In this document: in pieces, positions 1 through 64,000 of the stretch
How positions within the stretch are numbered: position 1 is the stretch's first letter
Layout of the letters: every line of letters begins with the position of its first letter
NCBI RefSeq assembly: GCF_035046485.1
Contig: NW_026917520.1
Coordinates: forward strand, 1-64,000
Source: Aedes albopictus
Lineage: Eukaryota; Arthropoda; Insecta; Diptera; Culicidae
DNA length: 64,000 nt
Direction: 5' to 3'
The notes under the pieces: model-generated
Databases searched by the model: none
The model's input: the letters and a program-made list of their open reading frames with translations, nothing else
Told to the model about the DNA's origin: nothing
Translations under genes and position numbers: made by a program

Positions 1-3000
1 ATATTGGGGAGCAGTCTGAGGGATGTCGGTTCCTCCCAATAAGTGTTCGGTAATTTAGGTGATTTTGGGGGGCATTCTTAAGAAAGTTGGGTCCTCCCAA
101 TAAGTGTTCGGTAATTTTAGGTGATATTGGGGGGCATTCTGAGGGAAGTCGGTTCCTCCCAATAAGTGTTCGGTAATTTCAGGTGATATTGGGGAGCAGT
201 CTGAGGGAAGTCGGTTCCTCCCAATAAGTGTTTGTAATTTTAGGTGATATTGGGGGGCATTCTGAGGAAAGTCGGTTCCTCCCAATAAGTGTTCGGTAAT
301 ATAGGTGATATTAGGGGGCATTCTGAGGGAAGTCGGTTCCTCCCAATAAGTGTTCAGTTATTTTAGGTGATAGTGGGAGGCATTCTTAGGGAAGTTAGGT
401 CCTCCCAATAAGTGTTCGGCAATTTTAGGTGATATTGGGGGACATTCTGAGGGAAGTTGGGTCCTCTTAATGAGCGTTCTATAATTTTAGGTGATATTGG
501 AGAGCATTCTGAGGGAAGTTGGGTCCTCCCAATAAGTGTTCGGTAATTTTAGGTGATATTAGGGGGCATTCTGAGGAAAGTCGGTTCCTCCCAATAAGTG
601 TTCGGTAATTTTAGGTGATATTAGGGGGCATTCTGAGGGAAGTCGATGCCTCTCAATAAGTGTTCGGTAATTTTAGGTGATATTAGAGGGCATTCTGAGG
701 GAAGTCGGTTCCTCCCAATAAGTGTTCAGTTATTTTAGGTGATAGTGGGAGGCATTCTTAGGGAAGTTGGTTCCTCCCAATAAGTGTTCGGTAATTTTAG
801 GTGATATTAGGGGGCATTCTGAGGGAAGTTGGTTCCTCCCAATAAGTGTTCGGTAATTTTAGGTGATATTAGGGGGCATTCTGAGGGAAGTTGGTTCCTC
901 CCAATAAGTGTTCGGTAATTTTAGGTGATATTACGGGGCATTCTGAGGGAAGTCGATGCCTCCCAATAAGTGTTCGGTAATTTTAGGTTATATTAGGGGG
1001 CATTCTGAGGGAAGTCGATGCCTCCCAATAAGTGTTCGGTAATTTTAGGTGATATTAGGGGGCATTCTGAGGGAAGTCGGTTCCTCCCAATAAGTGTTCG
1101 GTAATTTAAGGTGATATTGGGGAGCATTCTGAGGGAAGTTAGTTCCTCCCAATTAGTGTTCGGTAATTTTAGGTGATAGTGGGAGGCATTCTTAGGGAAG
1201 TCGGTTCTTCCCAATTAGTGTTCGGTAATTTAGGTGATATTAGGGGGGCATTCTGAGGGAAGTCGATGCCTCCCAATAAGTGTTCGGTAATTTAAGGTGA
1301 TATTGGGGAGCATTCTGAGGGAAGCTGGTTCCTCCCAATTAGTGTTCGGTAATTTTAGGTTATAGTGGGAGGCATTCTTAGGGAAGTCGGTTCTTCCCAA
1401 TTAGTGTTCGGTAATTTTAGGTGATATTAGGGGGCATTCTGAGGGAAGTCGGTTCCTCCCAATTAGTGTTCGGTAATTTTAGGTGGTATTAGAGGGCATT
1501 CTGAGGGAAGTAGGTTCCTCCCAATAAATGTTCGGTAATTTTAGGTGATATTAGGGGGCATTCTGAGGGAAGTCGATGCCTCCCAATAAGTGTTCGGTAA
1601 TTTTAGGTAATATTGGGGAGCATTCTGAGGGAAGTTGGTTCCTCCCAATAAGTGTTTGGTAATTTTAGGTGATAGTGGGAGACATTCTTAGGTAAGTCGG
1701 TTCCTCCCAATTAGTGTTCGGTATTTTTAGGTGATATTAGGGGGCATTCTGAGGGAAGTCGGTTCCTCCCTATAAGTGTTCGGTAATTTTAGGTGATATT
1801 AGGGGGCATTCTGAGGGATGTCGGTTCCTCCCAATAAGTGTTCGGTAATTTTAGGTGATATAGGGGGCATTCTGAGGGAAGTCGGTTCCTCCCAATAAGT
1901 GTTCGGTAATTCTAGGTGATATTAGGGGGCATTCTGAGGGAAGTCGATGCCTCCCAATAAGTGTTCGGTAATTTTAGGTGATATTAGGGGGCATTCTGAG
2001 GGAAGTCGGTTCCTCCCAATAAGTGTTCGGTAATTTTAGGTGATATTAGGGGGCATTCTGAGGGAAGTCGGTTCCTCCCAATAAGTGTTCGGTAATTTTA
2101 GGTGATATTAGGGGGCATTCTGAGGGAAGTCGGTTCCTCCCAATAAGTGTTCGGTAATTTTAGGTGATATTAGGGGGCATTCTGAGGGAAGTCGATGCCT
2201 CCCAATAAGTGTTCGGTAATTTTAGGTGATATTAGGGGGCATTCTGAGGGAAGTCGGTTCCTCCCAATAAGTGTTCGGTAATTTTAGGTGATATTAGGGG
2301 GCATTCTGAGGGATGTCGGTTCCTCCCAATAAGTGTTCGGTAATTTTAGGTGATATTAGGGGGCATTCTGAGGGAAGTCGATGCCTCCCAATAAGTGTTC
2401 GGTAATTTTAGGTGATATTAGGGGGCATTCTGAGGGAAGTCGGTTCCTCCCAATTAGTGTTCGGTAATTTTAGGTGATATTAGAGGGCATTCTGAGGGAA
2501 GTAGGTTCCTCCCAATAAGTGTTCGGTAATTTTAGGTGATAGTGGGAGACATAGCTAGGGAAGTTGGGTCCTCCCAATAAGTGTTCGGTAATTTTAGGTG
2601 ATATTAGGGGGCATTCTGAGGGAAGTCGGTTCCTCCCAATATGTGTTCGGTAATTTTAGGTGATATTAGGGGGCATTCTGAGGGATGTCGGTTCCTCCCA
2701 ATAAGTGTTCGGTAATTTTAGGTGATATTAGGGGGCATTCTGAGGGAAGTCGATGCCTCCCAATAAGTGTTCGGTAATTTTAGGTGATATTAGGGGGCAT
2801 TCTGAGGGATGTCGGTTCCTCCCAATAAGTGTTCGGTAATTTTAGGTGATATAAGGGGGCATTCTGAGGGAAGTCGATGCCTCCCAATAAGTGTTCGGTA
2901 ATTTTAGGTGATATTAGAGGGCATTCTGAGGGAAGTCGATGCCTCCCAATAAGTGTTCGGTAATTTTAGGTGATATTGGGGAGCATTCTGAGGGAAGTTG

Positions 3001-3759
3001 GGTGCTCCCAATGAGTGTTCGGTAATTTTAGGTGATAGTGGGAGACATAGCTAGGGAAGTTGGGTCCTCCCAATAAGTGTTCGGTAATTTTAGGTGATAT
3101 TGGGTCCTCCCAATGAGTGTTTGAAAATTTTAGGTGATATTGGAGGGCATTCTAAGGAAAGTTGGGTCCTCCCAATGAGTTTTTGGTAATTTTAGGTGAT
3201 ATTAAGGGTCACCCTGAGGGAAGTTGGCTCTTCCCAATGAGTGTTTGGAAATTTTATGTGATACTGGAGGGCATCCTGAGTGAAGTTGGGTCCTCCCAAT
3301 AAGTGTTCTGTAATTTAAGGTGATATTGGGGAGCATCCTGGAGGAAGTTGGGTCCTCCCAATAAGTGTTCGGGTTTTTAGGTGATATTGGGAGGCATTCT
3401 GAGGAAGTTGGTTTCAATTTGACGATATGCGTATATTTTACATGCGCCTAAATGGAGGCATGCACGCATATGGCCTCAACTTTATCATCTTTTGCAACAT
3501 CTTATACGATTACTGGTTGTCTGGGAAGTGGTTGGTAATTTTTGGTGATATTGGGAGCATCCTGAGGGAAGTTAGGTCCTCCCAATGGGTGTTTGAAAAT
3601 TTTAGGCGATATTGAAGGACACGCTGAGGGAAGTTGAGTCCTCCCAATGGGTGTTTGAAAATTTTAAGTGTTATTGAGAGGCATTCTGGGGGAAGTTGGG
3701 TCCTCCCAATGAGTGTTTGAACATTTTAGGTAACATTGAGGGGCATTCTGAGGGAAGTT
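1..3759 (+). repeat. 62-bp satellite array, left arm of a partial inverted core
   Basis: About 60 head-to-tail copies of a 62-bp unit containing CCTCCCAATAAGTGTTCGG and then TAATTTTAGGTGATATT. The array already runs at base 1, so its true start is outside the window. Units are regular up to about 3070 and clearly more diverged from 3070 to 3759, next to the hairpin element. The sequence matches 41102-44860 at a constant offset of 41,101. Short reading frames in it are translations of the repeat, with 62 not divisible by 3, and are not genes. Confidence 0.95.
3416..3530. other. unique interruption in the satellite
   Basis: About 115 bp that do not match the 62-bp unit, holding a small inverted repeat (ATATGCG ... 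CGCATAT). The same interruption is present at about 44517-44631, so it predates the duplication of the core. I see no coding potential or known family. Confidence 0.6.
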
Positions 3760-3767
3760 GAATCGAC

Positions 3768-4200
3768 TCTAAACCATTACCCGGAATGCCATTTACCATT
3801 TACCGCAATGTACCATTTACCGGAATGTACTTTTTACCGGAAACCCATTTACCGGAATGTTTAATTTACCGGAAACATATTTACCCTCAACCCTCAAGTA
3901 ACACACTTGTCACAGAAGAGTCACGGTGGCGCAGAGTTTTGTTGCACAGAATTCATTGTGACTTACTTCTAGCAAGTAAGTATTCATATGATAAAAATAA
4001 GTCGCAATGACAGGTGCGCAACAAACCCTGCGCCACCGTGACTCTTCTGTGACAAGGGGTTAAGTTGAGAGATAATATGTTTCCGGTAAATTAAACATTC
4101 CGGTAAACGGGTTTCCGGTAAATAGTACATTCCGGTAAATGGTACATTACCGTAAATGGTAAATGGCATTCCGGGCAATGGTTTTCCGGGTAATGGTATA
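3768..4200. mobile_element. 433-bp hairpin (foldback) MITE with 8-bp target duplication
   Basis: The whole stretch is an imperfect palindrome. The outer parts are rich in CCATTTACCGGAATG and its reverse complement, and inner arms around 3907-3936 and 4031-4053 repeat CACAGAAGAGTCACGGTGGC inverted. It is flanked on both sides by GAATCGAC (3760-3767 and 4201-4208), which reads as an 8-bp target site duplication, typical of hAT or P-like elements. It sits exactly where the satellite changes orientation. No transposase is encoded. Family assignment beyond TSD length is inference. Confidence 0.75.
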
Positions 4201-4208
4201 GAATCGAC

Positions 4209-6235
4209 CCAACATTTATTGGGAGGAACCGACTTCCCTCAGAGTGCCTCCCACTATCACCTAAAATTACCGAACACTTATTGGGAGAAACCGACTTCCC
4301 TCAGAATGCCTCCCAATATCACCTAAAATTACCGAACACTTAGTGGGAGGAACCGACTTCCCTCAGAATGCCCCCTAATATCTTCTAAAATTACCGAACA
4401 CTTATTGGGAGGCATCGACTTCCCTCAGAATGCCCCCTAATATCACCTAAAATTACCGAACACTTATTGGGAGAAACCGACTTTCCTCAGAATGCCCCCT
4501 AATATCATCTAAAATTACCAAACACTTATTGGGAGGAACCGACTTCCCTTAGAATGCCCCCTAATATCACCTAAAATTACCGAACACTTATTGGGAGGAA
4601 CCAACTTCCCTAAGAATGCCTCCCACTATCACCTAAAATTACTGAACACTTATTGGGAGGCATCGACTTCCCTCAGAATGCCCCCTAATATCACCTAAAA
4701 TTACCGAACACTTATTGAGAGGAACCAACTTCCCTAAGAATGCCTCCCATTATCACCTAAAATTACCGAACACTTATTGGGAGGAACCGACTTCCCTCAG
4801 AATGCCCCCTCATATCACCTAAAATTACCGAACACTTATTGGGAGGCATCGACATCCCACATAATGCCCCCTAATATCACCTAAAATTACCGAACACTTA
4901 TTGGGAGGAACCGACTTCCCTCAGAATGCCCCCTAACATCACCTAAAATTACCGAACACTTATTGGGAGGAACCGACTTTCCTCAGAATGCCCCCTAATA
5001 TCACCTAAAATTACCGAACACTTATTGGGAGGAACCGACTTTCCTCAGAATACCCCCTAATATCACCTAAAATTACCGAACACTTATTGGGAGGCATCGA
5101 CTTCCCTCAGAATGCCCCCTAATATCACCTAAAATTACCGAACACTTATTGGGAGGAACCAACTTCCCTAAGAATGCCTTCCACTATCACCTAAAATTAC
5201 TGAACACTTATTGGGAGGAACCGACTTCCCTCAGAATGCCCCCTAATATCACCTTAATTACCGAACACTTATTGGGAGGAACCAACTTCCCTAAGAATGC
5301 CTCCCATTATCACCTAAAATTACCGAACACTTATTGGGAGGCATCGACATCCCTCAGAATGCCCCCTAATATCACCTAAAATTACCGAACACTTATTGGG
5401 AGGCATCGACATCCCTCAGAATGCCCCCTAATATCATCTAAAATTACCGAACACTTATTGGGAGGAACCGACTTCCCTCAGAATGCCCCCTAATATCACC
5501 TAAAATTACCGAACACTTATTGGGAGGCATAGACATCCCTCAGAATGCCCCCTAATATCACCTAAAATTACCGAACACTTATTGGGAGGAACCGACTTTC
5601 CTCAGAATGCCCCCTAATATCACCTAAAATTACCGAACACTTATTGGGAGGAACCGACTTTCCTCAGAATGCCCCCTAATATCACCTAAAATTACCGAAC
5701 ACTTATTGGGAGGAACCGACTTTCCTCAGAATGCCCCCTAATATCACCTAAAATTACCGAACACTTATTGGGAGGCATCGACTTCCCTCAGAATGCCCCC
5801 TAATATCACCTAAAATTACCGAACACTTATTGGGAGGAACCAACTTCCCTAAGAATGCCTCCCACTATCACCTAAAATTACCGAACACTTATTGGGAGGA
5901 ACCGACTTTCCTCAGAATGCCCTCTAATATCACCTAAATTACCGAACACTTATTGGGAGGAACCAACTTCCCTAAGAATGCCTCCCATTATCACCTAAAA
6001 TTACCGAACACTTATTGGGAGGAACCAACTTCCCTAAGAATGCCTCTCATTATCTCCTAAAATTACCGAACACTTATTGGGAGGAACCGACTTCCCTCAG
6101 AATGCCCCCTAATATCACCTAAAATTACCGAACACTTATTGGGAGGAACCGACTTCCCTCAGAATGCCCCCTAATATCACCTAAAATTACCGAACACTTA
6201 TTGGGAGGCATCGACATCCCTCAGAATGCCCCCTA
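4209..6235 (-). repeat. 62-bp satellite array, right arm of the partial core (inverted)
   Basis: The same 62-bp unit as 1-3759, now reverse complemented (ACCGAACACTTATTGGGAGG). It matches 45310 onwards of the large element, but the second copy holds one extra 62-bp unit: the offset changes from 41,101 near 4200 to 41,163 near 4811. The array stops abruptly at about 6235, where an unrelated foldback element begins. Confidence 0.93.
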
Positions 6236-6785
6236 ATATCTGCAAAATTTGAGCACGATCGGTTATGTCTACGTTTTGCGCATCGCGATTGAAGTTTATA
6301 TAAGGTTTTACATGGGAATACACACTTTTTTGCATTTCTCTCATAACAAGCACGAATTTTTCTAAAACCGTGTAACTGTTAAAATGAAATCATAGTCTAG
6401 GGTGTCCTGAAAAACTTTGTCGAAGACCGCGAAGTGATCTGATGCTTATGAAAAAAGTTATAGCGTTGGCATTGCTTGGTGAAACAGTATGATTTTGTTG
6501 CTATTGTTATTCCTTTACATGTTAAAACATAAACACATGCACGCGGTTCGTTGGTTATAACTATTTTCACAAGCATTGGATCGCTTTGCGGTCTTCAACA
6601 AAGTTCTTCAGAACATCCTAGGCTATCAATTTACAGTATCGGTTAAAAAGTTTCAGACAAACTTTTTCAACTTATGACTAAAATGCAAAAAAGTATGTTT
6701 TCCCATATAAAATCCCATACAAATTTCAATTGCAATGCGCAAAGTGTAGACGCAACCGATCGTGCTTAAATTTTGCACAGATACT
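6236..6785. mobile_element. foldback element of about 550 bp
   Basis: Arms of about 250 bp are inverted copies: CGATCGGTTATGTCTACG near 6255 pairs with GTAGACGCAACCGATCG near 6746. GTCTTCAACAAAGTTCTTCAG on the right pairs with TTTGTCGAAGACCGCG on the left. No transposase is seen. It cuts the satellite copy at its left edge. I found no certain target duplication. Bases 6786-6929 hold nothing I can identify. Confidence 0.7.
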
Positions 6786-6929
6786 CAGGACCCGAAACGG
6801 AACCAAAAAAGCTTTTATCTGAGAAAACGCTTCCGATGACCCACACTAATGAGCATCAGTATGCAGTTTGATGAAAAAGTTTTGTTTGAAACTTCCCTCA
6901 AGCGGTAATTTATGAACTTGCAAAAAACA

Positions 6930-7057
6930 TTGTACGCAACTCGGTGCAGAACTTGATTTTTACAGCACTCGTCGTAATTATCCAACTCGGCAAGCCTCGG
7001 TGGATAAATGTACGACTCGTGCTGTAAAAATCGTCATTCTGCACCTTGTTGCGTAAA
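6930..7057. mobile_element. palindromic MITE-like sequence of about 130 bp
   Basis: Imperfect palindrome: GTACGCAACTCGGTGCAGAA on the left mirrors TTCTGCACCTTGTTGCGTA on the right, and TTTTTACAGCACTCGT mirrors ACGAGTGCTGTAAAAA. It lies directly upstream of the non-LTR retrotransposon fragment and may mark its truncation point. Confidence 0.6.
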
Positions 7058-8113
7058 CTACTATTACAATCGCTGTTTGAAATCAATCTCTCTAGTAGGA
7101 TACTAAATTCTTATGTGTACTGCTCTACCCTAAATATAGATCCTGCTTCAACAGTTAAATTTCATAATTACAAAATTGATATTCATACCTTTCATCCTAA
7201 TATTAATTTTTCTCTATATGAAGAAATAAAACAAATTCCAAAAATAGAATATCCTCATTTCGCTAATTATTTATTTAAACGGAAATTTATGGGTATTAAT
7301 CGTGACCAATTTTATTTCACTGATGGATCTGTAAACCAAGACGGTGTAGGTTTTGGGGTACACAACTTGAATTCAGCTCATTTCTTCAAATTACGTGGTC
7401 CTTGCTCTATTTTTATTGCTGAATTAATTGCAATATATTTTGCATGTATTTTGATAAAAGATTGTTTTGATAGTATGAGTTGTCTCCGTGCATTAAATTC
7501 GAATAATTTTAATGTCAAAGCTCATCACATATTTTTGGAACCTAAACAAATATTATTAGATTTACACTCTCAAGGGTTTTTGATTCAATTAGTTTGGATT
7601 CCTTCAGATTGCAATATTTATGGTAATGAGCAAGCTGATTCTTTGGCCAAATTAGGTGCTACTCGGGGAATTATTTTGGATCGCAATATTTCGCCATCTG
7701 AGTATTTTACCGAATTAAATAAGTATTGTTTGGATAACTGGCAAAATTTTTGGCATTCTAGTAAAAAGGGACGTTGGTGTCACTCCATTTGTCCTACGGT
7801 TAAACACTTTCCTTGGTATAACCATATGAATGCAAGTAGAAATTTTATTTGCTGCTTTTCAAGATTGATTTCGAATCATTACAATTGTAGTAGTCATTTA
7901 TACCGTATCAATATAAATGATTCAAATTTATGTGATTTTGGGGAATTTTATGAGGACATTGATCACATTATACTATTTTGTTCAAGGTTTATTTTGCCAA
8001 GAAATAATTTTTTCAAGAATTTACAAAATTTTAACCATCCCATTCCTGAATCTGTTCGAAATATTCTTGGAAGTAAACAGTTTCCGATATTCAAATTACT
8101 GTATGATTTTTGA
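7058..8113 (+). CDS. non-LTR retrotransposon ORF2 C-terminus: RNase H domain (5' truncated)
   Basis: About 350 codons remain, open to a TGA at 8111-8113, with no genuine start; the frame continues into the palindrome upstream. The RNase H domain shows the expected acidic residues in order: Asp in YFTDGS (about 7322), Glu in IAELIAIY, Asp in DSMSCLRAL and Asp in GNEQADSLAK. The usual WIPSH motif reads WIPSD here, a change of the conserved His that may impair activity. After it comes a segment with spaced Cys and His (LCDFGEFYEDIDHIILFC), like the C-terminal zinc-like region of I, LOA and R1-group elements. RNase H would degrade the RNA strand during target-primed reverse transcription. The fragment has no RT and cannot act alone. 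Clade assignment is from domain order and tail type only. Confidence 0.85.
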   Translation, partial: LLLQSLFEINLSSRILNSYVYCSTLNIDPASTVKFHNYKIDIHTFHPNINFSLYEEIKQIPKIEYPHFANYLFKRKFMGINRDQFYFTDGSVNQDGVGFGVHNLNSAHFFKLRGPCSIFIAELIAIYFACILIKDCFDSMSCLRALNSNNFNVKAHHIFLEPKQILLDLHSQGFLIQLVWIPSDCNIYGNEQADSLAKLGATRGIILDRNISPSEYFTELNKYCLDNWQNFWHSSKKGRWCHSICPTVKHFPWYNHMNASRNFICCFSRLISNHYNCSSHLYRININDSNLCDFGEFYEDIDHIILFCSRFILPRNNFFKNLQNFNHPIPESVRNILGSKQFPIFKLLYDF

Positions 8114-8414
8114 CTTCAAATTTCATATACTGTTTGATTCCGCCTTTGTATTGTTTTTTTTTTCTTTTTATTTTTATTTTCAGTATTCAAAATTCGATTT
8201 CGATGACGATTCCTCTTTGCCGGCTTGGTAAGGACATTTGAAGAATCTGGCTTAGTTATGGATTGATTCCGCAAGAGCGGTTATTTATTGTAATGTTTTG
8301 GAAGAGAAGAAGAGGTTTTGTGCCTCTTTGAGAGAGATTTCAAAGATGGAAATCACTCAAAGGGGGTTTTCCCTCTTCCAAATTTTTAGTTAAAATAATA
8401 ATAATAATAATAAT
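7058..8414 (+). mobile_element. 5'-truncated non-LTR retrotransposon with (AAT)n tail
   Basis: Holds the 3' end of the last open reading frame (RNase H and C-terminal domain), about 280 bp of 3' UTR with a CCTCTT/AAGAGG-type hairpin potential near 8310-8375, and ends in an AAT microsatellite (about 8393-8414). Simple-repeat tails in place of poly(A) are usual in I/LOA/Outcast-type elements. The endonuclease and reverse transcriptase are missing. A second, 73-bp copy of its 3' end lies at 63540-63612. Confidence 0.85.
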
Positions 8415-8495
8415 AGTGTTTTCCTAAGCCTGATCTAAGCTTAGGAAGCGCAAAATCACCCGAAAATGCATTCAGGTTATATTGCGCATTGTTAT
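8415..8495 (-). repeat. 87-bp satellite remnant (inverted)
   Basis: Begins directly after the (AAT)n tail with AGTGTTTTCCTAAGCCTGA and continues as one reverse-complement unit of the 87-bp satellite seen at 14049-14688 and 58109-64000. The same junction, tail then AGTGTTTTCC, occurs at 63613. Confidence 0.8.
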
Positions 8496-9490
8496 TGTTC
8501 AATCAATAAAATGATAGTTCAGCCCGAACAAAAAATTTGCTCCATACAAACGTTAAATGCATTTTAAAAATACTTCCCAGACTCCGAAAATTATAAAATT
8601 TTGGATTTCGACTATTTTTGGGCGGAGATTCCAATTCTAAAATAATCCGGATACCCCTGAAGTACACAATTTAGTATATAAAAATTAAGCATGGTTTGCA
8701 TTACCAGTGGTGTCATAGAGTTTACACCAAGCTAATCACTGAGTAACCAGCTCTTAAGAAAAATAAAAAAAATAGCCAAGAATGAAAATATGCTTCTTGT
8801 AAAAAGTTAACCAATCCTGTCGTCCAAACATAATTTAACTCAATATACATTTAGTTTGTTCTCTTATAAACATAAAAAGCCTTTGTGGAGCAACTTCTCC
8901 ATTTATCATTATAAATATTATCACTATACCTTACCTACTTCCTATTTAATGTTAGAGAGCCGCCTATACTTTTTTTTAATGAATGTTTCTTCCCTTCTTG
9001 TTGCTGCAAGAAAATCGCCTATTTGATTGATAATTCTGTGTCCACATGTGAAAAATTTCCTTTTTGATATTTTGTTTGCGCCCCCATTGGGGACAGAAAA
9101 AAAATCCTTTGTGATTTTGGAAGAGCTGTGAATTCTCGAAATTTTGAGCGCCCTCATAAATTTAGGAAAAGTTACATGGTCATTTTTTCAAAATATTTTG
9201 CTTTATTTTGCCCATATTGTAAGAAAAATCTTTTTTTCCAGTATGAAGAAACATTTTATTCCACCTTCTTGAATTTAATAAAATGATTTTTCGAACTATT
9301 CTGCGCCCTCACACACTTTGAGTAATTATTGATGTGAATAAATATTACAACTTTTGTGCCTCCATACGTTAAAGTATATTCTTTATGATGTTGGAAATTG
9401 CTTCTCCTGAATATAAGAAAATCGCTTATTTGATAATTGATAATTTTTGCGCCCTCATATTTGCAAAACAAAAATCTCTGTGATATTGGG
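8496..9490. other. AT-rich spacer without recognised genes
   Basis: No convincing coding region. The motif GCGCCCTCA or GCGCCCCCA recurs at about 9068, 9151, 9302 and 9446 together with AAAATC-rich stretches, so the second half may be a very degenerate tandem repeat. Short reading frames here are not supported by codon pattern or homology. Confidence 0.4.
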
Positions 9491-12050
9491 ACTATTCCCT
9501 AGGTTTATTTCAAAAATTCGTCCTCCGATGTCTTCAGAAATTCTTCTAGATATTTCTTCAGAAATTCCCTCACGAATTCCTTTGAAAATGCTTTCTGGGA
9601 TTCCTTCAATAATGGTTCCATGAAATATATTAAGCAATCATTCGGAAATTTCTTTGGAAATTCAATTAGAAACTGCAAAAATTTCTTAACGGTTTATTTT
9701 AGAAAAAAATCCTCCATAAACTTCATCAGAAATTTTTCGAGAGCTCGAAGGATTCATTTAGAAAACCATTCACGTATTTCTTCAAAAATTCCTTCTTTGA
9801 TTCCTTCTGAAAATTTTACATGGTTTTCTTCAGAAATTCCTCCAGTGATTCCTTTAGAAAGTATTCCATGAAATCATAGGAAATTATGCCAGGGATTCCT
9901 TTTGAGATTTCTCTGAGAATTTCTTTCAGAATTATTTCAGGAATTCCTTTAGTAAATGCATAAATTCATTCAGAAATTTCTCTGAAATTCCCAAAAGATT
10001 CATCCAAAAATTAAGATTAAAAAAACACAAAGAACTCTGCCATAAATCCTACCATGGATTTCATTTGAAATTTTTCCGTGGATTGCTCTTGAAAATCCTT
10101 TAATGATTTCTTTCAAAAAATCTTGCACGGATTCCTTCAGAAGGTTCTCCGGGGATTCTTTTAAAAAATCATCCATGAACTGCTACAGAAATTCGTCCAG
10201 AGCTCCATAAAAAATGCTTCATGGATTCTTTCAAAAATCTCTCCTGAGATTCTTTCGAACAATCATCCACGGATTACTTCAAACCTAGTTCAAGTAATTT
10301 CTTTCAGAAATCCCTCCAGAAATTTCACGAAGAATTTCTTCAGAACATCCTTCTGAGATCCCTTTATTTTTTTCTCGAGATTCATAATACATTTCCACCA
10401 AAGTTTCCTTTAGAATTTTTTCCAGGGGTTCTTTCAGAAATCTCTCCAGAGATTTTTTTAGAACACCTTCTATGGATTCCTTACAAAATTGCACTATGGA
10501 TATCTTCAGAAATTACTCCAGGATTCATTCATAAAAAATCAAAGAACCCTTTCAAAAATTGTTCTAGCTGAATGGATTCATTAAGAAATTTCTCCAGATA
10601 TGCACTTCAGATATGCCCTTAAAAATTTCTTCCATGGATTCCCATTCTTCCATTTCTTTCCATCTCCATTTCTTTTCCATTTCTTCCATTTCTTTCATCC
10701 ATTTCTTTCCATGGATTCCCTCTGAAACTTCGCCTGGGATTACTTCAGATAGAAGACTTTAGAAAATCCTTTAGAAAATCGCTCTGAAGGAATCAGAAGT
10801 TTGTCCAGCGAATCCAGAAGTTTAACCCTTATGTGACCGGCAGGGTACCCGGGTATCCAGCACTCATTTAAAATACACGGTGTAGAAAAAAGCAAAAAGT
10901 TTGCCGGCCACATAACGGTTAATTTTTTTTATTATTGAGAATTCCAGCCCTATGCTGGTTCATCTTCGCATTCTGAAGTTCTTTTAACGATTGTTTCAGA
11001 AAATATTCCGGTGATTCCTACAGGAACTCATACAGGATTTCTTCACGAACTCCTCCAGAGATTTCCTCGGGAATTTCCCCAAGGATTCCATTGGAAACAT
11101 CCGCAGTAAAGTCTCAAGAAATTACTTCAGGGGTTCATCCAGAAAAACGAACAAGAATTCCCGCAGAGATTCTTGCATTATTAACTCCAGTGATTCTAGC
11201 GGGAATTGATCCAGGGATTCATGCAGAAATTCTTACAGAGTTTCTTGCGTTTCAGTATTCCTCTGTATATTTCTTCTGAAATTCTTTTAGCGTTTCCTCC
11301 AAGGATACCTTTAGAAAATTTTCCACGGATTCAGAAAATTTCCAGAAATATTTACTTGCCATTTCAACAGAAATTTAATTGGAATTTTTTCATGAGATTT
11401 TTCGGCTTTCACCAGGAATATTAAAAAAAATCCTCCTGGTACTCTATTGAAGGATTTCTTCACGAACTCTTCTAGAGTTTCTCAATAAATTCTTCTTGGA
11501 GTTCCACCAAGCGTTTTCCAGGAAGTTTTCCTTGTTATTCCTTCAGAAATTTCCCTCAGATATTCCTCCAGAGATTCATTCAGGACTTTTCCTGGAATTC
11601 CTTCAAAAATACCTTCAGGGATTTTTACTGGAATTAGACTGGACATTTTTTTCAAAAATTACTTCATGCATTCTCTTAGTAATTCCTCCATGGATTCCTT
11701 TTGAAATTTCTTCAGGGATTTTTTTTCGGAAATATCTCAAGAGACTCTTTCAATTTTTTAAGGATTTCTTTAGGAATATCAGTAAAAGTTGTTCCTTGGA
11801 TTTTTCTTCGTAAAATTCTCCTAGAATTACCTCCTAGAAATACCTTTAAAAATCCTGCGGAAATTCCTCCAAGAGATCCTTTAGCATATCCTTGAGAAAT
11901 TCCTTCAGGGATTCTTGTAGAAACCCCTACAATGGTTCTTTCTAAAATTGTTCCTGCGATTCCATCAGAAATATCTCTTGTGACTCATACAAAGATTCCT
12001 CCAGAGATGTTTTTTCAGCAGTTCATCCAGAAATTTCACAAAAAAATACT
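9491..12050 (+). repeat. degenerate AGAAATTCCTCC-type repeat block, forward
   Basis: Dozens of imperfect repeats built on TTCAGAAATTCCT and CCAGGGATTCCTT, a low-copy-fidelity minisatellite common in mosquito non-coding DNA. Several short open frames occur because the motif lacks stops in some frames; they are not genes. A 93-bp MITE interrupts it at 10826. Confidence 0.75.
10826..10918. mobile_element. 93-bp piggyBac-like MITE
   Basis: Flanked by TTAA on both sides (10822-10825 and 10919-10922). Terminal inverted repeats start CCCTTATGTGACCGGCA on the left and CCGTTATGTGGCCGGCA on the right (reverse complement). TTAA duplication with CC(C/G)T-starting ends is the hallmark of the piggyBac superfamily. 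It is far too small to encode a transposase. Confidence 0.8.
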
Positions 12051-13265
12051 GGAGGAGTTCTAGAATTTCTTAAGGAATCCCGCTTAAGGATTTTCTGAAT
12101 CCATGAAAGAACTCCAGAAGATACCTGTGGAGATTCCTAGAAGAAGTTTTAGAGAAAAATATGAAAGGACAAAAATTCCTGAAATAATCATTGGGGGACC
12201 TGAAGGAATTCCCTGAGATATCTTTAAAGGAATTTCTAAAAAAAAGTCATGATAAACTTCTGGAGCGATTCTGGAAATAATTCCAAGGAAACACTCTTGG
12301 TGGAGTTTATGAAGAAATTTCTGAAGATATTTCTTAAGGAATTTCTAGAGGAGTTTCCTCCAAAAAGGACATTTTTTATGGATTTCTGAAGAAATCCCTG
12401 GAGAAATTTCTGAAGTAAATCCTGAAAGAACTTGTAGAAATACCTCAGGAGAAATGCTTTGAAGAATTTCTTGTACAATTTCTCTAGATATGTGTGAAAA
12501 TCCTGCTGAAATTTTTGAACACTAAAGCTCTAGTGGAATGCTTCAAGGAATCGCATGAAAATTTCTGAAGGTAAAGAATATTTTGAAGGAAACTCTAAAA
12601 AATGCCTGGAAGAACTGAAGAACCCTCTGCAGCTACTCCTAGAAATATTCCTTGAACAAATGCCAAGGAATAAAGCCCTGTAAAAACTCCTGAAGATTTC
12701 CTGAAGAAAGGTCTGAATAAATTCTAAAATGAATTTATGAAGCATTTTTTGTATGAAAACCTAAAGAAACTTTGGAGAAATCCCTCGAGGAACTGCTAGA
12801 AAAATAACTCGTGGAGGAATTTTGGAAGAAATGCCTGAGGGAATCTCTGGAGCAATTCTTGATGGTATCAATCCACCCCCCAACCATCCCGACCCACACG
12901 AATACCTGAAAGAATCTCTGGAGAAAAAAAAATCTCCATAGAAAAATTCATATAGGAATCGCTGAAAGAATCTGTGAACGGTCTCCTGCAGAAATCTCTA
13001 GAGATAGTTCTGATGGAATTTCTAGGTGTAATCCTACAAGAAACTGTAAAGAAATGTCTGCCGGAGCGGCATTTTTGAGAAATCTCTGGAGGAATTACTG
13101 AAGGAATTCCTTGAGAAACCCCTTGAGGTATTGCAACAAGAATTAATCGAAAAAATCCTGGAGAAAACTTGCTGGAGGATACTTTAATAGAATCCTTGAA
13201 AGAATTCCTTCAGAAATTTCTGAAGTAATACATGTACTAATTTCTGAAGCAATCTTCAAAACCGA
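12051..13265 (-). repeat. degenerate AGAAATTCC-type repeat block, inverted
   Basis: The same motif family as 9491-12050, but now as GGAATTTCTGAAGGA and TCCTGGAGAAAT, i.e. reverse complement. The switch occurs at about 12040-12090. A C-rich patch near 12874-12900 breaks the pattern. Confidence 0.7.
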
Positions 13266-13277
13266 GTTTTTTTCGTA

Positions 13278-13440
13278 CAGTGACGTAGCCAGAAATTTAG
13301 GGATTGAGGGATTTTCGACGATCAATGATACTTTTTTTTATTCGACACTCACATTTCGTAAAAATTATGTCATGAATATTCAATTTGAGTTGAAGCTGAA
13401 AAATAGCGGCGCAGCCGAGAAGTTTTTCTTCTGAAGGCGT
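13278..13440. mobile_element. possible hAT-like end
   Basis: CAGTGACGTAGCCAG at 13278 resembles the CAGTGGCGTAG start common in hAT-superfamily inverted repeats. No matching right end or 8-bp duplication was identified, so this may be a fragment. The rest up to 13539 shows nothing further. Confidence 0.3.
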
Positions 13441-13539
13441 TTTATACTGAACATTTGTTGTTCAAGTTGTGGCTTTTGGGGATGGCGGTATACAAAACTA
13501 AAAATTGGTATAATTTACACAAAATAGAATATAGCCCAT

Positions 13540-13831
13540 AGGCCCATATAACCGAGTCGGTAAACGCACGGGTATTCAGCATGACCATGCTGAGGGTGAC
13601 GGGTTCGATTCCCGGTCGGTCCAGGATCTTTTCGTAAAGGAAATTTCCTTGACTTCCTTGGGCATAGAGTATCTTCGTGCCTGCCACACGATATACACAT
13701 GCAAAATGGTCATTGGCAGAGGCAGCTCTCAGTTAATAACTGTGGATGTGCTCATAGAAGTGGAAGAAGCTGAGAAGCAGGCTTTGTCCCAATGAGCACG
13801 TTACGCCAAGAAGAGAAGAGAGAGAGAATAA
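13540..13831 (+). mobile_element. tRNA-derived SINE, Feilai-like
   Basis: Starts with a tRNA-like head carrying an A-box-like stretch (ACCGAGTCGG, 13551-13560) and a perfect B box (GGTTCGATTCC, 13602-13612). A tRNA-unrelated body follows (GGCAGAGGCAGCTCTCAG ... CTTTGTCCCAATGAGC) and a simple AGAGAGAGA-rich tail ends near 13831. This arrangement and the body resemble the Feilai family of Aedes. It would be transcribed by RNA polymerase III and move with a LINE partner. A reverse-strand open frame here that reads DRPGIEPVTL is a known type of false protein call made by such SINEs. Confidence 0.8.
13549..13613 (+). promoter_or_regulatory. internal Pol III promoter (A and B boxes) of the SINE
   Basis: A-box-like ACCGAGTCGG and consensus B box GGTTCGATTCC are about 42 bp apart, within the normal range for tRNA-type promoters. 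The B box is intact; the A box deviates somewhat. Confidence 0.7.
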
Positions 13832-13857
13832 AAACTTAACAGTTTTTTGGTAACATC

Positions 13858-13927
13858 GCGGCCCCCTAGACTGGCTTTACGGCCCCCCAGGGGGCCGCGG
13901 ACCACCGGTTGGGAACCCGTGGACTAG
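13858..13927. mobile_element. hAT-like terminal fragment
   Basis: GGGGGCCGCGGACCACCGGT followed by TGGGAACCC, and an inverted GCGGCCCCCTA nearby, resemble the GGTTCCCAACCGGTGGTCCGC ends of Charlie/Zaphod-type hAT elements. Only a short fragment is present. Bases 13928-14048 show nothing recognisable. Confidence 0.4.
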
Positions 13928-14048
13928 ATGATCAACTTACAGTACAAATTTGTGATTTTTTGATGCACTTAATGAAAAGTTACAAATAGTTGACCATTTT
14001 TTTTAATGAGAAAATGTTGCCTGTCCAGATAATTTCATTTTTCGCTGT

Positions 14049-14688
14049 GCGCTTCCTAAGCTTAGCTCAGGCTTAGGATTGCTCTAGATTCCATATGATG
14101 CGCAATATAACCTGAATGTATTTTCGGGTGAATTTGCGCTTCCTAAGCATAGCTCAGGCAAAGTAAAACACCAGTTTCCATGTGATGCACAATGTAACCT
14201 GAATGCATTTTCGGGTGAATTTGCGCTTCCTGAGCTTAGCTGAGGCTAAGAATTGCTCTAGATTCCATATGATGCGAATGTATTTTCGGGTGATTTTGCG
14301 CTTCCTAAGCTTAGCTCAGGCTTAGGAAAACACTAAATTTGATATGATGTGCAATGTAGCCTAAATGTATTTTCGGGTGATTTTGCGCTTCCTAAGCATA
14401 TCTCAGGCTTGGGATTGCTCTAGATTCTATATGATGTGCAATGTAAGCTGAATGCAATTTAAGGTGATTTTGCGCTTCCTAAGCTTAGCTCAGGCTTAGG
14501 AAAACACCGGATTCGATATAATGTGCAATGTAACCTGAATGTATTTTTAGGTGATTGAGAACACAAGGTTCCATATGATGCACAATTTAACCTGAATGCA
14601 TTTTCGGGTGATTTTGCGCTTCCTAAGCTTAGCTCAGGCTTAGGATTGCTCTTGATTCCTTATGATGCGCAATATAACCTGAATGTAT
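14049..14688 (+). repeat. 87-bp satellite (GCGCTTCCTAAGC family)
   Basis: Seven or so units, each starting GCGCTTCCTAAGCTTAGCTC, with period 87 (14049 to 14136). A dyad CCTAAGC...GCTTAGG lies in every unit. The block is a close copy of about 62130-62775, sharing private variants such as CAGGCAAAGTAAAACACC and the shortened unit ATGATGCGAATGTATTTTCG. The gypsy LTR begins at 14689 in the middle of a unit. Confidence 0.9.
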
Positions 14689-15206
14689 TGTAGAAGGCAT
14701 CGGACGACTGTACTTGGATTATCGGAGAAGGTCTTTCTTTCTTATAATGGTATCCCAACTATGGTGAGCACGAAAGGCTATCACCAGAAAGGACCACGTC
14801 AGAACAGTTTGACTCGTAGATAATCATTCCTTGTGTTTATTTCAGTTCTTCGGTTTATATAGCTGTGACAATATTTGACTTAACCTATTTTAACTATAAG
14901 AGTAAATGAGACAACAGTAGACGCTCTAGAATGAGCATCTTTGCAAAGTAGACAATTTGGGTGCCTTGGTGGTCCTACCCAAATTGTGCAATTCGACACT
15001 TATCGTTTTCGGGTGAGCTTGGTTTCGGACCGCATGCGGAGTGCGGGTACAAGTATGATTTTCTATTGACGTTGTGTGGCGCTTTGCGCATATGTTTGTT
15101 ATTGCGTGGATCTGCATTTTCGGGTTCGATACAATTGCAAGGCTGATGGCCTTTGGTTTATTTGTGTTTATGGGTTTTGGTAATCAGTGGTTTTCAACCC
15201 ACGACA
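14689..15206 (-). mobile_element. 3' LTR of the outer Ty3/gypsy element (518 bp)
   Basis: On the minus strand it begins TGTCGTGGG and ends CCTTCTACA (TG...CA ends). A polypurine tract lies directly upstream and integrase further upstream. The flank 14684-14688 (TGTAT) is the likely 5-bp target duplication; its partner would be next to the 5' LTR, which I do not find in the window. The paralogous satellite at 62768-62785 shows the uninterrupted site. Confidence 0.8.
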
Positions 15207-15220
15207 CCTTCCCCCTTTGG
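15207..15220 (-). promoter_or_regulatory. polypurine tract of the outer gypsy element
   Basis: On the minus strand CCAAAGGGGGAAGG sits immediately before the LTR start TGTCGTGG, the normal primer site for plus-strand DNA synthesis. Confidence 0.75.
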
Positions 15221-15576
15221 AAGAATAATGTAATGAAATGAAATGAAATGTTATTATTCGGTTAGTGTCATTATCCGGTTGTCTCTGTATTATAATATTT
15301 ATTTATTTTTTTAATTATATATATATTTTTTTCTTACATTGTTTGGTTATTAGAGCTTAGATTAGATTAAAGCTAGAAACCGAATTTCTCACGTCTAACA
15401 TGGGTTAGACTTTTGACCTATCTCTTTTTCACTTATTTTTTCATTTCTATTTTTTTTTTGAGATTAGGCTCGGATGTCTTAAGATTATCACTTCTTAGGA
15501 TAACACTGTCTATTAACGTAAAGATTTGAATGCACATTGATTAGGTTTGTATGTAAAATGGATTTTGGGTTAACTT
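15221..15576 (-). other. 3' untranslated part of the outer gypsy element
   Basis: AT-rich, with no long frame between the end of integrase and the polypurine tract. There is therefore no room for an env gene at this end. Confidence 0.6.
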
Positions 15577-15978
15577 TTACGTAATAATTCTGTTTTTATG
15601 TACAGTTTGGGTTTCGTTTGATGTTTCCTTTTTGATTGTAACATTTGGGTGATTGATGTTAATAATAGTAAATGGTCCTGTGTAAACTGGGTCTAGTTTT
15701 CTTCGGTTTTCTTTCTTAAGCCAAACTTTGGTTCCTAGTTGGATTTCTATTGGGTTTGAATTTTGTTTTTGTTTTGCTACTCTTTTTTCTTTGGATTTTT
15801 CTAATATTGATTTTGCTTTTTTCGCTGCAATTTGTAATTTAAACTGTAATTCTTTGTAGTAGGCTTCATAATTGTAGATTGGGTCGATAGTACTATTTTC
15901 AAACTTGGTTGGATAATTTACTTGAGTACCAAAGACAAGTTCAAATGGTGCAAAAGAATGTTCGGTGTGTGGTGTAGT
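15577..15978 (-). pseudogene. pol: outer gypsy integrase, C-terminal part (split by insertion)
   Basis: Reads PHTEHSFAPFELVFG, typical of the end of the Ty3/gypsy integrase core, and then a basic, Lys-rich C-terminal domain with GPFTIININHPNVTI, like the SH3-like tail. It ends with a stop at 15577. The rest of integrase lies at 19685-20346, separated by the 3.7-kb nested element whose 5-bp duplication GTAGT (15974-15978 and 19685-19689) overlaps this frame. As it stands the gene is disrupted. Confidence 0.85.
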
Positions 15979-16129
15979 TGTTATAGAGGAATGGCCTGAA
16001 GCTATGATCAAAGAAGCCTATGTTAATTAAGTTGTTTGACATTATACTTTTCTACAATGATTACTGTTCCAACCTCCGAAAAAATAGACCTAAACTACAA
16101 CTAGTCTTTTATTCATTGGAGTTGTGACA
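15979..16129 (+). repeat. 5' LTR of the nested element
   Basis: TGTTATAGAGG ... GTTGTGACA, 151 bp, with TG/CA ends, flanked on the left by the target duplication GTAGT (15974-15978). Confidence 0.93.
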
Positions 16130-16130
16130 A

Positions 16131-16149
16131 TTGGCGACGAGGATGGGAT
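16131..16149 (+). promoter_or_regulatory. primer-binding site, tRNA-Ser(GCT)-like
   Basis: TGGCGACGAGGATGGGAT starts at 16132, two bases after the LTR. It is the reverse complement of the conserved metazoan tRNA-Ser(GCT) 3' end (...ATCCCATCCTCGTCG plus CCA). Priming by tRNA-Ser is known in Mag-group Ty3/gypsy elements. Confidence 0.75.
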
Positions 16150-19100
16150 ACTGCTCTACGGCGGAAACGAAATCCAGACCTGGAAGAAAATTCGACAAAT
16201 CGAAGACGAAAGAGTATGTGAAGTCTAAAGGAATTTCGGTGAAGCGTATCGACCTCCAAGGAAAGAGGAAATTCGTCACTCTTGGAATCAACGGAAATCA
16301 GGCGACGCTTCAACTGGATTGTGCATCGGATATCACGATTATCTCTACACCGACCTGGGAAGCAATCGGGAAACCAACTATCGAAACCTCGGAGATCGCA
16401 GCTATCAGCGCTTCCGGTGACAGAATCAACATCGTTGGCGAATTCAAGGCCCAGCTTACCATCAAGAATTCAACAAACGAAGGTATTGTCTACGTGTCAT
16501 CAAACCCAGATTTGAATGTCCTTGGAATAGACACAATCGAACTGTTCGATCTGTGGGCTGTACCCTTCAATTCGCTGGTGAACGCTGTCCATCAAAAGCC
16601 GCAAGACACCGTTGAAAAACTCCGTTTGAAGTTCCCCGAAGTGTTCCAGAGCTCACTTGGTAAGTGCACAAAAGCAAAAGTGAAACTATACCTGAAACCC
16701 GATGCCCGTCCAGTGTACTGTCCAAAACGACCAGTCGCATATGCAGCACTTCCAAAGGTTGATGCCGAACTCCAACGCCTTCAAGACAAGGGAATAATCT
16801 CTCCAGTGAAGTTTTCCGACTGGGCCACACCGATAGTCGTGGTCCGGAAATCTGACAACGTGTCCGTTCGAATTTGTGGCGATTACTCTACTGGACTGAA
16901 CAATGCGCTAGAATCAGATGGACACCCACTTCCGCACCCAGACGATATTTTCGCTGATCTTGCAGGCTGCCGATATTTCTCCCAACTCGATCTTTCGGAT
17001 GCGTACCTGCAAGTCGAGGTTGAGGAGGAATCGCAAAAGTACCTGACCATCAACACTCATCGAGGACTGTTCAAATACAACCGCTTGCCACCTGGAATCA
17101 AGTCCGCCCCCGGTGCATTTCAACGAATCATCGATAGCATGGTCGCCGGCATTCCAGGAGTTAAACCGTATCTGGATGACATCATGATTGCCGGTAGGAC
17201 TAAGGAGGAACATGACCAACGTCTCAATGAAGTTCTGGAAAGGATCAAGGCATACGGATTTCATTTGAGGATGGATAAATGCCGGTTTGGTCTCTCACAA
17301 ATCAAGTTCCTAGGACACATCATCGATCAAGACGGTTTACGACCAGATCCAGCGAAGACAAGTGCTATTTCGCAGATGCCAGCTCCCAAGAACGTGTCGC
17401 AGCTTCGATCATACCTTGGAGCCATCAATTATTATGGACGTTTCGTCAAGCAAATGAAGGATCTACGAGCACCCATGGACTACTTGCTGAAGAAGAACGT
17501 TAAGTGGGAATGGACGGATAGCTGCCAGAAATCGTTTGAGAAATTCAAAACGCTGCTGAAATCAGACCTGTTGCTGACCCATTTTGACCCAAACAAGGAC
17601 ATTATTGTCGCAGGAGATGCATCAAAAGATGGCGTAGGCGCAGTTATTATGCATCGTTTTCCGAACGGATCAGTGAAGGCTATTTCGCATGTTTCAAGAT
17701 CTCTCACCGCTGCAGAACAGAATTACGGACAAATTGAGAAAGAAGCCCTGGCTCTAGTGTTCGCTGTAACCCGCTTCCATAAGATGCTATTCGGTCGGAA
17801 ATTTATTTTGCAAACGGACCACAAACCGCTACTCAAGGTGTTAGGAAGCAAGAAAGGCATTCCTGTATACACTGCCAACCGACTTCAACGTTGGGCTTTA
17901 ACACTGATGCTGTACAACTTCGACATCCAATTTGTGAAAACTGAGGAATTCGGACATGCTGACTTGCTTTCAAGATTGATGAAGTGCCATGAACGAGTCG
18001 ACGAGGAGTATGTCATTGCTTCTATACAGATGGAAGCCGATGTTCAAGCCGTTCTCAGTGATTCCACATCAAGTCTACCAGTGACGTCAGAAATGATCGC
18101 TGCTGAAAGCTCGAAGGATTCCGCTCTGAAATCAGTTATGCTTCACATAAACGAAGGTTGGCCCGAACATTCCACGGAGATTAGTGACGCAGCCGTCCAG
18201 CAGTTTTTCACTCGCCGGGACAGTCTTCAAATCGTCCAAGGATGCATCATGTTCGGAGATCGAGTTGTTGTTCCTGTTCGTTTTCGGAAACGCATTCTTC
18301 AGCAGCTACATAGAGGTCACCCAGGAATGGACCGGATGAAGTCGCTTACAAGAAGTTTCGTCTACTGGCCCAAGATTGATGATGACATCGAAGGACTTGT
18401 CCGGTGCTGCAGATCATGTGCTGAAGCTGCCAAGTCACCTCGCAAAACGGATTTGGAATCGTGGCCTGTTCCATCGAAGCCGTGGGAGAGAGTGCACATA
18501 GATTATGCTGGCCCGATTGACGGTTTCTACTATTTTCTGGTAATCGACGCTTTCTCAAAATGGCCGGAAATTTTTCGTACACGAAGCACTACCACATCAG
18601 CGACGCTGGACATACTTCAGGAAATCTTTGCAAGATTTGGTAATCCAAGGACACTCGTTTCGGACAACGGAACGCAATTTGTTAGCGCCCGCTTCAAGCA
18701 GTTTTGTGATGAAAATGGAATAACGCACTTGACAATTGCACCATACCATCCGCAGTCTAATGGACAGGCTGAGCGCTTCGTAGACACCCTTAAGAGAGGA
18801 CTCAAGAAGCTTCGAGAAGGAGGAAAAACCACGACGTTTCAGCATCTTCAAACTTTCCTGTCCGTCTACCGGTCGACCCCGAATCGAAGCGCACCTAATG
18901 GCAAGTCTCCTGCAGAGCTTTTCCTTGGAAGAACTGTCTCTACACCGTTAGATTTGCTGAAGCCTAGGAGAACTACCTCCGTAGCCGTGAACGACAAGCA
19001 AAACAAACAGTTCAATCGACGTCATGGGACCGTGAAAAGAGAGTTTTCTGCTGACGATCTGGTATATGCGCAGATTCACCATCGAAATGTGACCACTTGG

Positions 19101-19523
19101 GTTCCTGGCAAGATCATTGAGAGGAAAGGTTCTGTGAACTACAATGTACTTTTGGACAATGGTCGTCTTATCCGCTCTCACACCAACCAATTGAGAGGAC
19201 GTCATCTGGAAACTTCCTTCGAAGATGTCGATGCAGATCATCAGCTACCATGGACAATGCTGCTTGAAGAATTCAATATTCCTATCCCATGTTCAATCAA
19301 CCGCAATGATCCAATCGATGAACATCCGCAGAATCCGATGGAGGTTCAACAACCAACCGAAGAACTGCCACCTGAAGATATACAACCTGAAGAAATGCTA
19401 CCTCCGCTAATTGAAGAAGATGTTCCTGCAGACAATGTTGAAGATAATGAACCCCAACCTACTAACAACCCGATACGAAACCGAAGGCTTCCTTCGTGGC
19501 TCTCGCCATATGATCTTTTCTGA
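16143..19523 (+). CDS. pol: Pol polyprotein (protease, RT, RNase H, integrase) of the nested Ty3/gypsy element
   Basis: 1,126 codons from the first ATG (16143) to TGA (19521-19523), without frameshift or stop; an in-frame stop at 16125-16127 closes the frame upstream. Order: aspartic protease (LQLDCASDITIIS, about residue 59; the usual DSGA/DTGA is DCAS), reverse transcriptase with KPYLDDIMIAG (YLDD about 343-346), RNase H (AGDASKDGVGAV, QTDHKPLL, HADLLSR), integrase with an HHCC finger (HRGHPGMDRM ... CCRSC) and a catalytic triad Asp787, Asp841, Glu877 (DD35E). The C-terminus is acidic and Pro-rich, without a chromodomain. The first residues, MGYCSTAETKSRPGRK, look like the last Cys of a Gag CCHC knuckle and its linker, so the frame seems to start inside a former gag-pol. 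It would copy element RNA to DNA and integrate it if packaged by a foreign Gag. Intact motifs and near-identical LTRs suggest recent activity. Confidence 0.95.
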   Translation: MGYCSTAETKSRPGRKFDKSKTKEYVKSKGISVKRIDLQGKRKFVTLGINGNQATLQLDCASDITIISTPTWEAIGKPTIETSEIAAISASGDRINIVGEFKAQLTIKNSTNEGIVYVSSNPDLNVLGIDTIELFDLWAVPFNSLVNAVHQKPQDTVEKLRLKFPEVFQSSLGKCTKAKVKLYLKPDARPVYCPKRPVAYAALPKVDAELQRLQDKGIISPVKFSDWATPIVVVRKSDNVSVRICGDYSTGLNNALESDGHPLPHPDDIFADLAGCRYFSQLDLSDAYLQVEVEEESQKYLTINTHRGLFKYNRLPPGIKSAPGAFQRIIDSMVAGIPGVKPYLDDIMIAGRTKEEHDQRLNEVLERIKAYGFHLRMDKCRFGLSQIKFLGHIIDQDGLRPDPAKTSAISQMPAPKNVSQLRSYLGAINYYGRFVKQMKDLRAPMDYLLKKNVKWEWTDSCQKSFEKFKTLLKSDLLLTHFDPNKDIIVAGDASKDGVGAVIMHRFPNGSVKAISHVSRSLTAAEQNYGQIEKEALALVFAVTRFHKMLFGRKFILQTDHKPLLKVLGSKKGIPVYTANRLQRWALTLMLYNFDIQFVKTEEFGHADLLSRLMKCHERVDEEYVIASIQMEADVQAVLSDSTSSLPVTSEMIAAESSKDSALKSVMLHINEGWPEHSTEISDAAVQQFFTRRDSLQIVQGCIMFGDRVVVPVRFRKRILQQLHRGHPGMDRMKSLTRSFVYWPKIDDDIEGLVRCCRSCAEAAKSPRKTDLESWPVPSKPWERVHIDYAGPIDGFYYFLVIDAFSKWPEIFRTRSTTTSATLDILQEIFARFGNPRTLVSDNGTQFVSARFKQFCDENGITHLTIAPYHPQSNGQAERFVDTLKRGLKKLREGGKTTTFQHLQTFLSVYRSTPNRSAPNGKSPAELFLGRTVSTPLDLLKPRRTTSVAVNDKQNKQFNRRHGTVKREFSADDLVYAQIHHRNVTTWVPGKIIERKGSVNYNVLLDNGRLIRSHTNQLRGRHLETSFEDVDADHQLPWTMLLEEFNIPIPCSINRNDPIDEHPQNPMEVQQPTEELPPEDIQPEEMLPPLIEEDVPADNVEDNEPQPTNNPIRNRRLPSWLSPYDLF

Positions 19524-19532
19524 AGGGGGAGA
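19522..19532 (+). promoter_or_regulatory. polypurine tract of the nested element
   Basis: GAAGGGGGAGA directly precedes the 3' LTR and overlaps the pol stop codon. Confidence 0.85.
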
Positions 19533-19684
19533 TGTTATAGAGGAATGGCCTGAAGCTATGATCAAAGAAGCCTATGTTAATTAAGTTGTTTGACATTATA
19601 CTTTTCTACAATGATTACTGTTCCAACCTCCGAAGTAAATAGACCTAAACTACAACTAGTCTTTTATTCATTGGAGTTGTGACA
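19533..19684 (+). repeat. 3' LTR of the nested element
   Basis: 152 bp, nearly identical to 15979-16129, followed by the target duplication GTAGT (19685-19689). Confidence 0.93.
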
Positions 19685-20346
19685 GTAGTGTTATAGAAAA
19701 AAGTAAAATATGGTAACCATGAGTCCCAATCATCATGTTGTTCATTGATGATTTGCCTGAGGTATTCGTTTAAACAACGATGACTTCTTTCGAGAGCTCC
19801 TATGGTTTCTGGATGATATGCTGTGGAAAATTTTTGGTCTATTATAAGAATGTTACAGATGTGTTGAAACGTTTCATTTTTGTATTCCGTACCCATGTCG
19901 GATTTGATTGTCCTTGGGCAGCCATAAATTAAAATAAAGTTTTCCACTAGAGCCTTGGCTAGTGTACTCGCTTGTTTATCTACTATAGGTACTGCAATTA
20001 TATATTTCGTTAGATCACATTGTATAGTCAATGCGTAACGATTTCCTTTATTCGATCTAGTAAGTGGTCCTACTGTATCAATTGAAATTAATTCAAAAGG
20101 TTTGGTAGGAGTAGTTGATTTTTCGAAATGTTCCTTTGTTTTAATTTTATGTTTATTAATTTTACATGAAGTACAGTTCTTCACATATTTAGAAATACTG
20201 TCTTTCATATTTTTCCAGTAATAGTTACGTCTAAGTTTTTGGAGTAATTTGTTAATACCTACGTGTCCTCCCGAAGGGGTATCGTGGTTTTCTTTTATCA
20301 ATTTATTTTTCTCATTCTTATATTGTATCACCGTGGCTGGTGTATA
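19685..20346 (-). pseudogene. pol: outer gypsy integrase, N-terminal and core part (split)
   Basis: Reads the HHCC zinc finger (GGHVGINK ... CTSCK) and the core with ISIDTVGP (first Asp), KSDMGTEYKN (second Asp) and ALERSHRCLNEY (Glu). The downstream part continues at 15577-15978 across the nested element. Upstream the frame reads YTPATVIQYK into the edge of the 31-kb element at 20347 and resumes at 51489. All visible motifs are intact, so disruption is by insertion and not decay. Confidence 0.88.
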
Positions 20347-21545
20347 CAGGGTGTTTGTTTCCGGACTTTAAATAATTTGAGGGCAGATAGGTCTTAATGA
20401 GATATGAAAAAGTGCCCAAGGAACATGGGGTCGCAAATCACTGCTAAGTGAGTTATTCAAAATTCTATGATTTTTAAAATGCAAAACTTTAAAAAATTGT
20501 ATCTCAGCTATCTTTGATCAAAATCTCAATCTTTTTGCATGAATTGAAAGCCTGAACCATTGTGCTGTTATGCTTCTTGGACAAAAACTCGATCTAAAGT
20601 AATTAACATACTTAAATTTTGGAAAGTTTGCGGCAAAAGCCGAAAAAAATGCTCTTTTTTTTAGGTATTTTTGTTGTTATTTAATGAAAACACGTAGTAA
20701 AGTAGAAAAGTGATATTCTACAAAAGATTGTTTATGTTGTTTTCTACCAAACTCTCTTTGGGACTAACATTGAATTTTTTGTAGTTTGGCCACAATAATT
20801 AATTCAAAGTTAGGTAAGAAACTCATCGAATCGCGAAAAACATCGCCCCGATTTCATTGAACCGTGCTTTGGCAGCACTTCCCGTTCGTGTGCTTGCTGT
20901 TTACTCTCCCAACAGCAGGCAAGAGAAACTATTGCAACGCACATGAGTAGCCAAACATTGCCACACAACCAACCAACTGGTCCTGATTGGTGATATGTTT
21001 GGTTGTGCATAACAAACATTGCACCAATCTGGGCGAGTTGGTCGTTCGGGTGGAGAGTTTGTAGCCATGACTATGCCTCTGTTATTGTTGATGTGGGGAA
21101 TGCGCACAGTTTAAAGCAGCGCATCGAATTTCCGCTGTGGCGGAAAGCAATGCGGAGGTTGCGTGCGAGAGGACGCGCGCAAGATTTTTAAAACATTGAT
21201 ATGCTAGTAGCGATACTAATGTTGGTCGCCGAGAGCAAGACGAGCTGCGTGGTGTTTAAATTCCTTTGCCGAGTTGGGTTTCCTTGCACTCGCAGTCAAA
21301 CTGCGGTGCTATTCAGATGGGGTGGGGTTATGCTGACGAAGTCAGATATTATTTTATTGATTTTAAATAAGTAATTTAATGAATAATTCCATAATTAATG
21401 TGTGTTAATTTATTAGTGTTGTATAATTACAGCTAATTTGCTAAATAAGCTGTGATTATTCTTTTTTCTGGCATTACATACCATCGGGTACACAGTCTGT
21501 TCTGTACTATTTAAGGTATGAATGGGAGATATTAAGGTGGATTAT
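20347..21545 (+). repeat. left 1,199-bp terminal inverted repeat
   Basis: Starts CAGGGTGTTTGTTTCCGG. An AT-rich outer half (to about 20815) is followed by a more GC-rich middle (20820-21340) and an AT-rich inner end that leads into the satellite. The mirror position of base x is 71835 minus x. Few differences from the right copy are visible (for example near 20540-20556). Small open frames of 60-70 codons exist in both copies but resemble nothing I know. The GC-rich middle could be captured host sequence. Confidence 0.92.
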
Positions 21546-24469
21546 TGAGGGAAGTCGGTTCCTCCCAATAAGTGTTCGGTAATTTTAGGTGATATTAGGG
21601 GGCATTCTGAGGAAAGTCGATGCCTCCCAATAAGTGTTCGGTAATTTTAGGTGATAATGGGAGGCATTCTTAGGGAAGTTGGTTCCTCCCAAAAAGTGTT
21701 CGGTAATTTTAGGTGATATTAGGGGGCATTCTGAGGGAAGTTGGTTCCTCCCAATAAGTGTTCGGTAATTTTAGGTGATATTAGGGGGCATTCTGAGGGA
21801 AGTCGGTTCCTCCCAATAAGTGTTCGGTAATTTTAGGTGATAATGGGAGGCATTCTTAGGGAAGTTGGTTCCTCCCAATAAGTGTTCGCTAATTTTAGGT
21901 GATATTAGGGGGCATTCTGGGGGAAGTCGGTTCCTCCCAATAAGTGTTCGGTAATTTTAGGTGATATTAGGGGGCATTCTGAGGGAAGTTGGTTCCTCCC
22001 AATAAGTGTTCGGTAATTTTAGGTGATATTAGGGGGCATTCTGGGGGAAGTCGGTTCGTCCCAATAAGTGTTCGGTAATTTTAGGTGATATTAGGGGGCA
22101 TTCTGAGGGAAGTCGGTTCCTCCCAATAAGTGTTCGGTAATTTTAGGTGATATTAGGGGGCATTCTGATGAAAGTCGGTTCCTCCCAATAAGTGTTCGGT
22201 AATTTTAGGTGATAGTGGGAGGCATTCTTAGGGAAGTTGGTTCCTCCCAATAAGTGTTCGGTAATTTTAGGTGATATTAGGGGGCATTCTGAGGGAAGTC
22301 GGTTCCTCCCAATAAGTGTTCGGTAATTTTAGGTGATATTAGGGGGCATTCTGATGAAAGTCGGTTCCTCCCAATAAGTGTTCGGTAATTTTAGGTGATA
22401 GTGGGAGGCATTCTTAGGGAAGTTGGTTCCTCCCAATAAGTGTTCGGTAATTTTAGGTGATATTAGGGGGCATTCTGAGGGAAGTCGGTTCCTCCCAATA
22501 AGTGTTCGGTAATTTTAGGTGATATTAGGGGGCATTCTGAGGGATGTCGGTTCCTCCCAATAAGTGTTCGGTAATTTTAGGTGATATTAGGGGGCATTCT
22601 GAGGGAAGTCGATGCCTCCCAATAAGTGTTCGGTAATTTTAGGTGATATTAGGGGGCATTCTGAGGAAAGTCGATGCCTCCCAATAAGTGTTCGGTAATT
22701 TTAGGTGATATTAGGGGGCATTCTGAGGGAAGTCGGTTCCTCCCAATAAGTGTTCGGTAATTTTAGGTGATATTAGGGGGGCATTCTGAGGGAAGTCGAT
22801 GCCTCCCAATAAGTGTTCGGTAATTTTAGGTGATATTGGGGAGCATTCTGAGGGAAGTTGGTTCCTCCCAATTAGTGTTCGGTAATTTTAGGTGATAGTG
22901 GGAGGCATTCTTAGGGAAGTCGGTTCTTCCCAATTAGTGTTCGGTAATTTTAGGTGATATTAGGGGGCATTCTGAGGGAAGTCGGTTCCTCCCAATTAGT
23001 GTTCGGTAATTTTAGGTGATATTAGGGGGCATTCTGAGGGAAGTCGATGCCTCCCAATAAGTGTTCGGTAATTTTAGGTGATATTAGGGGGCATTCTGAG
23101 GGAAGTCGATGCCTCCCAATAAGTGTTCGGTAATTTTAGGTGATATTAGGGGGCATTCTGAGGGAAGTCGGTTCCTCCCAATAAGTGTTCGGTAATTTTA
23201 GGTGATATTAGGGGGCATTCTGAGGGAAGTCGATGCCTCCCAATAAGTGTTCGGTAATTTTAGGTGATATTAGGGGGCATTCTGAGGGAAGTCGGTTCCT
23301 CCCAATAAGTGTTCGGTAATTTTAGGTGATATTAGGGGGCATTCTGAGGGAAGTCGATGCCTCCCAATAAGTGTTCGGTAATTTTAGGTGATATTAGGGG
23401 GCATTCTGAGGGAAGTTGGTTCCTCCCAATAAGTGTTCGGTAATTTTAGGTGATATTAGGGGGCATTCTGAGGGAAGTCGATGCCTCCCAATAAGTGTTC
23501 GGTAATTTTAGGTGATATTAGGGGGCATTCTGAGGGAAGTAGGTTCCTCCCAATAAGTGTTCGGTAATTTTAGGTGATATTAGGGGGCATTCTGAGGGAA
23601 GTCGGTTCCTCCCAATAAGTGTTCGGTAATTTAAGGTGATATTAGGGGGCATTCTGAGGGAAGTCGATGCCTCCCAATAAGTGTTCGGTAATTTTAGGTG
23701 ATATTAGGGGGCATTCTGAGGGAAGTCGGTTCCTCCCAATAAGTGTTCGGTAATTTTAGGTGATATTAGGGGGCATTCTGAGGGAAGTCGGTTCCTCCCA
23801 ATAAGTATTCGGTAATTTTAGGTGATATTAAGGGACATTCTGAGGGAAGTCGATGCCTCCCAATAAGTGTTCGGTAATTTTAGGTGATATTAGGGGGCAT
23901 TCTGAGGGAAGTTGGTTCCTCCCAATAAGTGTTCGGTAATTTTAGGTGATATTAGGGGGCATTCTGAGGGAAGTCGGTTCCTCCCAATAGGTGTTCGGTA
24001 ATTTTAGGTGATATTAGGGGGCATTCTGAGGGAAGTCGATGCCTCCCAATAAGTGTTCGGTAATTTTAGGTGATATTAGTTGACATTCTGAGGGAAGTTG
24101 GTTCCTCCCAATAAGTGTTCGGTAATTTTAGGTGATATTAGGGGGCATTCTGAGGGAAGTCGGTTCCTCCCAATAAGTGTTCGGTAATTTTAGGTGATAT
24201 TAGGGGGCATTCTGAGGGAAGTTGGTTCCTCCCAATAAGTGTTCGGTAATTTTAGGTGATATTAGGGGGCATTCTGAGGGAAGCCGGTTCCTCCCAATAA
24301 GTGTTCGGTAATTTTAGGTGATAATGGGAGGCATTCTTAGGGAAGTTGGTTCCTCCCAATAAGTGTTCGGTAATTTTAGGTGATATTAGGGGGCATTCTG
24401 AGGGAAGTCGATGCCTCCCAATAAGTGTTCGGTAATTTTAGGTGATATTAGGGGGCATTCTGAGGGAAG

Positions 24470-27400
24470 TCGGTTCCTCCCAATAAGTGTTCGGTAATTT
24501 TAGGTGATAATGGGAGGCATTCTTAGGGAAGTTGGTTCTTCCCAATAAGTGTTCGGTAATTTTAGGTGATATTAGGGGGCATTCTGAGGGAAGTCGGTTC
24601 CTCCCAATAAGTGTTCGGTAATTTTAGGTGATATTAGGGGGCATTCTGAGGGATGTCGGTTCCTCCCAATAAGTGTTCGGTAATTTTAGGTGATATTAGG
24701 GGGCATTCTGAGGGAAGTCGGTTCCTCCCAATTAGTGTTCGGCATTCTGAGGGAAGTCGGTTCCTCTCAATAAGTGTTCGGTAATTTTAGGTGATATTCG
24801 GAAGCATTGTTAAGACAGTTGGGTCCTCTCAATAAGTGTTCGGTAAATTTAGGTGATATTCGGGGTCATTGTTAAGACAGTTGGGTCCTCCCAATAAGTG
24901 TTCGGTAATTTTAGGTGATACTGGAGGGCATTCTGAGGGAAGTCGATTCCTCCCAATAAGTGTTCGGTAATTTCAGGTGATATTGGGAGGCATTCTGAGG
25001 GAAGTCGGTTCCTCTCAATAAGTGTTCGGTAATTTTAGGTGATATTCGGGGGCATTGTTAAGACAGTTGGGTCCTCCCAATAAGTGTTCGGTAATTTTAG
25101 GTGATACTGGAGGGCATTCTGAGGGAAGTCGGTTCCTCCCAATAAGTGTTCGGTAATTTTAAGTGATATTGGGAGACATTCTTAGGGAAGTTGGGTCCTC
25201 CCAATAAGTGTTCGGTAATTTTAAGTGACAATGGGGGGACATTCTGAGGGAAGTCGGTTCCTCCCAATAAATGTTCGGTAATTTTAGGTGATACTGGAGG
25301 GCATTCTGAGGGAAGTTGATTCCTCCCAATAAGTGTTCGGTAATTTCAGGTGATATTGGGAGGCATTCTGAGGGAAGTCGGTTCCTCCCAATAAGTGTTC
25401 GGTAATTTTAGGTGATATTGGGGAGCATTCTGAGGGAAGTCGGTTCCTCCCAATAAGTGTTCGGTAATTTTAGGTGATATTGGGAGGCATTCTGAGGGAA
25501 GTCGGTTCCTCCCAATAAGTGTTCGGTAATTTCAGGTGATATTGGGAGGCATTCTGAGGGAAATCGGTTCCTCCCAATAAGTGTTCGGTAATTTTAGGTG
25601 ATATTGGTAGGCATTCTGAGGGAAGTAGGTTCCTCCCAATAAGTGTTCGGTAATTTTAGGTGATATTGGGGGGCATTCTGAGGGAAGTCGGTTCCTCCCA
25701 ATAAGTGTTCAGTAATTTTAGGTGATATTGGGGGGCATTCTGAGGGAAGTCGGTTCCTCCCAATAAGTGTTCGGTAATTTTAGGTTATATTCGGAAGCAT
25801 TGTTAAGACAGTTGGGTCCTCCCAATAAGTGTTCGGTAATTTTAGGTGATACTGGAGGGCATTCTGAGGGAAGTCGGTTCCTCCCAATAAGTGTTCGGTA
25901 ATTTCAGGTGATATTGGGAGGCATTCTGAGGGAAGTCGGTTCCTCTCAATAAGTGTTCGGTAATTTTAGGTGATATTCGGAAGCATTGTTAAGACAGTTG
26001 GGTCCTCCCAATAAGTGTTCGGTAATTTTAGGTGATACTGGAGGCATTCTGAGGGAAGTCGGTTCCTCCCAATAAGTGTTCGGTAATTTTAGGTGATATT
26101 GGGGAGCATTCTGAGGGAAGTCGGTTCCTCCCAATAAGTGTTCGGTAATTTTAGGTGATATTGGGGAGCATTCTGAGGGAAGTCGGTTCCTCCCAATAAG
26201 TGTTCGGCAATTTTAAGTGATATTGGGAGACATTCTTAGGGAAGTTGGGTCCTCCCAATAAGTGTTCGGTAATTTTAGGTGATATTGGGAGACATTCTAA
26301 GGGAAGTCGGTTCCTCCCAATAGGTGTTCGGTAATTTTAGGTGATATTGGAAGGCATTCTGAGGGAAGTCGGTTCCTCCCTATAAGTGTTCGGTAATTTT
26401 AGGTGATATTGGGGAGCATTCTGAGGGAAGTCCGTTCATCCCAATAAGTGTTCGGTTATTTTAGGTGATATTGGGGAGCATTCTGAGGGAAGTCGGTTCC
26501 TCCCAATAAGTGTTCGGTAATTTTAGGTGATATTGGGGAGCATTCTGAGGGAAGTCGGTTCCTCCCAATAAGTGTTCGGCAATTTTAAGTGATATTGGGA
26601 GGCATTCTGAGGGAAGTCGGTTCCTCCCAATAAGTGTTCGGTAATTTTAGGTGATATTGGGGAGCATTCTGAGGGAAGTCGGTTCCTCCCAATAAGTGTT
26701 CGGTAATTCTAGGTGATATTGGGGAGCATTCTGAGGGAAGTCGGTTCCTCCCAATAAGTGTTCGGCAATTTTAAGTGATATTGGGAGACATTCTTAGGGA
26801 AGTTGGGTCCTCCCAATAAGTGTTCGGTAATTTTAGGTGATATTGGGAGACATTCTAAGGGAAGTCGGTTCCTCCCAATAGGTGTTCGGTAATTTTAGGT
26901 GATATTGGGAGGCATTCTGAGGGAAGTCGGTTCCTCCCAATAAGTGTTCGGTAATTTTAGGTGATATTGGGGAGCATTCTGAGGGAAGTCCGTTCCTCCC
27001 AATAAGTGTTCGGTTATTTTAGGTGATATTGGGGAGCATTCTGAGGGAAGTCGGTTCCTCCCAATAAGTGTTCGGTAATTTTAGGTGATATTGGGGAGCA
27101 TTCTGAGGGAAGTCGGTTCCTCCCAATAAGTGTTCGGCAATTTTAAGTGATATTGGGAGGCATTCTGAGGGAAGTCGGTTCCTCCCAATAAGTGTTCGGT
27201 AATTTTAGGTGATATTGGGGAGCATTCTGAGGGAAGTCGGTTCCTCCCAATAAGTGTTCGGTAATTCTAGGTGATATTGGGGAGCATTCTGAGGGAAGTC
27301 GGTTCCTCCCAATAAGTGTTCGGCAATTTTAAGTGATATTGGGAGACATTCTTAGGAAAGTTGGGTCCTCCCAATAGGTGTTCGGTAATTTTAGGTGATA

Positions 27401-30400
27401 TTGGGAGGCATTCTGAGGGAAGTCGGTTCCTCCCAATAAGTGTTCGGTAATTTTAGGTGATATTGGGGAGCATTCTGAGGGAAGTCCGTTCCTCCCAATA
27501 AGTGTTCGGTTATTTTAGGTGATATTGGGGAGCATTCTGAGGGAAGTCGGTTCCTCCCAATAAGTGTTCGGTAATTTTAGGTGATATTGGGGATATTCTG
27601 GGGGAAGTCGGTTCCTCCCAATAAGTGTTCGGTAATTTTAGGGGATATTGGGAGACATTCTAAGGGACGCTGGGTCCTCCCAATAAGTGTTCGGTAAGTT
27701 TAGGTGATATTAGGGGGCATTCTTAAGACAGTTGGGTCCTCCCAATAAGTGTTTGGTAATTTTAGGTGATATTGCGGGACATTCTTGAGGAAGCTGGGTC
27801 CTCCCAATAAGTGTTCGGTAATTTAAGGTGATATTGGAGACATTTCAAGGGAAGCTGGGTCCTCCCAATAAGTGTTCGGTAATTTCAGGTGATATTAGGG
27901 GGCATTCTTAAGACAGTTGGGTCCTCCCAATAAGTGTTTGGTATTTTTAGGTGATATTGGGGGGCATTCTGAGGGAAGTTGGTTCCTCCCAATAAGTGTT
28001 CGGTAATTTTAAGTGACAATGGGGGGACATTCTGAGGGAAGTCGGTTCCTCCCAATAAATGTTCGGTAATTTTAGGTGATACTGGAGGGCATTCTGAGGG
28101 AAGTCGATTCCTCCCAATAAGTGTTCGGTAATTTCAGGTGATATTGGGAGGCATTCTGAGGGAAGTCGGTTTCTCCCAATAAGTGTTCGGTAATTTAAGG
28201 TGATATTGGGGAGCATTCTGAGGGAAGTCGGTTCCTCCCAATAAGTGTTCGGTAATTTTAGGTGATATTGGGAGGCATTCTGAGGGAAGTCGGTTCCTCC
28301 CAATAAGTGTTCGGTAATTTCAGGTGATATTGGGAGGCATTCTGAGGGAAGTCGGTTCCTCCCAATAAGTGTTCGGTAATTTTAGGTGATATTGGTAGGC
28401 ATTCTGAGGGAAGTAGGTTCCTCCCAATAAGTGTTCGGTAATTTTAGGTGATATTGGGGGGCATTCTGAGGGAAGTCGGTTCCTCCCAATAAGTGTTCAG
28501 TAATTTTAGGTGATATTGGGGGGCATTCTGAGGGAAGTCGGTTCCTCCCAATAAGTGTTCGGTAATTTTAGGTTATATTCGGAAGCATTGTTAAGACAGT
28601 TGGGTCCTCCCAATAAGTGTTCGGTAATTTTAGGTGATACTGGAGGGCATTCTGAGGGAAGTCGGTTCCTCCCAATAAGTGTTCGGTAATTTCAGGTGAT
28701 ATTGGGAGGCATTCTGAGGGAAGTCGGTTCCTCTCAATAAGTGTTCGGTAATTTTAGGTGATATTCGGAAGCATTGTTAAGACAGTTGGGTCCTCCCAAT
28801 AAGTGTTCGGTAATTTTAGGTGATACTGGAGGGCATTCTGAGGGAAGTCGGTTCCTCCCAATAAGTGTTCGGTAATTTTAGGTGATATTGGGGAGCATTC
28901 TGAGGGAAGTCGGTTCCTCCCAATAAGTGTTCGGTAATTTTAGGTGATATTGGGGAGCATTCTGAGGGAAGTCGGTTCCTCCCAATAAGTGTTCGGCAAT
29001 TTTAAGTGATATAGGGAGACATTCTTAGGGAAGTTGGGTCCTCCCAATAAGTGTTCGGTAATTTTAGGTGATATTGGGAGACATTCTAAGGGAAGTCGGT
29101 TCCTCCCAATAGGTGTTCGGTAATTTTAGGTGATTTTGGGAGGCATTCTGAGGGAAGTCGGTTCCTCCCAATAAGTGTTCGGTAATTTTAGGTGATATTG
29201 GGGAGCATTCTGAGGGAAGTCGGTTCCTCCCAATAAGTGTTCGGTAATTCTAGGTGATATTGGGGAGCATTCTGAGGGAAGTCGGTTCCTCCCAATAAGT
29301 GTTCGGCAATTTTAAGTGATATTGGGAGACATTCTTAGGGAAGTTGGGTCCTCCCAATAAGTGTTCGGTAATTTTAGGTGATATTGGGAGACATTCTAAG
29401 GGAAGTCGGTTCCTCCCAATAGGTGTTCGGTAATTTTAGGTGGTATTGGGAGGCATTCTGAGGGAAGTCGGTTCCTCCCAATAAGTGTTCGGTAATTTTA
29501 GGTGATATTGGGGAGCATTCTGAGGGAAGTCCGTTCCTCCCAATAAGTGTTCGGTTATTTTAGGTGATATTGGGGAGCATTCTGAGGGAAGTCGGTTCCT
29601 CCCAATAAGTGTTCGGTAATTTTAGGTGATATTGGGGAGCATTCTGAGGGAAGTCGGTTCCTCCCAATAAGTGTTCGGTAATTTTAGGTGATAATGGGAG
29701 GCATTCTTAGGGAAGTTGGTTCTTCCCAATAAGTGTTCGGTAATTTTAGGTGATATTAGGGGGCATTCTGAGGGAAGTCGGTTCCTCCCAATAAGTGTTC
29801 GGTAATTTTAGGTGATATTAGGGGGCATTCTGAGGGATGTCGGTTCCTCCCAATAAGTGTTCGGTAATTTTAGGTGATATTAGGGGGCATTCTGAGGGAA
29901 GTCGGTTCCTCCCAATTAGTGTTCGGCATTCTGAGGGAAGTCGGTTCCTCTCAATAAGTGTTCGGTAATTTTAGGTGATATTCGGAAGCATTGTTAAGAC
30001 AGTTGGGTCCTCTCAATAAGTGTTCGGTAAATTTAGGTGATATTCGGGGTCATTGTTAAGACAGTTGGGTCCTCTCAATAAGTGTTCGGTAATTTTAGGT
30101 GATACTGGAGGGCATTCTGAGGGAAGTCGATTCCTCCCAATAAGTGTTCGGTAATTTCAGGTGATATTGGGAGGCATTCTGAGGGAAGTCGGTTCCTCTC
30201 AATAAGTGTTCGGTAATTTTAGGTGATATTCGGGGGCATTGTTAAGACAGTTGGGTCCTCCCAATAAGTGTTCGGTAATTTTAGGTGATACTGGAGGGCA
30301 TTCTGAGGGAAGTCGGTTCCTCCCAATAAGTGTTCGGTAATTTTAAGTGATATTGGGAGACATTCTTAGGGAAGTTGGGTCCTCCCAATAAGTGTTCGGT

Positions 30401-33400
30401 AATTTTAAGTGACAATGGGGGGACATTCTGAGGGAAGTCGGTTCCTCCCAATAAATGTTCGGTAATTTTAGGTGATACTGGAGGGCATTCTGAGGGAAGT
30501 CGATTCCTCCCAATAAGTGTTCGGTAATTTCAGGTGATATTGGGAGGCATTCTGAGGGAAGTCGGTTCCTCCCAATAAGTGTTCGGTAATTTTAGGTGAT
30601 ATTGGGGAGCATTCTGAGGGAAGTCGGTTCCTCCCAATAAGTGTTCGGTAATTTTAGGTGATATTGGGAGGCATTCTGAGGGAAGTCGGTTCCTCCCAAT
30701 AAGTGTTCGGTAATTTCAGGTGATATTGGGAGGCATTCTGAGGGAAATCGGTTCCTCCCAATAAGTGTTCGGTAATTTTAGGTGATATTGGTAGGCATTC
30801 TGAGGGAAGTAGGTTCCTCCCAATAAGTGTTCGGTAATTTTAGGTGATATTGGGGGGCATTCTGAGGGAAGTCGGTTCCTCCCAATAAGTGTTCAGTAAT
30901 TTTAGGTGATATTGGGGGGCATTCTGAGGGAAGTCGGTTCCTCCCAATAAGTGTTAGGTAATTTTAGGTTATATTCGGAAGCATTGTTAAGACAGTTGGG
31001 TCCTCCCAATAAGTGTTCGGTAATTTTAGGTGATACTGGAGGGCATTCTGAGGGAAGTCGGTTCCTCCCAATAAGTGTTCGGTAATTTCAGGTGATATTG
31101 GGAGGCATTCTGAGGGAAGTCGGTTCCTCTCAATAAGTGTTCGGTAATTTTAGGTGATATTCGGAAGCATTGTTAAGACAGTTGGGTCCTCCCAATAAGT
31201 GTTCGGTAATTTTAGGTGATACTGGAGGCATTCTGAGGGAAGTCGGTTCCTCCCAATAAGTGTTCGGTAATTTTAGGTGATATTGGGGAGCATTCTGAGG
31301 GAAGTCGGTTCCTCCCAATAAGTGTTCGGTAATTTTAGGTGATATTGGGGAGCATTCTGAGGGAAGTCGGTTCCTCCCAATAAGTGTTCGGCAATTTTAA
31401 GTGATATTGGGAGACATTCTTAGGGAAGTTGGGTCCTCCCAATAAGTGTTCGGTAATTTTAGGTGATATTGGGAGACATTCTAAGGGAAGTCGGTTCCTC
31501 CCAATAGGTGTTCGGTAATTTTAGGTGATATTGGAAGGCATTCTGAGGGAAGTCGGTTCCTCCCTATAAGTGTTCGGTAATTTTAGGTGATATTGGGGAG
31601 CATTCTGAGGGAAGTCCGTTCATCCCAATAAGTGTTCGGTTATTTTAGGTGATATTGGGGAGCATTCTGAGGGAAGTCGGTTCCTCCCAATAAGTGTTCG
31701 GTAATTTTAGGTGATATTGGGGAGCATTCTGAGGGAAGTCGGTTCCTCCCAATAAGTGTTCGGCAATTTTAAGTGATATTGGGAGGCATTCTGAGGGAAG
31801 TCGGTTCCTCCCAATAAGTGTTCGGTAATTTTAGGTGATATTGGGGAGCATTCTGAGGGAAGTCGGTTCCTCCCAATAAGTGTTCGGTAATTCTAGGTGA
31901 TATTGGGGAGCATTCTGAGGGAAGTATTGGGAGACATTCTTAGGGAAGTTGGGTCCTCCCAATAAGTGTTCGGTAATTTTAGGTGATATTGGGAGACATT
32001 CTAAGGGAAGTCGGTTCCTCCCAATAGGTGTTCGGTAATTTTAGGTGATATTGGGAGGCATTCTGAGGGAAGTCGGTTCCTCCCAATAAGTGTTCGGTAA
32101 TTTTAGGTGATATTGGGGAGCATTCTGAGGGAAGTCCGTTCCTCCCAATAAGTGTTCGGTTATTTTAGGTGATATTGGGGAGCATTCTGAGGGAAGTCGG
32201 TTCCTCCCAATAAGTGTTCGGTAATTTTAGGTGATATTGGGGAGCATTCTGAGGGAAGTCGGTTCCTCCCAATAAGTGTTCGGCAATTTTAAGTGATATT
32301 GGGAGGCATTCTGAGGGAAGTCGGTTCCTCCCAATAAGTGTTCGGTAATTTTAGGTGATATTGGGGAGCATTCTGAGGGAAGTCGGTTCCTCCCAATAAG
32401 TGTTCGGTAATTCTAGGTGATATTGGGGAGCATTCTGAGGGAAGTCGGTTCCTCCCAATAAGTGTTCGGCAATTTTAAGTGATATTGGGAGACATTCTTA
32501 GGAAAGTTGGGTCCTCCCAATAGGTGTTCGGTAATTTTAGGTGATATTGGGAGGCATTCTGAGGGAAGTCGGTTCCTCCCAATAAGTGTTCGGTAATTTT
32601 AGGTGATATTGGGGAGCATTCTGAGGGAAGTCCGTTCCTCCCAATAAGTGTTCGGTTATTTTAGGTGATATTGGGGAGCATTCTGAGGGAAGTCGGTTCC
32701 TCCCAATAAGTGTTCGGTAATTTTAGGTGATATTGGGGATATTCTGGGGGAAGTCGGTTCCTCCCAATAAGTGTTCGGTAATTTTAGGGGATATTGGGAG
32801 ACATTCTAAGGGACGCTGGGTCCTCCCAATAAGTGTTCGGTAAGTTTAGGTGATATTAGGGGGCATTCTTAAAACAGTTGGGTCCTCCCAATAAGTGTTT
32901 GGTAATTTTAGGTGATATTGCGGGACATTCTTGAGGAAGCTGGGTCCTCCCAATAAGTGTTCGGTAATTTAAGGTGATATTGGAGACATTTCAAGGGAAG
33001 CTGGGTCCTCCCAATAAGTGTTCGGTAATTTCAGGTGATATTAGGGGGCATTCTTAAGACAGTTGGGTCCTCCCAATAAGTGTTTGGTATTTTTAGGTGA
33101 TATTGGGGGGCATTCTGAGGGAAGTTGGTTCCTCCCAATAAGTGTTCGGTAATTTTAAGTGACAATGGGGGGACATTCTGAGGGAAGTCGGTTCCTCCCA
33201 ATAAATGTTCGGTAATTTTAGGTGATACTGGAGGGCATTCTGAGGGAAGTCGATTCCTCCCAATAAGTGTTCGGTAATTTCAGGTGATATTGGGAGGCAT
33301 TCTGAGGGAAGTCGGTTTCTCCCAATAAGTGTTCGGTAATTTAAGGTGATATTGGGGAGCATTCTGAGGGAAGTCGGTTCCTCCCAATAAGTGTTCGGTA

Positions 33401-34810
33401 ATTTTAGGTGATATTGGGAGGCATTCTGAGGGAAGTCGGTTCCTCCCAATAAGTGTTCGGTAATTTCAGGTGATATTGGGAGGCATTCTGAGGGAAGTCG
33501 GTTCCTCCCAATAAGTGTTCGGTAATTTTAGGTGATATTGGTAGGCATTCTGAGGGAAGTAGGTTCCTCCCAATAAGTGTTCGGTAATTTTAGGTGATAT
33601 TGGGGGGCATTCTGAGGGAAGTCGGTTCCTCCCAATAAGTGTTCAGTAATTTTAGGTGATATTGGGGGGCATTCTGAGGGAAGTCGGTTCCTCCCAATAA
33701 GTGTTCGGTAATTTTAGGTTATATTCGGAAGCATTGTTAAGACAGTTGGGTCCTCCCAATAAGTGTTCGGTAATTTTAGGTGATACTGGAGGGCATTCTG
33801 AGGGAAGTCGGTTCCTCCCAATAAGTGTTCGGTAATTTCAGGTGATATTGGGAGGCATTCTGAGGGAAGTCGGTTCCTCTCAATAAGTGTTCGGTAATTT
33901 TAGGTGATATTCGGAAGCATTGTTAAGACAGTTGGGTCCTCCCAATAAGTGTTCGGTAATTTTAGGTGATACTGGAGGGCATTCTGAGGGAAGTCGGTTC
34001 CTCCCAATAAGTGTTCGGTAATTTTAGGTGATATTGGGGAGCATTCTGAGGGAAGTCGGTTCCTCCCAATAAGTGTTCGGTAATTTTAGGTGATATTGGG
34101 GAGCATTCTGAGGGAAGTCGGTTCCTCCCAATAAGTGTTCGGCAATTTTAAGTGATATAGGGAGACATTCTTAGGGAAGTTGGGTCCTCCCAATAAGTGT
34201 TCGGTAATTTTAGGTGATATTGGGAGACATTCTAAGGGAAGTCGGTTCCTCCCAATAGGTGTTCGGTAATTTTAGGTGATTTTGGGAGGCATTCTGAGGG
34301 AAGTCGGTTCCTCCCAATAAGTGTTCGGTAATTTTAGGTGATATTGGGGAGCATTCTGAGGGAAGTCGGTTCCTCCCAATAAGTGTTCGGTAATTCTAGG
34401 TGATATTGGGGAGCATTCTGAGGGAAGTCGGTTCCTCCCAATAAGTGTTCGGCAATTTTAAGTGATATTGGGAGACATTCTTAGGGAAGTTGGGTCCTCC
34501 CAATAAGTGTTCGGTAATTTTAGGTGATATTGGGAGACATTCTAAGGGAAGTCGGTTCCTCCCAATAGGTGTTCGGTAATTTTAGGTGGTATTGGGAGGC
34601 ATTCTGAGGGAAGTCGGTTCCTCCCAATAAGTGTTCGGTAATTTTAGGTGATATTGGGGAGCATTCTGAGGGAAGTCCGTTCCTCCCAATAAGTGTTCGG
34701 TTATTTTAGGTGATATTGGGGAGCATTCTGAGGGAAGTCGGTTCCTCCCAATAAGTGTTCGGTAATTTTAGGTGATATTGGGGAGCATTCTGAGGGAAGT
34801 CGGTTCCTCC
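24470..34810 (+). repeat. higher-order tandem duplication of about 5.18 kb
   Basis: 24470-29650 is repeated as about 29650-34810. Marker: the truncated unit ATTAGTGTTCGGCATTCTGA at 24731 and 29915 (offset 5,184). Later markers show offset 5,146 (27947 and 33093), explained by a 38-bp deletion at about 31925 in the second copy, where GGGAAGTATTGGGAGAC joins two units. Confidence 0.85.
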
Positions 34811-37800
34811 CAATAAGTGTTCGGCAATTTTAAGTGATATTGGGAGGCATTCTGAGGGAAGTCGGTTCCTCCCAATAAGTGTTCGGTAATTTTAGGTGAT
34901 ATTGGGAGACATTCTAAGGGAAGTCGGTTCCTCCCAATAGGTGTTCGGTAATTTTAGGTGATATTGGGGAGCATTCTGAGGGAAGTCGGTTCCTCCCAAT
35001 AAGTGTTCGGTAATTCTAGGTGATATTGGGGAGCATTCTGAGGGAAGTCGGTTCCTCCCAATAAGTGTTTGGCAATTTTAAGTGATATTGGGAGACATTC
35101 TTAGGGAAGTTGGGTCCTCCCAATAGGTGTTCGGTAATTTTAGGTGATATTGGGAGGCATTCTGAGGGAAGTCGGTTCCTCCCAATAAGTGTTCGGTAAT
35201 TTTAGGTGATATTGGGGAGCATTCTGAGGGAAGTCCGTTCCTCCCAATAAGTGTTCGGTTATTTTAGGTGATATTGGGGAGCATTCTGAGGGAAGTCGGT
35301 TCCTCACAATAAGTGTTCGGTAATTTTAGGTGATATTAGGGATATTCTGGGGGAAGTCGGTTCCTCCCAATAAGTGTTCGGTAATTTTAGGGGATATTGG
35401 GAGACATTCTAAGGGAAGCTGGGTCCTCCCAATAAGTGTTCGGTAAGTTTAGGTGATATTAGGGGGCATTCTTAAGACAGTTGGGTCCTCCCAATAAGTG
35501 TTTGGTAATTTTAGGTGATATTGCGGGACATTCTTGAGGAAGCTGGGTCCTCCCAATAAGTGTTCGGTAATTTAAGGTGATATTGGAGACATTTCAAGGG
35601 AAGCTGGGTCCTCCCAATAAGTGTTCGGTAATTTTAGGTGATATTAGGGGGCATTCTGAGGGAAGTTGGTTCCTCCCAATAAGTGTTCGGTAATTTTAGG
35701 TGTTATTGGGGAGCATTCTGAGGGAAATCGGTTCCTCCCAATAAGTGTTCGGTAATTTTAGGTGGTGATATTGGGGGACATTCTTAGGGAAACTGGGTCC
35801 TCCCAGTAAGTGGTCGGTTATTTTAGGTAGGTGATATAAAAGAGCATCCTGAGGGAAGTCATTTCCTCCCGATAAGTGTTCGGTAATTTTAGGCGATATT
35901 TAGGTTATTCTGAGGGAAGTCGATTCCTCCCAATAAGTGTTCGGTAATTTTAGGGGATATTGGGAGACATTCTAAGGGAAGCTGGGTCCTCCCAATAAGT
36001 GTTCGGTAAGTTTAGGTGATATTAGGGGGCATTCTTAAGACAGTTGGGTCCTCCCAATAAGTGTTTGGTAATTTTAGGTGATATTGCGGGACATTCTTGA
36101 GGAAGCTGGGTCCTCCCAATAAGTGTTCGGTAATTTAAGGTGATATTGGAGACATTTCAAGGGAAGCTGGGTCCTCCCAATAAGTGTTCGGTAATTTTAG
36201 GTGATATTAGGGGGCATTCTGAGGGAAGTTGGTTCCTCCCAATAAGTGTTCGGTAATTTCAGGTGATATTGGGGAGCAGTCTGAGGGATGTCGGTTCCTC
36301 CCAATAAGTGTTCGGTAATTTAGGTGATTTTGGGGGGCATTCTTAAGAAAGTTGGGTCCTCCCAATAAGTGTTCGGTAATTTTAGGTGATATTGGGGGGC
36401 ATTCTGAGGGAAGTCGGTTCCTCCCAATAAGTGTTCGGTAATTTCAGGTGATATTGGGGAGCAGTCTGAGGGAAGTCGGTTCCTCCCAATAAGTGTTTGT
36501 AATTTTAGGTGATATTGGGGGGCATTCTGAGGGAAGTCGGTTCCTCCCAATAAGTGTTCGGCAATTTTAAGTGATATTGGGAGGCATTCTGAGGGAAGTC
36601 GGTTCCTCCCAATAAGTGTTCGGTAATTTTAGGTGATATTGGGGAGCATTCTGAGGGAAGTCGGTTCCTCCCAATAAGTGTTCGGTAATTCTAGGTGATA
36701 TTGGGGAGCATTCTGAGGGAAGTCGGTTCCTCCCAATAAGTGTTCGGCAATTTTAAGTGATATTGGGAGACATTCTTAGGGAAGTTGGGTCCTCCCAATA
36801 AGTGTTCGGTAATTTTAGGTGATATTGGGAGACATTCTAAGGGAAGTCGGTTCCTCCCAATAGGTGTTCGGTAATTTTAGGTGATATTGGGAGGCATTCT
36901 GAGGGAAGTCGGTTCCTCCCAATAAGTGTTCGGTAATTTTAGGTGATATTGGGGAGCATTCTGAGGGAAGTCCGTTCCTCCCAATAAGTGTTCGGTTATT
37001 TTAGGTGATATTGGGGAGCATTCTGAGGGAAGTCGGTTCCTCCCAATAAGTGTTCGGTAATTTTAGGTGATATTGGGGAGCATTCTGAGGGAAGTCGGTT
37101 CCTCCCAATAAGTGTTCGGCAATTTTAAGTGATATTGGGAGGCATTCTGAGGGAAGTCGGTTCCTCCCAATAAGTGTTCGGTAATTTTAGGTGATATTGG
37201 GGAGCATTCTGAGGGAAGTCGGTTCCTCCCAATAAGTGTTCGGTAATTCTAGGTGATATTGGGGAGCATTCTGAGGGAAGTCGGTTCCTCCCAATAAGTG
37301 TTCGGCAATTTTAAGTGATATTGGGAGACATTCTTAGGAAAGTTGGGTCCTCCCAATAGGTGTTCGGTAATTTTAGGTGATATTGGGAGGCATTCTGAGG
37401 GAAGTCGGTTCCTCCCAATAAGTGTTCGGTAATTTTAGGTGATATTGGGGAGCATTCTGAGGGAAGTCCGTTCCTCCCAATAAGTGTTCGGTTATTTTAG
37501 GTGATATTGGGGAGCATTCTGAGGGAAGTCGGTTCCTCCCAATAAGTGTTCGGTAATTTTAGGTGATATTGGGGATATTCTGGGGGAAGTCGGTTCCTCC
37601 CAATAAGTGTTCGGTAATTTTAGGGGATATTGGGAGACATTCTAAGGGACGCTGGGTCCTCCCAATAAGTGTTCGGTAAGTTTAGGTGATATTAGGGGGC
37701 ATTCTTAAGACAGTTGGGTCCTCCCAATAAGTGTTTGGTAATTTTAGGTGATATTGCGGGACATTCTTGAGGAAGCTGGGTCCTCCCAATAAGTGTTCGG

Positions 37801-40800
37801 TAATTTAAGGTGATATTGGAGACATTTCAAGGGAAGCTGGGTCCTCCCAATAAGTGTTCGGTAATTTTAGGTGATATTAGGGGGCATTCTTAAGACAGTT
37901 GGGTCCTCCCAATAAGTGTTTGGTATTTTTAGGTGATATTGGGGGGCATTCTGAGGGAAGTTGGTTCCTCCCAATAAGTGTTCGGTAATTTTAAGTGACA
38001 ATGGGGGGACATTCTGAGGGAAGTCGGTTCCTCCCAATAAATGTTCGGTAATTTTAGGTGATACTGGAGGGCATTCTGAGGGAAGTCGATTCCTCCCAAT
38101 AAGTGTTCGGTAATTTCAGGTGATATTGGGAGGCATTCTGAGGGAAGTCGGTTTCTCCCAATAAGTGTTCGGTAATTTAAGGTGATATTGGGGAGCATTC
38201 TGAGGGAAGTCGGTTCCTCCCAATAAGTGTTCGGTAATTTTAGGTGATATTGGGAGGCATTCTGAGGGAAGTCGGTTCCTCCCAATAAGTGTTCGGTAAT
38301 TTCAGGTGATATTGGGAGGCATTCTGAGGGAAGTCGGTTCCTCCCAATAAGTGTTCGGTAATTTTAGGTGATATTGGTAGGCATTCTGAGGGAAGTAGGT
38401 TCCTCCCAATAAGTGTTCGGTAATTTTAGGTGATATTGGGGGGCATTCTGAGGGAAGTCGGTTCCTCCCAATAAGTGTTCAGTAATTTTAGGTGATATTG
38501 GGGGGCATTCTGAGGGAAGTCGGTTCCTCCCAATAAGTGTTCGGTAATTTTAGGTTATATTCGGAAGCATTGTTAAGACAGTTGGGTCCTCCCAATAAGT
38601 GTTCGGTAATTTTAGGTGATACTGGAGGGCATTCTGAGGGAAGTCGGTTCCTCCCAATAAGTGTTCGGTAATTTCAGGTGATATTGGGAGGCATTCTGAG
38701 GGAAGTCGGTTCCTCTCAATAAGTGTTCGGTAATTTTAGGTGATATTCGGAAGCATTGTTAAGACAGTTGGGTCCTCCCAATAAGTGTTCGGTAATTTTA
38801 GGTGATACTGGAGGGCATTCTGAGGGAAGTCGGTTCCTCCCAATAAGTGTTCGGTAATTTTAGGTGATATTGGGGAGCATTCTGAGGGAAGTCGGTTCCT
38901 CCCAATAAGTGTTCGGTAATTTTAGGTGATATTGGGGAGCATTCTGAGGGAAGTCGGTTCCTCCCAATAAGTGTTCGGCAATTTTAAGTGATATAGGGAG
39001 ACATTCTTAGGGAAGTTGGGTCCTCCCAATAAGTGTTCGGTAATTTTAGGTGATATTGGGAGACATTCTAAGGGAAGTCGGTTCCTCCCAATAGGTGTTC
39101 GGTAATTTTAGGTGATTTTGGGAGGCATTCTGAGGGAAGTCGGTTCCTCCCAATAAGTGTTCGGTAATTTTAGGTGATATTGGGGAGCATTCTGAGGGAA
39201 GTCGGTTCCTCCCAATAAGTGTTCGGTAATTCTAGGTGATATTGGGGAGCATTCTGAGGGAAGTCGGTTCCTCCCAATAAGTGTTCGGCAATTTTAAGTG
39301 ATATTGGGAGACATTCTTAGGGAAGTTGGGTCCTCCCAATAAGTGTTCGGTAATTTTAGGTGATATTGGGAGACATTCTAAGGGAAGTCGGTTCCTCCCA
39401 ATAGGTGTTCGGTAATTTTAGGTGATATTGGGAGGCATTCTGAGGGAAGTCGGTTCCTCCCAATAAGTGTTCGGTAATTTTAGGTGATATTGGGGAGCAT
39501 TCTGAGGGAAGTCCGTTCCTCCCAATAAGTGTTCGGTTATTTTAGGTGATATTGGGGAGCATTCTGAGGGAAGTCGGTTCCTCCGAATAAGTGTTCGGTA
39601 ATTTTAGGTGATATTGGGGAGCATTCTGAGGGAAGTCGGTTCCTCCCAATAAGTGTTCGGCAATTTTAAGTGATATTGGGAGGCATTCTGAGGGAAGTCG
39701 GTTCCTCCCAATAAGTGTTCGGTAATTTTAGGTGATATTGGGAGACATTCTAAGGGAAGTCGGTTCCTCCCAATAGGTGTTCGGTAATTTTAGGTGATAT
39801 TGGGGAGCATTCTGAGGGAAGTCGGTTCCTCCCAATAAGTGTTCGGTAATTCTAGGTGATATTGGGGAGCATTCTGAGGGAAGTCGGTTCCTCCCAATAA
39901 GTGTTTGGCAATTTTAAGTGATATTGGGAGACATTCTTAGGGAAGTTGGGTCCTCCCAATAGGTGTTCGGTAATTTTAGGTGATATTGGGAGGCATTCTG
40001 AGGGAAGTCGGTTCCTCCCAATAAGTGTTCGGTAATTTTAGGTGATATTGGGGAGCATTCTGAGGGAAGTCCGTTCCTCCCAATAAGTGTTCGGTTATTT
40101 TAGGTGATATTGGGGAGCATTCTGAGGGAAGTCGGTTCCTCACAATAAGTGTTCGGTAATTTTAGGTGATATTAGGGATATTCTGGGGGAAGTCGGTTCC
40201 TCCCAATAAGTGTTCGGTAATTTTAGGGGATATTGGGAGACATTCTAAGGGAAGCTGGGTCCTCCCAATAAGTGTTCGGTAAGTTTAGGTGATATTAGGG
40301 GGCATTCTTAAGACAGTTGGGTCCTCCCAATAAGTGTTTGGTAATTTTAGGTGATATTGCGGGACATTCTTGAGGAAGCTGGGTCCTCCCAATAAGTGTT
40401 CGGTAATTTAAGGTGATATTGGAGACATTTCAAGGGAAGCTGGGTCCTCCCAATAAGTGTTCGGTAATTTTAGGTGATATTAGGGGGCATTCTGAGGGAA
40501 GTTGGTTCCTCCCAATAAGTGTTCGGTAATTTTAGGTGTTATTGGGGAGCATTCTGAGGGAAATCGGTTCCTCCCAATAAGTGTTCGGTAATTTTAGGTG
40601 GTGATATTGGGGGACATTCTTAGGGAAACTGGGTCCTCCCAGTAAGTGGTCGGTTATTTTAGGTAGGTGATATAAAAGAGCATCCTGAGGGAAGTCATTT
40701 CCTCCCGATAAGTGTTCGGTAATTTTAGGCGATATTTAGGTTATTCTGAGGGAAGTCGATTCCTCCCAATAAGTGTTCGGTAATTTTAGGGGATATTGGG

Positions 40801-41400
40801 AGACATTCTAAGGGAAGCTGGGTCCTCCCAATAAGTGTTCGGTAAGTTTAGGTGATATTAGGGGGCATTCTTAAGACAGTTGGGTCCTCCCAATAAGTGT
40901 TTGGTAATTTTAGGTGATATTGCGGGACATTCTTGAGGAAGCTGGGTCCTCCCAATAAGTGTTCGGTAATTTAAGGTGATATTGGAGACATTTCAAGGGA
41001 AGCTGGGTCCTCCCAATAAGTGTTCGGTAATTTTAGGTGATATTAGGGGGCATTCTGAGGGAAGTTGGTTCCTCCCAATAAGTGTTCGGTAATTTCAGGT
41101 GATATTGGGGAGCAGTCTGAGGGATGTCGGTTCCTCCCAATAAGTGTTCGGTAATTTAGGTGATTTTGGGGGGCATTCTTAAGAAAGTTGGGTCCTCCCA
41201 ATAAGTGTTCGGTAATTTTAGGTGATATTGGGGGGCATTCTGAGGGAAGTCGGTTCCTCCCAATAAGTGTTCGGTAATTTCAGGTGATATTGGGGAGCAG
41301 TCTGAGGGAAGTCGGTTCCTCCCAATAAGTGTTTGTAATTTTAGGTGATATTGGGGGGCATTCTGAGGAAAGTCGGTTCCTCCCAATAAGTGTTCGGTAA
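31740..41400 (+). repeat. higher-order tandem duplication of 4,836 bp (78 units)
   Basis: 31740-36540 is repeated as about 36570-41400 with offset 4,836, which is exactly 78 x 62. Examples are 33093/37929 and 36320/41156. It includes the odd units at 35760-35900 and 40600-40740 (GGTGGTGATATTGGGGGAC and GTCATTTCCTCCCGATAAG). Confidence 0.85.
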
Positions 41401-44400
41401 TATAGGTGATATTAGGGGGCATTCTAAGGGAAGTCGGTTCCTCCCAATAAGTGTTCAGTTATTTTAGGTGATAGTGGGAGGCATTCTTAGGGAAGTTAGG
41501 TCCTCCCAATAAGTGTTCGGCAATTTTAGGTGATATTGGGGGACATTCTGAGGGAAGTTGGGTCCTCTTAATGAGCGTTCTATAATTTTAGGTGATATTG
41601 AAGAGCATTCTGAGGGAAGTTGGGTCCTCCCAATAATTGTTCGGTAATTTTAGGTTATATTAGGGGGCATTCTGAGGAAAGTCGGTTCCTCCCAATAAGT
41701 GTTCGGTAATTTTAGGTGATATTAGGGGGCATTCTGAGGGAAGTCGATGCCTCTAAATAAGTGTTCGGTAATTTTAGGTGATATTAGAGGGCATTCTGAG
41801 GGAAGTCGGTTCCTCCCAATAAGTGTTCAGTTATTTTAGGTGATAGTGGGAGGCATTCTTAGGGAAGTTGGTTCCTCCCAATAAGTGTTCGGTAATTTTA
41901 GGTGATATTAGGGGGCATTCTGAGGGAAGTTGGTTCCTCCCAATAAGTGTTCGGTAATTTTAGGTGATATTAGGGGGCATTCTGAGGGAAGTTGGTTCCT
42001 CCCAATAAGTGTTCGGTAATTTTAGGTGATATTACGGGGCATTCTGAGGGAAGTCGATGCCTCCCAATAAGTGTTCGGTAATTTTAGGTTATATTAGGGG
42101 GCATTCTGAGGGAAGTCGATGCCTCCCAATAAGTGTTCGGTAATTTTAGGTGATATTAGGGGGCATTCTGAGGGAAGTCGGTTCCTCCCAATAAGTGTTC
42201 GGTAATTTAAGGTGATATTGGGGAGCATTCTGAGGGAAGTTAGTTCCTCCCAATTAGTGTTCGGTAATTTTAGGTGATAGTGGGAGGCATTCTTAGGGAA
42301 GTCGGTTCTTCCCAATTGGTGTTCGGTAATTTAGGTGATATTAGGGGGGCATTCTGAGGGAAGTCGATGCCTCCCAATAAGTGTTCGGTAATTTAAGGTG
42401 ATATTGGGGAGCATTCTGAGGGAAGTTGGTTCCTCCCAATTAGTGTTCGGTAATTTTAGGTGATAGTGGGAGGCATTCTTAGGGAAGTCGGTTCTTCCCA
42501 ATTAGTGTTCGGTAATTTTAGGTGATATTAGGGGGCATTCTGAGGGAAGTCGGTTCCTCCCAATTAGTGTTCGGTAATTTTAGGTGGTATTAGAGGGCAT
42601 TCTGAGGGAAGTAGGTTCCTCCCAATAAATGTTCGGTAATTTTAGGTGATATTAGGGGGCATTCTGAGGGAAGTCGATGCCTCCCAATAAGTGTTCGGTA
42701 ATTTTAGGTAATATTGGGGAGCATTCTGAGGGAAGTTGGTTCCTCCCAATAAGTGTTTGGTAATTTTAGGTGATAGTGGGAGACATTCTTAGGTAAGTCG
42801 GTTCCTCCCAATTAGTGTTCGGTATTTTTAGGTGATATTAGGGGGCATTCTGAGGGAAGTCGGTTCCTCCCTATAAGTGTTCGGTAATTTTAGGTGATAT
42901 TAGGGGGCATTCTGAGGGATGTCGGTTCCTCCCAATAAGTGTTCGGTAATTTTAGGTGATATAGGGGGCATTCTGAGGGAAGTCGGTTCCTCCCAATTAG
43001 TGTTCGGTAATTCTAGGTGATATTAGGGGGCATTCTGAGGGAAGTCGATGCCTCCCAATAAGTGTTCGGTAATTTTAGGTGATATTAGGGGGCATTCTGA
43101 GGGAAGTCGGTTCCTCCCAATAAGTGTTCGGTAATTTTAGGTGATATTAGGGGGCATTCTGAGGGAAGTCGGTTCCTCCCAATAAGTGTTCGGTAATTTT
43201 AGGTGATATTAGGGGGCATTCTGAGGGAAGTCGGTTCCTCCCAATAAGTGTTCGGTAATTTTAGGTGATATTAGGGGACATTCTGAGGGAAGTCGATGCC
43301 TCCCAATAAGTGTTCGGTAATTTTAGGTGATATTAGGGGGCATTCTGAGGGAAGTCGGTTCCTCCCAATAAGTGTTCGGTAATTTTAGGTGATATTAGGG
43401 GGCATTCTGAGGGATGTCGGTTCCTCCCAATAAGTGTTCGGTAATTTTAGGTGATATTAGGGGGCATTCTGAGGGAAGTCGATGCCTCCCAATAAGTGTT
43501 CGGTAATTTTAGGTGATATTAGGGGGCATTCTGAGGGAAGTCGGTTCCTCCCAATTAGTGTTCGGTAATTTTAGGTGATATTAGAGGGCATTCTGAGGGA
43601 AGTAGGTTCCTCCCAATAAGTGTTCGGTAATTTTAGGTGATAGTGGGAGACATAGCTAGGGAAGTTGGGTCCTCCCAATAAGTGTTCGGTAATTTTAGGT
43701 GATATTAGGGGGCATTCTGAGGGAAGTCGGTTCCTCCCAATAAGTGTTCGGTAATTTTAGGTGATATTAGGGGGCATTCTGAGGGATGTCGGTTCCTCCC
43801 AATAAGTGTTCAGTAATTTTAGGTGATATTAGGGGGCATTCTGAGGGAAGTCGATGCCTCCCAATAAGTGTTCGGTAATTTTAGGTGATATTAGGGGGCA
43901 TTCTGAGGGATGTCGGTTCCTCCCAATAAGTGTTCGGTAATTTTAGGTGATATAAGGGGGCATTCTGAGGGAAGTCGATGCCTCCCAATAAGTGTTCGGT
44001 AATTTTAGGTGATATTAGAGGGCATTCTGAGGGAAGTCGATGCCTCCCAATAAGTGTTCGGTAATTTTAGGTGATATTGGGGAGCATTCTGAGGGAAGTT
44101 GGGTGCTCCCAATGAGTGTTCGGTAATTTTAGGTGATAGTGGGAGACATAGCTAGGGAAGTTGGGTCCTCCCAATAAGTGTTCGGTAATTTTAGGTGATA
44201 TTGGGTCCTCCCAATGAGTGTTTGAAAATTTTAGGTGATATTGGAGGGCATTCTAAGGAAAGTTGGGTCCTCCCAATGAGTTTTTGGTAATTTGAGGTGA
44301 TATTAAGGGTCACCCTGAGGGAAGTTGGCTCTTCCCAATGAGTGTTTGGAAATTTTATGTGATACTGGAGGGCATCCTGAGTGAAGTTGGGTCCTCCCAA

Positions 44401-44868
44401 TAAGTGTTCTGTAATTTAAGGTGATATTGGGGAGCATCCTGGAGGAAGTTGGGTCCTCCCAATAAGTGTTCGGGTTTTTAGGTGATATTGGGAGGCATTC
44501 TGAGGAAGTTGGTTTCAATTTGACGATATGCGTATATTTTACATGCGCCTAAATGGAGGCATGCACGCATATGGCCTCAACTTTATCATCTTTTGCAACA
44601 TCTTATACGATTACTGGTTGTCTGGGAAGTGGTTGGTAATTTTTGGTGATATTGGGAGCATCCTGAGGGAAGTTAGGTCCTCCCAATGGGTGTTTGAAAA
44701 TTTTAGGCGATATTGAAGGACACGCTGAGGGAAGTTGAGTCCTCCCAATGGGTGTTTGAAAATTTTAAGTGTTATTGAGAGGCATTCTGGGGGAAGTTGG
44801 GTCCTCCCAATGAGTGTTTGAACATTTTAGGTAACATTGAGGGGCATTCTGAGGGAAGTTGAATCGAC

Positions 44869-45301
44869 TCTAAACCATTACCCGGAATGCCATTTACCAT
44901 TTACCGCAATGTACCATTTACCGGAATGTACTTTTTACCGGAAACCCATTTACCGGAATGTTTAATTTACCGGAAACATATTTACCCTCAACCCTCAAGT
45001 AACACACTTGTCACAGAAGAGTCACGGTGGCGCAGAGTTTTGTTGCACAGAATTCATTGTGACTTACTTCTAGCAAGTAAGTATTCATATGATAAAAATA
45101 AGTCGCAATGACAGGTGCGCAACAAACCCTGCGCCACCGTGACTCTTCTGTGACAAGGGGTTAAGTTGAGAGATAATATGTTTCCGGTAAATTAAACATT
45201 CCGGTAAACGGGTTTCCGGTAAATAGTACATTCCGGTAAATGGTACATTACCGTAAATGGTAAATGGCATTCCGGGCAATGGTTTTCCGGGTAATGGTAT
45301 A
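44869..45301. mobile_element. 433-bp hairpin MITE, second copy
   Basis: Same as 3768-4200, with GAATCGAC on both sides (44861-44868 and 45302-45309). It marks the point of orientation change in the large element. Both loci carry it at the same position, so it was inserted before the core was duplicated. Confidence 0.78.
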
Positions 45302-45309
45302 GAATCGAC

Positions 45310-48300
45310 CCAACATTTATTGGGAGGAACCGACTTCCCTCAGAGAACCTCCCACTATCACCTAAAATTACCGAACACTTATTGGGAGAAACCGACTTCC
45401 CTCAGAATGCCTCCCAATATCACCTAAAATTACCGAACACTTAGTGGGAGGAACCGACTTCCCTCAGAATGCCCCCTAATATCTTCTAAAATTACCGAAC
45501 ACTTATTGGGAGGCATCGACTTCCCTCAGAATGCCCCCTAATATCACCTAAAATTACCGAACACTTATTGGGAGAAACCGACTTTCCTCAGAATGCCCCC
45601 TAATATCATCTAAAATTACCAAACACTTATTGGGAGGAACCGACTTCCCTTAGAATGCCCCCTAATATCACCTAAAATTACCGAACACTTATTGGGAGGA
45701 ACCGACATCCCTCAGAATGCCCCCTAATATCACCTAAAATTACCGAACACTTATTGGGAGGAACCGATTTTCCTCAGAATGCCCCCTAATATCACCTAAA
45801 ATTACCGAACACTTATTGGGAGGCATCGACTTCCCTCAGAATGCCCCCTAATATCACCTAAAATTACCGAACACTTATTGAGAGGAACCAACTTCCCTAA
45901 GAATGCCTCCCATTATCACCTAAAATTACCGAACACTTATTGGGAGGAACCGACTTCCCTCAGAATGCCCCCTCATATCACCTAAAATTACCGAACACTT
46001 ATTGGGAGGCATCGACATCCCACATAATGCCCCCTAATATCACCTAAAATTACCGAACACTTATTGGGAGGAACCGACTTCCCTCAGAATGCCCCCTAAC
46101 ATCACCTAAAATTACCGAACACTTATTGGGAGGAACCGACTTTCCTCAGAATGCCCCCTAATATCACCTAAAATTACCGAACACTTATTGGGAGGAACCG
46201 ACTTTCCTCAGAATACCCCCTAATATCACCTAAAATTACCGAACACTTATTGGGAGGCATCGACTTCCCTCAGAATGCCCCCTAATATCACCTAAAATTA
46301 CCGAACACTTATTGGGAGGAACCAACTTCCCTAAGAATGCCTCCCACTATCACCTAAAATTACTGAACACTTATTGGGAGGAACCGACTTCCCTCAGAAT
46401 GCCCCCTAATATCACCTAAATTACCGAACACTTATTGGGAGGAACCAACTTCCCTAAGAATGCCTCCCATTATCACCTAAAATTACCGAACACTTATTGG
46501 GAGGCATCGACATCCCTCAGAATGCCCCCTAATATCACCTAAAATTACCGAACACTTATTGGGAGGCATCGACATCCCTCAGAATGCCCCCTAATATCAT
46601 CTAAAATTACCGAACACTTATTGGGAGGAACCGACTTCCCTCAGAATGCCCCCTAATATCACCTAAAATTACCGAACACTTATTGGGAGGCATAGACATC
46701 CCTCAGAATGCCCCCTAATATCACCTAAAATTACCGAACACTTATTGGGAGGAACCGACTTTCCTCAGAATGCCCCCTAATATCACCTAAAATTACCGAA
46801 CACTTATTGGGAGGAACCGACTTTCCTCAGAATGCCCCCTAATATCACCTAAAATTACCGAACACTTATTGGGAGGAACCGACTTTCCTCAGAATGCCCC
46901 CTAATATCACCTAAAATTACCGAACACTTATTGGGAGGCATCGACTTCCCTCAGAATGCCCCCTAATATCACCTAAAATTACCGAACACTTATTGGGAGG
47001 AACCAACTTCCCTAAGAATGCCTCCCACTATCACCTAAAATTACCGAACACTTATTGGGAGGAACCGACTTTCCTCAGAATGCCCTCTAATATCACCTAA
47101 ATTACCGAACACTTATTGGGAGGAACCAACTTCCCTAAGAATGCCTCCCATTATCACCTAAAATTACCGAACACTTATTGGGAGGAACCAACTTCCCTAA
47201 GAATGCCTCCCATTATCTCCTAAAATTACCGAACACTTATTGGGAGGAACCGACTTCCCTCAGAATGCCCCCTAATATCACCTAAAATTACCGAACACTT
47301 ATTGGGAGGAACCGACTTCCCTCAGAATGCCCCCTAATATCACCTAAAATTACCGAACACTTATTGGGAGGCATCGACATCCCTCAGAATGCCCCCTAAT
47401 ATCACCTAAAATTACCGAACACTTATTGGGAGGCATCGACTTCCCTCAGAATGCCCCCTAATATCACCTAAAATTACCGAACACTTATTGGGAGGAACCG
47501 ACTTCCCTCAGAATGCCCCCTAATATCACCTAAAATTACCGAACACTTATTGGGAGGAACCGACATCCCTCAGAATGCCCCCTAATATCACCTAAAATTA
47601 CCGAACACTTATTGGGAGGAACCGACTTCCCTCAGAATGCCCCCTAATATCACCTAAAAATACCGAACACTAATTGGGAGGAACCGACTTCCCTAAGAAT
47701 GCCTCCCACTATCACCTAAAATTACCGAACACTTATTGGGAGGAACCGACTTCCGTCAGAATGCCCCCTAATATCACCTAAAATTACCGAACACTTATTG
47801 GGAGGAACCGACTTCCCTCAGAATGCCCCCTAATATCACCTTAAATTACCGAACACTTATTGGGAGGAACCGACTTCCCTCAGAATGCCCCCTAATATCA
47901 CCTAAAATTACCGAACACTTATTGGGAGGAACCGACTTCCCTCAGAATGCCCCCTAATATCACCTAAAATTACCGAACACTTATTGGGAGGCATCGACTT
48001 CCCTCAGAATGCCCCCTAATATCACCTAAAATTACCGAACACTTATTGGGAGGAACCGACTTCCCTCAGAATGCCCCCTAATATCACCTAAAATTACCGA
48101 ACACTTATTGGGAGGAACCAACTTCCCTAAGAATGCCTCCCATTATCACCTAAAATTACCGAACACTTATTGGGAGGAACCGACGTCCCTCAGAATGCCC
48201 CCTAATATCACCTAAAATTACCGAACACTTATTGGGAGGAACCAACTTCCCTAAGAATGCCTCCCATTATCACCTAAAATTACCGAACACTTATTGGGAG

Positions 48301-50289
48301 GAACCGACTTCCCTCAGAATGCCCCCTAATATCACCTAAACTTATTGGGAGGAACCAACTTCCCTAAGAATGCTTCCCATTATCACCTAAAATTACCGAA
48401 CACTTATTGGGAGGCATCGACATCCCTCAGAATGCCCCCTAATATCACCTAAAATTACCGAACACTTATTGGGAGGCATCGACATCCCTCAGAATGCCCC
48501 CTAATATCATCTAAAATTACCGAACACTTATTGGGAGGAACCGACTTCCCTCAGAATGCCCCCTAATATCACCTAAAATTACCGAACACTTATTGGGAGG
48601 CATAGACATCCCTCAGAATGCCCCCTAATATCACCTAAAATTACCGAACACTTATTGGGAGGAACCGACTTTCCTCAGAATGCCCCCTAATATCACCTAA
48701 AATTACCGAACACTTATTGGGAGGAACCGACTTTCCTCAGAATGCCCCCTAATATCACCTAAAATTACCGAACACTTATTGGGAGGAACCGACTTCCCTC
48801 AGAATGCCCCCTAATATCACCTAAAATTACCGAACACTTATTGGGAGGAACCAACTTCCCTCAGAATGTCAACTAATATCACCTAAAATTACCGAACACT
48901 TATTGGGAGGCATCGACTTCCCTCAGAATGCCCCCTAATATCACCTAAAATTACCGAACACTTATTGGGAGGCATCGACATCCCTCAGAATGCCCCCTAA
49001 TATCACCTAAAATTACCGAACACTTATTGGGAGGAATCAACTTCCCTAAGAATGCCTCCCACTATCACCTAAAATTACCGAACACTTATTGGGAGGAACC
49101 GACTTTCATCAGAATGCCCCCTAATATCACCTAAAATTACCGAACACTTATTGGGAGGAACCGACTTCCCTCAGAATGCCCCCTAATATCACCTAAAATT
49201 ACCGAACACTTATTGGGAGGAACCGACTTCCCCCAGAATGCCCCCTAATATCACCTAAAATTACCGAACACTTATTGGGAGGAACCAACTTCCCTCAGAA
49301 TGCCCCCTAATATCACCTAAAATTACCGAACACTTATTGGGAGGAACCGACTTCCCCCAGAATGCCCCCTAATATCACCTAAAATTAGCGAACACTTATT
49401 GGGAGGAACCAACTTCCCTAAGAATGCCTCCCATTATCACCTAAAATTACCGAACACTTATTGGGAGGAACCGACTTCCCTCAGAATGCCCCCTAATATC
49501 ACCTAAAATTACCGAACACTTATTGGGAGGAACCGACTTCCCTCAGAATGCCCCCTAATATCACCTAAAATTACCGAACACTTATTGGGAGGAACCAACT
49601 TCCCTAAGAATGCCTCCCACTATCACCTAAAATTACCGAACACTTATTGGGAGGAACCGACTTTCATCAGAATGCCCCCTAATATCACCTAAAATTACCG
49701 AACACTTATTGGGAGGAACCGACTTCCCTCAGAATGCCCCCTAATATCACCTAAAATTACCGAACACTTAATGGGAGGAACCGACTTCTCCCAGAATGCC
49801 CCCTAATATCACCTAAAATTACCGAACACTTATTGGGAGGAACCAACTTCCCTCAGAATGCCCCCTAATATCACCTAAAATTACCGAACACTTATTGGGA
49901 GGAACCGACTTCCCCCAGAATGCCCCCTAATATCACCTAAAATTAGCGAACACTTATTGGGAGGAACCAACTTCCCTAAGAATGCCTCCCATTATCACCT
50001 AAAATTACCGAACACTTATTGGGAGGAACCGACTTTTCTCAGAATGCCCCCTAATATCACCTAAAATTACCGAACACTTATTGGGAGGAACCAACTTCCC
50101 TCAGAATGCCCCCTAATATCACCTAAAATTACCGAACACTTTTTGGGAGGAACCAACTTCCCTAAGAATGCCTCCCATTATCACCTAAAATTACCGAACA
50201 CTTATTAGGAGGCATCGACTTCCCTCAGAATGCCCCCTAATATCACCTAAAATTACCGAACACTTATTGGGAGGAACCGACTTCCCTCA
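45310..50289 (-). repeat. right satellite arm, 62-bp units (about 5.0 kb)
   Basis: About 80 units in reverse orientation, all of the ATATTAGGGGG/ATAATGGGAGG type. Private variants match the left arm in mirrored order: CTTTTTGGGAGG at about 50139 mirrors CCTCCCAAAAAG near 21686, and AAAATTAGCGAACAC mirrors GTTCGCTAATTTT near 21884. The latter unit occurs twice here (49381 and 49939, exactly 558 bp or nine units apart), so this arm has its own nine-unit duplication. Confidence 0.95.
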
Positions 50290-51488
50290 ATAATCCACCT
50301 TAATATCTCCCATTCATACCTTAAATAGTACAGAACAGACTGTGTACCCGATGGTATGTAATGCCAGAAAAAAGAATAATCACAGCTTATTTAGCAAATT
50401 AGCTGTAATTATACAACACTAATAAATTAACACACATTAATTATGGAATTATTCATTAAATTACTTATTTAAAATCAATAAAATAATATCTGACTTCGTC
50501 AGCATAACCCCACCCCATCTGAATAGCACCGCAGTTTGACTGCGAGTGCAAGGAAACCCAACTCGGCAAAGGAATTTAAACACCACGCAGCTCGTCTTGC
50601 TCTCGGCGACCAACATTAGTATCGCTACTAGCATATCAATGTTTTAAAAATCTTGCGCGCGTCCTCTCGCACGCAACCTCCGCATTGCTTTCCGCCACAG
50701 CGGAAATTCGATGCGCTGCTTTAAACTGTGCGCATTCCCCACATCAACAATAACAGAGGCATAGTCATGGCTACAAACTCTCCACCCGAACGACCAACTC
50801 GCCCAGATTGGTGCAATGTTTGTTATGCACAACCAAACATATCACCAATCAGGACCAGTTGGTTGGTTGTGTGGCAATGTTTGGCTACTCATGTGCGTTG
50901 CAATAGTTTCTCTTGCCTGCTGTTGGGAGAGTAAACAGCAAGCACACGAACGGGAAGTGCTGCCCAAGCACGGTTCAATGAAATCGGGGCGATGTTTTTC
51001 GCGATTCGATGAGTTTCTTACCTAACTTTGAATTAATTATTGTGGCCAAACTACAAAAAATTCAATGTTAGTCCCAAAGAGAGTTTGGTAGAAAACAACA
51101 TAAACAATCTTTTGTAGAATATCACTTTTCTACTTTACTACGTGTTTTTATTAAATAACAACAAAAATACCTAAAAAAAAGAGCATTTTTTTCGGCTTTT
51201 GCCGCAAACTTTCCAAAATTTAAGTATGTTAATCACTTTAGATCGAGTTTTTGTCCAAGAAGCATAACAGCACAATGGTTCACGCTTTCAATTTATGCAA
51301 AAAGATTGAGATTTTGATCAAAGATAGCTGAGATACAATTTTTTGAAGTTTTGCATGTTAAAAATCATAGAATTTTGAATAACTCACTTAGCAGTGATTT
51401 GCGACCCCATGTTCCTTGGGCACTTTTTCATGTCTCATTAAGACCTATCTGCCCCCAAATTATTTAAAGTCCGGAAACAAACACCCTG
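50290..51488 (-). repeat. right 1,199-bp terminal inverted repeat
   Basis: Mirror of 20347-21545. It ends ACAAACACCCTG at 51488, followed by the TA duplication. A few substitutions versus the left copy are visible, for example near 51280-51295 and 51340-51360. Confidence 0.92.
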
Positions 51489-51490
51489 TA

Positions 51491-52156
51491 TATAATAATC
51501 GTGACGTCACTTAGATTTTCGTTGCATGTTTCTTTAAATTGTTCCCGGGAAACATAATTAAATATTGGATCCATTATACTGATCGCAATTTTCTTTATAT
51601 TTGATGTTTTGGCCATTTCATTTAATAATTCCATACATTCATTTAGATAAATTTTTTCCTTTTGTTGGAATATTTGCCCTTGAGCAATAATTCCTTTCAG
51701 GTTCTTTGTTTTGATAGTAATATTAAATAATTCATATAAGGCTTGAAAATTCAGTTTTGGTAGGTTAAAAGCATCAATATTGTTAATAGAATCGTAAGCT
51801 TTAAGGTGATCAATCTTTTCTGCTGTTGATTCGTTAACTGTAGGCTTTGTCGTCATACTTCGGGTTTTAGATCTGGTCTGTATTGGTAGTACCGACAAAT
51901 TTTTGAGAATTTCTGAATCAATATCTATACGTGAAAGAGCGTCGGGCCCTACGTTTTCTCTTCCTTTTACGTATTCGATATCGAAATTAAATTCCTCTAA
52001 ATCAAGTCGCATTCGTGTCAATTTCGAGGATGGATCTTTCATTGAAAAAAGATGTACCAAAGGGTTATGGTCTGTTTTCACTGTAAATTTACGACCGTAG
52101 AGGTATGGTCTGAAATGAGATATTGCCCAGTGTATTGCCGTTAATTCCTGTTCTAT
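51491..52156 (-). pseudogene. pol: outer gypsy RNase H and connection region (split)
   Basis: Open frame on the minus strand with KTDHNPLVHLF, the RNase H C-terminal signature GRENVGPDALSRI and a linker towards integrase. The frame is open to the right up to 52156 (reading HWAISHFRPYLYGRKF), where a TIR element interrupts it, and to the left up to the TA at the edge of the 31-kb element. The downstream stop is provided by the inserted element, not by gypsy sequence. Confidence 0.85.
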
Positions 52157-53721
52157 CCAGCTTTTTACGCTAGCTTACCATAAACTGTGAATCACCCCCT
52201 TATGACAATTCTTGCCGACACTATAAATTTTATTATGGTAGAATCAAAGTAAGCCTTGTAGAAATGTTTCAATGTTTACAATGCGGAACGTCAAGAATTT
52301 TCATTCCTTCGGTAACAAGAGAAATTCATTTTCAATTTTTTTATGATCTCGGTTCTAACGTTTTTACTATTTTAGGTTGATAAAGATGCTGTCGATAATT
52401 AGTTGGCAGGAAATATGGAAACAATGAGTACATTTCAAAATGGCTCTTCCATCCACAATTGAAGAAACTACACTGAACTGTATCCAGGTCTCAGTTTTGT
52501 TTTGGCTGAATATAGACATTTTTTATTTCGTCTAAACACCTGTGTCTGCCAATAATTTGAGCCTAGTTTAGGCTGATTCTACTGAACAAGACCTAGCAGG
52601 ATCGAGATCTGGCGATATTTGGCGGAGTCGGTGATTTATTTCTGCCCAGAATGATTTGTTTCCCTTAACCCGCTTTCGGTATAGCGTGATCGACCGAAGA
52701 CTTTTTAAACGGAAGTTATTATGTTTCCAGTTCAAAACCGAATTAGCGATATTTTTTCTTTGACTTCCGCTGCTTTTGCCTTGCGTTAAACATAATGTCG
52801 GAAGTGGGGCGCTGTATAGAGCACCAGGGGTACAATACAGCGCCCCACTTCCGACATTGTGTTTAACGCAAGGCAAAAGCAGCGGAAGTCAAAGAAAAAA
52901 TGTCGCTAATTCGGGTTTGAACTGGAAACATAATACTTAAAAACAGAACCCGGCCTGCGACCTATGCACGGTTGGTTTGGCGTCGTTCATAAATTACTGA
53001 ACGCTATAGGAGAATGCGTTATGGTTCATACAAGAAGTTTAGAATTTTCATACAGAAAAGCGTTACGGAGGGGGGAGGAGGGTTTACCTTCTCTGGTCGG
53101 TTTTAGTGTTACGTAATAAATGGATACTGCCTCAATACAAAAGAACCTCTATAATTTAATACATTGCCTTTGGAGACATCCTGCCTTGTATCGTAGTTTT
53201 CCTTCACAACCCTTAATGATTTCCCAAACATGCCTGATAAAAACCAGGTTGTAGTTGATAATGGAGTCAATTATCACTTCATTGTATAGTGTTGCGCTAA
53301 AATAATCAGTAGAATTTGGCTAGGCTGGTAGAGGGTGTCAACAAACGATCAAACAAACGATTCGTTATTTCTTCACCGTAATGAACACTGTTCGTTGTGA
53401 ATTCAGTAGTCGGGCCTACAATGATATCTGGGCTACGATGAACTTTGTAATATCTCTTCTCAACTCCATTTGACAAGGTCCTTTTAGATAGTTTTACAAT
53501 CCTCCTCCGTTGCCTAAAACCGTAAAAAATATCAATTAAATTAAATGTAGTTTGCATTAAAGAGCCCAAAACTTTTTCGGCTTCCACACAATGAAAATTT
53601 TTGACAGATGAATCAACAAACCTCAACACCAAGCCTACTAAGATTAATCTATAAAAGTTGCGGCAAGAATTGTCAAAAACGAATCACCCCCCGTAGTTTT
53701 ATAGCCAGCGTAAAAAGCTGG
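52157..53721. mobile_element. 1.57-kb TIR DNA element with AT target duplication
   Basis: Ends are CCAGCTTTTTACGCT on both sides, inverted, and the similarity resumes further in (TGACAATTCTTGCCG at about 52203 and inverted near 53662). The gypsy frame on both sides shows that only AT is duplicated. AT duplications are reported for the ISL2EU branch of PIF/Harbinger; that assignment is tentative. A 108-codon minus-strand frame (53306-53632) has no recognised domain and may be a decayed coding piece. No complete transposase is present. Confidence 0.65.
52713..52938. repeat. near-perfect palindrome, arms of about 105 bp
   Basis: Left arm 52713-52817 and right arm 52835-52938 are inverted copies around a 17-bp loop; CAAGGCAAAAGCAGCGGAAG on the right mirrors the left. 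It looks like a separate MITE inserted in the TIR element, or a foldback module of it. It would give a very stable hairpin. Confidence 0.85.
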
Positions 53722-53780
53722 ATTGTAGACTTGTTACTTTCGCCTTTTGTAAATGTTTTACTGGCGTAGGAGATTGGTAG
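53722..53780 (-). pseudogene. pol: outer gypsy RNase H fragment (about 20 codons)
   Basis: On the minus strand this reads PISYASKTFTKGES, the stretch between the RNase H start and the part at 51491-52156. It is bounded by the AT-flanked TIR element on one side and the 162-bp repeat on the other. Confidence 0.75.
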
Positions 53781-53942
53781 CTGTAGTGAGCGTGTATTGT
53801 ATATTAAAATTGATAAAAATTCATCAATATATAGGTGCTCACAAACACACATGGAAATACTAGGTTTCTAGATTTAGCATTTCACTTTATGCCATTTCAT
53901 GTTTAATAATTTTATAATGTTGTGGATGATACATGTCGATTT
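53781..53942 (+). repeat. 162-bp repeat next to gypsy, copy 1
   Basis: Starts CTGTAGTGAGCG directly at the gypsy edge. Nearly identical (one visible difference) to 57947-58108. Relative to the gypsy frame the two copies are inverted, so they look like the ends of one inserted element. Confidence 0.8.
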
Positions 53943-55779
53943 GCGTGCGTGCTATTTAGAGTGCACGCGCGAAATAAACATCGCACAGCTTCTGCAATGA
54001 AAGCTTTTGTTTGGTGCTTTCGAAGCAAATGCCTCCGAGTCTGTCGTCAGTTCGAATGCCCTCGTATGAATCGGAAGACAGCGACCGTGAAGCGAATGAG
54101 ATGACATGAATGAGAATGTGCGTGAGTGAAATAGGAATAGTGTTTGGGTTTGGGATTTGAGTGGTCGTAAAGCGGTGGTTCCGAATGACAAGAAGTCAGT
54201 TTATGAACGAATTTTGTGGCGTATGGATGTTTCATGCGCGGCGTGCGAAATATGAACGGGAGTTTTGGTCGGGATTTTATAATTTTACCGCGGATCGATC
54301 ACGGATACCACATGGCGCAGCCGGTGGATTTGGCGTGTGTGTTTTAAGGTGTTTTTTTTTTTGGGAAAATAGCAAGGAATGTGATGGGTGTAGTGTTGAA
54401 AATGTATGTATGATGTTGTGAAGAAAAAAATGGCCGATCGGGTAAGCAGTAAAATCCAGTAAGTGCAATTAGCAGGCGGTGAAATAAGGTAGAAAGGGGC
54501 ACTATTGGAAGTTTTTCTAATAAATTGTGTTGAAGTGTGCATGATCAGTGCAAGTCCCGTCCAAACCTAGACCATTGATATGGGTTTGTATTTGGGTAAG
54601 TAGAACTAATATTGCCAGTATTTTTTTTCTGAAATAGAGATAATCCGGGCTCAGTTTGTGGGAGTTAAATGCTATGGGAGTAGGTTAATGCTCGGAGACA
54701 ATATTGAGTCAATGCTTTATTTATTGCTTCGAAATGAAGTTTTCGATATTTTTTAAATATTTAAATGAATGGGTCTTGTTCTTTTGTGTTTGTGTTCTGT
54801 GAAGGCATTGATTATATAATAGGGATTGATTTTGTTGGTCAGCATGGGTAAATACAGGCCAAAAATATATAATTGCATCATTTCTTCGACATTTCTTCAT
54901 TATTTCATCTAATCGTGAAAAGTAATTGGTTAAATGTAAAACACTCATAACGTAAAGTGATCAAGTAAAATAAACCAATTATTTCACAACTGAACGGTGC
55001 TATGAAGTGGTGAATAATGGTGTTCCATAAAGTAGTTGTTCAAAGTGAAATATGAGCCAAAATTGTAGATATGAATAAAGTGCTCAATGTGTGAATAGAG
55101 AGAAAAATATTTTCATTTTCAGTTCGAAAGATTTTTTTCTATATATTGACCATTTTTACCGAATTTAGTTTGACGTTTGTACTACGTTTGGGCTACTTAG
55201 GTTTTTATTAAATTATGGATTGAAGATTAATTTGTTTAACCTTCTTTGTGTATCTTTAACCCAAACCGTACACTACGTCAGGAAAGGTAAGTGTTTGCTT
55301 GTGTCTAGCGTCAATTGCATGGAGAGCAATGAATGATGAGGTCGTGCTTGGTAGATGTGGGATATTTCTGTGATTTAACTGGAAACGCAGTCTTTATTCT
55401 TAAACGGGTTTATTGTTTAGGTTATATTGACTGATTGATTAAAATTCCTGTTGCAGCGAGGAGGCAACCTGGAGTGGGAGTTTTCAGAAATATATGGTAA
55501 TTATGTTTCGTTAGTTGTAAAGTGTTTTACATAGCTTTACAGAAGAGGTTAGTGAAAATGAACAGGCTTTTGATTTACTATCATTTACACATACAGAGGT
55601 TAGATTTTAAAATTCCCTGCTTTGTAAACTTGAAGTGGTTCAAGAACAAAGAAACAGAGCGATCAGGTTTTCAGATGAAATCATGAAGCAGAAATAGGGA
55701 ACAAATGAGAAGCGAGGGGATAAAAAAAACAGGAGCCGGAAAAATAAAATAGCAGATCGTGCAAAAACCAGAACAGGCC
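53943..55779. other. unassigned spacer, possible element interior
   Basis: No frame with recognised domains. Splice-like signals occur: GGGTAAGTAG at about 54593, AAAGGTAAGTGTTTG at about 55284, and an acceptor TTCCTGTTGCAG at about 55446-55457 that would give an intron of about 170 bp. CG-containing, purine-rich sequence near 53940-54330 resembles a 5' region more than a satellite. It could be the interior of the element marked by the 162-bp repeat, or captured 5' UTR. Unproven. Confidence 0.35.
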
Positions 55780-56164
55780 AATTTGACACATTGAGTCTAG
55801 AGAACTCAATACAAGACAGCGTATTTGAGATTAGATTTTATGAATAGCTGGAAATGAGAAACTATGATGAGGAATGTCAAATAGAGCTTTTGAATGTGTT
55901 TAGGTTGTGATGCTCGATTGAACACGTTGAGTCTGAAAAACTTGATCCAAGAGAGCGTGTTTGAGATTAGATTTTGTGAATAGTTCGGAATGAGTAACTA
56001 TGATGAGGAATGTCGAAGGAAGTGTTTGAATGGTTCTGGTTGTGATGCTCGATTGAACACATTGAGTCTAGAAAACTCAATACAAGAGAGCGTGTTTGAG
56101 ATCAAATTTTATAAATAGCTCGATATGAGAAACTATGATGAGAAATGGCGAAGGAAGATTTGAA

Positions 56165-56260
56165 CCGGAAACAGCGGAGCGAGTAGGTCTCCTGCTGAAA
56201 CCCAAAGTAGCAGAGCGAGTAGGTCTCTAGCTACGAAAAAAAAACAAAGAGTGCGATTGA
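56165..56260 (+). repeat. short minisatellite (GGAGCGAGTAGGTCTC), block 1
   Basis: Two copies of a unit of about 33 bp with GCGAGTAGGTCTC followed by CTGCTG or TAGCTA, inserted within the 133-bp array and preceded by ACCGGAAACAGCGG. Confidence 0.7.
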
Positions 56261-56561
56261 GAACAGAGATAATGAATAGTTGGAATGATGATTGGATGAG
56301 TCTGGAAAATTCAATACAAGAGAGCGTGTTTGAGATCTAATTTTATAAATGACTGGAAATGAGTGATTATGATTGAGGAATATCAAAGAATGCGTTTGAA
56401 GTGTTCTGGTTGTGATGCTCGGTTGAACACATTGAGTCTGGAAAACTCAATACAAGAGAGCGAGTTTGAGATAAGATTTTATGAATAGCTGGAAATGAGA
56501 AACTATGATGAGGAATGTCGAAGGATACTGTTGAATGTGTTCTGGTTGTGATGTTCGATTG

Positions 56562-56790
56562 GACCGGAAACAGCGGAGCGAGTAGGTCTCCTGCTGAAAA
56601 CCCAAAGTAGCAGAGCGAGTAGGTCTCTAGCTACCAACCAAAACTGTGGAGCGAGTAGGTCTCCAGCTGAAACAAAAAAAAATACAACAGAGCGAGTAGG
56701 TCTCTGGCTGCAAATCTAACACAGCGGAGCGAGTAGGTCTCCTGCTGAAAACCAAAGTAGCAGAGCGAGTAGGTCTTTAGCTACGTAAAA
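56562..56790 (+). repeat. short minisatellite (GGAGCGAGTAGGTCTC), block 2
   Basis: Six copies of the same unit, with the same ACCGGAAACAGCGG lead-in. The words after GGTCTC alternate (CTGCTG, TAGCTA, CAGCTG, TGGCTG), mostly self-complementary. Confidence 0.7.
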
Positions 56791-57470
56791 AAAAAAACAA
56801 AGAGCGCGATTAAGAACAGAGATTATGAATAGTTGGAATGATGATTGGAATATGATAAGGAATAACAAAGGATGCATTGGAATGTGATCTGGTTGTGATG
56901 CTCGATTGAACACATTGAGTCTAGAAAACTCAATCCAAGAGAGCGTGTTTGAGATTGGATTTTATAAATAGCGGGAAATGAGAAACTATGATGAGGAATG
57001 TCGAAGGAAGTATTTGAATGGTTCTGGTTGTGATCCTCATTTGGACACATTGAGTCTGGAAAACTCAATCCACAAGAGCGTGTTTGAGATTGGATTGGAG
57101 CGGGAAATGAGAAACTATGATGAGGAATGTCGAAGAAAGTATTTGAATGGTTCTGCTTGTGATGCTCGATTGAACACATTGAGTCTAGAAAACTCAATCC
57201 AAGAGAGCGTGTTTGAGATTGAATTTTATAAATAGCGGGAATTGAGAAACTATGATGAGGAATGTCGAAGGAAGTATTTGAATGGTTCTGGTTGTGATGC
57301 TCGATTAAACACATTGAGTCTAGAAAACTCAATTCAAGAGAGCGTGTTTGAGATTAGATTTGTAAATAGCTGTAAATGAGAAACTATGATGAGGAATGTC
57401 GAAGGAAGTGTTTGAATGGTTCTGGTTGTGATGCTCGATTGAACATATTGAGTCTGGAAAACTCAATCCT

Positions 57471-57946
57471 CAGTTGATCATCATTTAAGAAATTTAGAAC
57501 AGGTTTTAAAAAGACTGAGAAAATATAACCTTAAATTAAACCCGGCAAAGTGCAAATTCTTATGTTCCGAAGTAACATATTTAGGACATAATATCTCAGA
57601 GGAAGGAATTCAACCTGATAAATCTAAATATTCTACAATTCTAAATTATCCAAAACCTCAAAATGCAGACGATGTCAGACGCTTCGTCGCGTTTTGCAAT
57701 TATTACAGACGATTTATCCCATATTTTTCAGACAAAGCAGCCCCACTAAACGCTTTGCTCGCGAAAAAGGCTATTTTTAATTGGTCAGATGCATGCCAAA
57801 ACTCTTTTGAAACTTTGAAAAAGGAACTCCTAAGTCCAAGAATACTTCAATTTCCAGACTTCAAAAAACCATTCATCCTTAGTACAGATGCTTCAAAAAT
57901 TGCTTGTGGTGCCGTACTCGAACAAGAGTATAACGGTGTCAGGCTA
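57471..57946 (+). pseudogene. pol: gypsy reverse transcriptase end and RNase H start, inverted fragment
   Basis: Open plus-strand frame throughout, reading VDHHLRNLEQVLKRL after the RT active site, VTYLGHNIS, RRFVAFCNYYRRFIPYF and the RNase H start LSTDASKIACGAVLEQ. It ends at the 162-bp repeat in exactly the codon region where the minus-strand fragment at 53722-53780 begins, so it belongs to the same or a nearly identical gypsy copy but lies in opposite orientation. The RT catalytic part, protease, gag and the 5' LTR are not in the window. Confidence 0.85.
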
Positions 57947-58108
57947 CTGTAGTGAGCGTGTATTGTATATTAGAATTGATAAAAATTCATCAATATATAG
58001 GTGCTCACAAACACACATGGAAATACTAGGTTTCTAGATTTAGCATTTCACTTTATGCCATTTCATGTTTAATAATTTTATAATGTTGTGGATGATACAT
58101 GTCGATTT
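57947..58108 (+). repeat. 162-bp repeat next to gypsy, copy 2
   Basis: Same sequence as 53781-53942, again starting CTGTAGTGAGCG at the gypsy edge, and followed at 58109 by inverted 87-bp satellite. Confidence 0.8.
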
Positions 58109-58356
58109 CCTAAGCCTGAGCTAAGCTTGAGAAGCGCAAAATCACCCGAAAATGCATTCACGTTATATTTCGCATCATATGGAATCTAGAGTAATTCTTA
58201 GCCTCAGCTAAGCTCAGGAAGCGCAAAATCACTTGAAAATGCATTCAGGTTACATTGTGCATCATATGGAATCTGGTGTTTTCCTAAGCCTGAGCTATGC
58301 TTACGAAGCGCAAAATCACCCGAAAATACATTCCAGTTTCAATTGCGCATCATATG
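58109..58356 (-). repeat. 87-bp satellite, inverted
   Basis: About three reverse-complement units (CCTAAGCCTGAGCTAAGC ... GCGCAAAATCACCCGAAAAT). Its last bases ATATG (58352-58356) are the target duplication of the first TRIM. Confidence 0.88.
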
Positions 58357-58449
58357 TGTGGTAGTTTGGCACTCATCAAGTAGGCTGATGACAGGAGTTC
58401 AATTGATGACCACTCCAACTGTCAAGAAGCAAGCACGGAACCCACCACA

Positions 58450-58501
58450 AATGGCAGACGAGGATCGGATCTTACTGGATTTCAATGAAGATGAAGAATA
58501 A
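58450..58501 (+). promoter_or_regulatory. primer-binding site and mini-ORF of TRIM 1
   Basis: TGGCAGACGAGGATCGGAT (from 58452) matches the tRNA-Ser(GCT) complement except for one inserted A and one mismatch. An ATG overlapping it opens a 16-codon frame starting MADEDRILLDF and ending at 58501, possibly a gag leftover. Confidence 0.6.
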
Positions 58502-58657
58502 TTCGAAGATTCTTTAAACAAAAGCCCTTCGCCCGGCCCCAGAACCAATGAATCGGCCGGATTTCAGTACCATGGAGATGACGAAGAAAAATGAAAATCA
58601 AACGAAGCGATCAAATCTAAAGTGGCAGACCACCTCAAGATGCACGAGAAACAAAAT

Positions 58658-59588
58658 AAAGTCCTTCACGGACAACCGGCTGGTTGGTCCGGTGAAGGCA
58701 CGGCTATTAAAGTCCTTTACGGACAACCGGCTGGTTGGTCCGGTGAAGGCAAGACTACTAAAGTCCTTCACGGACAACCGGCTGATTGGTCCGGTGGAGG
58801 CACGACTACTAAAGCCCTTCACGGACAACCGGCTGGTTGGTCCGGTGAAGGCATGACGAATAAAGTCCTTCACGGACAACCGGCTGGTTGGTCCGGTGAA
58901 GGCACGACTACTAAAGTCCTTCACGGACAACCGGCTGGTTGGTCCGGTGGAGGCACGACTACTAAAGCCCTTCACGGACAACCGGCTGGTTGGTCCGGTG
59001 AAGGCACGACTACTAAAGTCCTTCACGGACAACCGGCTGGTTGGTCCGGTGAAGGCACGACTAATAAAGTCCTTCACGGACAACCGGCTGGTTGGTCCGG
59101 TGAAGGCACGACTACTAAAGTCCTTCACGGACAACCGGCTGGTTGGTCCGGTGGAGGCATGACTACTAAAGCCCTTCACGGACAACCGGCTGGTTGGTCC
59201 GGTGAAGGCACGACTACTAAAGTCCTTCACGGACAACCGGCTGGTTGGTCCGGTGAAGGCACGACTAATAAAGTCCTTCACGGACAACCGGCTGGTTGGT
59301 CCGGTGAAGGCACGACTACTAAAGTCCTTCACGGACAACCGGTTGGTTGGTCTGGTGAAGGCACGACTACTAAAGTCCTTCACGGACAACCGGCTGGTTG
59401 GTCCGGTGAAGGCACGACTACTAAAGTCCTTCACGAACAACCGGCTGGTTGGTCCGGTGAAGGCACGACTACTAAAGTCCTTCACGGACAACCGGCTGGT
59501 TGGTCCGGTGAAGGCACGACTACTAAAGTCCTTCACGGACAACCGGCTGGTTAACGGACAACCGGCTGGTTGGTCCGGTGAAGGCACG
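58658..59588 (+). repeat. 51-bp internal array of TRIM 1 (about 18 units)
   Basis: Each unit carries CCTTCACGGACAACC, a GGCT loop and GGTTGGTCCGGTGAAGG: a hairpin with stem CCTTCAC-GGAC-AACC and two single-base bulges. Because 51 is 17 codons and no frame stop falls in the unit, long frames (310 codons plus strand, 329 minus strand) run through it on both strands; I do not regard them as genes. The final units are joined by a partial deletion near 59552. Confidence 0.92.
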
Positions 59589-59766
59589 CTTAAATTGTAT
59601 TGTAATTCATATTGTATATGAAGAAAAGCTCTTCTTATAAAGAAAAGGAGCCATCTTTATAAAGAAAAGGAGATGTGGTAGTTTGGCACTCATCAAGTAG
59701 GCTGATGACAGGAGTTCAATTGATGACCACTCCAACTGTCAAGAAGCAAGCACGGAACCCACCACA

Positions 59767-60307
59767 ATATGGAATCTAGATTCAATATGATGCGCAATGT
59801 ATTCTAAATGCATTTTCGGATGATTTTGCGCTTCCTAAGTTTAGCTCAGGCTTAGGAAAACACCAAATTCCATATGATGCGCAATATAACTTGAATGCAT
59901 TTTCGGGTGATTTTGCGCTTCCTAAGCTTAGCTCAGGCTTAGGAAAACAGTAAATTCGATATGATGTGCAATGTAACCTGAATGTATTTTCAGGTGATTT
60001 TGCGCTTCCTAAGCTTATGATGTGCAATGTAACCTGAATGTATTTGCGGGTGATTTTGCGCTTCCTAAGCATAGTTCAGGCTTAGGATTGCTCTAGATTC
60101 CATATGATGCGCAATATAACCTGAATGTATTTTCGGGTGATTTTGCGCTTCCTGAGCATAGCTCAGGCTTAGGAAAACACCAGATTCCATATGATGCGCA
60201 ATGTAACCTGAATGCAATATGATGCGTAATGTAACCTAAATGCATTTTCGGGTAATTTTGCGCTTCCTAAGCTTAGTTCAGGCTTAGGATTGCTCTAGAT
60301 TCCATAT
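59767..60307 (+). repeat. 87-bp satellite between the two TRIMs
   Basis: About six forward units, some shortened (for example a deletion near 60015). Its last bases CATAT (60303-60307) are the target duplication of TRIM 2. Confidence 0.88.
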
Positions 60308-60398
60308 TGTGGTAGATTAAATAACTAGTAGTAGGCTGGGAGATGCCGGACGGCAGAGTGAAAAGAGCTGTCAATAAATACGGTTGCCACCCACCACA

Positions 60399-60447
60399 AA
60401 TGGCTGACGAGGATGGGATCCAAGCCATGAAGAGAATCGGAACTTGA
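60399..60447 (+). promoter_or_regulatory. primer-binding site and mini-ORF of TRIM 2
   Basis: TGGCTGACGAGGATGGGAT equals the tRNA-Ser(GCT) complement with one inserted T. The overlapping ATG (60400) opens a 15-codon frame starting MADEDGI, parallel to MADEDRI in TRIM 1. Confidence 0.6.
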
Positions 60448-60809
60448 AAAACAAGATTTGAGGTATCCTGGACGATTTGATGGATTGATGAGCACGGACC
60501 GCAATTAATTTTACCATTCCTCTGTGGGCGAAATCTCCTAGGCGACCAAGGGAGATAGGGCCGGTGCTGTTTTACGACGACAATTGAAATGTTATTCACG
60601 ATGTGATATGGAGGACAGCCTTACAAACCCCCGGGATGGATGAAGACTCTTGGTGTTGTCAGCATGTTAGTTGCTACGATTTGTGCACTGCGAAAGCTAA
60701 AAAGGATCAATACGTTTCCGTACGCTATCAACCAGCGATAGGTAAATATGAATAAAATTTAAAGTCCAACATAATGGACACGCGCTGTTCCTGGAGAGAA
60801 ACGCATATA

Positions 60810-61160
60810 ACAAAATCCTTAACGAGTAACACGCTAGGCAACGTGTTAGCTCGGAGAAGGTAAGAAGTACCAAAGACCTTAACGGACAACATGCTGCCAA
60901 CATGTTGGTCCGGAGAAGGCAAAGAAATATCAAAGTCCTTAACGAGCAACACGCTGGCAACGTGTTGGCTCGGAGAAGGCAGCTAAAATCAAAGTCCTTA
61001 ACGGACAACGTGCTGCCAACACGTTGGTTCGGAGAAGGCAATAATAAAGTCCTTAACGAGCAACTCGCTGGCGACGTGTTGGCTCGGAGAAGGCAGAAAG
61101 CATCAAAGTCCTTAACGGGCAACACGCTAGTAACGTGTTGGCCCGGAGAAGGCAGATAAT
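60810..61160 (+). repeat. about 60-bp internal array of TRIM 2 with covarying hairpins (six units)
   Basis: Units contain CCTTAAC, a four-base stem, a six-base stem, a loop, and the complements, then GGAGAAGG. Four-base stems pair as GAGT/GCTC, GGAC/GTCC, GAGC/GCTC, GGAC/GTTC, GAGC/GCTC and GGGC/GCCC. Six-base stems pair as AACACG/CGTGTT, AACATG/CATGTT, AACACG/CGTGTT, AACGTG/CACGTT, AACTCG/CGTGTT (one mismatch) and AACACG/CGTGTT. The first hairpin core is 60824-60852. Confidence 0.9.
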
Positions 61161-61651
61161 AATATTTACAGTTTTCAGCAATCCGAAAAAGAACGAGACT
61201 TTAAAAACAGACAACCTTTCAAAGATGTAGATTTGGAAGATTGATTCAGAGATTGCAGAACAGTGCAGTTTAAGTTTGGAGGAGCCTTAATACAAACTAC
61301 TGAAAACCATTCTTGGACGATTTTTAATGAAAAGCAGAGAGGCGTAGGCCGGATAAGGTATGCCCAACCGTATAACATGGTGCATTGCAGATCCCTTTGC
61401 CACCTACATCAGAGTCAGCAAAGCAAGTTGTTCAAGTCTATTGGAAAAGAGAAAAACCAAGACAATAACGCTTAGATGTCTAAAGTTTTAGAAGAAGTTT
61501 CATTTGTGTGATGATGAGATAAGATCGAGTAACTAACGGAATCCTGTCGATGGAGTTGCAGGAGTTTCCGTTCAATGTTTGCGAAGAAATTCATGTATGG
61601 AGAACTACATACTTGAAAACAAAGCCTTTTTTGATTTGCAACAAAAGGAGA
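61161..61651 (+). other. non-repetitive 3' interior of TRIM 2
   Basis: Contains no recognised domain. Short frames (up to 70 codons) are not supported. It ends with the polypurine tract before the 3' LTR. Confidence 0.5.
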
Positions 61652-61742
61652 TGTGGTAGATTAAATAACTAGTAGTAGGCTGGGAGATGCCGGACGGCAG
61701 AGTGAAAAGAGCTGTCAATAAATACGGTTGCCACCCACCACA

Positions 61743-63539
61743 CATATGATGCGCAATATAACCTGAATGTATTTTCGGGTGATTTTGCGCTTCCTTAGCA
61801 TAGCTAAGGTTAAGGAAAACACCAGATTCCATATGATACACAATATAACCTGGATGTATTTTCAGGTGATTTTGCGTTTCCTAAGCTTAGCTCCGGCTTA
61901 GGAAAACACTAAATTCGATATGATGTGCAATGTAACCTGAATGTATTTTCGGGTGATTTTGCGCTTTCTAAGCAAAGCTCAGGCTTGGGACTGCTCTAGA
62001 TTCTATATGATGTGCAATGTAACCTGAATGCAATTTAAGGTGATTTTGCGCTGCCTAAGCTTAGCTCAGGCTTAGGAAAACACCAAATTCGATATGATGT
62101 GCAATGTAACCTGAATGTATTTTCAGGTGATTTTGCGCTTCCTAAGCATAGTTCAGGCTTAGGATTGCTCTAGATTCCATGTGATGCGCAATATAACCTG
62201 AATGTATTTTCGGGTGAATTTGCGCTTCCTAAGCATAGCTCAGGCAAAGTAAAACACCTGTTTCCATGTGATGCACAATGTAACCTGAATGCATTTTCGG
62301 GTGAATTTGCGCTTCCTGAGCTTTGCTGAGGCTAAGAATTGCTCTAGATTCCATATGATGCGAATGTATTTTCGGGTGATCTTGCGCTTCCTAAGCTTAG
62401 CTCAGGCTTAGGAAAACACTAAATTTGATATGATGTGCAATGTAGCCTGAATGTATTTTCGGGTGATTTTGCGCTTCCTAAGCATAGCTCAGGCTTGGGA
62501 TTGCTCTAGATTCTATATGATGTGCAATGTAAGCTGAATGCAATTTAAGGTGATTTTGCGCTTCCTAAGCTTAGCTCAGGCTTAGGAAAACACCAGATTC
62601 GATATAATGTGCAATGTAACCTGAATGTATTTTCAAGTGATTGAAAACACAAGGTTCCATATGATGCACAATGTAACCTGAATGCATTTTCGGGTGATTT
62701 TGCGCTTCCTAAGCTTAGCTCAGGCTTAGGATTGCTCTTGATTCCTTATGATGCGGAATATAACCTGAATGTATTTTCGGGTGATTTTGCGCTTTCTGAG
62801 CTTAGCTGAGGCTAAAAATTGCTCTAGATTCCTATGATGTAACCAAATTCGATATGATGTGCAATGTAACCTGAATGTATTTTCAGGTGATTTTGCGCTT
62901 CCTAAGCTCAGCTCAGGCTAAGGAAAACACTATATTCCATATGATGCACAATGTTACCTGAATGTATTTTCAGGTGATTTTGCGCTTCCTAAGCTTAGCT
63001 CAGGCTAAGGAAAACACCAGATTCCACATGATGTACAATGTAACCTGAATGCATTTTCAGGTGATTTTGCGCTTCCTAAGCTTATCTCAGGCTTAGGAAA
63101 ACACCAGATTCCATATGACGCGCAATATAACCTGAATGCATTTTCGGGTGATTTTGCGCTTCCTAAGCTTAGCTCAGGCTTAGGAAAACACCAAATTCGA
63201 TATGATGTGCAGTGTACCCTGAATGTATTTTCGGGTGATTTTGCGCTTCCTAAGCATAGCTCAGGCTTAGGATTGCTCTAGATTCCATATGATGCGCAAT
63301 ATGACCTGAATGTATTTTCGGGTGATTTTGCGCTTCCTAAGCATAGCTCAGGCTTAGGAAAACACCAGATTCCATATGATGCGCAATGTAACCTGAATGC
63401 AATATGATGCGCAATGTAACGTGAATGTATTTTCAGGTGATTTTGCGCTTCCTAAGCTATGCACAGGCTTAGGATTGCTCTAGATTCCATATGATGCGCA
63501 ATATAACCCAAATGTATTTTCGGGTGATTTTGCGCTTCC
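61743..63539 (+). repeat. 87-bp satellite, long forward block
   Basis: About 20 units of the GCGCTTCCTAAGC family with variants CTCAGGCTTAGGAAAACACC and CTCAGGCTTAGGATTGCTC. The part 62130-62775 matches 14049-14688 unit for unit, and 62768-62785 shows the empty site of the outer gypsy insertion. Confidence 0.92.
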
Positions 63540-63612
63540 AAAGATGGAAATCACTCAAAGGGGTTTTTCCCTCTTCCAAATTTTTAGTTAAAATAATAAT
63601 AATAATAATAAT
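63540..63612 (+). mobile_element. 73-bp 3' end of the non-LTR element with (AAT)n tail
   Basis: AAAGATGGAAATCACTCAAA through the AAT tail is nearly identical to 8342-8414. An extremely 5'-truncated copy, or a duplicate of the same junction, since the sequence after the tail also matches. Confidence 0.88.
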
Positions 63613-64000
63613 AGTGTTTTCCTAAGCCTGAGCTAAGCTTAGGAAGCGCAAAATCACGCGAAACTGCATTTAGATTATATTGCTCATCATATGGAATCTG
63701 GTGTTTTCCTAAGCCTGAGCTAAGCTGAGGAAGCGCAAAATCACCCGAAAATGCATTCAGGTTACATTGTGCATCATATGGAAACTGGTGTTTTACTTAG
63801 GCTGAGCTATGCTTAGGAAGCGCAAATTCACTCTAGATTCCATATGATGCGCAATATAACCTGAATGTATTTTCGGGTGATTTTGCGCTTCCTAAGCATA
63901 GCTCAGGTTAAGGAAAACACCAGATTCCATATGATGCGCAATATAACCTGAATGTATTTGCGGGTGATTTTGCGTTTCCTAAGCTTAGCTCCGGCTTAGG
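63613..64000. repeat. 87-bp satellite, inverted then forward
   Basis: Reverse-complement units (63613-63833) follow the retrotransposon tail. At about 63834 the orientation returns to forward in mid-unit (CACTCTAGATTCCATATGATG) and continues to the window end. Confidence 0.88.

Follow-up and report, generated by a model that had tools for sequence, protein, structure and literature searches.

Here we argue that the 31,142-bp element at 20347..51488 of contig C1150:1-64000 (the window, that is, the whole 64,000-nt stretch of DNA that was analysed) is very probably a giant foldback DNA transposon, one of a non-autonomous family that would depend for its movement on a TA-specific transposase, of Tc1/mariner type, supplied in trans. 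The initial annotation had already proposed a giant non-autonomous foldback with a TA duplication; this view is upheld by the presence, in the searched assembly (1.34 Gb; 1,494 contigs, of which C1, C2 and C3, at 338, 519 and 450 Mb, are of chromosome size), of 37 inward-facing pairs of the same ends, all of them flanked by TA, and by an empty site for the window's own copy.

The two ends of the window element begin with CAGGGTGTTTGTTTCCGG, at 20347 (+) and at 51488 (-), and pair in the register x <-> 71835-x (Table 1). The claim that the 1,199-bp ends pair exactly holds for this register and fails for base-for-base identity, there being 9 mismatches in 1199 bp and no indels. The near-identity of left and right extends past these ends into the satellite, giving 2426 bp at 98.7%. 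By BLAST labelling, 8% of the element is end repeat, 91% satellite and 1.4% centre; with an unlabelled share of 0.00, the interior indeed consists, as had been described, only of opposed 62-bp satellite arms and a hairpin. The forward arm contains 23.3 kb of satellite as against 5.0 kb in the reversed arm, and the centre of ~0.45 kb is palindromic (DNA fold z -26.7). Among the internal duplications listed for the left arm, the four longest measure 2.3-4.6 kb and are 99.8-99.97% identical; three of them have whole-monomer spacing. At the start of the window lies a truncated second copy that the initial annotation overlooked; 98% of it is covered by segments 99.7-99.8% identical to positions 41102-47403 of the element, and it has no end repeat on either side, as the contig start cuts it on the left and other sequence follows from about 6240.

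Table 1. Features of the window element and of the truncated second copy
Feature	Position	Strand	Evidence
Truncated second copy, with satellite of the left arm, the centre and a piece of the right arm	1..6240	+	
TA target-site duplication, left copy, within a TATA	20345..20346	.	open frame back after removing one TA; empty site
Left terminal inverted repeat, 1199 bp	20347..21545	+	in-register pairing with 50290-51488, 9 mismatches
Left arm, 62-bp satellite array with recent internal duplications of 2.3-4.6 kb	21546..44862	+	
Central palindrome, 17-bp-type subrepeats in both halves	about 44863..45307	.	fold z -26.7
Right arm, 62-bp satellite array reversed	45308..50289	-	
Right terminal inverted repeat, 1199 bp	50290..51488	-	
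TA target-site duplication, right copy	51489..51490	.	frame restoration; empty site

On its outer sides, the window element is bordered by TATA, left and right. The duplicated part is TA, because removing one TA reopens a 200-codon frame at the insertion and fits an empty paralogue without a gap. The interrupted frame is a Ty3/gypsy pol, cut between the RNase H and the integrase zinc-binding domains, in keeping with the earlier assignment of the insertion to a gypsy pol frame. An empty-site comparison, likewise suggested at that stage, was made for the window's copy only: a paralogue of this gypsy on C1 lacks the insertion and, with a single TA removed, aligns over 203/203 nt, ungapped, at 94%; a second paralogue, on C2, is also without the insertion but has a 10-bp gap at the spot. 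The window insertion seems to have been assembled twice, because contig C1363 bears the same left junction, its flank being 99% alike over the 90 nt that adjoin an end. Genome-wide, TA stands on both sides in 38/38 pairs (the 37 elements and the 159-kb pair described below). The flanks agree in TATA in 30/38 pairs, and inspection of the remaining 8 shows a departure from TATA on one side only, as expected of a 2-bp duplication within a TATATA-like target. A 4-bp target duplication is ruled out, since it disagrees with 8/38 pairs and with the empty site. A Mutator-type duplication of 8-10 bp was also rejected: the flanks agree over 8 bp in 4/38 and over 10 bp in 2/38 pairs, and the empty site fits 2 bp. 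The FB foldback elements, for their part, make a target duplication longer than TA.

The outer 33 bp occur 73 times without mismatch in the genome (35 +, 38 -; reversed-pattern control 0); if up to 3 mismatches are allowed, the count rises to 87. The hunt for further copies, which the initial annotation had recommended, thus produced 37 TA-flanked inward-facing pairs that we count as elements (family A), from 8,870 to 41,306 bp in length (median 20,827 bp, total 804,654 bp), on the three chromosome-size contigs and on four small ones (C690, C1150, C235 and C1339). The pairing is by position and orientation, and the interiors of 9/37 (the window's and eight others) were read whole. All nine share one plan, namely, end repeat, satellite, reversed satellite, end repeat, and their flanks are unrelated. 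The window-type centre is found in 6/9; elements 1 and 5 have another centre in common, 96% alike, and in element 8 the arms join directly. Element 9, read in part, has at least one satellite match, and one 300-bp sample from each of 27 further elements matched the satellite in 23; the 4 samples without it come from elements of 25-32 kb, and one of these is 99% alike to sequence elsewhere on C1. A 159-kb pair (C2:273411557-273570862) was excluded from the 37, its 100-bp ends differing by 32 edits and its sample being without satellite. Single ends remain as well, for example at C1:176558618, where ~330 bp of end repeat give way to other sequence. As in foldback elements, long inverted arms contain tandem subrepeats (9/9 read whole) and copies are dispersed with a target-site duplication (the 37 TA-flanked pairs and the window's empty site), whereas a length of 8.9-41.3 kb does not accord with the hundreds of bp of a MITE.

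The assignment to the Tc1/mariner superfamily is made from the TA duplication and the target, because no transposase with these ends was found: none of the 13 DDE_3 loci read has CAGGGTGTT ends, nor do such ends surround two inverted DDE_3 pairs. In these searches, the best 150 of 645 DDE_3 candidates and the best 150 of 276 DDE_1 candidates were scored, and, by eye, none of the matches listed falls inside a paired element. Three elements carry nested inserts, with long frames that by eye resemble a non-LTR retrotransposon in element 4, repetitive sequence devoid of a long frame in element 5 and no frame of 120 codons in element 1; no transposase was recognised in any of the three. While a 2-bp TA target duplication is that of Tc1/mariner, the length of 8.9-41.3 kb is not that of its autonomous elements, described as 1.3-2.4 kb (PMC6875036); an excess of length is expected of a non-autonomous derivative and, hence, speaks against a typical member and not against mobilisation by such a transposase.

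The same foldbacks might owe their movement to a transposase of pogo type (DDE_1), or to another one specific for TA, and not to a DDE_3-type Tc1/mariner enzyme. Pogo, too, duplicates TA, and DDE_1 genes are common in this genome (among the best 150 of the 276 candidates); nevertheless, with neither DDE type found together with these ends, no evidence favours one over the other, and we consider a mover of this kind possible but rather doubtful.

Whether the element had transposed at its large size or had expanded once inserted was left undecided in the initial annotation, and there is evidence for both. Elements 4 (C1, 30.8 kb including a ~5.9-kb insert) and 7 (C2, 17.2 kb) run in opposite orientation but are colinear: segments 98.9-99.9% identical to element 4, end repeats included, make up 15,235 of the 17,176 bp of element 7, while the 498-bp flanks of the two show no match. 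The offset between segments changes 10 times, and 6 of these changes are exact multiples of 62 (1860, 124, -62, 5642, 186 and -682); the other four are 61, 6631 (which spans the insert), and -7 and -83, which are neither. The unit thus appears to have moved while large, and its arrays to change in length, since 15.2 kb are shared by these two elements within unrelated flanks and with mostly 62-bp-multiple offsets. Long shared arrays are known from this one pair only; most other pairs have little exact sequence in common, and little beyond the ends, so that the arrays would either turn over fast or have grown apart. Such dissimilarity, together with the recent internal duplications in the left arm of the window element and the existence of small relatives of 0.96-3.6 kb, could also be understood if small MITE-like foldbacks had inserted and the satellite had then grown in place, the giants themselves being immobile. 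We deem this unlikely in view of elements 4 and 7, for which, on different chromosomes and between unrelated flanks, growth in place would need the same order of variants, over 15.2 kb including the array, to be built twice. That the whole family is a matter of segmental duplication or assembly artefact, with inverted repeats that merely happen to flank satellite arrays, is highly improbable and already largely refuted: tandem arrays are, indeed, hard to assemble and the window contig is unplaced, but there are 37 TA-flanked pairs on seven contigs, unrelated flanks among the 9 elements compared, a left junction of the window insertion assembled again on C1363, and an empty site.

Mobile giant foldbacks, the reading that we prefer, have two ends each, and these ends resemble each other more than cut-and-paste transposition would lead one to expect. 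In 8 elements, left and right ends differ at 0, 0, 1, 1, 2, 2, 4 and 11 of ~1330 sites, and in element 1, the ends of which have large gaps, at 5 of 635 comparable sites; the median divergence between elements is 4.8%, the set compared containing also three single ends, two of which diverge once part of the repeat has been passed. When left-right distances are summed over the 100-bp ends of 38 pairs, the total is 72 versus 128 expected, and none of 10,000 permutations was as low. Because the ends differ far less within elements than between them, the arms are homogenised within elements. Conversion or template switching between the arms is the likely cause, since cut-and-paste alone would retain any left-right difference of the ends.

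The first step of the mechanism that we envisage would be the binding of the outer ends by a TA-specific Tc1/mariner transposase encoded elsewhere, which would cut and paste the whole palindrome almost regardless of its length. The tandem core would lengthen or shorten by unequal exchange, slippage or gap repair, and conversion or template switching would use one arm to rewrite the other, so that the ends stay alike and the palindrome is kept. What counts against this scenario is the failure to find a transposase with these ends, the 4/27 samples and the 159-kb pair without satellite, the single pair (4/7) with long shared arrays, and a length of 9-41 kb, which greatly exceeds the 1.3-2.4 kb of Tc1/mariner elements (PMC6875036). 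More speculatively, and with considerable reservation, one can imagine a distinct class of self-palindromising transposons that use the opposite arm as template when a gap is refilled during mobilisation or repair; ends and arms would then be re-copied from each other and the satellite lengthened in the same step, so that tens of kb of satellite would spread as transposon cargo.

Related ends delimit further elements. The ends of family B are ~85% alike to those of family A over the first 131 bp. The shortest of its members that were read whole is a 1.24-kb foldback with 445-bp arms that are 100% identical and with no array. Opposed 20-bp/137-bp arrays are present in the other two, an element of 3.55 kb and a compound locus in which inward ends lie 5.0 and 7.5 kb from each other. 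In 17 further pairs, 7.6-47 kb apart, the left ends all match family B and the right ends are identified by a 20-bp match only; the 137-bp repeat is present in 10/15 mid-element samples (9/12 + 1/3). The conserved 121-nt end of family B gave 507 first-look candidates, of which the best 40 were scored. A 20-bp end, with up to 2 mismatches, matches 253 times on each strand (control 2 and 0). Family B is a sister family with the same plan and another repeat. That the 62-bp and the 137-bp repeats share an origin is not supported, their local score being 30, where shuffled sequences average 25 and reach 46. A third end type, in a pattern that includes the TA, has 1768 + and 1789 - matches (3,557; control 0 and 0); among the 100 matches listed, there are 19 close inward pairs, 16 of them with a spacing of 962-965 bp and 3, at C1:6457264-6459093, C1:56127756-56129433 and C1:74982027-74983673, with one of 1.65-1.83 kb. 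This type represents an abundant MITE of ~0.96 kb with ends related to those of the giants.

Taken together, these data suggest that long satellite arrays can move around the genome as single units, elements 4 and 7 being the case of a whole array that would have travelled; they bear on the question of what disperses satellite arrays along the arms of chromosomes. With two ends and two arms in each element, every copy offers its own measure of homogenisation and of array growth. The length tolerance of a TA-specific transposase, too, becomes testable.

A full-text search of the open-licence literature did not return an element of this size and make-up; among the matches listed, the CAGGGTGTT letters occur in print in connection with other subjects only, CAGGG is not found in the text of PMC3212995 or PMC6875036, nor the word satellite in that of PMC3259105. 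What seems new is the scale, together with the homogenisation within elements and the fact that long arrays are enclosed by intact ends. The FB elements share with the window element long inverted arms with terminal subrepeat blocks and a mostly non-coding make-up, but foldback inverted repeats were given in 2007 as 1-2 kb at most (PMC1952172), whereas the arms of the window element, satellite included, measure 5 to 24 kb. miDNA4 of Xenopus tropicalis, a Tc1/mariner MITE with an internal satellite (PMC12628747, PMC9659126), is similarly non-autonomous, of Tc1/mariner type and variable in satellite copy number; it differs in that the accounts consulted in these two reviews make no mention of opposed palindromic arms and in that it is a MITE whose long arrays turn into ordinary satellite once the ends decay. 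Among published foldbacks with repeats that form satellites, Tetris of Drosophila virilis comes closest, as far as its description goes: its ends reach 1,735 bp, its target duplications measure 8-10 bp, its complete copies number three and a Mutator affinity has been suggested for it (PMC4079207). It resembles the window family in its long inverted ends, in inner tandem repeats of changing copy number that occur also as satellite arrays, in being non-autonomous, in having a smaller MITE relative and in that no transposase was found; unlike Tetris, the window family has a TA duplication and 37 complete-looking copies of 9-41 kb. The suggestion of the Tetris authors that larger arrays may disrupt transposition (PMC4079207) has to be set against 37 sites occupied by TA-flanked units of 9-41 kb.

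Two other inverted-repeat pairs, one on each of the chromosome-size contigs C1 and C3, carry transposase frames of their own: an open DDE_3 (IS630-like) frame of 363 or 351 codons lies inside each inverted repeat, the repeats being 1.5-1.75 kb each and 99.8-99.9% identical; the termini read TATTGACGG and TTATTGTACG. Further loci (L112-L116, L121-L123) contain DDE_3 frames that are related to these and also open, 354-403 codons long, and no convincing short inverted ends were seen around them in the 1.8 kb read. Among all these loci, only L116, L118 and L119 take the domain name from Pfam.

Location of the repeats and frames
Feature	Position	Details
Inverted-repeat pair	C1:235506905-235537456	spacing 30.6 kb; loci L125+L118, L126
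Inverted-repeat pair	C3:259975177-260000206	spacing 25.0 kb; loci L127+L119, L128
Ty3/gypsy pol frame	window 16128-19523	open, 1131 codons; strand opposite to the insertion-bearing gypsy copy
51-bp tandem array	window 58657-59552	17.6 copies, 95%
87-bp tandem repeat blocks	window 14048-14689, 58108-58356, 59780-60244, 61743-63831	both orientations

Within the window, the open Ty3/gypsy pol frame is located directly upstream of the gypsy copy that the giant foldback element interrupts. This element is surrounded by several separate blocks of the 87-bp repeat, and long frames run open through the 51-bp array on both strands. The second, truncated satellite copy is adjoined, at 6241-7100, by other sequence that, judged by eye, has the appearance of palindromic MITE-type repeats.

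Elsewhere in the genome, three members of the giant family (15, 32 and 35, at L041, L075 and L083) occupy a TA run immediately adjoining the end of a related element; these flanking ends are CAGGGTGTTAAGTTCCTG, CAGGGTGTTAGGTTCCTGAG and CAGGGTGTTTGGTTCC.
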